This document shows, in pieces, positions 1-64,000 of a DNA stretch of 64,000 nt; the stretch's first letter is position 1, and every line of letters begins with the position of its first letter. The notes under the pieces were generated by a model. It searched no databases. It saw only the letters and a list, made by a program, of their open reading frames with translations, and had not been told where the DNA came from. Both the position numbers and the translations under genes were made by a program. The stretch comes from Taxillus chinensis (Eukaryota; Streptophyta; Magnoliopsida; Santalales; Loranthaceae). The stretch spans positions 27,787,543-27,851,542 of the forward strand of contig CM042092.1 of the NCBI GenBank assembly GCA_023512835.1. The letters run 5' to 3'.

Positions 1-1158
1 GGAAGGGGAGTTGCTGGTTGCTGCCGGAGCATCTTGCGTGGGGAGGACGGCGTTTGGCGCGGGAGCAAGGAAGATCGCTTTAAGGTAGGGGTTCTGTTCT
101 TCCTAATCCCTCCTCTGTCCTAGGGTCCTAGGGCAGTTCTGGGGTGTATCGTTTATATATACATATGTAATCCATATAGGTGTGATCTCCTATATGGATG
201 TTGGCCTTCATGGCGTATTGGTGTGATTTCCGAGGTTGGGTGGTTAGTGCAAGTTAAGTGTTTGATAAAATGCCGGTGTGGATATGCCTGTATGAATATG
301 CCTGTGTGTATGCTCGAACGTGTTTGAAATAATGCCTGTGAGGCTATGTATATTCGTGTCCGAAATAATATCGTGTGGCTGGGTTTGTGAGCCTGTGAAT
401 ATGTGCATGCTAAGTGTTCGACGTTATTCCCGTGTGACTAAGCATATTAAGTGGTTGATGTTATGCCTGTATGGCCTTATGTCCGTGTGGTTGCTTGTAC
501 ACCCGGTGGCTGTGGAAGCCCGGGACCGTTTTGTGTTAGCCTGTGAGGCTGTGGAAACTTGGCCTGAAGAGGCGGTTAAATCACTTGGCCTGAAGAGGCG
601 GTTAAATCACTTGGCCTGAAGAGGCGGTTAAATAACTTGGCCTGAAGAGGCGGTTAAATCACTTGTTGTTAAAGTGTTAGCCTGTGTGGCAGTGGCAGAT
701 TGTAATTGTTGATGTGGTTGTTGTTATGTCTGTTGAAATGATTGTAACACGACACCGCACTTGTACACATGGCATGTAGATGCTAGGAGCATGGGATGGG
801 TTGGGGAGACATGATCCCTACTGAGCGTGGATGCTCACCCCTCCTACTATGGTGTGTTTTCTTGCAGGAACCTACAGGCGTTAGGTGGGAACACCAAGGT
901 GGAAGAGTTCCATTTTGTGGCTTTGTTTTGTGTTATTTGCAGTATGTAATTTTGTTGAGGCATTGTAACCCCAGTGGGGAGATATTGTAATGACGTTTGA
1001 AACATAATAAAGGCATGTGGTTTCAATTAAATAATTATATGATTTTGGTTTCTGAAAAGAAATGTGAAGTGTATATTGTATTCTACCCCTTTGTCCAAAC
1101 CCGGATAAAGGGAGGGTCACGTTCCGGTCTCCTCGGGTTGGAAATCCGGGGCGTGACA
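1..1158 (+). repeat. 5' LTR of T1 (3' portion only)
   Basis: It matches 6565-7725 at roughly 97 percent by eye; most differences are single-base changes and 1-2-base indels. About 720 bp of U3 lie outside the window. The LTR ends in TGACA at 1154-1158. Upstream of the end, it has the pattern 'CTCACCCCT ... TTTTCTTGCAGG' also seen in the other Tekay-like LTRs of this window. Confidence 0.9.
557..660 (+). repeat. 4 x 26-bp minisatellite in T1 5' LTR
   Basis: Four head-to-tail copies of a 26-bp unit beginning ACTTGGCCTGAAGAGGCGG lie at 557, 583, 609 and 635. Unit 3 alone ends in A instead of C. The 3' LTR has the same four units with the same variant in unit 3 (7123-7226), so the array predates the insertion. 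Confidence 0.9.
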
Positions 1159-1161
1159 ATA

Positions 1162-1173
1162 TGGTATCGAGCA
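1162..1173 (+). other. Primer binding site of T1 (tRNA-iMet type)
   Basis: TGGTATCGAGCATGG starts 3 bases after the LTR end. It matches the usual plant iMet primer site TGGTATCAGAGC except for one missing A. This fits chromoviruses and many copia elements. Confidence 0.75.
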
Positions 1174-2040
1174 TGGTCTAGTTGGCCTAGGGTAGTGGGC
1201 GGACTTGGTTATCTTGAGTCCTTTGGAGGAGCCTGGAGGGACATGCCTGATCAACATGGTCCTCTTTGAGTCTCCAAGGTGTACTTGGGGTAGTCTAGTC
1301 TTGTGGTAGGATTTGCATTCATTGGCATTAGGGCACTAGTTGCATTGGTTGTTGTATGTGAAGGTGTGGATACCTGTGAAAATTTTAATTGTGATAAAAG
1401 AAAAATATGAATAATGTGATAAGGTGAGAACTGTGCAACTCGATTTTATTTGAAGTACCTTGAGCATGACTACAAGGAAAGGTCCTTGTTTAACCAACTG
1501 TGTGCTTATGGAATGGATGCTTGTGCAATGTGGCTTAATGAGAACTGAAATGTGTGCAGGTGTGTAATTGCATGGATAAAAGGTTTGAACATGATAAAAT
1601 TTCAATTGTGCAACTCTGAAATTTTGTGATGGATCGAGCCTGAAAACATGGAAAAGAATTTGTGGTATTGAAACTGAGTACTTGCGAACGTGAAGATTGT
1701 GAAATGTGAACTGTTAATAAAATAAAATAAGAACAATCAAGAAAGAAATAAATAAATAAATACATTAAATTAAATATGTAATAATGTTGGTGTTCTGTGA
1801 AGGATTGAGCATGTGTTAAGCCGATGGAGTGTAAATTTGTTTGGCATGGTGTGCAATAAACAAGGTTATGAGCAATGTGGTGGAGTGTAAATTTGTATAG
1901 TCTGTGAGATTTGTTTGGTAAATTTGTAAATTTGTGTGGTAATAATGCGTGCTATAGCTTAAGCTGCTTAGTCGGTAGTGGTCTTGCGATTGTTGGGATC
2001 ATTTAGTGTTAATCTGGAGCACTATCTTTTCGCTTAACCA
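1174..2040 (+). other. T1 leader, no gene seen
   Basis: This is GT-rich untranslated sequence between the PBS and the gag remnant. No ORF with a recognisable domain was seen on either strand; short ORFs here look like chance. Confidence 0.5.
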
Positions 2041-2501
2041 ATGTTTCTGGAAACTATAAGCCGTGCGACTATTGAGGTAACAGAGGAGGCCGCGACCCAG
2101 GTTGGACAAGTGAGAGAGAGCTGCAGGTTGAAGGTGATAGACTAATCACGGCAGAGGTTGGCGTCTTGAGCTCGATTATTCCAGAGGTGAGGGATGCGAT
2201 TCGACAACTGATCAGGAGCGAGGTACGCCGAGAGCTGTCAGCCCTCAACACCCCCCGTTTGAGTCCTGTTTCTCAAAAGATTGCGCTTGTTGTGGACAAC
2301 CGGGGCACTGGAACAGAGAGTGTGCCAAGGAGCAGTACCGGTGTCGCCTCTGTGGAAAAGTAGGACGTCTTCGTACAGTCTGTTTTAGTAGGACCGGAAG
2401 TGATGCTAGGGGATTGGCTCGCGAGCTAGGGGTAAAGCTCAACGCCGAGTCCCGATTTGGAGGCAGGAGGACTACCCAGTGAGGCCAGTGGAAAAGCAAG
2501 A
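2041..2501 (+). pseudogene. gag remnant of T1 with two CCHC zinc knuckles, second one degenerate
   Basis: A nucleocapsid-like segment is readable. The first knuckle, codons 2282-2323, fits CX2CX4HX4C (CACCGQPGHWNREC). A second follows at 2342-2383 with the same spacing, but its His is replaced by Arg (codon 2366-2368), so it should not bind zinc normally. The upstream charged helical stretch (about 2166-2280) is in a different frame from the knuckles, so there is at least one frameshift. Gag would package element RNA into cytoplasmic particles; this copy is probably not functional. Tandem knuckles are common in plant Ty3/gypsy Gag. Confidence 0.7.
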
Positions 2502-5120
2502 CAGAACTTCATTGGTGGTATCGTGCCCCTTTGGTGGGTTGTCGGTTGAGTCTCGTACTAGTTATGTGAGGCAGGGTGGACTTTATCATGTCCTGTTTGA
2601 GTTAGCATTTCGAATGGATGTGGTTGGTGACCTGTTAGGGAATAAATAAGTAAAAAGAGTAAATATAGATTTATAACGCTAGAAGAATAATAAGTAACTA
2701 ATGAGTATCTGGGTGTTGATTTTATAAGTGAGTGATATTCAATTTTGGCACATGTGGATAATCAAAGTAACCAAATCTTGTAGGCAACCCTTTTTCTAGT
2801 GGGAGGGAATTTAGACTGGCTAGCTAGTAGAGCTTGAGGTGTGAGGTGATGGCTTGTGGGTTATTGTGTGACACCTCCTTGGCAACCTTGATTAATAGAA
2901 ATATGTTCTTCAGGATAGAGGTGTGTGTTGGAGTACGCTTAAAAGGGATATTCCTATGGTTACCTTTCTTTCCAAGCGTTGTGATTGAGGGGAAAACGCA
3001 GATAGTATAGCCTGCTCTTAGAGTCTTTGAAGCGTTATCTTGTTGGCTAGAGTGGTCGTTGCAAGTTCTGGTTAATAACTATATGGGTGTTCCGGGTTCT
3101 CGGATGGTCAAACAGGGCCATGTGTCATGTTTGTCGAGTGTGAAAGACCATGAGTGATGTTCTTAGAACATGTTGTGAAATGGGGATGCACACGTGTAAA
3201 ATGTGAAGTGTTCTGGAGCTCAACTATCGGCTATGAGTGGGTTTTGAGGGTTATGCCCGGTGCATCAACTTGGTAAAAGAGGTAAGCATGTGAGATTTGG
3301 CAGGCCTTGTTCGGGCTATCTTTCTCTAGGGACTAAGGGTGTGCTTTTGCGTGGTAGGGCCATTCCTTCGGTTCGTATCTTGTGGGAGTAGGCTTAGAGG
3401 AGGAGAGAAGGTGTAAGGCTGGTACGTTCTACTCGTCAGGTGTCTTGTGTTCCGTTGCTTGTGTTGCAAATGTGCTGGAAATTTGGTATTGTGTTGTTGT
3501 ATGTATTGCATTCGTGGTAAAGGTATACAACGAGTTACTACATGTGGGTGTTGTGACATGTGCGTAGAGAAGGATGAGGTGTAGTGTATTAGAATATTAA
3601 ATGTGGTGTGAGGATGAAGGAGAGTGTTCTAGGTGATGTTGTGTATGTTATACCTTGTCTAGTGCGATGGCCGGCTAAGCTAAATATTAAAGTGTTGTTG
3701 TGCTGGAAAAAGGTTGTTTGATGCCCGAGTTGAGTCGGTTGTGACATTTTTGCTTGGACGGGGTGTTAGTGCTACTCCTTGAGGAGAGATTTATGTCGGA
3801 CAGATGTCACAAAGGTGTATGTTTTAGAGCGGTGGTGGTAGACGGATGACCTCCATCTGTACTCCTTGGAAACCTTTCATGTGCGTATAACGGGGTAAGT
3901 GAGATGGTTCATGCCATCAAGGTGTTGGGGTGTTTGGGAGTAACGTGGAAGTCCCGAATCAGGAGTTTGCATGTCTTGTTTCTTATGCCTACCCGGAGGA
4001 ATTGTAGTGACCACGAGAACCGAGGTTAAAGCCTGAGTATTTCTTGGCCCATTTGAGTGTTTCATTGGTGTGTAGGAATAGAACGTGATGGTTGGTATGG
4101 CGGAGATAGTGGGAGATTCCCTTGTGACCTATGAGTGGTGACACAGAGGATTCCGTTGTTGTCATGTTGCAGGTAGGAGAGTTTTCCATGGTGGAGAGAA
4201 CTATGTTGTTGGTACCTACCCATCGTCAAAGGATTCCTATCGCATGGAATGTCTGCTGACTGAGTAAGGCGTTATCACTTGGGTTGTAACAGAAGCCTCA
4301 GTTCGTGAAGGCTGTGTGGGACCTTGGTGGATCCCTATCTGACCGTAGTCATGGAGGTGTTATTTGTGTGGCGTTCTGGTTCATGGGATTCTTTGGTAGA
4401 TTCTCACCGTTGGTGACTGGTGTTAGCCCGATCGTAGTTTTTAGTCTTGCCGTGGTTGTGTCTGGTACTGAATTTGTCATCCCTGGGCTCCATTGGGCAT
4501 CATGTTGACTGTAACCGAATGGAAACTTCATCCTAGTATAGCTGTGTCCTGGATTGTCAGCTGTGGCAAGCCATCATTGGTGCTGGTTGGGTTTTAATGT
4601 GGCTTGCTAGCAGATGTATTCTTCGGATCCCTAAGCCTGTTCTACGTTCGCGTGAGGGGATTCAGCTTGTGATCTTGTCTTCGTGGTGATATCAAATGTG
4701 GCACCGTGATTCTGGTTTACATCATGCTCTTATCCCGTTTATTTGTTTTTCATTGTGGCCTCCTGGTGCTTGCTGTAAGGGTGAGGTCTACATCTGGGGT
4801 GTCGCGGGTTACTGTTGGGGTACCGTTAATTGGGGAGTGTTGGTTCTATTGTGACGCGCGTAGGCTAATGGTGTTGGCCTTGTTTGGTTGTTGGGGTCTC
4901 AGCGAATTTGTGGGAGGTTTCTCGACCTCACTGTTGTCCGACTTGCTCACATGAGTTGTTGTCAGCGCACTACTTAACTACGCTCTAGTTCTTGATATGC
5001 TCTTGCGTGTTACGCTAGTGTTGGCTAAATGGAGGTACTCCTTTGGAGCGTACTAACAATGTTAGTATTTGTTAATGCATTCTGTATTGCTTTGATCTCA
5101 TTGTGGTGTTTGCAATTGGG
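2502..5120 (+). other. T1 interior without recognisable coding content
   Basis: About 2.6 kb lies where protease and pol are expected. I found none of the RT (YxDD), RNase H, integrase (HHCC, DDE) or chromodomain signatures in any frame. The sequence is GT-rich on the plus strand. It may be filler, as in large retrotransposon derivatives, or pol decayed beyond reading. Confidence 0.5.
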
Positions 5121-5125
5121 TTTCT

Positions 5126-5827
5126 CTTTTCGAGGACGAAAAGTCCAAAGGTGGGAAGGTTGTGAGGGAACTTCCAACGGATGTGTTTGTATGGTGTTGG
5201 CGGATGGGCGGTGGAACATTAAATGTGCGGTAGTGTTTGGCTTGTGAGTTGATCCGTGACCGAGGTGATTTGTTAAACGTGTTGGGGATGGGAGTATATG
5301 TCTCACACCGTCGTGCCATGTAATTACTTCGACACGTGTTATGTGTGTTTTTGTGTGATATCTTCGATCCAGGTATGTGGATGGTTGTGGGCAAGGTGCA
5401 TCAGCTTGTGCGTTATGGAAGGTGTGTTGTCTTTTCGAGGACGGCATGTCCTGTGAAGGAGACATGGGAACGTAAGTCCGTGATGCGTGAGCAACCTGGA
5501 ATTGTTCGATGATGAACAATCTTAAGCGTGGGAGGTGGCTGTTGGCCAAGGGATAGTGATGTGTTTTCTTGTGATGTGTTTTCTTGTATTAGTTGGTTTA
5601 TTTGTGTTGTCTTTTAAAGACATGTGTTCTCATTTGAGATGTGTATTCGTGACATGCGGACATGTGTTATATGCATTATTGGGGTTATGGATTATGGTGG
5701 TACTGTTATGTCTGTTGTGCTGTGTGCGGTGTATGACCCATTTGGGTGTTGTAGCTCGCCGTGTGGCAAATGGGTAGCTTGTGTTTGTTTTCCTCGTATG
5801 TCATTTCTTTTCGAGGACGAAAAGTCT
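5126..5827 (+). repeat. Repeated tail motif CTTTTCGAGGACG in T1
   Basis: The motif CTTTTCGAGGACG, normally found once just before the 3' LTR of Tekay-type elements, occurs at about 5127, 5431 and 5808. A weaker relative (GTTGTCTTTTAAAGACATG) is at about 5606. The first and third continue as GAAAAGTC. This suggests duplication of the 3' end, perhaps by slippage or recombination during reverse transcription. Confidence 0.7.
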
Positions 5828-5841
5828 TAAGGGGGAGAGGA
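5828..5841 (+). other. Polypurine tract of T1
   Basis: TAAGGGGGAGAGGA immediately precedes the TGTAATGACC start of the 3' LTR, the expected plus-strand primer position. Confidence 0.85.
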
Positions 5842-5977
5842 TGTAATGACCCGTGTGTAACCCGTGTGTAAGGAGTTAACCACAAACACCTTGGATGTTG
5901 GTACACAAGTTTAAGGTAAGAGATGAGCCCAAGAGGGGACTTTTGAGAGGTGCATGTGTCAAGCGATAGCGTACATT

Positions 5978-6483
5978 TATGCCCTAGGAAGATGCTATGC
6001 GTTTACAGGCGGTTTTAAGCTGTTTTGGCTGATCTTGGAGCTCACTTTTGACCTAGTAGATGGCCTCAAACAATTGGCGTGCAAGAACAAAAAGTTTCTT
6101 AGAATGAGGTCCTCTATCTACCACAGAAATTTCAGAGCATTTGGAGCTGCACGTGAATTCACCCATTTCACGTGCAAGCATATTTTTGCTTCTCAGGCCT
6201 CTACAAGATGCAAGGAGACTTGGGGTAAAGTTTGGGTGCATTTGGAGCTGCACGCCAATTGGGGAATTGGCGTTCAAATTGGCGTGCAGATATTTTTGCA
6301 TGGTTCCCTTGGTTTTGTCATTCTAATGATCTTTCTCCAAAGGACCATGTTGAAATTCTGAGTATTTTGGCCTATATGGGTGCGGATAGGTGCTAACTTG
6401 TGTGATCAAAACTACGTCGTTTTGATCCTGGGTTTACTTAATCAAAACTACGTCGTTTTGATGTGGATGGTGTCTATATAAGG
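5978..6483 (+). promoter_or_regulatory. U3 promoter module of T1: CACGTG motifs, two ATCAAAAC palindromes, TATA box
   Basis: CACGTG G-box cores lie around 6154 and 6173 in the context GCACGTGAATTC ... TTCACGTGC. Two copies of ATCAAAAC-TACGTC-GTTTTGAT follow at 6404-6427 (arms of 9 bp) and 6441-6462. TATATAAGG is at 6475-6483. G-boxes are bound by plant bZIP and bHLH factors; the ACGT centre of the palindromes is also a bZIP-type core. Binding is inferred. The same block, diverged, is in the Athila LTRs at 9764-10252, 37300-37800 and 48997-49500. Confidence 0.7.
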
Positions 6484-7122
6484 AGGGCTTGAGTTTGAGT
6501 TTAGGGTTCTTGTGTTCCTTTGCTGCACTGCGCCTAGAGAGAGAGAGAAGCTAGAGAGAGAGAGGGAAGGGGAGTTGCTGGTTGCTGCTTGGAGCATCTT
6601 GCGTGGGGAGGACGGCGTTTGGCGCGGGAGCAAGGAAGATCTGCTTTAAGGTAGGGGTTCGTTCTTCCTAATCCCTCCTCTGTCCTAGGGTCCTAGGGCG
6701 GTTCTGGTCAGTATCTGTTTATATATACATATGTAATCCATATAGGTGTGATCTCCTATATGGATGTTGGCCTTCAGTGGCGTATTGGTGTGATTTCGAG
6801 GTTGGGTGGTTAGTGCAAGTTAAGTGTTTGATAAAATGCCGGTGTGGATATGCCTGTATGAATATGCCTGTGTGTATGCTCGAACGTGTTTGAAATAATG
6901 CCTGTGAGGCTATGTATATTCGTGTCCGAAATAATATCCGTGTGGCCTGGTTTGTGAGCCTGTGAATATGTGCATGCTAAGTGTTCGACGTTATTCCCGT
7001 GTGACTAAGCATATTAAGTGTTTGATGTTATGCCTGTATGGCCTTATGTCCGTGTGGTTGCTTGTACACCCGGGGTCGTGGAAGCCTGGGACCGTTTTGT
7101 GTTAGCCTGTGAGGCCATGGAA

Positions 7123-7226
7123 ACTTGGCCTGAAGAGGCGGTTAAATCACTTGGCCTGAAGAGGCGGTTAAATCACTTGGCCTGAAGAGGCGGTTAAATA
7201 ACTTGGCCTGAAGAGGCGGTTAAATC
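7123..7226 (+). repeat. 4 x 26-bp minisatellite in T1 3' LTR
   Basis: Same four units as at 557-660, including the variant third unit. Confidence 0.9.
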
Positions 7227-7725
7227 ACTTGTTGTTAAAGTGTTAGCCTGTGTGGCGATGGCGGATTGTAATTGTTGATGTGGTTGTTGTTATGTCTGTT
7301 GAAATGATTGTAACACGACACCGCACTTGTACACATGGCATGTAGATGCTAGGAGCATGGGATGGGTTGGGGAGACATGATCCCTACTGAGCTGTGGATG
7401 CTCACCCCTCCTACTATGGTGTGTTTTCTTGCAGGAACCTACAGGCGTTAGGTGGGAACACCAAGGTGGAAGAGTTCCATTTTGTGGCTTTGTTTTGTGT
7501 TATTTGCAGTATGTAATTTTGTTGAGGCATTGTAACCCCAGTGGGGAGATATTGTAATGACGTTTGAAACATAATAAAGGCATGTGGTTTCAATTAAATA
7601 ATTATATGATTTTGGTTTCTGAAAAGAAATGTGAAGTGTATATTGTATTCTACCCCTTTGTCCAAACCCGGATAAAGGGAGGGTCACGTTTCGGTCTCCT
7701 CGGGTTGGAAATCCAGGGCGTGACA

Positions 7726-8010
7726 TGGCTGCCCCAAGCATATCCTTATCGGCCAGTAGCTCGGTCACATGGAGCAAATCCCCAAACTGTTGTATGTATA
7801 TGCTTTTCCTTTCGTCGACCCCGCCGCTCCATATTGTCTGCACCTCCTTAGTGTAGTCCAGCTGATCTTCTATGATAACATGTTCTGCCTTGTGGGTTTC
7901 CCCTGGCGGAAAGTCTCAAGGCGAAGTTGAATGTCTCCAGATGCTTGGGCCACCACCGCGACAGCCTCCTTGTCCTGAGGGCCTTTTAGGAGATGACTGA
8001 AAGTTGCCAT
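7726..8010 (-). pseudogene. ORF fragment after the M leader, unrecognised
   Basis: On the minus strand an ATG at 8010 opens a frame beginning MATFSHLLKGPQDKEA. It hits a stop within about 50 codons, and an overlapping frame continues (DYTKEVQTIWSGGVDERK) up to the T1 junction. The position after PBS and leader suggests the gag or the extra 5' ORF known in Ogre elements, but I do not recognise the domain. It is frameshifted and truncated, hence not functional. Confidence 0.4.
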
Positions 8011-8644
8011 GCCTATATGAATGTTGTGTTATGCATGGTGACAGGTTAATATATATCAAGGCAGTTAGACAGAAAAAAGAATAAACCAATAGTAAAAAAA
8101 CAGCTAATATGTGCAGGGAATGACTTAAGGACTACCCTTCAAAACAAGGGTTAGCATGGAATGAGCAAACAAAGTGTGGGTCAATGCCCCTGATGGGCTT
8201 CTATTGTTACACCTATCTTATTCGTTGGTTCCTAAACTTCCTCAATAGAGGGCTCCGTACACCATGGGATTTATCGGAGGGGGATCTTAAAAGGACGTGC
8301 CTTAAAAGAACCTCAAGCTTGAGTGAGGAGTCCGAGGCCCCATTGTGGATAATGATCAATGCGCTGGGGACCATACTGCACCTCGCTAACCTAAATTGTG
8401 CTAAACCCAGGTATAGGGTTATGCATGAATGCAACAAGTATGGAAAGCAGTAAAATCACAACTATCATGGTAATTAAAGCGTATAAATAAATCACAGTTT
8501 AAACGACAACTGTATAAAAAAATAAGTAAATCACAATTATATCTAAGAAAACAACTTAGCATGACAGTTAAATATATACAACAGTACAATTAAATATAAC
8601 CTCCTAATCCTAGTTCTAGACCTAACTCTCTAAAGTGTTCAGAA
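8011..8644 (-). other. 5' untranslated leader of M
   Basis: The minus strand of 8150-8640 aligns by eye with the plus strand of 55314-55780, including the shared stretches CTCACTCAAGCTTGAGG and CCCATGGTGTACGGAGC. No ORF was supported. Confidence 0.7.
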
Positions 8645-8662
8645 TCCCCAGCAGAGTCGCCA
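8645..8662 (-). other. Primer binding site of M (tRNA-Arg-like, Tat/Ogre type)
   Basis: The minus strand reads TGGCGACTCTGCTGGGGA two bases after the LTR end. The identical 18 bases occur after the LTR of G at 55296-55313. Ogre elements are known to use tRNA-Arg; that assignment is from family knowledge and was not checked against a tRNA sequence. Confidence 0.8.
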
Positions 8663-9656
8663 GCTGTCATCACTGGTTTTCGTCTGGGCCCGTTTGGGGT
8701 GAGCTCAAACTAAACCAATGGTGAGAAATTTAGAGTCACCACCAACTGTTTTTGGGGTACAGTTGGATACCCTCTATTTTGAGTAGTTTAAAGTGTGTGG
8801 TCTGCATTATCAGAGAAGGGTTCGGGAGTTGGTTACGTGTGGGGAAGGATTAGCACCCCTACAGCGCCTTTTCGGTATCTAATTTAGGAGGAGGTTTTTA
8901 TTTTATTTGTACTGCCATGACTAGGTTAAGTTTCCTAAAGAGTCTATGATTTTTATTTGGCTAAGTTATTTGTCAAAGTTACAGTTAAAAGTGATTTACC
9001 CTAAATCCCTAAAGGGAGTCCTAAAAGTTTTGGGTTCTTTTTTGAAGTGAAGAATGAGATCCTACGGGTTGATGTTGGTTTTGGTTTTTTTTCGTTTGGA
9101 AATTTAAGCCCTAAAAACTGGTTTTTTATTTTCCCTTTTTTTGGTTTTTTTTTTTTGGGTTAGAAAACATTTTTTTTTGTTTTTTATGTTTTGTAAAAAA
9201 CGTTTTGTTTTGGTTTTGCTTTCTTTTGTCTTTTTTTTTTTGTTTTTGGAAGGTAAAACATGTTTTTTTTTTGTTTTTTTGCTTTGTGTTTTAAATGGAA
9301 TTGGAACTCCTAAATATGGAAACGTACATTTTTTTAGATGCTTTCTTTTCCCTTTTTTTTGACTTGAAATGCTTTTTTTTTTGTGGTTTTGAAAACGTTT
9401 TTTTTTTTTTTTTTTTTTCCAAGGATAAAACTTTGAAACTAACACAATAACATATAAAGTGATGTGTGTGATTGTGACATCCATAAATCAAAACGACTCA
9501 CTCTTTTTCTTTCTTTTCTTTTTCTTCATGCCTCCCTTTGCTCTCTCTCTTTTTCTTTCTTTGTTTTTTTTTTGTTTGCTATACTTTACAACATACACAT
9601 ATACAAAGGAAAGGGAAATACAAGGAAAACACAACGCAACCAATAAAAGAAAAAAG

Positions 9657-9661
9657 AAATA
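9657..9661. other. Target site duplication AAATA, left of solo LTR A
   Basis: AAATA directly before 9662 is repeated at 11169-11173 directly after the solo LTR. Confidence 0.9.
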
Positions 9662-11168
9662 TGATAACGTGCATTTTATGCCGTTATTCTGGTGTTTATT
9701 TAGGATGTTAAGAGCATGATTAGAGCCTTATTATTTCATATATCATATATATTTGCTCTAACCCCTAGGAAGATGCTATTTGCAAATACATGCGTTTTTA
9801 AGCTGTTTTGGCAGATTTTGGAGCTCACTTTTGACATAGTAGATAGCCTCAAACAATTGGCGTGCAAGAACAAAAGTTTCTTAGAATGATGTCCTCTACC
9901 TACCACAGAAATTTCAGAGCATTTGGAGCTGCACGTGAATTCACCCATTTCACGTGCAAGCCTATTTTTGCCTCTCAGGCCTCTACAGGATGCAAGGAAG
10001 GTTGGGGAGAAGTTTGAGCTGATTTGGAGTTGCACGTGAATTCACCATATCACGTGCAAATTGACGTGCAGAGATACTTTTGGACCGATCCTATCGTTTT
10101 TCCATGCTGATCATTTGTTCCTGAAGGCCCAACTCCAAATTGTGGATGGAAGATAGAGATTTTAAAGTTTCGAGTGTTACTTATCAAAACTACATCGTTT
10201 TGATAGATGGGCTAGGTTACACACCTCAAGGCCCATCCAAACTCTATAAATACAAGCCTCCACGCCTCTGCTATGGATACCTAACCCCCCTACACATTTT
10301 TAGAGAGAGAGAGAGGCTCCACGACTTGGAGGTTGCTCCTTGACCTAGGAGAGCAGCCGTCGCAGCTGTCGCAGCCGTCGCGGATTTTGGAGCCTGGATT
10401 TGAAGCTTTGTTGCGCGTGTGGATTAGAAGAAGATGTTAAGCTTTTCTGCTTTGTGTTTGCTTGTAATCATGCGTGAGTAGTTCTTTTAATCTAGGGGAG
10501 CAATGTAGCCCCCTTATTGCTTTGCTGTGTTTATGAATATTGGGTTTGGATGATTGAGTTTTGCATGTTTTATGAATCTGTTCTTAATCTCTATCTTTGG
10601 ATGTACACCTTGGTATTTTTAGCCCTAGTCTGGGGCGGATTGAGATTCATAACTTATTTGTAATTGGTGTGATCATTATCCTTTTGCAAGTATGATTTAT
10701 TGGCTTTGCATGTTTGTGTGTTTAGATGACCATTCTGGCATACAACTCTTAAAAGGACCTCAATGACCATTTGTTGTCCTTGGCTTGTGTTTAGCATGTT
10801 TTCAATCAGACAACCCTAATACCATGAACCAGTAAAGATAACATAGGGAGGTGAAATTGTGACCCTAGATGCTTTTAATCCTTGAATCTTAATCCTAAAA
10901 TCAGTTTACTTTCTTTGTTTATTCAGAAAACCAAATAAAAATTAGATCTTTAGTTTAAAAAAGAAAACTTTTTGCCAAGACATTTTATAGAACAAGAGTA
11001 ATTGGGTGTTTTGATTTGAGAACTAGAAAACTAGGCTAATCCCTATGGGTTCGACCCCTTGCTTGCTGCTATTCTTTTAGTGCAAACTTAGGGAATTTAT
11101 TATCTTGAAGAGAGAGATTTAACGACATTAGCTAGCTCTTTTAGAGAGGCTAAAAATCCTGTCTGTCA
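9662..11168 (+). repeat. Solo LTR A, Athila family (1,507 bp)
   Basis: It runs from TGATAACGTGCATT to CTGTCTGTCA and is homologous along its length to the LTRs of the Athila element at 36393-37902 and 48087-49599, in opposite orientation. No internal sequence is attached. Perfect AAATA duplications flank it, so it arose by LTR-LTR recombination after insertion into the A-rich part of the M LTR. Confidence 0.92.
9927..10252 (+). promoter_or_regulatory. Promoter module of solo LTR A
   Basis: Four CACGTG cores lie between about 9930 and 10060 in GCACGTGAATTC contexts. The inverted repeat ATCAAAAC-TACATC-GTTTTGAT is at 10183-10204; the ACGT centre seen in T1 is ACAT here. A TATAAATA box is at 10245-10252. 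The order matches T1 and the other Athila LTRs. Confidence 0.65.
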
Positions 11169-11173
11169 AAATA
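11169..11173. other. Target site duplication AAATA, right of solo LTR A
   Basis: It pairs with 9657-9661. Confidence 0.9.
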
Positions 11174-12298
11174 CAAGGAAATATTAAGAGTTACATCAAA
11201 TATCAATATAAGTAAGCTGAAAAGTAATGAAGAAATAAGGGCTGAACCGACTTTGAAGCTTTGAACACCGAACTGCTGTGCGAATCCTGTCCACGCCGAT
11301 AGTCGCCTGTCCGAATTTCCAAATCACCAAGTTCCAATAGCATAAATGGCAAGAATCGGTAGGGATTTTGATTTGGAGATTGCAATGGTGTGTGGAGAGG
11401 AGAGAAGATGAAAAGCAAGAACCTTTTTCTGGGTTTTGGGTAGAAAACGTGGGAAAGGAGGATGATGTATATTTTGGATTCAGATTTTTTTTTTTGGGCT
11501 GGAATCGAGGAGAATGGGTGTAAGGAATAGGGAATGAAAAAAACAACTTTTTTTTTTGTTTTTGTTATGGAAACGTAAGAAGAGAACCAAACAGAGCTGG
11601 AATTGTTGTTTTTTTTGTTTCTTTTTGGGTAAAGAACTGCAACTAGGTGTCAGGGAAAAGGGATTGGAAAGACTTGGACGATAGGATAGGAGGAGTGCTG
11701 GGCGAAATTCTGGAATTAGGCAACTGGGCGTGAAGATGGCAGTAGGGTTCTCTCTTCTGTTTTTTTTTTTGGGTGGACGAGTGATCTCACTTTTCTGTCG
11801 TTCTTTTTTTTCTTCCTCAACTCTCTATTTTTTCTTTCTTTCTTTTCTCTCTCTGTTTGCGCTGGGATGAGGAATGGTAGCAGGTTTTTTCCAATGATGA
11901 TGGCTCTCTCCTTTTTTCCTTTTCCTCTTTTTTTTCTCTCCTCTTTTTTGTTTCTGCTCAACTCTCTTGCGCAGGGACGGACTCAGTCGTGATCTTTTCT
12001 CTTCTTGTGGACAGCAGACTGAGTTTTAAGGGCTGGCAGAAAATTTTTGGCTGGGCTCATTAATTGCTGCAATAAATGTTTTGTCGGGTGTATTATTATT
12101 TGCAGATCAGTGCTTGGTCGGGTGGACAGCTTATGCGGAAAAAGGGGAGCTCGTGATTGCCTTTTGAATTTGTATTTTAGCAGTGCATGTGACTGACAGG
12201 TTGTTGAGAAATGATTCCTTGTCAGGTGGCCAGCGCAGAAGACGGGTCTCGTGAAGCCAGCGAGAAAAAAAACAAAGCCAGCGAGAAAAGCCAGCAAT

Positions 12299-12779
12299 AA
12301 AAGCCATCAGCGACGGTCAAAAGGTAAAGGGTCAAAATGTCGGCAGGGTCGAAGTGTCGGCAGGGTCGAAGCTTCGGTGGGACGAAATTTCGGTAGGTCG
12401 AAGGTCAACGGTCAACGGGTCGAAGTGTCGGCAGGTCGAATGTCAACGGTCAACAGGTCGAAGGCTTACAGGCGTCCGGGTCAAAGTTCGAAGGTCGGAG
12501 TGTCGGTAGGTAAGGTTTATAGGCTTCGCGTGTCCAGGGTCGAAGGGTCGAAGGTCGAAGTGTCGGCAGGTCAACGGTCAACGGCCAACGGGTCGAAGGT
12601 TCGCAGGTCAAGGCGTCGTAAGTCGCGGGTCGAAGGCGTCGCAGGTCGGCATCGTAAGTCGTGGGCGTCGTAAGTCGCGGGGTTCAAAGGTCCGAAGGGG
12701 CGAGTCGTGGGTCGGAGTGTCGGCAACGGGGCTTCAAGGGTCAAGGGTTGAAGGGTCGAAGGTCAGAGTGTTGGCAGCG
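12299..12779 (-). promoter_or_regulatory. TTGAC/TTCGAC repeat array in the M LTR
   Basis: The plus strand reads GGTCAACGGTCAACGGGTCGAAG-type repeats, so the M sense strand carries many TTGACC (W-box core) and TTCGACC units. The array resumes at 15071-15160 after the inserted solo LTR D. The G LTR has a related array at 51180-51510 upstream of a TATA-like box. WRKY binding is inferred from the known TTGAC(C/T) core. Confidence 0.6.
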
Positions 12780-12907
12780 GGGCTTCGAGGCTTTGAATCT
12801 TTGAGGCTTCGAGGCTTCGAGGCTTCGAGGCTTCGATGCTTCGAGGCTTCGAGGCTTCGGGGCTTCGAGGCGTCGAGGCTTCGGGGCTTCGATGCTTCGG
12901 GGCTTCG
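12780..12907. repeat. Octamer minisatellite GGCTTCGA
   Basis: About 15 head-to-tail, slightly varied copies of GGCTTCGA lie in the M LTR. Solo LTR D is inserted in this array, and the octamers continue briefly after it (CTTCGAGGCTTCG from 15071). Confidence 0.85.
12903..12907. other. Target site duplication CTTCG, left of solo LTR D
   Basis: CTTCG is also present at 15071-15075. The target is itself a CTTCG-rich repeat, so the match is weaker evidence than usual; the TG...CA ends support it. Confidence 0.75.
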
Positions 12908-15070
12908 TGTAAAGACTCGTATTTGGGTAGTTTTGAGAGATAGTCATTCTATGGGAATGTAACTATCTGGACGGTAGTGTAGTCGTCGATGTGAGCATTT
13001 TGACTGTACTTGGACCCGATTCCGAGTCGGGGCCCCGTTTGACCCGATTGTTGACTTTTTGGGGTCTATTGGTTGACTTTGCGTTTGAGCGGTCATTTGG
13101 GTGTACTAATATCTGTAGTATTGTACTCGTCATTTCGAGCGTTTGACCGTAGTTTGACTCAATTTGGAGTTCGGGACCTTGGAGGTTAATTATTGACCGG
13201 GTCAATGGTTGACTAGGTCGGTTGACCGGCAAAAATATAAATAGGGGAAAGAGAGCTTCCACGTTACGTTTCGGCGTTCAAGTTTCCGTTGGAGAGCTTA
13301 GAGAGAGAAAAGAGAGAAGGAAGCTTGGAGGCCTTGGCGATTTGGGGCGTTTTGAGCTCGTTCAAGCATCAAGAATCATTCCGAGGTGTTCCATTGATTC
13401 TTCACCCTTTTCTTCTTTTTTTTGGATTAACATGTAAGAATTTGATGAAATCATGCAAATTCGGTTGAACCCTAGAATTTGGGGAAAAACCAATTTTGGG
13501 TTGAATCTTGTATTTAAATGCTTCGGAGGGGTAAGACGTGATTTAAAAACCTAATATATAGTATTAGGTATGAGTTTTATGAGATTCAGGTTGAATCCAG
13601 GCGAGAAAAAGAAAAACGATGATGAACGGAATGTATGAACCGGGTAGAAACAAGAGATGAGATCGACTGAAATTGGAAATTTCGAATGGCGGTTCAAGGT
13701 TCGAAGGTTCAAGGTAGGTTCGATTAGTGTAATTTCGAGTGTCGAATGTGAAATTTTCGAGTGTCGTTTAAGGTTCGAAGGTACTTCGAAGGGAGTTTCA
13801 AGGCTTATGGGTACTTAAGGTAGTTTTCAAGGTAGTTCGAGTGTAGGTTCGAGAGTCGAGGCGTTCGAAAAGAGATTCGAAATGCAGTTGAAATGCAGAT
13901 TCGAAAATGTAGTTTCACCGGCGATTGAAATACAGCTTGATGGATCGGACCTATTTACATTGCAACCTATACCCAAAGTATTATACTTAAGTTACAATGT
14001 AAATAACGAAATACCCCCATTTGGATTCAAAGAAAAATACTAGAAAAATTAATTCCCATTATTTCAAAATGTGAAATTTGGGATTTAGTGTAAAATCTTG
14101 GAAAAACCCAAAAGTTCGTAGTGGTGAATTTTTGGAAAGTGGGGTTAGACATCTCGGAAAAATCCCCAAAAATCAGATTATCTTATTTATGCTATGGGAA
14201 CCCAATGCCGGGACTTTTAATTTCAAGAAAATAGCCGCTATGGGTACTTCCTTCATAAATCAAGGATTGAGGATTTACTTGTGGAGACCGGCTACGGTCC
14301 AAAGGAAATGTCGAGAATGACATGCCATACTCATGTTAGTATGTTATGTGGGGTATTGGGGCATGGACTCGTGACTTGTTTGGGTTCTCACCGTGATGCA
14401 CCGATGGTCTATGTGGTTGACATGGCGGCATATGCACCGATGGCAGGCCGGTGTGGCGACTGTCCGGGCATATAGCGCGTGGTAGGGCTGAGTGCCCCGA
14501 GCCGGGATCCTAGTGAGGATCGTGGACAAGCCGTCCTGTGTGGGCAGCTAGGTCCCGATGTTTGTTTGCAGGCCGAGTCCTCGATGATTGTGCACACTAC
14601 ACAAGGCACGAGTACACAGAGCATGTAGTATAGACTTGAATGTTTGCATGATGTGGAGTGTCGAGGTCACCTACTGAGCTTGTCGCTCACCCCTACTTGT
14701 TGTTTACCTTTTTCAGGTGTGACCCGAGACTAGTGGAGGACTTTCTTCCAAGAGGACGTGCCCACTACTCTGATGTATGATGCAGTACTGTATTCTGTAT
14801 TCTGTATCCCGGACATGGGTCCGTGGACAGTTGTATTTGCATACTGTTTGTGATGTGATGTCGGTATGACTGTTTGACTTAATGTGTGCATGATGATATA
14901 TGGGAAAGTACAGGATTACCCTTGATGTATGATGTATAGGGTTGCGTTTGAGACAGCACCCGCGGTATAGTCTCTATTGGTGCTAGTCACCAACCCCTTG
15001 ACCTTTCGGGTGCGGGCAAGGGGAAGTCATGTACCCGGTTCCGGGTTCCCTGGAATTCGGGGGCGTGACA
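12908..15070 (+). repeat. Solo LTR D, Tekay-like (2,163 bp)
   Basis: It runs from TGTAAAGACTCGTATTTGGG to GGGGGCGTGACA and is homologous to solo LTR E (52549-54797) along its length. Termini resemble T1. The TATA box TATAAATAG is at 13236-13244. Upstream, between about 13030 and 13230, eight TTGAC(C/T) motifs occur on the plus strand. No internal region follows. Confidence 0.9.
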
Positions 15071-15075
15071 CTTCG
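15071..15075. other. Target site duplication CTTCG, right of solo LTR D
   Basis: It pairs with 12903-12907. Confidence 0.75.
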
Positions 15076-15645
15076 AGGCTTCGAAGGTCAATGGGTCGAA
15101 GTGTCGGCAGGTCAACGGTCAACGGTCAACGGTCAACGCCGAAGTTTTAATTACCTTCTTACCTTTCACCTAAAATGCAAAAATGGATAACTTTCCAGGG
15201 ATTGTTTGGGGAGATCCGTATTCGCCTAAATTGACGCTTTGAAGAATTTCGCATGGCCACTTTTTCGGGTGATTTGGACTAGGGGCATTGACCGTCTTTT
15301 GGCAAGTTTCGACTTTTTCCAACGAAAGTTGTTTTGGCCATAACTTCTTCATTTTAAGTCCGATTTGAGCTCCGTCAAGTGCGTTGGTATCCAATTTTTA
15401 TCCTCTATCACCTGGTGTTGGTCTTGGGGTTCTTCAAGGACTTGTAGCAGAAGTCATTAATTTTGAACTCCCCCGTCTGTGTCAATTGTATCCATCTCGT
15501 CCAAATTGGGGCTACCATCAATTCCGAACCATTCCTTGGAAGTATGGGATCGTTGTGGACCTATTCAACAAGGTATATGGCATGGGCAGAAAGGTATATC
15601 AAAATGGGGTTAGTATGTCCAACCCGGACAAAATGGGGTCTAACA

Positions 15646-17933
15646 CCAGTAGCCGCATACGCCGCACCTGCACCTATCCCGCAATTCCAACCTTTCCAAT
15701 TCCAAGCAAGACCCCAATATCCTTACCCAGCTCCACAATTTCCTCAAATACCTACCCCAGCACCAGTCCAAGCACCCGTCTGAAGCCCATCTACTGACCC
15801 GAGACCAAATCAAGCTCCTAAGAAGCACCAGGAGTTTGACCCAATCCCTATGACTTATGCTGAACTGTACCCAAGGCTCCTTGAGGCAAGATTAGTAGTC
15901 CCTTCCCATGTGGGAGAGCTGAAACTGCCGTATCCAAATTGGTACAAACCAGACCTTTGTTGCGTATATCATGCTGGTGCCGTAGGACACAATGTTGAGG
16001 GTTGCATCGCATTTAAAAGGAAAGTCCAAGCATTAAAAGATGCTCACTGGTTGGATTTCGCGACGCTATCCAATTCCCCGAGTGTTAACAATAACCCATT
16101 GCCAGAACACTCTAATAGTGTTACTACCATCACCTCGGAAGCTAGGATTGCGAAGATCTCCTACGTACACATGCAAAGGGACCAATTGTTTCAGTTTTTA
16201 CTCAAGTACGGATATTTGTTGACCAGATCAACTATTGACGGTGAAGAAGGGACCGAACAACAGAAAAGGTGTCTATTCCATGAGATGGCTCCAGGACATG
16301 ACATTAACAATTGTAAGACCTTTGAAAGTGCTATTCAGGAATTGATGGATTATCGAAGGATCGAAATTTCAAAACAGTGTATCGACTCATCCATCCAGAT
16401 GGTCCAAGGAGATAATGCAGACGGTTTCATAGGCATGCCCAAGCCTCTCAGGATTTACACTACGACTCCAGAAATACCCCTGTTGCCCCATGGGATCCAG
16501 CCTCTCACAATTCATATTCCCCCGCAACCTTCCTACAAAAATGAGAAAGAAGTTCCTTGGACGTACGATTGTGAAGCAGTTGTACAAGGGAACACCCAAG
16601 CAAGGAAGATAACTCGGAGCAGATATCCCTATGCACCTGATGTCATCGACCAATCGAAGAAAGGAAAAGCTATAGGGAAGGATATCTCGCCTGCATCAGA
16701 ACCAGCCAAAGAGGAAATTCAGATTACTGAAGAAGACACTGCTGAGTTTTTGAAATTGATTAAGCATAGTGAATATAACATTGTGGAGCAACTAAGTAAA
16801 CAACCGGCTCAGATCTCCTTGCTTTTGCTGCTAAAGGACTCCACTCCATACCGTGAAGCATTGATGAAGGTCCTTAGCAAAGCTTACATCCCGCCCACTA
16901 TTTCAATAGAGAACATGGATACAATTGCTGGTAACCTCATCATCGACAACTTCATATCATTCAGCGAGGATGAATTGCCGCAGGAGGGCAAGGGTCACAT
17001 CAAGGCTTTGCATATCTCAGTCAAATGCAAAGAACACACCATCTCCCGAGTACTGATTGATAATGGGTCCGCTGTTAACATTATGCCCTTACAAATATTA
17101 CAACAACTGCCCATAGATTCTTCATACATGCGGTCAAGAAACATGGTAGTTCGAGCCTTTGACGGGGGAAAAAGAGAAGTAACAGGAACTTTGGATATTC
17201 CATTACTGATTGGGCCTACAGTATTCTCAGTTGAATTTTAGATCTTGGATATTGTGCCATACTACAGCTGCTTGTTGGGAAGTCTATGGATTCACACAGC
17301 AGGAGCGGTACCTTCTACTCTGCACTAGAAATTGAAATTCGTGATTGACGATCACCTAATTTGTGTATCCGGGGAGACAGACCTGTTGGTAACCAAGCCG
17401 TCATCCATGCCTTGTATTGATAGTGGGGAAGATGCACCAGAATGTTCTTTTCGGGCATTTGAGGTTGTTAATGTTACCTATGTGACAAAGCCTAGTTTAT
17501 ATCAAAGGATAGGAGCTCAACTGTCCAAAGCCATAAAGATGATTGCACATACGATGATCAGGCAAGGATACAAGCCAGGACTCGGGCTTGGGGCATCTTC
17601 TCAGGGCATGAAGGACCCATTACGCATCCGGGGCACGACAGAACAATATGGGTTGAGCTACAAACCCACCAAAGCAGACCGACAGAGGGAAACCTCCAGG
17701 AAGAGGGAAGTTAGAATGGCCAAGTTGCAGAAGCGACCTATCCAAGAGGAGCAAATGACATATCCATCCTTAAAAGACATGTTCTACAGTAAAGGGTTTA
17801 CTTATCAAGAGAAGGCTGCGGTCATTGCTGCTATGGAGAGCGAGGAACCAGAAGCAGGCTAGGTGGTGTTCGTGCAGGAAGGAACTCCAGGACAGCCTCT
17901 CAATAATTGGACTAGCACATATCTCCCTGTGAT
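15646..17933 (+). pseudogene. gag-pro: gag-protease with G-patch domain (Tat/Ogre type), truncated and with nonsense codons
   Basis: One frame runs through the region but contains stops at 15781 (TGA), 17239 (TAG), 17326 (TAG) and 17860 (TAG). The N-terminus of Gag is missing because M inserted at 15645. After a Pro/Gln-rich stretch come two Tat-type knuckle motifs, CCVYHAGAVGHNVEGC (about 15957) and CLFHEMAPGHDINNC (about 16269). A retropepsin motif, VLIDNGSAVNIMPL, is near 17050; the DNGS form is usual for Tat. A glycine-rich G-patch (IRQGYKPGLGLGASSQGM) is near 17558, as known in Ogre-type polyproteins. The frame leads into a candidate splice donor at 17934. Gag and protease would build and mature the particle; this copy cannot. 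Confidence 0.85.
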
Positions 17934-18132
17934 GTAATCCTTGGGGGAATTCTATTTGGATATTTGTTTGTTTTCACTTTTATGCCTCTTTCAGTGTTTA
18001 AAAAATAGTTTATGTCTCTTTGAGATGCTTTGTTTTCAATAAAGTATGTTTTTCAAAAAAATGGTGCATTGCATTTCATTATCATGGGCATATCATATTT
18101 TTCTATCAACTTATTGATCTTTTCACAAACAG
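17934..18132 (+). other. Candidate Ogre-type intron between protease/G-patch and RT (199 bp)
   Basis: A GT donor (GAT|GTAATCC) and an AG acceptor after a pyrimidine-rich run (TCTTTTCACAAACAG|GTACC) bound an AT-rich stretch full of stops. Joining the exons keeps one frame: the codon split is AT|G, followed by TAC CTT GAA, the known RT-side reading frame. Introns at this place are documented for Ogre elements; splicing here is inferred. Confidence 0.6.
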
Positions 18133-21100
18133 GTACCTTGAATTCAACGAGGGTGTGACAAATAATAATGAGGCGGGATGCCCAAAGTTTGACCAAAGTC
18201 CAGATTGGGAGAGATCAGTGTATGAGGCAGGTGAGGCTGAATCAGAAGAGGAGGTTGACTTACCCGAAGATATCCTCCGACTGTTAAAAAAGGAAGACCA
18301 GCTCAAGACCCCAAGTGAGGACCCTATAGAAACAGTAAACGTGGGAATAGACGTAGAACCAAAACGGCTCAAAGTGAGTTCTTCATTATCCACGGAGATC
18401 AAGGGGCAGTTAATTGAATTGTTGACCAGCTTCAAGGATGTGTTTGCCTAGTCCTATCAAGATATGCCAGGTCTGAATCCAGATATTGTGCAATACGAAA
18501 TACCACTGAAGCCAGAATGTCAGCTGGTCCAACAGAAGCTACGAAGGATGAGACCCCAGATGATATTAAAGATCAAAGAGGAGATCAAAAAGCAGTGGGA
18601 TGCCGGTTTCCTTAGTGTGGCTCATTATCCGGAATGGGTGGCAAACATTGTGCTAGTACCGAAGAAATGGGGAAAAATTCGGGTATGCGTCGACTACCGA
18701 GATCTAAATAAGGCAAGCCCAAAAGATAATTTTCCACTTCCACATATTGATACTCTGGTGGACAACACGGCGAAGCATGCTCTATTTTCATTTATGGATG
18801 GATTCTCGGGCTATAACCAAATCCAGATGGCCCCTGAACACAAGGAGCAGACAACCTTTACGACATTATGGGGCACTTTCTGTTACAATGTGATGCCATT
18901 CGGACTCAAGAATGCAGGGGCCACCTATCAAAGAGCCATGGTGACGTTGTTTCACGATATGATGCATAAGGAGGTGGAAGTGTATGTGGATAACATGATA
19001 GCCAAATCAGCAAGTACGGAAAGTCATGTTGAGGTACTCCGTAAACTTTTCCAAAGGTTGCGAAAGTATCAACTCAAGTTGAATCCGGAGAAGTGTACCT
19101 TTGGTGCTACATCGGGTAAGCTGTTAGGCTTTATAGTTAGTGAGAAAGGGATAGAGATTGACCCCGACAAGATTCGGGCCATCCAGGAGATGTCACTGCC
19201 AAGCACGGTTAGGGAAGTCAGGAGTTTTTTGGGGCATTTGAACTACATTGCTAGGTTCATTTCTCAGTTAACGGCCATATGTGAACCGTTATTTAAATCA
19301 CTACGAAAGGATAATCCAGAAGTTTGGAATGAAGCATGTCAGGAGGCCTTTGACAAGATTAAGCAGTACTTGATAAATCCGCCAATCCTGGTTCCACCAG
19401 TACCTAACGAACCACTTATCCTATATCTAACTGTCCAAGGCTCATCAATGGGTTCTGTATTGGGGCAACACGATGCTTCAGGAAGGAAGGAGCAAGCAAT
19501 TTATTACTTGAGTAAGAAGTTTACTCCTGGTGAAGCAAAGTATACTCCATTGGAAAAGGCTTGTTGCGCTCTAGTTTGGACTATCCGGCGATTAAGACAG
19601 TACACCCTCTATCATACGACATGGCTTATTGCGAAGCATGACCCGCTCAAATACTTATTGGAAAAACCATCAATTTCTGGGAGGATCGCCAAGTGGCAGT
19701 TGTTGTTATCCGAATATGATATTGTGTACGTGTCTCAGAAAGCCATAAAAGGAAGTGTCATAGCTGACTATCTTGCAGAAAGGGCCTTGGAAGACTATGA
19801 GCCAATGAATGTAGGATTCCCCGATGAGCATATCAATATCATTGAAGAAGAGTCTGACTCATGGATCATGTGGTTTGACGGTGCCTCCAGTCTATTGGGG
19901 CATGGTATTGGGGCCATCCTGATATCCCTAAAGGGTGAGCATTTCCCCATGGCAACCAAGTTAACATTTCCATGTACAAATAATGTGGCCGAGTATGAAG
20001 CATGTTTGATGGGTCTTCGAGAAGCTATTAATCAAAAAATCAAGAAATTACAAGTCTTTGGGGATTCAGCCCTTGTGATTTTTCAAGTAAGAAATGAGTG
20101 GGAAACCCGGAATCACAAATTGATCCCATATCAGAAGCTTATCTCTAGACTACTCGAGCAGTTCGAGGAGATTACCTTTGAGCACATGCCAAGAGAGCAT
20201 AATCAGATTCCCGATGCACTGGCAACCCTAGCCTCCCTTATTCGGCTAGATACAAAATTAGAAGTTCAATCCTTTGACATTCATATACGAGACACGCCAG
20301 CTCACTGTATGGCTATTGAAGGAGATCCAGAAGAAAAGCCTTGGTATCATGATCTTAGACAATACCTGCTCAAGCAAGAATATCCCAAAGGAGCTTCCGA
20401 CACAGACAAGAGGAACATTCGGTGGACTGCGATGAAGTATTACCTTGATGGCTCCATCCTATATCGACGAAATCACAATATGGTGCTATTGCGTTGTGTC
20501 GAAAAGGAGGAGTCATCGCAACTAATGAAGGAACTTCATGAACGGAGTTGTGGTTCACACGCAAACGGGTATGCACTGGCAAGACAACTTATGAGAATGG
20601 GTTACTACTGGGTCACAATGGAGAAGGACTGCATTGATTATATACGCAAGTGTTTCAAATGTCAAATATACGGCGATAAGATTCAAGCACCGTCATCTCA
20701 GTTGCATGTGATAACTTCACCATGGCCTTTCTCACTCTGGGGCATGGACGTCATCGGACCTATATCACCGAAGGCATCTAATTGACATTGTTTCATCTTG
20801 GTGGCCATTGATTACTTCACTAAATGGGTGGAAGCCACATCTTACGCCAATGTGACACAAGCAGTGGTGGTCAAGTTTGTTCGCAATAATATCATATGCC
20901 GTTATGGACTCCCAAAGCAAATCATCACAGACAATGCGATGAACTTGAACAATCGAATGATGGGTAATCTGTGTGAGCAGTTCAAGATCCAGCACCGAAA
21001 TTCAACCACATACAGACCCAAGATGAATGGGGCAGTCGAAGCAGCTAACAAGAATATCAAGAATATTATCAGAAAGATGACTGGGACATACAAGGATTGG

Positions 21101-21589
21101 CATGAGAAGCTGCCCTATGCATTACACGCATACCGCACCTCGGTGCGTACATCAACTGGGGCAACTCCATTCTCATTAGTCTACGGGATGGAAGCAGTGT
21201 TACCGATAGAAGTGGAGATTCCTTCCTTACGCATACTCAAGGACACACGGTTGGATGAAGCAGAGTGGGTTCAAAGCCGATACGAACAATTGAACTTCGT
21301 GGAAGAAAAACGCATCGCAGCGGTGAATAGAGGCCGATTGTACCAACAAAGAATGATGAAGAGTTATGACAAGAAGGTGAAGCCTCGAACTTTTCAAGAG
21401 GGGGAGCTTGTACTCAAGAAGATCTTGCCTATCCAAGCCGACCACAGGGGCAAGTGGACACCCAATTATGAAGGTCCGTACGTCGTTAAAAGAACTTTCT
21501 CTAGCGGAGCGCTAATCCTTGTTAAGATGGACGGAAATGAGCTACCAAATCCGGTCAACAGCGATGCCGTAAAGAAATTCTATGCTTGA
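18133..21589 (+). pseudogene. pol: pol: RT, RNase H, archaeal-type RNase H, integrase (Tat lineage)
   Basis: A single frame runs to 21589 with two nonsense codons, at 18449 (TAG, expected Trp) and 20783 (TGA). RT (about 18600-19140) has FMDGFSGYNQI and MPFGLKNAGATYQR. The catalytic box reads YVDN instead of YVDD; Asn is codon 18992-18994. RNase H 1 lies at about 19400-19720. The archaeal-type RNase H (about 19860-20250) starts MWFDGASSLLGHGIGAIL and has NNVAEYEA. Integrase has a His/Cys zinc finger (about 20535-20670, ends CFKCQ) and the acidic triad in GMDVIGP, ITDNA and GAVEAANKN. These enzymes would copy and integrate the element; RT is dead here. Confidence 0.9.
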
Positions 21590-23858
21590 CTCCTGTTACC
21601 ATCCTGTTACCATATTGTATTGGATTAGGATCGACATGTAACCAAATGACTCTATCCATATCAAACCTTTTGCTGTCATTCTCCCATCTTTTCAATACAT
21701 CTCATTGAAGTCCCATAGTGATGCCCTACACTGGGGCATTTCCTATTCAAATACCTCCACAACACGAGAAGTGGAAACATGCATGCCCAAAACTCCTTAG
21801 CTTAAAGTTCCAAAAAAATATACAAAAAAAAAAACCGAAAAAAGGAGTACATGACCAATTCAGAATTTTTCAACATTTAGTAACGCCCCGCCCACAATAA
21901 TGACCTTTGTCAGCAAAAATCAACATTTCCCTTGGTCTTCTATCCCAGCCAAAAGCCAACTACCAATACTTATACCCTTCTCGAGTCATTGATTACATGT
22001 ATGATTTTTTTTCTCAATCCAAGATGAGTAACAGAAAATCCCGAAGCAAAAAGCGGACTTAATGAAAACCCGAGAGGGCGCTAAGGGTAAAATACAAAGC
22101 TCAAGAGTAAAAAAACAATAAAAAAAATAAAGCCGGACTTAGTGAAAACCCAAAAGGGCACTAAGGGTAAAATACAAAGGCAAAAGAAGAAAAGAAAATT
22201 CGACTTAGTGAAAACCTGAAAAGGTGCTAACGACAAAGCAAAGACAACAGAAAGAGAACCCAGTGATGAAGCATCTAACACTTGGGGTTAGAGGTGATCA
22301 TAAATTCAAGACAAAGCAGCCGTATATTGCAAGCAAAAAGAACTTTGGTCAAACTGAAGGCACACCCAAATCAAAATTGCACCTCACGCCTTTCAAGAAC
22401 TCAGGTTTTGTTTGTTAAAGTTAGGCAGGTTGTGCTTTATATGATGTGATTATGATAAATTGAGATCATGCTCATAAATTCTTTTTCAAAATGTTTGGTT
22501 TTAAAATTCTTATCTCGCTGTAGAGTGAAACCTTCCAAAGTCCTAATAGACTTCCCCAAGAATTGCCCCACAGGAAGAATTTGCTACGAAGAATCGTGAG
22601 GCAACACCAAGGCCCCATGGACAGAATCCCAGAGAAGGGCCAAATCATGACAGTAGATGTTGCCAAAAAAAAGGACAGCCCATTGTCAAAATCAGCAGAG
22701 CCTAGAGAAGACAAATTTGTGACAATCGACGTTGTTAAATAAAGGTAGTGATTCTCTATGGAAGCCAACAGAGCTCGATAAAGACTCAATCATGATAATA
22801 GATGTTGCAATGAAATGGTGGCCCATCATTGAAGCCAACAAAGTCTGTGGCAGACTAAATCATGATAAATGTTGTCAAATAAAGGTGGAGATCCTCCATT
22901 GAAGCCAACAGAGCCCCGAGAAGGACTGAGCGGTGAACATCAAGCATCATTGAAAGAAGACCATGACACTCCATCAGGATCTCTAATTCTTTAGAAAGAT
23001 GGGATCACAAAGCTTGAGACATTTAGCCCTTCCCTTTCCCCTTGGGTTTTCAATAAGATTGTTAAAAGTTCCCATGCATCCATGTACATACACCATATAT
23101 TTCACCTGCACATATTCTATGCATGCTTTTACACCTCGTGACCGAGTTTCAGGGGCCCTGTACGGCGTGGACTTTTCACTTCAGGACTAGCTCATGTCAC
23201 AGGCAAGCACCGGACATCCCTCGAACCCTTTTCACCCTCTTCTAAATTCCAAAGTTTTTGAACCTTCATCTGAAAGATTTTTCACTTCAAGTTTTCAATT
23301 TTCCTTCCTGTTTTAAAATTCCCGTCAATCTCAAGGATTTTTCATTCCCGTCAATCTCAAGGATTTTTCGTTCTCATTTTCCTACTAATCTCAAGGATTT
23401 TTCAGTTCAAACTTTTAATTGCCTGTTAATCTCAAGGATTTCTCGTTCGTCTTTTCAAATTCATGTTAATCTCAAGGATTTTTCATTTCGAGTTTTTAAA
23501 TTTCTGTTAATCTCAAGGATTTTTCATTTCGAGTTTTTAAATTCCTGTTAATCTCAAGGATTTCTATTCCCTGTTTTAAACCTCAAGGGCCTTTCCATTT
23601 CAAGTTTTTAAAATTCCTATTAATCTCAAGGATTTTTCATTCCTGTTTTACACCTCAAGGGCCTTTCAATTCCGATTTTTAAATTTCTGTTAATCTCAAG
23701 GATTTTTTATTCCTGTTTTTAACCTCAAGGGCTTTTCATTCCAAGTTTTTAACTCTATGTCGACCTCAAGGGCATAACAGGTAAGCCAGGTAAGCAGTCC
23801 AACTCGTTCAAAACAAGTCCGTCCTATCTTTTTGTATCGTTTATAAACAAACAATACA
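21590..23858 (+). repeat. 3' UTR of F with three families of short tandem repeats
   Basis: Three repeat zones follow pol. About 22053-22235: three diverged copies of a 70-80-bp unit with TTAGTGAAAACCC and GGGCACTAAGGG, a pattern typical of Tat 3' regions. About 22740-22930: three copies of a 70-bp unit with GAAGCCAACAGAG. About 23270-23770: a dozen copies of a roughly 30-55-bp unit around AATCTCAAGGATTTTTCATT. No coding capacity is supported. Confidence 0.75.
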
Positions 23859-23872
23859 CAAAGAGGGGCAGC
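23859..23872 (+). other. Polypurine tract of F
   Basis: CAAAGAGGGGCAGC lies immediately before the LTR start TGTTGGACCC, as usual in Tat elements. Confidence 0.85.
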
Positions 23873-24949
23873 TGTTGGACCCTAATTTGTCCGGGTTGGA
23901 CATATTTTATCAAATTCAATTTTCTTTGATGCCACCTCGATCTGTTGAAATTTTGCAAAACGACGGAGTCGTGACCATTGAGCCGCAAATGCCTGATTTC
24001 AAGAAATTATTTGAACGGCCTCCAAATGCCAAAGAATCAGTCCTGGGCAATAGAAAATCTAATTCGAGGATAAACGCAATCGACCACGCTTAATTCTGAG
24101 GTCAAACGAAGAAGTTATAGGCAAAACGGCGTTCGGACCACTAACGGCAGTCAAACAATAATTGACTTTCAAAACGGCAATCTGGATCAGCTCACGAACC
24201 TCATTTTCCTATTCTACTCGTCGTTCTGAGAATTTTGATATATATTGCACATTTTAGCTCCCGGGACATTTTCAAAAAAAACATTTAAAAATATATTTTT
24301 CAGTGATAAAACAGTTTTGAGACGCGCAGTACAAGCTTGGCGTGAAAATAAAATTATCATTAAATAAAAATGACACGGGGACGCTTGTCACGACACCAAG
24401 AATCCAAAAATAATTTTCATAGAATTTTTTTTTAAACCCGAGTTGCTTTTCTGAGTCCAAAACTTAAAAATATCAGTTAAAAAAATACCCCCATTGAAAA
24501 AATCAGAAACCCTAGCCGCCATCTCTTTCTTTTTCCCGCCTACCCCTGTCCACATGTCATCTCCTCATTAGCCTAAGGATAAAGCAAATTAAAAATCAAA
24601 TAAGAAAATGAGAAAGCAAAAGCAAAAAGAAAAAAAAGAAAAAAGAGAAAAATAGCATATTCTCACCTTATCTCTCCCGTGTCGTCTTCCTCTCTCTCTC
24701 TCTCTCTCTCTCTCCATGCCGTCGTCTTCCTCACCTCCACGCCGGATTGCTACGCTAGCCCATCATGAACCTACCTCCTTTTCTCCCTCTCCCCCGGCCA
24801 ACCTCCTCCATGCCAGCCACGCCTCGCCCCATGTCTCCTTTTCTCTCTCTCGGCTGAACCAAACCCAAGCAATAATCGGGTCCTCACCCTGGACATCGTA
24901 CCCTGCCATAACCGTAGCCCTCAAGAATCCTTGAACCCTAGATCTTCCC

Positions 24950-24957
24950 TATAAAAC
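24950..24957 (+). promoter_or_regulatory. TATA box of the F LTR
   Basis: TATAAAAC follows a (TC)n tract (24688-24715) and precedes a TC-rich stretch. If used, U3 is about 1.1 kb and R-U5 almost 4 kb. Confidence 0.5.
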
Positions 24958-26329
24958 TCCTCTCCTCTCTTAATTCGTGGTGGGCTTTCTCTCCCTTCAA
25001 AATTCGAAAGAAAAACACAAAACACCCAATCTTCATCCTTCTTCTGTCTCCTCCCACTAAGAGCCCCGCTCCCCTGGCTCGAAATCATCCCGCCGGCCGG
25101 TGTGGAGTGTCCCTGGTCCACTCCCACGAAGCACCACCTTTGCAATCAACAATCCGAAAAATACACGCAAAGCCTTCCTCTTTCTTCTCTTCCACCGATT
25201 TCGCGAAAACTCCCTTCCCTTAGTGCCGAACCTAGGGAGTCCCTGCTGATGATCCCAATCGTAGCACGCACCAACCCCCACAACACAGCCACACCAGCCG
25301 GCCCCGATCGCTCCAACAATAGCATGCTCCAACTTTCCTGACAACAATATTAACAGATCTGACACTGCTGCTGTCGCCGCCGGCCACTACCTCTCATCAC
25401 CCCCACCCTTTTGCTCTGCTCGTGGCTACAGCGCTAACGACCCCAATCACAGCACGCCCCAACCCCACAGCGTAGCCACACCAGCTCAGCAACATAATAG
25501 ATTTGCCGCACCAAGCTCACACTGCCACGACACTGCTGCATCGTACCTCTCCACCGCCCACTGACCATCCAAGGAAGCTAGGGGAAGGTGCTCTGGTTCG
25601 TGGACTTGGTTAATTTTTTTTTTAATTCATTCAAATGTATGAGATGCCTATTGACTGCTTGCGTTTTTGTTTGATTTATGGATGACTGGTTCTCTCCTAT
25701 GCCTGTTGTTTGGTGAAATGGCTCACGTTGGTGTTGGTTGTTTGATTTATGTTGGTGTTGGTTGTTTGATAATTGATTGACTGTTTGATTTACGTTGTTT
25801 TATTTGGCCATGTTTTCAATTGGCGTTTGTGTTAGTTTGTCAGTCTACGTTGGTATTGGAGTTTTGGGTATATGTTTTTTTTGTATGATTTGTCATTAGT
25901 TTGTGTTGTTTTGTTATATGTTGGTTTGTCTATTGCTATATTTTTTTTTTGGTCATGTCTTTGTCTCCTATTTCCTGTAAGTCATGTTGTAAAAAAATTC
26001 AGACCCTGATGCTATGGTGCCTATAACGTTTTTGGCATGATTTCACTCCTGCGTAGTGTTTAGTTTCCAAGTGTGTATCTGCATTAGCTGTATTTTCTCA
26101 GCATTAGGTGGTAGAAAAATAAAATAAAATACAACAACAATAATAAAAACCAAACAAACAAAGAACGCTTGATGTCTGTTGCGCCTTGGTTGTGGTGTTT
26201 TAACATGCAATATTTTTTTCTTTCCCGTGTAGTGTTTCTTTGTTTTGCATAGTGTTTGTTAGCTGTTATGTTTTGCTAGTGTTTCATGCATGCAAACCAT
26301 TCTAAATAGAATAAAATCAGTATAGCAAA

Positions 26330-26800
26330 ATCAGAATTTCAGTGCAGAAAAAAAAAACCAATGCAGAAAAATCAGAAAATTAATGCGAAGAAAAAACAAA
26401 AAAAAAACAATGTAGAAAAACCAGAAAATTAATGCAGAAAAAAACAGAAAACTAGTGCAGAAAATTCAGAATATTAGTGCAGAAAAAAATAGAATAAAAT
26501 TAATGCAGAAAAACCAGAAAACTAGTACAGGAAAAAAAAAACAGTGCAGAAAAATAAAAAGAAAAATGCAGAAAGTGCAGAAAAATAAAAAAAGAAAGCG
26601 CAGACAAATGAGAAAGTGCAATAAAAAGAGAAAATGTAGAAAGTAGAGAAAGTGCAGAAAAATAAAAAGAGAAAAATAAAAAGGGAAAGTGCAGAATAAC
26701 TATAAAATCAAAACAAGTGCTGAAACCAGTGTAAAACAAAATCATAAAATTAGTGCAGAAAAAAAATCAGTTTAGAAAACCAGTAAAAACAAAACAAACA
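26330..26800 (+). repeat. GTGCAGAAAA-type microsatellite tract in F LTR
   Basis: More than fifteen irregular copies of (A)GTGCAGAAAA and CAGAAAAC. Apparent ORFs here are low-complexity artefacts. Confidence 0.75.
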
Positions 26801-27339
26801 AAAAAACCTTCCCCCAACGCTTATTATTAGCGTTTATTTTGCATCCAGTGCATGTATAAAAACTAGTCTTTCTTTGCTTATCAATGTCTTACTAGTACAA
26901 TGTTTGTCTTTTTTGTTGCGTGCTTATTAAGACTGTATTATCGCTGTTTGTCATGTGTTACATATGCTTTTTTTTTTATTATTTGCGTTACGTAGTCTTT
27001 TGTTTCTTCCAATTATTCGTTTTGTTTCGTTGTTCTTTTTCCTCTCTATTGGCCATAGGAAAACTATTAGTATTGGCCATTATAACTCATGTAATTTTGG
27101 GACTCTTACCCAATACTGTTGTAATTTGTAAATTAAACATTAGGAAAAAAAAAAGCAAAAGGAAGAGAGAGAATGAGAGAAAAAAAGGAGAGTGAGTTTT
27201 TTTTTTTTGTGTCACAATCACACACAACACTAGTGTTTGTCTTATTTATTTTTAACCTTTTTTTATGATTCTTATTTTTCTTCTTTTAAAAAAAAACTTT
27301 TTAATTAAATACATTTAAAAAAAACGTTTCCTAAAAATG

Positions 27340-28330
27340 TTTGCAAAAAAAAAACAAATGTTTTCTTAAAAAAAAACAAAACAAAATAAAATAAAATAAA
27401 ACAAAATGTTTCCAAACAAGTCAAAAAAAATAGGGAAAGGTTGTTTTCTAAACAAGCAAACAAAAATGTTTTTCACTTGTCATTTGGTTTTCTTTAGTGT
27501 TTCTTAACTTTCCTTCTTTTTATCCCTTTGAAATATAAAAAAAAAACAAAACAAAAAAACAACAAAACAAAAAAACAACAAAAACAAAAACAAAACAAAA
27601 TAAAATGTTTCCAAACAAGTCAAAAAAAGCAAAGGTTGTTTTCTAAACAAGCAAACAAAAAAATTGTTTTTCACTTGTCATTTGGTTTTCTTTAGTATTT
27701 CTTAACTGTCCTTCTTTTTGTCCCTTTGAAATATAAAAAAACAAAAAACAAAAAAAACAACAACAAAAACAAAAAAAAAAACAACAACAAAAACAAAAAC
27801 AAAATAAAACAAAACAAAACAAAATGTTTCCAAACAAGTCAAAAAAAGGAAATGTTGTTTTCTAAACAAGCAAACAAAAAATATTTTTCACTTGTCATTT
27901 GGTTTTGTTTAGTGTTTCTTAGCTTTCCTTCTTTTTGTCCCTTTGAAATATAAACAAAACAAAAACAAAAACAAAAATAAAACAAAACAAAACAAAATGT
28001 TTCCAAACAAGTCAAAAAAAGGAAAGGTTGTTTTCTAAACAAGTAAACAAAAAATGTTTTTCACTTGTCATTTGGTTTTCTTTAGTGTTTCTTAGCTTTC
28101 CTTTTTTTGTCCCTTTGAAATATAAACAAAAAAAAAACAAAAACAAAAATAAAACAAAACAAAACAAAATGTTTCCAAACAAGTCAAAAAAAAGGGGAAA
28201 GGTTGTTTTTTAAACAAGCAAACAAAAAATGTTTTTCACTTGTCATTTCGTTTTCGTTAGTGTTTTTTGGCTTTTCTTCTTTTTGTCCTGTTGAAATATA
28301 AACAAAAAAACAAAACAAAAATTAGCATTT
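27340..28330 (+). repeat. Five tandem copies of a 170-220-bp A-rich unit in F LTR
   Basis: The landmark ATGTTTCCAAACAAGTC occurs at about 27406, 27605, 27824, 27997 and 28169 (spacings 199, 219, 173, 172). Each unit also has CACTTGTCATTTGGTTTTC and ends in GTCCCTTTGAAATATAAA. Length differences come from the AAAAC-rich spacer. Confidence 0.85.
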
Positions 28331-28935
28331 AACCTAGAAATAAAACTTTGACATAACTTAGGTATAATTTGAAAAAAAAAGCCTTCCTCCATTTAAAACA
28401 AAAAAAACAACAAAAAAAACCTTTTCAAACACCTGTTTTTTTAACACTTGGATTTTTTTATTTTTTTATTTTTTTATTTTTTTTGCTTTTCATAAACTCC
28501 TATTAATTTTTATCCTTACAATTTTGTAGTATGTTATTTAAAGCATTAACATATGCCTTACAACTTGTAGACTTTTTATTAGTCTAGGGTAAATTAAATT
28601 TAATTGCAACTTCAACAAACAACTTAGCAAAATAAAAAGAGTAAAACTTACCACTTTTATACTATTTAAAAGATAGCGGGTAAAATAAGTTAGAAACCTC
28701 CGACTCTTAAGATAGGTACCGAAAGGGCGTTGTGGGGGTGCTAATCCTTTCCCATGCGTAACAAACTCCCGAGCCCATCCCTAAGCGGCATAAATAATTT
28801 CCTTTTAGGTGACCAACCGCACCCCAAAAACGGTTGGTGGCGACTCTGTTTATTTCATCACCCATTGGATGAAGGACGGGGGGGAACCGCACCCCAAAAG
28901 CGGTTTCCCTCCCGGACGGAATCCGGTGATGACAG

Positions 28936-31641
28936 CGGGGACTTTGTGTAAACCACCAAAAAAGGTGTCCTCCCAAGTGTACGATGAACGGAATTGTTGT
29001 AAGCAAATTCGTCCTATGCTAAAGCTTGATCCCATTGCTTTGGTTTCTCACTGCAAATAATCCTGATGAGATTGCCTAATGTTCTATTCGTCACCTCAGT
29101 CTGCCCATCAGTCTGTGGATGCGCAGTACTACTAAAATTCAAAGATGAATTAAACAAAAACCACAAAGTCTTCCAAAAATAACTAAGAAATTTACTGTCT
29201 CTGTCTGAAGTTATAGATTTAGGTACTCCATGTAAATGAACCACCTCCTTGAAAAATAGTTTTGTAATAGCCTGTGCATCAATAGTCTTTCTACATGGGA
29301 TAAAATGAGACATTTTAGAAAAGCTGTCAACTACCACAAATACAGAATCTGCTCCTCTTTGAGTATGAGGTAATCCCAAAATAAAATCCATCAATATATC
29401 CTCCCATATGTTATTCGGAATGGGCAAAGGAGTATACAGTCCAGTGTTTTGAGATTGTCCTTTTGCAGTCTGGAAAATATAACACCTTTCAACAATTCGT
29501 CTTACATCACGGCGCAAGCGAGGCCAAAAGTACCTTTCTGCCACAGCGGCAATAGTCTTGTCTCGCCCAGGATGCCCAGCTAAACCTCTTCCATGGAGAT
29601 CTCGAATCAACTTCTCTTGTAGAGAAGATTCAGGAATAAACAATTGATTACCCTTCATTAACAAACCCTCCTGAATGTGGAAATCATCACAAGGCTCATG
29701 AAGTGTGCACTTCCTCCATAATTCCTGAAAATCTTCATCAGTGGCAAATAAGTTTTTCAATTCATCAAAGCCCACAATTTCAATGTGTAAAGTAACTAAC
29801 AAATCAGCTCTCCGACTTAATACATCAGCTACTCTATTTTGGATTCCAGATTTATGCATAAGTCTGAATGGAAACTTCTGCAGAAATTGGATCCACCTTG
29901 CATGCATATCCTTGTTAATTCTTGTTTGTCCACTAAGATGCTTCAAAGCCACACAATCAGAATAAAGAATAAATTCTTTACCCACCAAATAATGCTCCCA
30001 TATTCGTAAGGCTCTTAGAACAGCATAAAATTCTTTATCATAGGTTGACCAAGTCTCCCAAGCTTCACATAATTTCTCACTAAAAAAGGCCACTGGCCTC
30101 TTTTCTTGAGATAATACAACACCAATGCCGACTCCACTAGCATCACAGTCCACCTCAAATAATTTAGTAAAATCTAGGTGTGTCAATACTGGCGCCTGAC
30201 ATAATTCCTTCTTTAAGACCTGAAAACTCTTAGCAGCTTCTTCATTCCATTGGAACTTTTCTTTCTTCAAGCATTCAATTAATGGGGCAGCAATGGTACT
30301 AAAATGTTTGATGAACCTCCTGTGAAAAATAGCCAATCCTAGAAAGCGCCTGAGCTTTGTCACAACTGAAGGAGTTGGCCACTCCTTGATTGCCCTTACT
30401 TTAGAATCATCCACCATGACACCATCACAGCTAACCACAAATCCCAAAAATAACAATTTCTTGGCTAGAAATATGCACTTCTTCATATTAGCATATAATT
30501 TATTCTCACGCAACACAGTTAACACTAGCCTTAAATGCTCAATATGCTCATGCTCAGTCTTGCTATAAATCAGGATATCATCAAAATAAACTATGACAAA
30601 TTGGCCAATAAAAGGCTTGAGTACTTTCATTACGCGCATAAAGGTGTTTAATGCATTGATAAGACCAAACGGCATCACCAACCATTCGAACAACCCCTCT
30701 TTAGTCTTGAAAGCAGTCTTCCACTCTTCTCCAAGCTTCATTTGAATTTGATGGTAACCACTACCCAAGTCAATCTTGGAAACCACTTGAGCGCCACTCA
30801 AGTGATCCAACATGTCATCCACTCGAGGTATAGCAAATTTATATCCAATAGTAATCGTGTTGATAGCACGACTATTAACACACATTCTCTAACTTCCATC
30901 TTTCTTGGGAGTCAACAACGCTGACACTGCACAAGAACTCAGGCTGTCGTGAATAAATCCCTTGTCCAATAATTCTTGGACCTTCTCTTGTAAGATCTCT
31001 GTTTCTTTTGGGCTCATCCTGTAGTGTGGTAAATTTGGTAAACTAGCACCAGGTACCAAATCTATTTGACGTTGGATGTCTCTTAGAGGTGGCAACCCCT
31101 CTGGCAAGTCATCTGGGACTACATCCGCAAAATCCTCCAACACAGTTTTAACCGCATCTGGTACCTCTGGATTTGAACTATCAACATTAGTAATCTCTAG
31201 TTTCACCACAAGAGCATGCACCTCTTTTGCCTCTTTTGCATCTTCAATCACATCCGCCTCAGATTGGATCATTCTTAAGAAAGATCGCCTCTTGCCCTTA
31301 CAGGTTTTAGAATGGAAGTCCTCCTTTAAAGGCAATAAGTTAAATTTTGCACCGCCTTTCTCTAGCTTGTAAATGTTCTCTTTGCCCGAATGTTGGGCAT
31401 TCACATCAAACTGCCAAGGTCTACCCAATAACAAATGACAAGCATCCATATCTACCACATGGTACTTACCAATAGTGATAAGGACCCTGCATCTTTCTGT
31501 CACACCAGTTTTCTCCGTAGCTTTTATCCATCCAATGGTATACTGACTTGGGTGCTTCTCCACGGGCAATTTCAATTTCTGAACCACTGATCTCCCAATG
31601 ATGTTCTCGCAACTGCCACTATCAAAAATTCCATTAAACAC
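28936..31641 (-). pseudogene. pol: Chromovirus protease-RT-RNase H-integrase, truncated, two nonsense codons
   Basis: Reading leftwards: a protease region ([13 protein letters not shown] near 31630), RT with the intact box YFDDILIYS, RNase H with [11 protein letters not shown], and integrase with SITSDRD and [13 protein letters not shown]. In-frame stops occur at 30889-30891 (TAG, expected Trp in KKDGS-RMCV) and 29014-29016 (TAG). The reading continues past the second stop (DEFAYNNSVHRTLG) until the F junction. In the integrase zinc finger the CxxC reads CYIF, so a zinc ligand is lost. The product would copy and insert the element; this copy is inactive. Confidence 0.85.
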
Positions 31642-31737
31642 TCGACCCTTAGTTGCACACCTAGTTCGAAATAGCTGGTGTCATTGTGTGAGCTCTGCCC
31701 GTGGTGGTGATAGAAGCATTCTTCGAACCATATAGAA

Positions 31738-33084
31738 TTATTTAACTCCATCATCTTCCACCTCCTCTTCGCTAGGGCCACGTCCATCTTCTACTTCACA
31801 ATCTGGATTGTCCTCCTCGTCACGTTCCACCATGTTGATAGCTCTCTTATTCGAGCATTGATTAGATCGATGTCCTGGCTGTCCACAATGAAAACATTTG
31901 TCCAAAACCAGCTTGGCATAAGGATTGGTTTGGTTTTTGAACTGGCATAGGCCTCTTCCCTTCTGCTTTGTCACCCAACTTGGTCATTTCCTTTGCGGGC
32001 TTACTCGAACCATTCATGTTTCTTTCGTTGACTGTTTTGCTCCCACTGGAACTAATGTTAGGTCCAACTCCTCTTCGTCTACTTACAAACCATGGCGTTT
32101 GTTCATATAACATAGATTCTGTCCGAAGTGCCATATTCTTCGCTTCATTCAAGCTTCTAAGGACTATGAACTCAATCTTGTCCCTAATTTGCAATTTTAA
32201 GGCCATCCACAAATCGTGCGGCTTATTATCCTTCACTTTCTTGCAAATCGTTCCTCTCAGCCAGTCTCATAAATTCTGCAGTATATTCATGAACTGACCA
32301 TGTTCCTTGGCGGCACCGTTGATATTGTTGGAACAATATCTGCTTATAATCTGGTGGTAGGAAATCTCGCTGTAGCAACTGTTTCATGCGAGGTCAACTC
32401 CTCACTGACCATCGCCTTTCACGTTGTCTCTGACTCTGCAATCTCTCCCACCATGCTGAAGCTCCTCCCTTTAGTCTGCAAACCACCAAATTAACTCTGC
32501 GATCTTTTGGAATCTCCATGTAATTGAAGAACCGTTCAATCTCTGCCAACCAGTCAAGGAAACCTTCAATATCAAAATTACCATTGAAGGATGGGATATC
32601 CACCTTTAACCGATAATTGACTGCATCTCGACGATCGTACTGATCTCGACGGTATTCTCTGCCTCGATCCTGCATCGGCGGTAATCGTGTGCCATACAAC
32701 AATTCTTCATCTTCTTGATGAATCATTCCCTGATAACTGATGTACTCTAACTGCAGCCCCACATCTTGGGTTTGGGTCAACTAATACATCTCTTGCCCTT
32801 AAATGAGCATGCTCAAGTAAATCATCATCAAAATCCAATTGGTTAGCATATTCATGAACCCTCCTTTCTCTTGGCCGCTCCTCGCCAAGCACTCTGCCAC
32901 CACAACCTTCGAATGAGTCGACACGCTTGGTCAGATCTTCAAGACATCGTTCTACACGTCGGATTCTCTGACTTACAACATCAAACTCCGCCCTTGGGAC
33001 CCATTGATTGGCTCCTTGGACGCCTGCCTCCTGAACGTTATCAGGTACATGATCACCTCCAAGACACGAACTCAGCGACATCAC
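31738..33084 (-). pseudogene. gag: Chromovirus gag, frameshifted
   Basis: Three frames are needed to follow the protein. The start near 33084 (MMSLSSCLGG) leads into a capsid segment at about 32400-32780 with VDIPSFNGNFDIEGFLDW and CRLKGGASAWWERL. A zinc knuckle with CX2CX4HX4C spacing (CFHCGQPGHRSNQC) lies near 31890. The acidic tail after the knuckle leads toward the protease. Intact Gag would form the cytoplasmic particle. Confidence 0.78.
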
Positions 33085-33100
33085 CGCAGAAAAAGCCTTA

Positions 33101-33111
33101 CTCTGATACCA
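33101..33111 (-). other. Primer binding site of the chromovirus (tRNA-iMet)
   Basis: The minus strand reads TGGTATCAGAG, the standard plant iMet primer site, two bases after an LTR end in GCGTCA. Confidence 0.85.
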
Positions 33112-33113
33112 AC

Positions 33114-33456
33114 TGACGCAGCGCGGAAGCTATAATAGATCGATAACAACGATCGAATCTCCTAAATAGGTTGCCAATCCAAGCAAACCCAAAGAACAAA
33201 TTGGTTGAATCAATCTATAGGTTTATAAAACTGAGAATAAAACTCATGTGTAACATTACAATGATTTAAGAGCCTATTTATAGCCTCATAAAGGATTACA
33301 TAAAAGGAAATTCGCATAAAAGAAATTAAAAGGAAACTATTAAATTAGCAATTAAAAGGAAATAATTAAAAGGAAAGATAAGTCTTGCTTGTGTCGTCCT
33401 AGGTTGCTTGCATCCCAAGTTGCTTGCTTCTCAAGCCACCATATCAAAAATCAACA
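33114..33456 (-). repeat. Probable 5' LTR of the chromovirus (about 343 bp)
   Basis: On the minus strand it would start TGTTGATTTTTGATATGG at 33456 and end TGCGTCA at 33114. It contains TATAAATAGG near 33280. The end next to the PBS is firm; the start is the best TG within a plausible distance, and the partner LTR is outside the window. Confidence 0.55.
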
Positions 33457-33950
33457 TCCCACATGCATATGAGTCATTCCACCCATATACATCAATTCAC
33501 TACATTTCATGAGTTTAATCACTAACACATGCTAAAAAAACAAGTAAAACAAGGTCAAAAACATGAATCTCTATCTCAATTATGGTTTATTTGAGCTTCA
33601 GATCGCCCAATTGCACTTCCCCATTGCTTTCTCTCTCTAAAAAGGTAAGAAAAAGTTCAAGTTTTAATTTGAGGATTAAGGTTCTTTCTTTTCCCTTTTA
33701 TACTTTCTATCCAAAAATATCAAAAAATTATTAAAATACTTTCTTTGGGCTCCAACTCCAAATCAGGCCCAATTACTGTCAAAATATTCCATTTGATGAG
33801 TACATCACTGTACTGATTGTAGTTTTCTCAAATACACATCCTATCACATTGCTATCTCCTAGAACCTCAAACCCAAGTCATTACAATGAACACAATCATT
33901 TTTAACATCATCTCATCAAAAAAGCATCATATATTGTAAGTATATATATA
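33457..33950. other. Unassigned AT-rich sequence
   Basis: No ORF, repeat or element terminus was recognised between the chromovirus LTR and the hAT element. It may be older genomic background. Confidence 0.4.
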
Positions 33951-33958
33951 GTCTAATG
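33951..33958. other. 8-bp target site duplication GTCTAATG, left of hAT
   Basis: An identical GTCTAATG lies at 35865-35872. Eight bp is the hAT hallmark. Confidence 0.92.
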
Positions 33959-35864
33959 CATAGTTTTCAAGGCGTATAAGCGGCCTAGGCGTTAGAGGGT
34001 CTAGGGTTGGGCAGGCGTCGCCTAGGCGGCATTATAAGATCTATGCAATAAGCTGCATATGGAGTCCCAAACAATTTCTTCCTTTTTTTTCATCAATAAT
34101 TCACCAGCTTTCTTGCAATTAGCGGCATTATATGTCACTAATTGAATCACATTATCTTCCCCAATGTCAACTACCATCTTGTCAAACAATTCAAATAGCA
34201 TATTTGCATCTTGTATTTCACTAGATGCATCCACTGAACCTAAGAAAAAAGTACCTTCCAGAGAGTTGACAAGAAAATTAAGAAGGTGTTTTCCTCTTTT
34301 GTCTGTCCATCCATCTGACATTAAAAGTGCAACCATATTTTTTCCAACAAACTTGGTGTTTCAACCTAATTTCATCAATGGATTTCATCTCTGACTTCAA
34401 TAAAGGTTCTCTGTAGTCATGAATTGATGGAGGTTTGAAACCAGGTTCATATTGCCTAACTGCCTCAATCAAAATATGAAAACTACTCAAGCTTAATGTA
34501 TTAAAAGATACACCACACTCTCATAAGCCCACCTTGCAAAGTATGAACGGATTTTATTCCTTTCTTCCTCTGATTTTACCCAACTCTCCAATGTCGTTTG
34601 AGAAGGTTTTTTACTCATTTGCTCTGCAATAACATCTTCTGGGGTTTGTCTCACAAAAGCATCCATAGAACCCCTAATATCCTTTTGGATGAGTACATTT
34701 TTTCTTTTCTTTGAAGTAGTCCCAGAGCTTGATTGAGTATTTAGGTTGAAAGTTTGACTCCCACTCTTAACCCCTTCAATTATTTGAGTTTCTTCTTCTG
34801 ATTCTTCTTCACCTAAATCAACATTAAAATCAACATTAGGTCACCTCTTATTTTTTAGCATATAATCTCTCATCTCTTTGGAAATTTCTTCCGTCACCTT
34901 CAAGCATTTGGCAATATCACTGAATCCCCCACTCAAGTGTTCTTTGAGCCTTTTGATTCCTCCTTTGGTGTCTTTATCGCAAAATTTATATCAAACCAAA
35001 TTTTTATCATCTAAATCAGGCCAATACCCATAATTCCATCCAGGATCTTTAGACTTCGCCCTACGAATTGGAACTAATTTTGGATCATAAGAAGACCCAT
35101 GAGTACTATCGGTCCTACTACCACTACCAGTATCAACATTCTTAGCCATTCCAACCTATCAAACACAAATTAAAATGTTCACAATTTAATTGTAATTATT
35201 TTCATCATTTTTATAATTACTTAAACTCAACAATGTTAATTGTTAAGTTTGTTAACAATTTAAATTAAATACATAAAATTTAATTAAATAATTTAAATAA
35301 AATCAAAGTCAGTACGTTAAAGCCAGACATACAGGCTGCATTGCGATGAGGTGCAATCGAATTAAACTATCGAAGACTTAGGCAACGACGACTGTCTAGC
35401 AATGATGACGACGATGACTGGCGACTGGCTGGCGGGCAATGGCGACGGACGATGTTGATGTCGATGTCGATCACACATGAACCAATTCAGCAATGGCGAT
35501 GGACGACTGGCTGGCTAGCACGACAACGACGATAACAACTGGCGACGACGGCACAGCACTGCTGGTGACGGCGATTTCGCTTTAGGGAGAAGATCGAGAG
35601 GAGAAGTGGAGAACCTTACGCCGCAGAGAAACTAGTTTGGCTGCACAAGGGCGTTCGATCTTTGATGTGTAGTGTCGTTAGTACGTCGTCGTTTCTTTTA
35701 TGTATTTATAATTAAAGTTGCTTGGGCAATAATTACGCTTAAGTGCTTTCCCAGACGGCTGGGCGAGCACCTTTGTTTCTTCAAGCTAGGCACAATGGCA
35801 CCTAGCTATCTCTCTGGCGCCTAGACGCGTAGGCAGTGCCTAGGTGTACGCCTTAAAAACTATG
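33959..35864 (-). mobile_element. Defective hAT DNA transposon (1,906 bp)
   Basis: Terminal inverted repeats: the left end CATAGTTTTCAAGGCGTA and the complement of the right end CATAGTTTTTAAGGCGTA differ at one position. Perfect 8-bp target duplications flank it. The interior keeps part of a hAT transposase on the minus strand (BED-like N-terminus, DUF659-like middle) but lacks the C-terminal dimerisation region, so it is a deletion derivative. Several CCTAGGCG-like subterminal repeats are visible near both ends. Confidence 0.92.
34022..35149 (-). pseudogene. hAT transposase remnant (BED zinc finger, DUF659)
   Basis: The start is an ATG at 35149 (MAKNVDTGSGSRTDS). After about 55 codons a TGA replaces what is usually Trp, and the BED-like segment follows (FCDKDTKGGIKRLKEHL). 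After a gap with other frames the DUF659-like part is clear: MSDGWTDKRGKHLLNFLVNS and VIQLVTYNAANCKKAGELL (about 34080-34330), preceded by YEPGFKPPSIHDYREPLL (about 34380-34450). The reading ends at 34022, 60 bp from the left terminus, so the catalytic C-terminal half and hATC domain are missing. It cannot make an active transposase. Confidence 0.85.
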
Positions 35865-35872
35865 GTCTAATG
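35865..35872. other. 8-bp target site duplication GTCTAATG, right of hAT
   Basis: It pairs with 33951-33958. Confidence 0.92.
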
Positions 35873-36387
35873 ACAACATTGGTCATAATTACAAAATTAT
35901 ATAAAGCATAGCAAAACAAAATCACCTAATCATAATTAGATAACATTGGGTTTCTAATGGGATTCCTGTCATCAATCATATATAGGCTAAACATGGCTCA
36001 AATAGTGCCTACATACGTAATCATGGATTATCAACCCAAAACATGAAATATCAGATCACAAATCATCATATCAAGGAAAATAATCGTCATAACATCATAG
36101 TACAGTTCCAAACATGATTAAAACATCATCATACACTTCTTAGGCACTCACATGTGGTTTGAAAAGCAAAATGGAGCGAAATAGCACAAACAAGACGAAA
36201 AGGACAGATTGGTTGTGTTATGCCACCTAGGCTGCTCTGCCTAGGCCAACAAAACTTGCATGACAACTGTGACATGCCACCACTACGGCCCCTCTCTCGT
36301 GCATCGCCATGTGCGTCATGGCCAATGGTGTTCTTACCAAATTTTACCTTTATTTGTTTCAAAAATTCATCCATTACCTTATGCCAC
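35873..36387. other. Unassigned sequence between hAT and Athila
   Basis: AT-rich with no supported gene. It is the left flank into which the Athila element inserted; the right flank resumes at 49605. Confidence 0.4.
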
Positions 36388-36392
36388 ACCCC
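36388..36392. other. Target site duplication ACCCC, left of Athila
   Basis: ACCCC directly before the LTR is repeated at 49600-49604 directly after the other LTR. Confidence 0.92.
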
Positions 36393-37902
36393 TGACAGAC
36401 AAGATTTTTAGCCTCTCTAAAAGAGCTAGCTAGTGTCGTTAAATCTCTCTTCAAAATAATAAATTCCCTAAGTTTGCACTAAAAGAATAGCAGCAAGAAA
36501 GGGGTCGAACCCACAGGGATTAACCTAGTTCTCTAGTTCTCAAATCAAATCACCCAATTACTCTTGTTCTATAAAATGTCTTGGCAAAAAGTTTTCTTTT
36601 TTAAACTAAAGATCTAATTTTTATTTGGTTTTCTGAATAAACAAAGAAAGTAAACTGATTTTAGGATTAAGATTCAAGGATTAAAAGCATCTAGGGTCAC
36701 AATTTCACCTCCCTATGTTATCTCTACTGGTTCATGGTATTAGGGTTGTCTGATTGAAAACATGCTAAACATAAGCCAAGGACAACAAATGGTCATTGAG
36801 GTCCTTTTAAGAGTTGTATGCCAGGAATGGTCATCTAAACACACAAACATGCAAAGCCAATAAATCATACTTGCAAAAGGATAATGATCACACCAATCAC
36901 AAATAAGTTATGAATCTCAATCCGCCCAAGACTAGGGCTAAGAATACCAAGGTGTACATCCAAAGATAGAATTAAGAACAGATTCATAAAACATGCAAAA
37001 CTCAATCATCCAAACCCAATATTCATAAACACAAAGAAAACAACAAGGGGGCTACATTGCTCCCCTAGATTATAAGAACTACTCACGCATGATTACAAGC
37101 AAAACCATAGCAGAAAAGCTCAACATCTTCTTCTTGATCACGCGCACAGCAAAGCTTCAAATCCAGGCTCCAAAATCCGCGACGGCTGCTGCGACGGCTG
37201 CTCTCCTAGGTCAAGGAGCACCTCCAAGTCGTGGAGCCTCTCTCTCTCTCTAAAACGTGTAGGGGGGTTAGGCATTGCTAGCAAGGGGCGTGGAGCTCTT
37301 ATTTATAGAGTTTGGATGGGCTTTGAGGTGTGTAACCTAGCCCACTTATCAAAACGGCGTAGTTTTGATAAGTAACACTCGAAACATTAAAAACTCTATC
37401 TTCCATCCACAATTTGGACTTGGGCCTTCAGGAACAAATGATCAGCATGGAAAAACGATTGGATCGGTCCAAAAATATCTCTGCACGCCAATTTGCACGT
37501 GATATGGTGAATTCACGTGCACCTCCAAATCAGCTCAAACTTCTCCCCAAGCTTCCTTGCATCCTGTAGAGGCCTGAGAGGCAAAAATAGGCTTGCACGT
37601 GATATGGGTGAATTCACGTGCAACTCCAAATTAGCACCAAATGCTCTAAAATTTCTCTGGCAGGTAGAGGACATCATTCCAAGCAACTTTTCTTCTTGCA
37701 CGCCAGTTGTTTGAGGCCATCTACTATGTCAAAAGTGAGGTCCAAAATCTGCCAAAACAGCTTAAAAGCACATGTATTTGCAACTAGCATCTTCCTAGGG
37801 GTTAGAGCAAATATATATGATATATGAAGCAATAAGGCTCTAATCATGCTCTTAAACATCCTAAATAAATACTAGAATAACGGCATAAAATGCACGTTAT
37901 CA
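36393..37902 (-). repeat. 3' LTR of Athila (1,510 bp)
   Basis: Minus-strand ends are TGATAACGTGCATT (37902) and CTTGTCTGTCA (36393). It is homologous to solo LTR A and nearly identical to 48087-49599. A TATAAATA box (minus) is at 37300-37307. Confidence 0.95.
37300..37640 (-). promoter_or_regulatory. Promoter module of the Athila 3' LTR
   Basis: Minus strand: four CACGTG cores lie between about 37490 and 37622. The inverted repeat ATCAAAAC/GTTTTGAT with a 6-bp centre is at 37348-37369, and TATAAATA at 37300-37307. The same module is in the 5' LTR (48997-49340) and T1. Confidence 0.65.
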
Positions 37903-37922
37903 AATACACCACACTTGAACCA
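37903..37922 (-). other. Polypurine tract of Athila
   Basis: The minus strand reads GGTTCAAGTGTGGTGTATT directly before the LTR start TGATAACG, the usual Athila arrangement. Confidence 0.8.
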
Positions 37923-39407
37923 TTGCTTGTCCTCAAGCAAAAACATACAAGCATGCAAAAATAAAATAAACACGCAGTCAAACGGAAGAAAAATAAAATA
38001 ACAAATCAAGGAGAATCATGGTTTCCTAAGCATGCAACTCTATCATGATGAAATGGGAATTTAAGCATCAAAATGAGTCATAGCTTAGTTCATTCTTGTC
38101 CATATCCCTAAGTCCAACAACCATGCAATATCTCCACTTAAATTTCAGATATGAGCAAGCAATCCATGATAAAATAGCACCTAGTTTCCCTTTAAGTTCT
38201 TACCAAGGATAAGCAGCCTCACTCAAATATAATAATTCTCAAGCCCAATACCTATCAATGAACAATGGATGGAAAAACTCTATCTCTACACTCGCCATTA
38301 GCTATTGATTAAGTACTTGCCAAGCAATCATGAGAGTTCCCTATTGTGCTCATCAAAGAAAACACACTCTCTATTCTACTTTATTTGAACTCACAGTCTA
38401 GTCTAAACTCAATAAACTCACACTCTAGTCTACTAACTGATAAAACAAGACCATGAGCCAAAGAATTGAGCTCAACATTCTTAAAACAAAACACAATTCA
38501 GCCAATGTGGCTTCACAAATCTAAACAATCACACATAAACACATCAAGCCATTGTGGCTTTTATTCTGAATTCTTTTTTTTTCTTTTCTGTTTTTTTTTA
38601 AGTAATAACCTTACAAGGTTGCATTTTATGCTCTCCCTTGATGGATTATTCACTCTTCTTTTTTTTTTACTCACATAACACATAAATAAGACTGATTTTT
38701 TTCTAATGCAAACTCCTTGCCATTTTGCTACATAAGGAGAGACAAAAATTCATTGATGTCTCACATCCCATTTTCCAATTAAGTGATGGCTTTTTCACAT
38801 TCTATATCACAGCCTTTTCCAATAATATCACACAATAAAGAAAAGAATGCAAAGACAGTCACAGTGACTTAGAGGTCTTGCATCCTAACTAAACACCAAA
38901 CACTGAGCACTAACAAGTAATCACATGCTTACTTGACTCCTACCATTAAATAACCAATGTTAAGTGCAAAGAAGAGTAGCAAATCAAACTATTACCCATA
39001 AACCATAAATGTCACTCAAGGGCTAAAAAGAAGCTGTTCTCATTTTTCATTTCTTTTTCACTCAACTTTAAGGGTTACTTAGGTCTATCATAGCATTTCA
39101 TGCTCAACTAATATTCAAAACTCAGCTCCAAAAACATGGTGATATCATTCAAGAGATATAGACATGATTAAACCAATTCAGAGCACATTTTAACTACTTT
39201 AACACCCTTATCACAACATGATACTAATGTGGCATAAAAATTAAATTTTAAGCCAAAATTGCATACTTAATATCCATGTCTCCACAAGCAAATCATTCAA
39301 GCAAACAACTCAAACAATCATGCAACTAAAAATAGTTTTTTTTTTTTTTTAAATAAAACATGCAATCACAACATAAAAGACAAGCAAGTGGCTCAAGTAA
39401 CTCCCTA
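37923..39407 (-). other. Athila 3' untranslated region
   Basis: About 1.5 kb of AT-rich sequence between the third ORF and the PPT. No coding signal was found on either strand; it contains T-rich runs near 38570-38670. Confidence 0.55.
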
Positions 39408-39435
39408 TACACCACACTTAAAATATGCTATGTCC
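39408..39435 (-). repeat. Second PPT-like sequence inside Athila
   Basis: TACACCACACTT followed within 20 bases by TGTCCTCA repeats the sequence around the true PPT (37905-37932). On the minus strand both give AAGTGTGGTGTA. It lies about 30 bp beyond the stop of the third ORF. Confidence 0.6.
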
Positions 39436-39467
39436 TCATGGCATAAAATAAGGAGTAGGAAAAACAC

Positions 39468-41781
39468 TTACCCCTGGTTTGGCACACTGTAATAGTAGAT
39501 GACATTGGCCACCATTCGTCGCACCTGAGCCACAAAGTCAGCCGACGTCTCGCCGCGCACTTCCCAATTTTCCTTCCCTTGCGAATACCCATCATGTAGT
39601 AGCAAACAAAGATCCCACAACTGAATTGGTCAGTCGTTGGGGAATTTGCATTTCATTGTAGTGAATAAGAGGGAGCTTGTCCGCCAATAAGCCTTCTTTG
39701 ATCATTGCCACTTTCATGCGTTTGATGAACCCATGCACTAACTGTCTTTTCCGTCTAGCAAACCCTTCGCCTTGGCTTGGATCATATAGCACAGCATGGC
39801 CTACATCCAGATTCACACGGACAAGTACATAGTGGCGGTCAATGTGCACCGGAATCGCACCCATGCATACCATGCCAAGGGCGGTGCCCTTCATTCTCTC
39901 CATTAATGCGTTGGCGCCACACCTCTTCGGACAAGGGTTGATTGAAAAGCTCACACAGGATGATGGAAGTGTACCCAGCTAAGGGGTAATTATGAGGCTC
40001 GGCCTCCACTACATACCGCATGGTCCTGCGAAGAGGTCTATCTCGTTGGCATAGAGATATTCATTCTCCGAGATCCTCTTCAAGCTAAAAGGAGTGAAGA
40101 TATCATTATCCCGTATAAATCGAGCCCTATGACCTGTGGAATTGATGAATTCTTCAAATGCCGCTTGGCTCTCTTCGACGATAAAGCTGGATTAATGATT
40201 AAATGAACAGGGAGGGCCAAGTAGATCTTCAGGGTTCAGCGGGCATGTATGCACCCCAAGATCCTGGAAGTATAGCAGGGCACCAGGGCCTGAGAATATG
40301 CAGGGATCCGTAAAAGGCTGGAAGGGTGAATACCCTGCTATCGGCGCCGCCTCCTCGGATGATAATGAGATGGGTGAGCTGAAGGTTCTTGTTGAGGTGG
40401 ATCTGCCTGGGTTGGATAAGCATCTTCGGGGGGATGGAGAGGGTTCTTCATCGATATCTCCACTATAGGAGAACGTTTTGATGCTTTCCTCTTGCTCAAA
40501 GCCTTCCGGTTTTTGCCTAGGAGGCCTTTGACTTCTTTGTTGTCCTTCCTCAGGGCTTCCACCTCGTGCTGGGTTCTGGCATTTGCCTCCCCGAGCTGCT
40601 GTGTTTCTTGCCTCCAAGCTTCGATAGATGCGGCAAGGAGGAGCCTGCTGGGGCCTCCCATGCTCTAGGTGATGCATGAGCGGCTACATCCGGGGCCTCC
40701 CATGCTCTGGTTCTAGGTTGTGAAGTAGCTTGTTGGTCTCCAGAGATGAGGGCCATTAATTCTTCAAATTGGGCATTAGTGATGTGCCCATTAGTGATCG
40801 CCCAATTGATGACCTCCACTTCACTCACCACCTGCCCACTAATGCCTTGAAAGAAATTGAAAATGTCTTCTTTGTGTACATTGAACCGCATGTACATGGC
40901 GGTGAGTCCGTATAGAGTCTGCTTCCTTTGATCCAAATGAGGAGAGGTCTCCCTTGCAAAGTCCGTGGATCGCTCCACATGAACACTGTGCCTAGCGGGC
41001 CGTGATGGAGGAGGAACATTGGTTGCCCAATGACCTCTCGGTATCGACCCCCAAACCTCCTTCACTTGCAATACTCTTAACACCCAGGTGAGAAGGAAAA
41101 GTAATGCTCTCCATGGAGGAAAAATGCAAAGCAGGCATGCTTTGAAATATCATACACAAAATTCTGCCATTGATCTGCTTGGATGAGTTTTTCTTCCACC
41201 AGATTAAAAATGGTAGTGGCCCAATCCACACTTAGCATATGATCAATGCTATACATGAACTCCAGGTGTGGCTTAGGCACACTATCTAGCCCACTGGTCC
41301 GAATCAATAAGCATTTCCCTACCAGGTAAGCTAGGCATCTAAATTTTCCAACAAAACCATTCTTGGTATACCGCCTTCGACTTTGAAATTTTCTAGCATA
41401 ATTACATGCGGTACCAAATTCTCCTAGGCTTAGGCGAGGGAAGCTACTACCTGGGTTCAGGGAGGTTAAAGCAATTTCTAATAATATCAGGGGTTATTCC
41501 GACATAAACCCCTTGCACAACCCCTATCAGGTTCATCCTCACTCCCAGAGCGGATGCATAGAAGTCTTGTAGGGCAGAATAAGAAATAGCTGGGTCGGCA
41601 GATACTAACCTTTGTAATCCCGAGTTTGAATTTTAACGACCACCTCTCTAGCCCAGCCCAGGCTCGAAGCCTCCAAAGCCTGCATGTCAAGAGCATGCCC
41701 CAAGAGTATCTCCTCCTCAGTTTGGCTATCAGCACTAGGTGAGTGCACCTCCTCCTGGCCAGTCCTCCTTGTGCGCACCAT
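39468..41781 (-). pseudogene. Athila third ORF: plant-transposon-like domain plus Ulp1-like C48 cysteine protease, frameshifted
   Basis: It occupies the envelope position after integrase. From an ATG at 41781 three frames are needed. The N-terminal part has VYVGITPDIIRNCFNLPEP (about 41490) and RTSGLDSVPKPHLEFMYSI (about 41270), resembling the 'putative plant transposon protein' family (PF20167, from memory). A Ser/Pro-rich linker follows. The C-terminal part reads as an Ulp1 fold: IDRHYVLVRVNL with His at 39832-39834, LYDPS with Asp at 39781-39783 (17 codons apart), Gln at 39637-39639, and FSCGIFVCYYM with Cys at 39617-39619. A 2-base shift separates Gln from Cys. The frame closes in VPNQG-stop at 39468. 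Ulp1 enzymes cleave SUMO or related modifiers; target here is unknown. Not translatable as one protein in this copy. Confidence 0.75.
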
Positions 41782-41904
41782 CTTTGGAATGAGAAAATAA
41801 GAACAAAGAGCAGAAAACTCAAGAGCAAGAGAGCAAAAGGGCGAGTTTCTCTAATACTCGGATCTGGAGTGATTTTGGTGTGGAAGCCTTTGAAGATGGC
41901 CTCC

Positions 41905-42420
41905 CTTTATATAGCGTGCAGAAGGAAAGAGGCTCCAATTGGCGTGATACACGTGCCCCTAACTTTTCGAGTGTTCGACCAAAATACCCTCTCGCACGTG
42001 AATTGGCTGAATTGGCGTGCAGGTCAGAATCGTCCCAAACTTTGGTGGTAGGTCCCCACTGAGCTGGCAAGCAATACTTCCTTCTGCACGTGAATTGTAG
42101 GAAGCTTCTAGGAGGGCTAAAATCGGTATTTTGCATTTTTGGGCCTCCATATGACAGCTATCAATTCGCGTGCAAGAGTAAACGTGATTCACATGGTCTT
42201 CATCTACCATTCCAGAAAGTTACAACTCAAAACAAGGTGCACGTGAATTGGGCAATTCACGTTCAAATTCACGTTCAGGCCCAAACTGGCCCAAATTTCT
42301 CCACCGAGTTGCTTATGCATTATGGACCATCTTTAAGTCTTGCACGTGAATTGTTTGAGCCCATCTTCAAGCACTTTTGGGCTTCACTTGCTCCTTGCTC
42401 CTTGACTTTGACTTTAAAAA
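41905..42420 (-). promoter_or_regulatory. Internal promoter candidate in front of the Athila third ORF
   Basis: The minus strand has TATATAAAG at 41905-41913, about 125 bp upstream of the ATG. Upstream lie five or more CACGTG cores (about 41951, 41994, 42087, 42239, 42344), several in CACGTGAATT or AATTCACGTG contexts. The layout mirrors the LTR promoters. Between 42421 and the pol stop at 42634 nothing else was seen. Confidence 0.6.
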
Positions 42421-42633
42421 TAATTCCACAAGTTCAGGACCCAAAAATTGCTCATCCTGCACATGGTTAGCTAAGAAAGGAACAAAGTCTCCTGCACAAT
42501 GGTTAGCTTGCAAACAAATTTATTGAAGAAAACAAATAAGAGAAAATAACATAAAATAAAACACAAGAATAAACATTGGGTTGCCTCCCAACCTGGCTTT
42601 ATTTAAAGTCCGTAGCTAGACTTTCAATGATGA

Positions 42634-44547
42634 TCATGCAATGGTGAAAGAGAGGGAATCAACTATCTCCCTCTGAGTTGAATCAAAGTAAGGTTTCAGC
42701 CTATTGCCATTCACCCAAAATTTCTTGCCATCTACAACTTGGAGCTCAAAGCTCCCATATGGCTTCTTATCAACTATCACAAAAGGTCCCATCCACTTGG
42801 ACCTTAATTTGCCAGGAAATAACCTCAACCTTGTGTTAAATAGAAGAACTTTCTGTCCTAAGGTTAAAGGTTCATTGTTGAGTTGCCTATCATGCCATTT
42901 CTTAGTTCTTGCTTTGTAAAATTTAGCACTATCATAGGCATCCAACCTAAGCTCATCTAACTCAATTAATTGAGTCATCCTAAGCTCCTTGATCTCTTGT
43001 GGGTTGAAATTTAACTTCTTCAAGGCCCAATGAGCCTTGTGTTCTAGTTCCACAGGCAAGTGACATGCCTTACCATATAGAATACGGTAAGGTGACATCC
43101 CAATGGGAGTTTTGTAAGTTGTCCTATATGCCCATAAGGCTTCATCAAGCCTTTGAGACCAATCTTTCCTATTAGCTCCAACAGTTTTCTCTAAAATGGC
43201 CTTAATCTCTCTGTTGGACACTTCTGCTTGTCCATTAGCTTGTGGGTGGTAAGCTAAAGACTTCCTATGAGTGACACCATACTTGTTCAATAATTTATCA
43301 AACAATTTATTGCAGAAATGACTACCCTCATCACTGATTATAGCCCTTGGTGTCCCAAAACGGCTAAAGATGTTCCTAGTAAGGAAGTGAGTCACAACTC
43401 TAGCATCATTCACTCTAGTAGGAATAGCTTCTACCCACTTAGACACATAATCCACAGCAAGCAAAATGTATGAATACCCATCAGAATTGGGGAAGGGCCC
43501 CATGAAGTCAATCCCCCAAATGTCAAAAATTTCAACTGGAAGAATTCCAGTTAATGGCATCTCATTTTTCCTAGATAGACCACCTACCCTTTGACATCTA
43601 TCACACTTTTTGATGTAGACATAGGTATCTTTCACCATGTGAGGCCAATAAAAGCCACACTGCATGATCTTAGCCACAGTTCTTTGCACCCCAAAGTGGC
43701 CCCCATAATGTGATGCATGACAATGATGAATTATGTCATCTACCTCCTCCTCAAGGACACACTTTCTTATGATTTGGTCTGGACACCTCCTATAAAGAAT
43801 TGGGTCTTCCCAAATGTATTTCCTAGCATCCACTACCAATTTCTTTCTCTGGTGGTAGTCTAACTGCTTGGGTATGAACCCAGTGGCTAAATAATTTGCT
43901 ATGTCAGCAAACCAAGGAAGAAAATGCACCTCAAACAACTTCTCATCAGGAAAGTCATCTACAATGGGTAGAGACTTAGGTGCATTCTCCACACGGGAGA
44001 GGTGATCAGCCACAGAATTTAGGGCTCCCTTTGTGTCTCTAATTTCAAGGTCAAATTCCTGTAAGAGGAGAACCCATCTAATCAAGCGTGGCTTAGCTTC
44101 TTTTTTCGCAAACAAATATTTCAATGCAGCATGATCAGTGTAAACAATGACTTTAGACCCCAAAAGGTAGGGTCTAAACTTGTTGCGACCATAAACCACG
44201 ACTAGCAACTCTTTCTCGGTGGTGGTATAGTTACGTTGAGCATCATCTAAGGTCTTACTAGCATAGTAAATGACCCTAAACACCTTTTCTCGCCTTTGCC
44301 CTAAGACTACCCCCACAAGATAATCACTCGCATCACACATTAGCTCAAAAGGCTGAGCCCGATCAGGTGTGACTATAACAGGTGCGATGACTAACTTACC
44401 CTTGAGGATGTTAAAAGCTTCTAAGCAATCTTCATTAAACTCAAAGCTTGTGTCTTTTCCTAACAACCTACTCATGGGTTTTGCAATTTTTGAGAAGTCC
44501 TTAATGAATCTCCTATAAAAGCCAGCATGGCCAAGGAAACTTCTCAC
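42634..44547 (-). CDS. pol: Athila RNase H-integrase (637 codons, open, 5' end set by a frameshift)
   Basis: The frame opens in the RT-RNase H connection ([20 protein letters not shown] region). RNase H follows with [15 protein letters not shown] and [10 protein letters not shown]. Integrase has the His/Cys zinc finger ([10 protein letters not shown] ... CDRCQ), then the core with acidic residues in [20 protein letters not shown] and [10 protein letters not shown], and a C-terminal part with SKWMGPFVI. Integrase joins cDNA to chromosomal DNA. The frame is uninterrupted for 637 codons, but in the element it should be fused to RT, which lies in another frame, so a natural product from this copy is doubtful. 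Confidence 0.85.
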
Positions 44548-46167
44548 TCCTTTTTCATTAGTTGGAGGTGGCGAGTCTCAATAGTGGAGATTTTTGCCTT
44601 GTCTACCTCCAAACCATGTGCGGACACCTTGTGCCCTAGAACTATCCCCTCTGTTACCATGAAATGGCATTTCTCCCAATTTAGGACTAGTTCCTTCTCC
44701 TCACATCTCTCTAAGACCACATCTAGATTTTTCAAGCACCGTTGGTAGGAGGAACCAAACACCGAGAAGTCATCCATGAAGACCTCCATGATCTCCTCAA
44801 CCAAACCCCGAAAAATAGCCATCATACACCTTTGAAAGGTGGCGGGGGGCATTACAAAGCCCAAATGGCATTCTCCTAAATGCAAATGTGCCAAAAGGGC
44901 ACGTGAAGGTGGTCTTTTCTTGGTCCTCGGGCTTAACCATGATCTGATTATACCCGGAATAGCCATCTAAAAAGCAGTAGTGACTATAGCCAGCTAACCT
45001 ATCCAACATTTGGTCAATGAAAGGAAGAGGAAAATGATCCTTCCTAGTGGCCTTGTTCAGCTTCCTATAGTCAACACACACTCTCCATCCCGTCACAGTG
45101 CGAGATGGGATCAATTCATTTTTCTCATTCTTAATCACGGTCATGCCCCCTTTCTTGGGCACAACATGCAATGGACTCACCCACTCACTATCTGAAATAG
45201 CATAAATTATACCCGCATTTTTCCATTTTAAAATTTCTTTTCTAACAACTTCTTTCATGGCAGGGTTTAATCTTCTTTGTCTTTCAAGATGGGTTTAAAA
45301 TCATCATTCATCAAAATCTTATGCATGCAAATCCCTGGACTAATACCCCTAATGTCTTCAATGTTCCATCCTAGGGCCTTTTTGTGTTTCCTAAGGACTT
45401 CTAACAATTGAGTACACTCCACATCATTCAAATTAGAAGCAACAATGACAGGGAATTGATTTGTAGAGTCTAGAAATTCATACCTTAGGTGTCCAGGCAG
45501 CTCCTTTAGTTCTGGAGCTGGATGCACGTCATCTTCTTTCTCCTCCTCAGCTTGCTCCAAAGAGTTTGTAGTTTGCTCATCTTTCTCAGCCGTCAAGTAC
45601 ATCTCTTCATCTTGTTGAGCTTCTATAAGCTGAAGGGTTTCATCATTGGTGGTGGTAATTTCTTCGCCAAGTAATCTTCCACCAATTCCTCAAGGTCTTC
45701 AACCCAAAGGCAATCCTCCTCCTCTTGACCTTGCAGAGCCTTCCCCATGTGGAAGACTAAGGTCTCCTCATTAATTCTCGAGTAAGCTGCCCTTGAGCAA
45801 CATCAATCAATGCACAACCCGTTCGGAAAACGGTCTTCCAAGGAGTAGCTTGAACTCCTCTATCTTCTTCCATCTCCAAAACAACAAAATCCGCTGGAAA
45901 TATGAAGGAGCCCACTTTAACTAGCACATCTTCAATGATCCCTTCAGGTCTTCCAGTGGACCGGTCTGCGAACTGCAATGATATGGAAGTGGGCTTCATG
46001 CCCTTAAGCCCAAGCTGCTTGTACAAAGCAAAGGAAATCAAATTGATGCTGGCCCCTAAATCACATAGGGCCTGCTGCTGCGGTGCATTGCCAATCACAC
46101 AAGGGAGATTAAAGCTGCCCGGATCTTTATGCTTGATGGGCAAACTCTGTTGAACAACACTGCTCAC
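44544..46167 (-). pseudogene. pol: Athila protease and reverse transcriptase, several frameshifts
   Basis: Protease lies at about 45757-46167, with ALCDLGASINLISF; the DLGAS form is usual for Athila. A linker with KKALGWNIEDIRGISPGICM follows (45267-45602). RT spans about 45258-44560: SPLHVVPKKGGMTV, WRVCVDYRKLNKATRKDHFP, FLDGYSGYNQI, then a frame change at a run of seven G (near 44855) before RCMMAIFRGLVEEIMEVFMD, with catalytic box FMDD at 44769-44780. Another frame change is near 44570 before RNase H. Other breaks occur near 45270. Sequence errors in homopolymers could explain some of these. Confidence 0.82.
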
Positions 46168-47883
46168 CTCTGTTGAACCCTCTGGTTCCTCAGCCTCTGA
46201 GGAAATGGCATAGTAGGCCTGAGCTCTTGCTTCTGTTCTTCAACTATTCTGTCTTGACTCAGCTGCTTGTCCTTCTTCTCTTGCACTTTTTCTTCAGCTT
46301 TATCTGATTTTCCTTGGTCATCAGCTTCCAAGGGTCTGCTTTGTTCTTCTGGAATTGCCTTCTTCTTAGGCTCTTCACTTCATTCAGTGTCTTCCCGCTC
46401 CTTAGAGTTATAGCCTTGCAACTCTCCTTGGGGTTCACCTCAGTGTCACTTGGAAAAGTATTGGTTGACACCCCTTGATTTACATTCTGTGCCATACTCA
46501 CAAGTAACTTCTCCATATTCTTAATTGAAGATTCTAGTGTGACTACCCTTTCCTCCAAATTATCCTCTCTTTTGGTTGGCTCATCCACATTCTGATATAC
46601 CCTTCCTCTTTGCTGTTGAGGCTGAGGCTGTTTCTGCTCGAATCCTGGAGGTGGGTGTAAATAATTATCCGTAGCATACGGATTCGCTTCATCCCTGGGG
46701 GGCACATATTTGTCTTGAAATGAGGTATCTCCCCCTCGGTTCTGAGTTCTCTGAAATGGTTGAGATTGCTGCTGATTCTGGTTGTACCCTAGCTGTTGTT
46801 GTTGAGGATAAAATTGCTGTTTCTGGTACAAGCCCTTTCCTCCAACATAATTTGCTTCTTCAGCTCCACTCCAGCCCTGCTCAACTACTGGTAAAGCTGG
46901 TGATCCTTCAACTTTAAGAGCCAATACTTCCATGCCTTTCACTAAAGCTTGAATCTGTGCTTGCACATCATTGGAAGAATTTTCAACTGAAGCAATCTTC
47001 TCCCTTGGCTTTGAAGTACGCACATTAGACCACTGCCAATCAGCTAATGACAACCTCTCCAAGAGCTCTGCTGCTCGTCAGGCTCTAGATTCATCAAGCA
47101 TCCTCCAGGAAATGCATTCACCTTGTCTTGTGAATGGGACCGAAGACCTGTGTAGAAAGATTCAATTTGAATCCACCTGGGGCCTTCCATGATCAGGGCA
47201 TCTTCTCACTAAGTCTTTGAAACGCTCCCAAGCTTCATGAAGAGTCTCCATCTCATCTTGCCTGAACCTCGCTAATCTCTCCTCTTAGCTGGATCACCTT
47301 GGAAGGAGGGAAGTACTTTGACATGAACTTGGTCCGCATCTCCTCCCAAGTGTTGATTGAACCTGTTGGCGGATTGTTGAACCAGCCAAGAGCTCTATCC
47401 CTTAAAGAGAAAGGGAAAAGCCTTAGCTTTATGGCCTCCTCCGACACATTGTTGATCTTGATGGTGTCACACACCTGGTAGAACCTCATCAAATGCTGGT
47501 GTGGATCATCCACGGCTGTTCCTCCAAACGCGTTGTTGCTCACCATGTTGATCAATGCCGGCTTTCGAAGCTATTCGCTTGGACTCTTGTCTGCCGAATC
47601 CCGAATAATGGTCCGACATCATCGGCCTCGCATAATCTAAGAAGGTTCAGGGCATAAACCTATTACCCTCTTCTTCTGGATATTGGCCATTGTAATTGGC
47701 CCCTCCTTGCGGTGCACCACCATCAGGTCCGAGATCTGCCATCGGATCGCCTACGGATTGCTCCAAGCCTTGTAGTGCTTCTTCCGCCTCACGTCTTGCT
47801 TCCCTAGTCGCTCTACGACGAGCTCTGAACAACCTTTCAAGTTCCCGCGTAAATTGTATATCCTCCTCTCTTTGCATGCACAA
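46168..47883 (-). pseudogene. gag: Athila gag, frameshifted
   Basis: A probable start lies at 47883 (MCMQREEDIQFTRELERLF), an arginine-rich N-terminus. The capsid segment at 47253-47555 is typical: FGGTAVDDPHQHLMRFYQVC, LFPFSLRDRALGWF and SINTWEEMRTKFMSKYFP. A Gln/Pro-rich region follows (46259-47062) with FPSDTEVNPKESCKAITLRS, the usual link to protease. At least three frame changes separate the parts. Gag packages element RNA in cytoplasmic particles. Confidence 0.82.
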
Positions 47884-48065
47884 CTAGGAATCCTTGATGT
47901 ATGTTCCTGTAAACAACAACAAGAACACACCCAGCGCTCCGAACAATGCAAAATAAACAAATAAAGAACACAAAATAATAGAAAATAAAAGACAAAATAA
48001 AACACCAAGATCGAATTCAAACAATTTCACTCAATGTTGATTTTAAAAACTAGTTAACCGTTGAA

Positions 48066-48083
48066 TCCCCGGCAACGGCGCCA
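48066..48083 (-). other. Primer binding site of Athila (tRNA-Asp)
   Basis: The minus strand reads TGGCGCCGTTGCCGGGGA three bases after the LTR end. This is the known Athila primer site complementary to tRNA-Asp. Confidence 0.92.
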
Positions 48084-48086
48084 ATT

Positions 48087-49599
48087 TGACAGACAAGATT
48101 TTTAGCCTCTCTAAAAGAGCTAGCTAGTGTCGTTAAATCTTTCTTCAAAATAATAAATTCCCTAAGTTTGCACTAAAAGAATAAGCGACAAAGAAAGGGG
48201 TCGAACCCACAGGGATTAACCTAGTTCTCTAGTTCTCAAATCAAATCACCCAATTACTCTTGTTCTATAAAATGTCTTGGCAAAAAGTTTTCTTTTTTTA
48301 AACTAAAGATCTAATTTTTATTTGGTTTTCTGAATAAACAAAGAAAGTAAACTGATTTTAGGATTAAGATTCAAGGATTAAAAGCATCTAGGGTCACAAT
48401 TTCACCTCCCTATGTTATCTCTACTGGTTCATGGTATTAGGGTTGTCCGATTGAAAACATGCTAAACATAAGCCAAGGACAACAAATGGTCATTGAGGTC
48501 CTTTTAAGAGTTGTATGCCAGAATGGTCATCTAAACACACAAACATGCAAAGCCAATAAATCATACTTGCAAAAGGATAATGATCACACCAATCACAAAT
48601 AAGTTATGAATCTCAATCCGCCCCAGACTAGGGCTAAGAATACCAAGGTGTACATCCAAAGATAGAATTAAGAACAGATTCATAAAACATGCAAAACTCA
48701 ATCATCCAAACCCAATATTCATAAACACAAAGAAACAACAAGGGGGCTACATTGCTCCCCTAGATTATAAGAACTACTCACGCATGATTACAAGCAAAAC
48801 CATAGCAGAAAAGCTCAACATCTTCTTCTTGATCACGCGCACAGCAAAGCTTCAAATCCAGGCTCCAAAATCCGCGACGGCTGCTGCGACGGCTGCTCTC
48901 CTAGGTCAAGGAGCACCTCCAAGTCGTGGAGCCTCTCTCTCTCTCTCTAAAACGTGTAGGGGGGTTAGGCATTGCTAGCAAGGGGCGTGGAGCTCTTATT
49001 TATAGAGTTTGGATGGGCTTTGAGGTGTGTAACCTAGCCCACTTATCAAAACGGCGTAGTTTTGATAAGTAACACTCGAAACATTAAAAACTCTATCTTC
49101 CATCCACAATTTGGACTTGGGCCTTCAGGAACAAATGATCAGCATGGAAAAACGATTGGATCGGTCCAAAAATATCTCTGCACGCCAATTTGCACGTGAT
49201 ATGGTGAATTCACGTGCACCTCCAAATCAGCTCAAACTTCTCCCCAAGCTTCCTTGCATCCTGTAGAGGCCTGAGAGGCAAAAATAGGCTTGCACGTGAT
49301 ATGGGTGAATTCACGTGCAACTCCAAATTAGCACCAAATGCTCTGAAATTTCTCTGGCAGGTAGAGGACATCATTCCAAGCAACTTTTCTTCTTGCACGC
49401 CAGTTGTTTGAGGCCATCTACTATGTCAAAAGTGAGGTCCAAAATCTGCCAAAACAGCTTAAAAGCACATGTATTTGCAACTAGCATCTTCCTAGGGGTT
49501 AGAGCAAATATATATGATATATGAAGCAATAAGGCTCTAATCATGCTCTTAAACATCCTAAATAAATACTAGAATAACGGCATAAAATGCACGGTATCA
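48087..49599 (-). repeat. 5' LTR of Athila (1,513 bp)
   Basis: Minus-strand ends are TGATACCGTGCATT (49599) and CTTGTCTGTCA (48087). TATAAATA (minus) is at 48997-49004, the ATCAAAAC/GTTTTGAT inverted repeat at 49045-49066, and CACGTG cores at about 49190-49320. It is nearly identical to 36393-37902. Confidence 0.95.
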
Positions 49600-49604
49600 A
49601 CCCC
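49600..49604. other. Target site duplication ACCCC, right of Athila
   Basis: It pairs with 36388-36392. Confidence 0.92.
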
Positions 49605-50834
49605 AAATTACCCAATTTCAAGGTCTAAAACACCAAAATTCACACATACAATATCATATATACACATAAAAAATAAACAAATTTTATTATGAATTAAATT
49701 ATTCAATATTACCCATTTTGATTTGTTGTCTAGCATACAATTAATCAACATAACAAGCTAGAAATCATCATCTAAATACTTTACATTATCAATTTAACCA
49801 ATTAAACTAAATTTAATGTTTTCCCCAAATTCTAGGATACATCCTTCTTTCTTATTTTCTACCCAAATTATGCATGTTTAATCTAATATAAGGGTACAGA
49901 ATTGAAGGAACACATACCTAAAAGTTATTTTGGAGATTAAACAAGCCAGCAACATCTAGAATCGATCATCCAAATTCTCCTCTTCCTTTTCTCATGTATG
50001 ATGCAAAAATGAGAATGGCTCTCTCTCCTCATGCCCACTATATATATTTCTGCATTTTTACATGTGGGAAAAAGTTGTCATAGATCAAATTTATCAGTGT
50101 CTTTTGAAACCACCACCAATAAACCTCACTCAAGTGCCTTTTGTTTAGTGAATTAGCTGGTATTCAGAATCCTCTCCAGTTTCCACCCATTATCAAAATA
50201 AGTCGTGCTAATTCATTTTGATTAATCATCTCAACTAGGGTTTCAAATAAAATAAAGAAAATAAATGATTTAACATATTTGTGAGACAATATTTATAGAG
50301 CACTAATATCCAACTGGATGAGATAGCCAAATTTATAATTAAATAATGACATGACATGATATTAGTTGATATATTTTTAAATTCATATCACACGAACTAA
50401 TATTGTATCATATTATTATTTAGATGCATGTATTTTTAAATCTCAATTCAATTGAATATATTTATTCAAATCACAGTGGACAAGAATATTGAAATCCAGC
50501 CAATGAATGGCGACTCATCTATTAAGAGCATTGGCATTGGTTTTACCAAACCAAACTTTAAAATTTGATGAAAATGGATACTTTTTCATAAATTTAAAGT
50601 TTGATTATTCATAACCTAGCATTGGAATATCCATTATACTCATCAAAATAATAATATATTATAATTTTAATAATAATAAATAACAATCTGGCATGTTCCG
50701 AGAAGTGGTGCGCAAAAGTGATGGGGTGGTGGTCGTCTGAGGGGGGGGGAAGCTGCGCACAAGTGATGGTGTTTGTTGCAATCTGGAGAGGGAGGAGGAG
50801 GAGGGGGCATGGTCGCCGTCAGGGGAGGGGAGTA
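49605..50834. other. Unassigned AT-rich sequence
   Basis: Right flank of the Athila insertion. No gene is supported. A stretch from about 50520 (AAGAGCATTGGCATTGG) to 50700 has the look of a small non-autonomous DNA element, but no clean inverted repeats or target duplication could be defined. A G-rich stretch lies at 50735-50830. Confidence 0.4.
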
Positions 50835-51179
50835 TGGATTGGACATACTAACCCCATTTTGTATATTTATCTCCCATTACCATGTCCTATGAACACTAAA
50901 TAGGCCTAGGGAAGCCATAGTTGAGAAACTCTGCTACAAGCCCATAAAGTGCCCCAAGACCAACACCAGGAGACTGAGGATGAAATTTGGAGACTAACGC
51001 ACTTGACCGTGCTTAAATCCGACTTAAAACGAAGGAGTTATGGCCAACACAGTTTTCAGAAGAAAAAGACAAACTCGCCAAAAGACGGTCAATGCCCCTG
51101 GCCAAACTGCCTGAAAATGTTTTTGTAAAAAAAAAAACCTAGCCTCGAAGACTCGAAGGTACGAAGCCTTTGAATCTTC

Positions 51180-51510
51180 AGGGGTTGACCTTCGACCCGT
51201 TGACCCTTGACCTTCGAGGGTTGACCTTCAATCCTAAGATTAACCTTCGACCCTTGACTTTTGACCCGGAGATTAACCTTTGACCCTTTGCCCCTTGACC
51301 TTTGACCCTTGACCTTTGAGGTTTGACCTCTGACCCTGAGATTAACCTTTGACCCTTCGCTCCTTAACCTTCGAGAGTTGACCTTCAACCCTAAGATTAA
51401 CCTTCGACCATTCACCCCTTGACCTTCGACCCGTTGACCATTGACATTCGACCCACCGACCTTTGACTCTGCCGACACTTCGACCCTATTGACCTTTGAC
51501 TTTCGCTATT
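51180..51510 (+). promoter_or_regulatory. Dense TTGAC(C/T) array in the G LTR
   Basis: About 18 TTGACC or TTGACT motifs occur in 330 bp on the plus strand, mixed with TTCGACC units such as GTTGACCCTTGACCTTCGA. The array lies about 260 bp upstream of the TATA-like sequence at 51772. TTGAC(C/T) is the WRKY W-box core; function is inferred. Confidence 0.65.
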
Positions 51511-51955
51511 TGGCCTTATTTTCCATGGGCTCTTTTATGTGTAGTCATGAGACGCACTTTTATTAGCTAGCCAGCTGTCAGAGATGCTTCTCAATGCCTG
51601 TCTGTCACATGTGCTCACAAAAAGACGAAGAAGGCAATCACAAGTTGCCTAATTTTCACACAGCTTGTCCCACCACCAGACAAAAGCTAAAATCTTCTAA
51701 TAAAAAATGCTGACACTCATAATAGAGTAATAAATGCACAATAATGATGGTCCAGCCAAATTCTGTCATCCCATAAATAGAGGCTCTCCCCCCACACGGA
51801 AAAAAAGGAGGAAAAACAAAAGGAAAAAAGGGAGGATATTCTGCCAAAAAAAACGAAAGAACCTCTCTCTCTCTCTCTCTCTCCCGAACAGCTCCCCCTC
51901 TCTCTCTGCAAAAAGAAAAAGCAAATTGTAGAGCTCACTCACCCATCAAATACCC

Positions 51956-51958
<3 letters not shown>

Positions 51959-52003
<45 letters not shown>
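51959..52003. repeat. (TC)n microsatellite
   Basis: About 22 uninterrupted TC dinucleotides in the 5' transcribed part of the G LTR. Shorter TC tracts lie at 51866-51892. Confidence 0.9.
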
Positions 52004-52008
<5 letters not shown>

Positions 52009-52543
52009 GTTTTCCAATCATAAAACAAAAAAAGAGGACAAATCCTCACCTGTCTCATTGCTTCAATCCCCAAAGAATTCCCATCCAAAACCAAAAAAGG
52101 GGGCCAACACAAATCCGTTCTCTTTTATCCCATCAATCCCCATCAAGTTCACAAAAAAGGGGCATTCCCCATAGTTCCTGCACGCAAGTCTCCATCATCT
52201 AGCCGTCCAAATTACAAGTCTCCATCGAATCGGGGAGGTACGTTACCAGTGCCGACAAGTGATCTTGGACATGGTGCCTCTACCGGAGTAGACTCACTCA
52301 CATCAGTTCATGTTTATTATGTTTGTTGTGTAGCTTTAGATTCGTTTTTCTTGCCGCATTTGTTTGTTTTCACTTTTATTATTTTATGTTGTAATGTGTA
52401 AGATGTAATATGTAAGGAAAAAAAACAACAAAAGGAGAGGGAAAGGGAGTGATTTAGTTTCGCCGTTGCACACACCACGCCATAGTTCCAATTGTTATTT
52501 CTTTTTTTTTAAACCTTAGTTTTAATTTCGTTGATCCAAGAAT

Positions 52544-52548
52544 AAATC
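52544..52548. other. Target site duplication AAATC, left of solo LTR E
   Basis: It is repeated at 54798-54802. Confidence 0.9.
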
Positions 52549-52950
52549 TGTAGAGACTCGTATTTGGGTAGTCTTGAGAGATAGCTATTCTATGAGAATG
52601 CAACTATCTAGACGGTAGTATAGCCCTCGACATGAGCATTTTGACAGTACTTGGGCCCGATTCCGGGTCGGGGCCCCGAGTGGCCCGATTGTAGACTTTC
52701 TCGAGTTTTATTGATTGAGCTTGCGTTCGAGCAGTCATTTGAGTATGAAAACATCTGGGCAGTGATGTGCTCGTCATTTTGAATGTTTTGACTATAATTG
52801 GGTTCAATTTGGAGTTCGTGACCTCGGGATGTCAATTATTGTTGAGAGGCCAATTATTGGCAGCAGTATAAATAATTAAGATAATTAAGAAACTATCTTA
52901 TTCATTTATTTTGCTTGGTGCGTGCGTGTTTGAGAGAGAGAGAGACAGAG

Positions 52951-52994
<44 letters not shown>

Positions 52995-54797
52995 AGAAGG
53001 TGAAGAGCTTCCTTTGGTGATTTGGGGCGATTGGAGCTCGTGGATCGCAAATAATCTTTCCAGGTAGGTGTCCTTGACCTTTTTATCTCGATCCTATATT
53101 TGGATATGTGTTATTGTGATCTGTGGTTATATAACTATGTATTTCATGAGGGTTGAGAAGTCAACCATGGAAATCTAGATTTAGATCTAGATGGATATAT
53201 GATTTGTGGGTCTTTCTATTGTTACCGTGCGATTTAGAGCCATTTAGGACACGTTTTGAGCTAGATATTGTAGCCTGTTGAGTAAAACGTGTGTTTGTGA
53301 GCATCTGGGGGTCACTGGGTTGATTCCAGACGAAGAACAGGCCAAATACGAGGATAAATAGTACCCTGGGCATACGCAAGAGTTAATAGTCCAGATCAGT
53401 AGTCCGGATCAGTTAGTCTGGATCAGTTAGTTCGGATCAGTAGTCCGGATCAGTAGTCCAAATTAGTAATCCAGATCAGTTAGTCCGAATCAATAATCCG
53501 GATCAGTAGTCTGGATGTGGCAGCAACAGTGGTCCGTAGCAGTGTTTCCGCAGCATCAATCCGCAACTTCAAACCGTAGCAGTGTTTCCGCAGCATCAAT
53601 CTGCAGCAGTGCAACTGCACTGCACTGGACTAGACCATTTACATTGTAACCATTAAGTCAAGTATTATACTTAAGTTACAATGTAAATAGCGAAATACCA
53701 CCCTTTCGGATTGAAAGAAAAATACTAGAAAAATATTAGAAAATTAAATTCTCACTCCTTCAAAATGTGAAAATTGGGATTTAGTGTAAAATCTCGGAAA
53801 AATTCAGTTTTTCGTAGAGGTGAATTTTTGGAAAGTGGGGTTAGACATCTTAGAAAAATCCTAAAAAATCAGATTATCTTAGTTATAATATGAAGACCCA
53901 ATGCCAGGACTTTTTATTTCAAGAAAACAACTTCTATGGGTATCTCCTTTCTTGGTCAAGGAATGATGACCGATTTGTGAAGACTGGCTTCAGTTATAAA
54001 GGGAGTATGGTGAACCTTAATGCCATATTGGTGTTGGTATGTTGGTTTGAGAAATTGAGGCTTAGGCTCTATGACTTGTTGGGTTCTTGCCGTGAGGCTA
54101 AGGCCTGTGTTGAGTCGTTGAGCTCGTGAAGCTAAGGCAGAGTGCCCTGAGCAGAGATCCTGTTGAGGATCGTGTTGAGCCGTTGAGCTCGTGGAGCTAG
54201 GGCTGAGTGCCATGAGCTGGGATCCCGTGGAGGATTGTGGACAAGCTGTCCTATGTGGGCAGGCTGGGTCCTGATGTTTGTTTGCAGGCCGAGTCCTGAC
54301 GATTTGTGTACACTACACGGTGCACGAGTACACTGAGCATATAGTATAAACTTATATGTTTGCATGATGTAGAGTTTTGGGGTCACTTACTGAGCATGTC
54401 GCCCACCCCTAATTGTTGTTTCCCTTTTTCAGGTGTAACCCGAGACTAGTGGAGGACTTTCTTTCAGGAGGACGTGCCCACTACTCTGATGTATAATACA
54501 GTATTGTATTCTGTATTGTTTTGTGTAATATCCCGGACATGGGCCCGTGGACAGTTGTATTTGAATACTGTTTGTGATGTGATGTCTATATGACTGTTTG
54601 ACTTATTGTATGCATGATGATATATGGAGAAGTACAGGATTACCCTTGATGTATGACTGTACAGGGTTGCATGATTGAGACAGCACCCGCGGTGTAGTCT
54701 CTATTGGTGCTAGTCACCAACCCCTTGGCCTTTCGGGTGCGGGCAAGGGGAAGTCATGTTCCTGGTTCCTGGTTCCCTGGAATTTGGGGGCGTGACA
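52549..54797 (+). repeat. Solo LTR E, Tekay-like (2,249 bp)
   Basis: It runs from TGTAGAGACTCGTATTTGGG to GGGGGCGTGACA and is homologous to solo LTR D. TATAAATA is at 52867-52874, followed by a (GA)n tract (52936-52990). A run of degenerate TCAGTAGTCCGGA repeats lies at 53390-53520. Perfect AAATC duplications flank it. Confidence 0.92.
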
Positions 54798-54802
54798 AAA
54801 TC
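54798..54802. other. Target site duplication AAATC, right of solo LTR E
   Basis: It pairs with 52544-52548. Confidence 0.9.
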
Positions 54803-55295
54803 GGTAAAAAAAAAAACAACAAAGATAAAAATAAAAAAAGGACATGACAAGACAAAACAAAAAAATGTAAAATAAAAAATCATAAAAAACACACAACATG
54901 TGATAACTCAATTACGGTCTATATTGTCAGCCGGGGTAGACCAATATTCGGAAAGGCAACAATCAAGTCTATCCCTCGGTAATAAGACCAATAATGAAAC
55001 AGTTCCATTAAACTGTTACGCATGGAACCAACATGTTTCTCAAAAATAAAAATACAAGAAAAGAGAGGAAGCAAAAAAAAAAAAAATAGAAACCTCCTCC
55101 TCCTAAGATAGGTACTGAAAGGGTGATGTAGGGGTGTTAATCCTTCCTTACACATAACCAACCCCCGAACCCTATCTCTGGTAATGTAGACCACCCGCAT
55201 TTTAGGTGACCAACTGCACCCCCAAAAACAGTTGGTGACGACTCTATACATTTCGTCCTTTGGTTGCGGCCCGGACGAAAACCAATGATGACAGC

Positions 55296-55313
55296 TGGCG
55301 ACTCTGCTGGGGA
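55296..55313 (+). other. Primer binding site of G (tRNA-Arg-like)
   Basis: TGGCGACTCTGCTGGGGA, two bases after the LTR end, identical to the M site at 8645-8662. Confidence 0.85.
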
Positions 55314-56270
55314 CAACACTTAAAGGGTTAGGCCTAATACTAGGATTGGGAGGTTTCCTTTTTTTGTTTTTACTTGGCTATTTTGTTTATTTATTTGTGA
55401 TAGTTGTGATTCATATGCTTTAACACCATGATAGTTATGATTTACTGCTTTCCATACCTGTTGCATTCACGTATAACCCTATACTCGGGTTTGGCACAAT
55501 TTAGGTTAGCGAGGTTTAGTACGGTACCTTGTGTGTTGATCATTATCCGCAATAGGGCCCTGGACTCCTCACTCAAGCTTGAGGTTCTTTTAAGGCTCGT
55601 CCTTTTAAGACCCCCCTCTGGTAAATCCCATGGTGTACGGAGCTCTTTACAAGAGGAAGTTTGGGAACGAATGAATATGATAGGTTTAGCAATAGAAGCC
55701 TATCAGGGGGGCATTGACCCACATGTTGTTTGCTCATTTTATGTCATGTTAACATTTGTTTTTTAGGGTAGTCCTTAAGTCATCCCTTGCACAAATGATT
55801 TGCCTTACTATTGGTTTATTATTTTATCCTGTCTATGTGCCTTGCTATTGCTATATACTATTTTACTTATCTCATTCTTTTGTGCTAATTCTGGCCTACG
55901 GTAAACTAACATCACTTTGTTACTTACTTACCATGTTCATTTCTTATTCTTAACATCCGTTATGGGCCCACGTAGGACACATGTTCTGTTCCATTCCACC
56001 CCACACACAGTCTTGGGTCACATAGACCACCTCAGTACTAGGTCTCCATTCATTCTCACCTAACATACGACATTATTCCACATTAGTCCATAGGTACCTG
56101 AAAGGTGCACCCTTATTCATACATTCACAACTTCATAACAATTTGCCCTCATGCATTGCAACACGTAGACAAGTAGATCCATGCGTGTATGCGTACTCAT
56201 TTACATGTTCATGCATACATGCATGTCAAAAACAAGCAAAATATAAGAGAAAAATAAAAAATAAACAATA
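55314..56270 (+). other. 5' untranslated leader of G
   Basis: The first 450 bases match the M leader (minus strand of 8150-8640). No ORF is supported before gag. Confidence 0.65.
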
Positions 56271-57193
56271 AAAAAAGAGCTTACCGCAGTCCACTTCTGC
56301 CACATCCAAGATTGCGCACCGATACAACCTCAGATCCCGACAGCAACAACTATCCACTTCAATGGTAGAACAAACAGAAAACAAATTTGCTAGTCTGGAG
56401 CAAGACCAACAAGAACTGCAAAATCAAATGAAGGCCATGATGGAAATGTTGACCAAGATGGCAGTAGACAAAGATAGGGGTCCCACTGAGATGGCCACTG
56501 ACCAGTCCCCAAGGCAAGCGTAAGGGGCAACAATGCCTCCCCACTTCATACCAGTACCCCCACAAGAGCTCAATCCATCAACATAAACCTTGGGCCTTCT
56601 CCTCAAGTCCAATTTACCTCATCGGCTCCGAGCAACATGGCCAAAGTGATGGGACTTCATGTACCTCAGAAGGGTGATCAGTCACTATCAATGAAGAAGC
56701 TCGAGGAAAGACTCAAAGCGATTGAAGGAACAAAGCTTATGGGATGATCAACTCCCAAGACTTGTACCTGGTGCCCGACATCATTCTGCCACCAAAATTT
56801 AAGGTACCAGACTTCGACAAGTTTAATGGGTCCCAGTGCCCAAAAACACACCTTACTATGTATTGTTGGAAGATCTAGTGATGACAAGCTCCTCATGCAT
56901 TGTTTCCAAGAAAGCTTGACTGGGGCACCACTTCGATGGTGCATTCAGCTGGAGGGAAGTCATATCAAGACTTGGAGAGACCTCGCAATAGCTTTCCTCA
57001 TACAAAACAAACACGTCACAGAATTGGAGCTGGACAGGTTGGCATTGCTAGCCTTTGAGAAAGGAGCTACTGAAAGCTTTAAAGTCTATGCGAGAAGATG
57101 GAGGGAGGCATCTACAAAAGTTCAACCCTCATTAACCGAAAGGGAGTTGACCACAATGTTTATCAAAACTTCGAAAGGGGTATACTATGAAAA
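56271..57193 (+). pseudogene. gag: gag of G (Tat type), 5' part, frameshifted and truncated
   Basis: The readable start includes IAHRYNLRSRQQQLSTSM and a coiled-coil-like stretch (ENKFASLEQDQQELQNQMKA, from 56362). A TAA stops this frame near 56521. After further frame changes the capsid core is clear at 56826-57190: LLMHCFQESLTGAPLRWCIQ, TWRDLAIAFLIQNKH and VYARRWREASTKVQPSLTER, typical of Tat Gag. The reading ends at YYEN, where the copia LTR begins. Knuckles and everything downstream are missing. Confidence 0.82.
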
Positions 57194-57520
57194 TGATGGT
57201 CCCTTGGAGCCTAGAGGGTGGGGGGGGGGGGGTGAATAGGCTCTTATTCAAACTCTTTTGTTCTCTTAAGGCACTGCATTAATCTAGTTAAGTGAAAGAA
57301 TCACTGCGGAAGATAACCAGATAGTAGAAGTATTTTGTTTTATTATCAAAAGATAATTACAACAAAATAGAAGCAACTCTCTTACACTCTGTTTTACAAA
57401 AAGGATTCACACACTAGCCTTGTTTGTATCTTTGAGCTCTTGTACATACGCAGGGTTGATCCCTCCCTTTTTTTTTTCGCTCTCTATCACACTCCTCTTT
57501 TTTTAAATATACAAGTATGA

Positions 57521-57529
57521 ATATTTATA
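57521..57529 (-). promoter_or_regulatory. TATA box of the copia LTR
   Basis: TATAAATAT on the minus strand, about 330 bp from the LTR end, downstream of the TTACTCCG array in transcription order. Confidence 0.55.
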
Positions 57530-57829
57530 CAACTATTCCTAAGAGACAACCTTGGAACTTGTAGTTCCGAAATGCGTTCAGCACTAACTATTCCTCGGTA
57601 ATCTCTCTGTCTTGACTGCTGCGGTTTGTGGAGCACAAGATCTTGGGTTTGAAGAGTATAAAAGCATTTGTGAGTTCCCAAATACAATTGAGATTGTGTC
57701 CACATATCCGGATGATCCACGTGTAAGATTCTTCAGGTTCTCAATAAGTTTGTCTTACATCGGGACGCCACGAGCTGATAACTTTGAATGCGGTGAGTTA
57801 AAGTAGTATCTTCTTGGTCCGGTGTAATT

Positions 57830-58345
57830 CTCCTTACTCCGTTGCTAATGAAGCTCGGAACCTTACTCCGTGTCAGTGGTTGCTTACTCCGTATTTATTT
57901 AGTACTGGAATCCTTAGTCTGTGTCAGCGCTTTCTTACTCCGCATGTAAGTTCCTTACTCCGTATGTAAGTTCCTTACTCCGTATGTAAGTTCCTTACAC
58001 CGGGCGAGTCTTGAAAAGTCTGATGACTTATTCCGTGTCAGCGCTTTCTTACTCCGCATGTAAGTTCCTTACTCCGGGCGAGTAAGATATCCGGATTCCT
58101 TACTCCGTGTGAATAAAGACTCGGATCCTTATTCTGCATCAATACTTCCTTACTCAGCATGTATGAAAGACTCGGACGCCTTACTCCGTGTCTTCTTCAC
58201 TTTAGTTCGCTTGAGGGGAAGACTTAACTATTTAACTCCATTTCAATCCTTTTGCTTCGTGCGACCTCGTTGACCAAGACTCTTACTCCGCACTTAGCCT
58301 TTAAGTTCTTAGTCCGTACGAATGTTCCTTATTCCGTATGTATTT
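57830..58345 (-). repeat. TTACTCCG (CGGAGTAA) repeat array in copia U3
   Basis: About 17 copies or near copies of TTACTCCG on the plus strand, often in the larger unit CCTTACTCCGTATGTAAGTT (three in tandem near 57950-58000). Spacing varies from 20 to 50 bp. The array sits upstream of the TATA box on the minus strand. Confidence 0.8.
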
Positions 58346-58549
58346 GTGACTTGATTATTTACCAAGTGTTTGACGACACTCACTCTTGTCCGGATCAGGA
58401 TTATGTATCCTGTCCTTAGCTTTGCTCTCACGAGTGCATCTCCGGATTAGTAACATATCTTCTGCAATGATCAAATAAACACAAAAGATCTCAGATCAAA
58501 TTACATAAGGCTTTATCAGCATTATCCAAATTCTGGGTTTGATCCAACA

Positions 58550-58562
58550 ATCTCCCCCAATT
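58550..58562 (-). other. Polypurine tract of the copia element
   Basis: The minus strand reads AATTGGGGGAGAT immediately before the LTR start. Confidence 0.85.
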
Positions 58563-58692
58563 ATGGATATGCCCAAACCCTTTGTAATCTGATCTGGTAA
58601 GCAATGCAAAAGAATAACATATAGAATACGCAACACAACTAATTTCATTGATCAGCAACTAAGTACAATTCAGCCTTAATACAAGATTTTCA

Positions 58693-61424
58693 CTAAGGTA
58701 CATAAGGCTTACTATACTTGAAGATCATAGTTGCTGCCTTCTCTCTAAGCTCCATTGTCTGCTTCATTGTATAAGTAGTGTGTTGGCTCCAAGATTTGTC
58801 CACAGTCAAAAACGACTTGATGAAGTAACAGACAAAAGCCCCGCAGCTATCTCCATCCGGCTGTTGTGGCACTTGCTTCTTGCCCTGGAATGTCTCCTTC
58901 AGCTTCTCAGTTGGGCCCAAGGGTGTGATGCCCAATTCTTCATATAAACGGGCTTTCTTCACAGCTTCAGTCAGCCTGATGCACAGTGGTTCCCATTGAT
59001 TCTTTCTTACAAGTGCTCCACTATCTGATGAGAATCAATGAGGATCATTTGCTTGGACTGAATCATAAAGACAGCCATCATGAAGTGTGGCGACATGATC
59101 CGGTACGGAATGAGGATAGTTGAGAGAGTTTTCCATGGCTTACTATCCTCAGCAGTTCCGTTGATGAAGGACTGAATTAGATCCACACTGGGAAGATAGC
59201 CTTCATTCCAACACGGCAAGACATCAAACAAATGCGCATCCTTGTAAAGAGATGGAAACAGCCTCATCTCCAACTTGGCAGCCCTTGAGAAGTTGTCAAT
59301 ATCTTCTGTTGTAAAGAGTCCTTTCTCCGAACAAAGAGTCTGAATGTCGTCCGGGGAGAAAGGGTACATTTCAGAAAGACATCTTCTCTCAGCAGAGGAC
59401 GCAGCAAAGGATTTCATTGCTTTGCGAACGCTTCCATCCGCATCAGAGGGGTCAAACTCCGCATATGATGGGAGGAAGATGTTGGCTGCGGATGAGGAGG
59501 ATGGAGGAGGAGCTGGAGCTGCGGTAGAGGAGCTTGGCTGAGAAAAGCGGCTTCGTTTGGGAATTTGAACTCCCTGAAGCACTGAAGAGGCACGCCGCTT
59601 CTCAGTCCGAGTAGATGGTTGTGGTGCAGCAGGAGCAGGATCAGATGACACGTTCTCCCCCGGTTTGGCAGATCGACGGGAAATAACGGGAGGACGAGCC
59701 ATCGTATGCGTCAGGTCCGCAAAAGAGGTAGACAAAGAATAGACGGACGAGGCGACTAGATCCATTTTCTGCTCCATGGAGGTGGAGGAGTCAGTGAGAG
59801 CAGAGAGGAGTTGAGCGCCAAGTGCATCAACCTTGGCGGCGATGGCGGAAATTTGGGCGCTGTGAGCCTGGGCGTGCCGGTCCAGCTGGGTGGAAAGCAC
59901 AGCGTCGGAGTGGACTGTGCCAAAAGAGGCACGCCCAAGGACTAACTCCAGAGCCTTGGAGGAGTCCCCCGCATGAACAGGAGCAGGAGTGCGCTAGGCA
60001 GAGGAGTCCGTAGGAGGATCAGCGGTAGCAGCAGCAGAAGGAGCGTCCGGAGCATCGGAGGCATCCGGGGCAGCTGACCCGCTTTGACCAGAAAGGTCAA
60101 CCACTGGAATGGCGGGGGCAGGAGAAGATGGGCCAGCCTTAGGCGGAGAAGGACCCCGGGCAGAAAGGACGGGACTGGTGGGAGTGGTGAACGCTACATC
60201 TGGAATGGAGGCCGGCGTAAGAAAGCCGTGATCCAAGTTCCAGATGATCATTTTCTCCGGGGATTGGGTATGGCGGGTGTAAAACACCCGGAGATCGTTG
60301 TCTGGAAGGGAGGCGGTGTGAGCAAGGCTAAAACGGAGCCAGAGGTTCGTTAAGGTGTCGGCGGAAAGATGGGCTAGGTAGTCTTGGGGTTGAGGTAGGG
60401 GAGGCAACGGAGCTTCCGGAGAAGAGATCGGGACATTAGCAGTTGCGGCAGCAACAACGGTATTAACCGCGGCAGCAATAGCGGAGGTGGAGGGAGTGGA
60501 GACATCCGCAGCAGAAGGGGCAGAGGAAACATCCTTTGGGGCACTGTGCTGAGATGGCCCCGCAACCTCGGACGGGTCGGCACAAACGCTGTGCTGGGAG
60601 GCCCGTGAGTGGGAAGGTGCAACAACAGACCGAATCCGGGAGGATCGGGGTGCAGAACTGACCTCGTGGGCTTGGCTGTCGGAGGGGTCACCAACAGTGC
60701 TGCCTTGTTGTTCCGAGGCAGGGAGAATGCGGAGAGCTACAGTGGGTCGGCGAGCGGTCATGTTCCCATCCGGCGTAAGGTAACGGAGGTAATAAGCCGA
60801 GGGAAACGAGACAGCCTCAAAACGGGCGAAATGGTCCGGATGTAGATGCCGGAAGACAATGCTGAGGATGCGCCCGAAGGAATAGTTTTTGGGACCATTC
60901 TGCAGCAAGCGAAATAAGAACATCCCCCAATCCATCGGAAGACCTTCAAAAACGCCGTACATGGCCAGGAGAAGATCGTACGGAACTGAGTCCAGGGCGG
61001 ATGTGCGATGCAGTAGACATCGACTTAGAATGGTCGCCATACATCGATAGCGACCCTGGAAGGATTTCACCTTGTATTCCTTCCCCTTGTTTGTGCAACC
61101 CATAGAAGCCGCCATTGGATCGGCATCCGGGCGCTGTGGTTCACCGGGGGGTAGGTGGAGAGCAGCGCGGAGAACGGCTGGAGTGATGATGATGGATTCT
61201 CCGCGGACATTGGAGATGATGGAGTTGGTGGTACAGCGAATCCGTTGGTAATACTCAATGATGTCGTCGATAAGAAGATCGACGGGATTGGAGACCAGAT
61301 TGAGTATATGTGAGGCTTCAAGGAGAGGGCGAATCTGGAAAAACCAATCCGGAGGATTGGAGACAGCGTTCCAATCAACCAGATGGCCAGGATTAACGCC
61401 GGAAAGGGAGATTCTGGGTGCCAT
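58693..61424 (-). pseudogene. Copia third ORF: plant-transposon-like domain plus Ulp1-like C48 cysteine protease
   Basis: From an ATG at 61424 one frame runs 805 codons to 59007, interrupted only by an amber codon at 59994-59996 (codon 477); the last part (to 58693) is in another frame. N-terminal residues 1-240 carry SIIITPAVLRAALHLPPGE and RTSALDSVPYDLLLAMYGV, matching the Athila third ORF. A Ser/Ala/Pro-rich linker follows, then a helical stretch (about 509-560) and a basic patch (IPKRSRF). The C-terminal part has SPHFMMAVFMI with His at 59085-59087 (codon 780), LIDS with Asp at 59034-59036 (codon 797), then in the shifted frame Gln 58861-58863 and GDSCGAFVCYF with Cys 58843-58845. His-Asp spacing 17 and Gln-Cys spacing 6 equal those I recall for yeast Ulp1. 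The usual Trp after His is Phe. It ends 130 bp before the PPT. Role unknown; deconjugation of SUMO-like modifiers is the family activity. Confidence 0.8.
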
Positions 61425-61538
61425 TACAGATGAAATATGAAGAACAAGAGGAAAGGTGAGGTCTTGATGAGGAAAGTAGCAACGAGAGGTTTAGGGATTG
61501 GCAATGAGCAATACTCGTGCTTCGCAGGAATAACCAGA

Positions 61539-61552
61539 ATATATATATATAA
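61539..61552 (-). promoter_or_regulatory. TATA-like box upstream of the copia third ORF
   Basis: The minus strand reads TTATATATATATAT, about 115-127 bp before the ATG at 61424. It could start a separate transcript for the third ORF. Confidence 0.45.
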
Positions 61553-63103
61553 GGCCGTGTCCGGAAATGTCAGTGGGTCTAGAAATTTGCGAGTGAAACA
61601 GGGACCCGCTCGACAGGCTGATGTCATTAATCTGGATATCGATGCGCCTCCGAATGAAACGATGTCGTGGAGACCGCATGACCAAGTAAAGATAACAACT
61701 GGTTGCCATCCAGAGAAGTGTGTGTGCAACCCGAGATTTGCATTTAATGAATCATCATTATTCCTCCCAAAAGCATGCGACATATGAGTATACATGGATT
61801 GTCACAATTGAACAAAGGTCGAGTCCGGAGGAATGAGCCGACAATCATCTGGAGTAAATAATAGTCGAGGAAGAGTATCCGGATGAATAATAGACCTTGT
61901 CTGTAGTAAACAGAGTTCGGTGAGAGAGTAGAGTAGATTCCTTTGCAGTCAAAAAGTCGAAGAGAAGAGAAGTACCACAACACTTCAAATTCAAGACTAT
62001 GGACTAGATTTATCGATATGGTTGCAAAGAAAATCTGAACCTGTAGCTAAACAAGGATAAACTGAAAATACAAAAGCTTAACAGGCAAGGATTAGTACGG
62101 ATTAGAGAAGATAATCAGTAAAAAACAACATAATCCGAACTAATGAGAAACGGAACTCATGCATTGCTAAGAATGTAGTAGACGTATGCATACGTGAAAA
62201 TGATCAATATTACTGAATCAGGGCATATGTCAGACAGCAATACACAGGTTCATATAGGTCAACATAGCGAAACCGTCTTGCTGAACAACGTAGCTAAGAT
62301 TAATTAAAGAGCATATGATTTGGCCAATTTAGGATTCATGAGTGAAAAATGATAGAGCGAACACATGTCAAAAGTAGGCAGATGATTAGCCGATTAAAAT
62401 GCATGGTTGAAGAAGGAAAATACATCCAAACATGCCACTTTTCTGATTCAAAACAGCATGTCCAGTCAGATCTAGAAGTAAAAGTTTAGAGGAAGGAGAA
62501 TCCAAGACATATTAGGGGTTCATTGCTGCTCCCCCGTAGATCATTTAATCCTCTCAATGAAAAGCTCCCCCTCAAATAGACAGTCAGGAAAGAGGTCATG
62601 AGACATATACGGGGGGTATTACTGAATAATATGTAAAGCATTGTCTCCCCCGTAGATTGTGCAATCCTCTCGGTTGACCTTTCCGATTTGTAGAAATTCA
62701 GCACTGTCTATCTTATTAGAAAACTATACTTGGAGGCTGATCGATCTGCGATTGAGTATTCATCCACCAGGCATTCCAAGCTAACCCATTTCACTTCTTC
62801 AACTATGCATGTTAATAGAGTAATCTAAATGAACATGCTTTTGTCATGTGGTGATTAATGGAAATTAAGATCATGAAACCAGAAGAGGTAAATCATATAA
62901 GCTTTAGTCATGTTAGCTTAAACGACTTCAGTCGGGAAATGCAAGCATCCTCCCAATATGAGGATGAGATTAATATCAGAAGCATGAAGCCGTTAAACAG
63001 TAAGTATGATCAGCAATACAGTCAGTAAGTCTCTACTACTTTCAGTAAACGTACAATGCATGTTCTGAAAGTAAATATACTATTGGGTAATTCAAATGTG
63101 AAG
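61553..63103 (-). other. Noncoding region between copia pol and third ORF
   Basis: About 1.5 kb with no supported ORF. Two PPT-like C-rich stretches (GCTCCCCCGTAGATCATTT at 62529 and CTCCCCCGTAGATTGTGCAA at 62645, plus strand) occur with similar surroundings, a local duplication of unknown meaning. Confidence 0.5.
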
Positions 63104-64000
63104 CTATGCAGAGAAGTCAAGCATACCTAATCGGAAGAGTAGTTCAGAGAACCTCGCATCAGGTAGGGGCTTTGTAAGTATGTCTGCTAATTGATCTTCG
63201 ATAGCAACATGTTCCAAGTGAAATATGCTTTTTGAGAACATGATCGCGTATGAAGTGATACCTGACCTCAATGTGCTTCGTCTTAGGATGCATGACAGGA
63301 TTGTTGCTGATGGCAATTGCATTAGTGTTGTCACAGTAGAGTGGAATAGATGACATGTTGAAACCGTAGTCAGTAAGTTGACTTTGCATCCAAAGTAGCT
63401 GTGCGCAAAGAACTTCCTAAGCCTATATATTCCGCCTCAACAGTAGAGGTTGATACGGAATTCGCTTCTTCTGAACCATGAGATCAATCTATTTCCTAGA
63501 AACCGACACGTCTTGCTTGTGCTTTTCTTGTCGATGCGACATCCAGTGAAGTCGGCATCGAGTATCCAAGATAAGGTGAAGTTGGACTCCTTTGGGTACC
63601 GAGTCCCAAATTCATCGTTCCCTTGAGATACCTTAATATCCGTTTTACATGAAGCATATGTGACTCCTTGGGATTCGCCTGGTATCGTGCACAGATGCAA
63701 GTTGCAAACATAATGTCTGGGCAACTTGCTGTAAGATACAGCAAGGATCCGATCATCCCTCTGTAGTCAGTCACATTTATGGATATGCCGTCAGCATCCG
63801 GATCTAACTTGGCACCGACAGGCATGGGAGTTTTGACGGGAGATGAACCTTCCATACCAAACTTCTTAATAAGATCGCGAGTGTACTTAGCCTGATTAAT
63901 GAAGATTCCTTCCTTTAATTGTTTAACTTCTATTCCAAGGAAGTAGGACAGTTCTCCCATCATGCTCATTTCAAACTTGCCTGTCATCAACTTAGCAAAC
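63104..64000 (-). pseudogene. pol: Copia RT end and RNase H, frameshifted, 5' part outside window
   Basis: The minus strand reads KFEMSMMGELSYFLGIEVKQ and YTRDLIKKFGMEGSSPVKTP (63750-63990), then MIGSLLYLTASCPDIMFATC. After a frame change near 63600, RNase H continues: LDADFTGCRIDKKSTS (63500), another change, then IPLYCDNTNAIAISNNPVMH and HPKTKHIEVRYHFIRDHVLK. It ends ADILTKPLPDARFSELLFRL with a stop at 63104. Conserved RNase H parts are present but in three frames, so the copy is inactive. Confidence 0.88.

What the first reader, a model, noticed from the sequence alone, without database searches (positions are those of the whole stretch)
39468..61424. Same two-domain accessory protein in two retrotransposon superfamilies
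Seen: Athila (39468-41781) and copia (58693-61424) third ORFs share the order plant-transposon-like N-terminal domain, low-complexity linker, Ulp1-like C-terminal domain. Shared motifs are ITP(D/A)..R....LP and RTS.LDSVP. The two elements differ in superfamily, PBS, LTRs and pol. Inference: one accessory module moved horizontally between Ty3/gypsy and Ty1/copia elements, or was captured twice from the same source, and is kept because it helps the elements. This is the best candidate for an undescribed system in the window.
Basis: partly seen in the sequence, partly recalled or inferred. Interest (0 to 1): 0.92.

Follow-up and report, generated by a model that had tools for sequence, protein, structure and literature searches.

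The report
Retrotransposon accessory gene with SUMO-protease-like domain
A plant copia-type jumping gene carries, besides its standard genes, a third gene for a protein ending in a SUMO-protease-like domain; its sequence seems to have been kept about as strictly as the element's own polymerase, and its front half is distantly related to the third gene of an unrelated gypsy-type element.

Summary
Partly confirmed. [quoted passage not shown] The N-terminal domains are homologous (profile E 6.4e-14; three collinear pieces). The copia C-terminus is a Ulp1 (Peptidase_C48) domain above Pfam's cut-off; the Athila one shows only the H-D-Q-C order over two frames, below cut-off, and the two Ulp1 domains are not detectably close. 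A shared N-domain is shown; one shared two-domain protein is not.

Both window copies are broken, but the genome holds many copia copies, some with ORF3 unbroken (about 911 aa). Among 19 copies omega is 0.18 (N), 0.17 (Ulp1), 0.34 (linker), like pol; catalytic residues are kept. Against slower noncoding DNA the constraint looks milder. Synonymous sites between copia and Athila are saturated, against recent transfer.

Best reading: a maintained accessory protein, N-domain as adaptor and Ulp1 as deSUMOylase against host control, working like VANC/KIU of VANDAL transposons. The mechanism is inferred. Ten text searches showed no plant LTR element with Ulp1; not every listed paper was opened.

The parts
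36393..49599 (-). Complete Athila (Ty3/gypsy) insertion with TSD GGGGT; 3' LTR 36393-37902, 5' LTR 48087-49599
   Evidence: LTRs differ by 5 substitutions and 6 indel events over 1506 aligned sites (K 0.0033)
48066..48083 (-). Athila primer binding site, tRNA-Asp type (the tRNA assignment is recalled)
   Evidence: exact, none in 100 shuffles; lies next to the 5' LTR
42634..47570 (-). Athila gag-pol in several frame pieces (gag, weak aspartic protease match, RNase H, integrase)
41450..41632 (-). Athila ORF3 N-domain, first piece, ITPDIIRNCFNLPEP motif
   Evidence: score 49, 0 of 1000 shuffles, largest 48; E 0.4, collinear
41080..41493 (-). Athila ORF3 N-domain core, RTSGLDSVP motif
   Evidence: 41% over 61 aa; 0 of 1000 shuffles; E 6.4e-14
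40995..41231 (-). Athila ORF3 N-domain, end piece in another frame
   Evidence: E 6.1e-5, profile 171-222
40195..41083 (-). Athila ORF3 central part and low-complexity linker, several overlapping frames; the reading frame here is a judgement
39595..39978 (-). Athila Ulp1-like piece with the His and Asp (HYVLVRVNLDVGHAVLYD) and the IPQ motif
   Evidence: (PF02902 E 0.036, below cut-off)
39461..39640 (-). Athila Ulp1-like piece with the Cys box DQFSCGIFVC
   Evidence: 0 of 1000 shuffles against the copia Cys piece; not significant by profile
57194..58549 (-). Copia 3' LTR; the element runs on past the window end to window-equivalent about 70245
   Evidence: 5' LTR in L031, 14 transitions and 6 transversions over 1311 aligned sites, K 0.0154; TSD TTTTC
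58693..61424 (-). Copia ORF3, broken in this copy (TAG at 59994, frameshift near 59010-59034); about 911 aa where unbroken elsewhere in the genome
60705..61424 (-). Copia ORF3 N-domain (1-240), weak PF20167 match
   Evidence: (omega 0.182 for residues 1-235)
59400..60704 (-). Copia ORF3 Ser/Ala/Pro-rich linker (ends approximate) with bipartite NLS-like cluster KRRASSVLQGVQIPKRSR
   Evidence: 28 of 1000 shuffles of the piece; 37 of 500 shuffles of a whole unbroken ORF; linker composition; linker1 omega 0.337, linker2 0.223
58696..59360 (-). Copia Ulp1 (Peptidase_C48) domain: H, D (LIDS), Q (PQQ), C (DSCGAF)
63104..63999 (-). C-terminal part of copia pol (RVT_2 match, then RNase H region, the latter by eye)

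Best explanation
Copia ORF3 is a genuine accessory gene of an abundant copia family, not a captured fragment. It encodes about 911 aa: an N-terminal domain distantly related to the third ORF of Athila, a Ser/Ala/Pro linker with a nuclear-localisation-like cluster, and a Ulp1 cysteine-protease domain with all four catalytic residues kept. The N-domain has long been in both superfamilies; the split is too old for recent transfer. Most likely action (inferred): the N-domain brings the protein to element or host complexes, and the Ulp1 domain removes SUMO or a SUMO-like tag from host silencing or restriction factors (or from element proteins), so that the element is expressed or integrated more efficiently. 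It works like, but is not a member of, the VANC/KIU proteins of VANDAL Mutator elements. Shown: anatomy, element boundaries, N-domain homology, copia Ulp1 membership, purifying selection by codon tests. Inferred: catalysis, SUMO as substrate, nuclear site, target, effect on transposition.
For: Element boundaries and position. N-domain homology. Ulp1: above PF02902 cut-off; weak SENP1 match over the PQQ..D.CG.F.C box, E 0.011. Selection: omega 0.182 (0.134-0.244) N, 0.337 linker1, 0.223 linker2, 0.170 (0.127-0.236) Ulp1 in 19 copies; transversions alone, second positions over fourfold sites: 0.13 N, 0.21 Ulp1, 0.25 linker2, 0.32 linker1 against 0.17 and 0.21 in two pol pieces. Catalytic H 19 of 19, D 19 of 19, Q 18 of 19 and C 17 of 19 copies, the rest gaps. 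Abundance: 150 matches scored and listed, 89-100% identical, of 8965 first-look candidates. No transmembrane-like stretch in the unbroken copia ORF (19-residue hydropathy at most 1.47). Parallels read: Ulp1-bearing VANDALs, Ulp1 conserved in eudicots, with hypomethylation of their own kind (PMC13317346, passages); yeast Ty1 RNA rises when SUMOylation falls (PMC8585004, passages).
Against: No activity, substrate or localisation evidence. Fourfold sites diverge (0.166, sum) more than the element's own noncoding DNA: 0.086 between pol and ORF3, 0.050 in 140 nt after ORF3. Against these, second-position divergence (my division) is 0.44 and 0.76 for N, 0.43 and 0.75 for Ulp1, 0.74 and 1.28 for linker1, and 0.31-0.48 and 0.54-0.83 for the two pol pieces: milder constraint than omega suggests, though still in the range of pol for the two domains. 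The 18 fetched copies were picked for long open frames. In yeast, loss of Ulp1 derepressed Ty1, so the sign of a Ulp1 effect is not fixed. The NLS-like cluster turns up in 37 of 500 shuffles of the whole ORF. AlphaFold models were useless (mean pLDDT 34.5 and 36.9).
Confidence: 0.5

Rival explanations
1. Two separate stories: an old N-domain shared by both superfamilies, to which Ulp1 domains were added independently, as in Mutator, CACTA and Ginger elements. The likeness of architecture is then convergent.
For: N-domains match at E 6.4e-14, while the Ulp1 halves match only at E 1.3 by the same method. Ulp1 domains are found in several kinds of mobile element. In print, a sunflower Athila extra ORF of 487 aa has PF20167, and the word Ulp1 does not occur in that paper's main text.
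Against: Same domain order and position in both elements; the Cys boxes resemble each other (0 of 1000 shuffles); the Athila Ulp1 is too decayed here for a fair comparison.
Confidence: 0.4
2. One two-domain gene passed, long ago, between an Athila-type and a copia-type element (for example by template switching in a shared particle) and was kept in both.
For: Collinear N-domain homology, same order and same pol-to-LTR position; constraint in copia.
Against: Ulp1 halves not detectably close; direction and date unknown; no tree.
Confidence: 0.3
3. Recent horizontal transfer of the module between the two superfamilies.
For: Both elements are young insertions (K 0.0033 and 0.0154) in one genome.
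Against: pS 0.774 (saturated), third-position identity 0.32, protein identity 41% only in the best 61 aa.
Confidence: 0.03
4. ORF3 is an envelope-like gene, as third ORFs of Athila and some copia elements are called.
For: Position between pol and 3' LTR, sense orientation (PMC7264820, first part read). In Athila a strongly hydrophobic stretch (FALLLLSFLLFVLIF) lies in another frame at about 41790-41840, just before the presumed ATG; it was not tested and could belong to that protein.
Against: No transmembrane-like stretch in the pieces tested: 19-residue hydropathy at most 1.59 in 13 window pieces and 1.47 in an unbroken copia copy; a protease domain with kept catalytic residues.
Confidence: 0.05
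5. The Ulp1 domain is a maturation or deubiquitinating protease acting on element proteins (Gag, Pol or integrase) rather than on host silencing factors.
For: The wider family includes adenovirus-type processing proteases (weak Peptidase_C5 match, E 0.14) and deubiquitinases (weak Dub1 listing); the constraint is like that of pol.
Against: Copia elements already encode an aspartic protease (established knowledge); the best PDB match, weak, is SENP1.
Confidence: 0.25

Closest known systems
VANC / KIU proteins of VANDAL Mutator-like elements (Arabidopsis); Kaonashi Ulp1 MULEs
   Same: Extra protein of a plant mobile element; Ulp1 domain of unknown function, strongly conserved in eudicots (PMC13317346, passages); [quoted passage not shown]
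   Different: DNA transposon, not LTR; VANC has DUF1985 (PMC5735166, figure legend), not listed here by Pfam; anti-silencing reported there, not tested here.
Athila 3' extra ORF with PF20167 (sunflower Athila 14, 487 aa)
   Same: PF20167 similarity, sense strand, between pol and 3' LTR, predicted nuclear (PMC11728184, passages).
   Different: The word Ulp1 is absent from that paper's main text; gypsy only; 487 aa against about 911 aa.
Plant mobile domain (PMD) of Ty3/gypsy, MULE and host genes (MAIN, MAIL1)
   Same: One accessory domain found in unlike element classes: gypsy elements, and host copies captured by MULEs (PMC5418596, passages); genic forms sometimes fused to a protease (PMC7156037, passages).
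   Different: Different domain: no PMD listed for the N-domain at E <= 10; the word copia occurs in neither paper's main text.
CACTA elements of Chenopodium with Peptidase_C48 in ORF2; Ginger1 transposons with Ulp1
   Same: Ulp1 (PF02902) in a mobile element (PMC8978399, PMC2836005, passages).
   Different: DNA transposons; Peptidase_C48 alone or after Transposase_24 in CACTA, C-terminal in a gypsy-integrase-like transposase in Ginger1.
NeSL / Utopia non-LTR retrotransposons of nematodes with N-terminal Ulp1-like protease
   Same: Retrotransposon with Ulp1-like cysteine protease (PMC4640811, passages).
   Different: Non-LTR, animal, N-terminal in the RT protein rather than a separate third ORF.

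Membership tests
Peptidase_C48 / Ulp1 (PF02902) | Score above Pfam cut-off 20.7 bits | tested here: met
   Copia: 27.7 bits; 22.4 whole ORF and 25.5 domain of an unbroken copy. Athila: 14.3 bits, not met.
Peptidase_C48 / Ulp1 (PF02902) | Catalytic His, Asp, Gln, Cys | tested here: met
   Copia: H 19 of 19, D 19 of 19, Q 18 of 19, C 17 of 19, the rest gaps. Athila: the four letters occur in order over two frames, inconclusive.
Peptidase_C48 / Ulp1 (PF02902) | Cleaves SUMO or a related tag | not testable with these tools
   Needs protein
Transposase_32 (PF20167) | Score above cut-off 45 bits | tested here: not met
   Copia N 17.3 and 19.3 bits, 19.6 and 22.6 bits in an unbroken copy; not listed for two Athila N-domain pieces at E <= 10. 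A possible distant relative, not filed as a member.
Ty1/copia LTR retrotransposon | RVT_2 pol, paired LTRs, 5-bp TSD, PBS, PPT | tested here: met
   the Sirevirus lineage is recalled from pol motifs and was not tested
Athila (Ty3/gypsy) | RNase H before integrase, paired LTRs, TSD, tRNA-Asp-type PBS | tested here: met
   the listed pol relatives that bear names are plant proteins or unnamed hypothetical ones; the lineage name rests on the PBS and recalled features
VANC / KIU of VANDAL MULEs | DUF1985 and Mutator element | tested here: not met
   No DUF1985 listed at E <= 10; the element is copia
VANC / KIU of VANDAL MULEs | Causes loss of methylation of its own element family | not testable with these tools
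   No expression or methylation data
Envelope-like third ORF | Transmembrane segment | tested here: not met
   Copia, and the Athila pieces tested. Athila as a whole inconclusive: a hydrophobic stretch before its ATG in another frame was not tested.
Plant mobile domain | Pfam PMD match | tested here: not met
   none listed

The most novel reading that the evidence does not exclude
Plant LTR retrotransposons of both superfamilies carry a long-maintained deSUMOylase accessory gene, N-domain plus Ulp1, that has passed between Ty3/gypsy and Ty1/copia elements and counters SUMO-dependent host control: an LTR-element counterpart of the VANC anti-silencing proteins.
Probability: 0.15. Interest if true: 0.85.

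Novelty: new variant of a known kind. Interest (0 to 1): 0.6.

Why it matters
What the extra genes of plant LTR retrotransposons do is an open question (PMC7264820, first part read; PMC11728184, passages). Here one has a recognisable enzyme domain with kept catalytic residues, shows codon constraint like pol, and is abundant. That makes a biochemical test of an accessory ORF possible, and points to the SUMO pathway as a place where an LTR element may act on its host, as has been suggested for DNA transposons with Ulp1 or OTU domains (PMC2836005, passages).

Tried and rejected
Recent horizontal transfer: rejected by saturated synonymous sites. A shared central domain: 63 of 3000 shuffles, not upheld by profile; dropped. 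An own promoter for copia ORF3: a TATA[AT]A lies within 140 nt upstream in 5 of the 17 copies that had the ATG anchor (18 scanned); dropped. Athila ORF3 decaying before the last insertion: about 8 frame changes in 2.3 kb against 6 in 5.0 kb of gag-pol (hand counts; binomial P 0.042), but 4.6 expected from LTR indels (P 0.093); inconclusive, so the parent may have been unbroken. AlphaFold too poor for fold search; none run. Protein database: no relative of copia ORF3 N, although Athila pol found 7962 relatives there (120 listed, those with an organism name from plants), so plants are held; the search needs exact five-residue words, so relatives at 40% identity would be missed. Viral contigs: nothing confirmed in 3 scans. 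NCBIfam: nothing of use. Athila ORF3 dN/dS, Ulp1 and N-domain trees: not done.

Papers: 10 searches; 15 papers opened, seen as passages, except PMC7264820 (first of three parts) and PMC7156037 (abstract and passages). Many listed papers were not opened. Supplements not read. The 2011 survey of extra ORFs in plant gypsy elements (Steinbauerova) was seen only as a citation and may hold more.

Full report
WHAT IS THERE. The window is plant DNA (plant-type LTR elements, pol relatives in plants); in the held assembly (520.9 Mb, 264 contigs) it is C9:27787543-27851542. Two LTR elements lie on the - strand. The first, 36393-49599, is a gypsy element of Athila type: LTRs 36393-37902 and 48087-49599, TSD GGGGT, PBS at 48066-48083, gag, weak protease match, RNase H and integrase. 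Its LTRs differ by 3 transitions, 2 transversions and 6 indel events over 1506 aligned sites (K 0.0033; 0.13-0.24 My with recalled plant rates). The second is a Ty1/copia element (RVT_2). Only its 3' part is in the window; its 5' LTR was found in a fetched stretch crossing the window end, with PBS TGGTATCAGAGC and TSD TTTTC on both sides. It spans about 13 kb from 57194; LTR K 0.0154, 0.6-1.1 My. ORF3 is therefore inside each element, between pol and 3' LTR.

THE TWO ORF3s. Copia ORF3 starts with ATG at 61424 and ends at 58693; here it has one stop (59994) and one frameshift. Elsewhere in the genome unbroken frames exist: 6 of the 150 listed copies have an open frame of 900 aa or more, one of them with a TGA noted inside the match, and among 18 fetched copies two read through to the same C-terminal end. 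Athila ORF3 is in pieces over all three frames from 41781 to 39461.

HOMOLOGY. The N-domains are related: tblastn E 1.2e-15 over three collinear stretches (filters off), 0 of 1000 shuffles for each of two pieces, profile E 6.4e-14, 6.1e-5 and 0.4 among 1253 window ORFs. PF20167 matches copia N at 17.3-22.6 bits against a cut-off of 45, and is not listed for the two Athila N-domain pieces scanned. The copia Ulp1 is good (27.7 bits, cut-off 20.7). The Athila Ulp1 is below cut-off (14.3 bits) and is recognised by motif order; against the copia Ulp1 profile it is not significant (E 1.3). The two Cys boxes align better than 1000 shuffles, the His halves do not (125 of 1000 shuffles reach the score).

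AGE OF THE SPLIT. Over 116 aligned codons pS is 0.774 and pN 0.498; identity by codon position is 0.45, 0.53 and 0.32. The alignment was chosen by protein similarity, which favours low pN, but saturation at synonymous sites does not depend on that. The two N-domains parted long before either insertion.

SELECTION. Nineteen copia copies were compared: the window copy and 18 of the 150 listed, picked for long open frames. Mean pairwise omega is 0.182 in the N-domain, 0.337 and 0.223 in the two linker parts, 0.170 in Ulp1, 0.227 overall. Since methylated elements lose cytosines by transition, the test was repeated on transversions only: second-position over fourfold ratios are 0.13 (N), 0.32 (linker1), 0.25 (linker2) and 0.21 (Ulp1), against 0.17 and 0.21 for two pol pieces in 17 and 18 of the 19 copies. 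The catalytic His and Asp are present in 19 of 19, Gln in 18 of 19 and Cys in 17 of 19, the rest gaps. Results that temper this: the noncoding stretch between pol and ORF3 diverges by 0.086 and the 140 nt after ORF3 by 0.050 (18 copies each), less than fourfold sites (0.166). Against these two, second positions run at 0.44 and 0.76 (N), 0.43 and 0.75 (Ulp1), 0.74 and 1.28 (linker1), 0.31-0.48 and 0.54-0.83 (two pol pieces) (my division). If noncoding DNA is the fair yardstick, the constraint is modest in the domains and doubtful in the first linker part; if it is itself constrained, omega stands. On either yardstick the two domains rank within or near pol.

HOW IT MAY WORK. The linker holds a bipartite basic cluster (28 of 1000 shuffles of that piece; 37 of 500 shuffles of the whole ORF). 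No membrane-like segment was seen in the copia ORF or in the Athila pieces tested; an untested hydrophobic stretch lies in another frame just before the Athila ATG. A soluble, perhaps nuclear, adaptor-plus-deSUMOylase fits the copia protein best. The nearest working parallel is VANC/KIU of VANDAL elements (PMC13317346 and PMC5735166, passages). In yeast, Ty1 RNA rises when SUMO conjugation or Ulp1 anchoring fails (PMC8585004, passages); that shows that the SUMO pathway governs an LTR element, but also that the direction of a Ulp1 effect cannot be assumed. An acting deSUMOylase is inferred, not shown.

PRINT. PF20167 in an Athila extra ORF is known (PMC11728184). Ulp1 in Mutator, CACTA, Ginger and nematode non-LTR elements is known (PMC13317346, PMC8978399, PMC2836005, PMC4640811; all passages). 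The listings of searches, and the 15 papers opened in part, showed no plant LTR element with a Ulp1 accessory gene. Many listed papers were not opened, and the library holds only open-licence papers, so this is not proof of novelty.

LIMITS. Athila copies elsewhere, host ULP genes and Mutator elements could not be searched: the genome search answered once in 31 attempts. The species is unknown. The copia lineage (Sirevirus) is recalled from pol motifs only.

Noticed in passing
window 9863-11168, + strand orientation: A further LTR of the same Athila family, inverted, 93.6% identical to the 3' LTR; no tRNA-Asp-type PBS beside it and only chance-level ORF3 matches near it, perhaps a solo LTR.
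   Followed up: partly
window about 41790-41840, - strand: Strongly hydrophobic stretch (FALLLLSFLLFVLIF) in a different frame just before the presumed Athila ORF3 ATG; a possible membrane or signal segment, or chance in a pyrimidine-rich leader.
   Followed up: no
window 62384-62421 / 62788-62825: Inverted repeat of 38 nt, 82% complementary, in the 1.7 kb between copia pol and ORF3.
   Followed up: no
window 62529-62555, 62645-62671 and 58551-58560: CTCCCCCGTAGAT-type repeats (purine tract CGGGGGAG on the - strand) twice between pol and ORF3, besides the tract at the 3' LTR; recalled as like the multiple purine tracts of Sireviruses.
   Followed up: partly
window 57862-58163: Tandem CGGAGTAAGGAACTTACAT-like repeats in the copia LTR; the two LTRs differ in length.
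   Followed up: no
window 51185-51432: Minisatellite-like TTGACCTTCGACCC repeats; ORFs of similar repeat look at 12215-12962.
   Followed up: no
copia noncoding stretches, 18 copies: Noncoding parts (0.086 between pol and ORF3, 0.050 after ORF3) diverge less than fourfold sites of ORF3 (0.166): constrained, or a slower mutation rate; unexplained.
   Followed up: partly
window 15784-21589 (+) and 29014-31680 (-): Long gypsy-like gag-pol reading frames by eye (485, 177, 777, 267 and 624, 263 aa), with only chance-level ORF3 matches near them.
   Followed up: no
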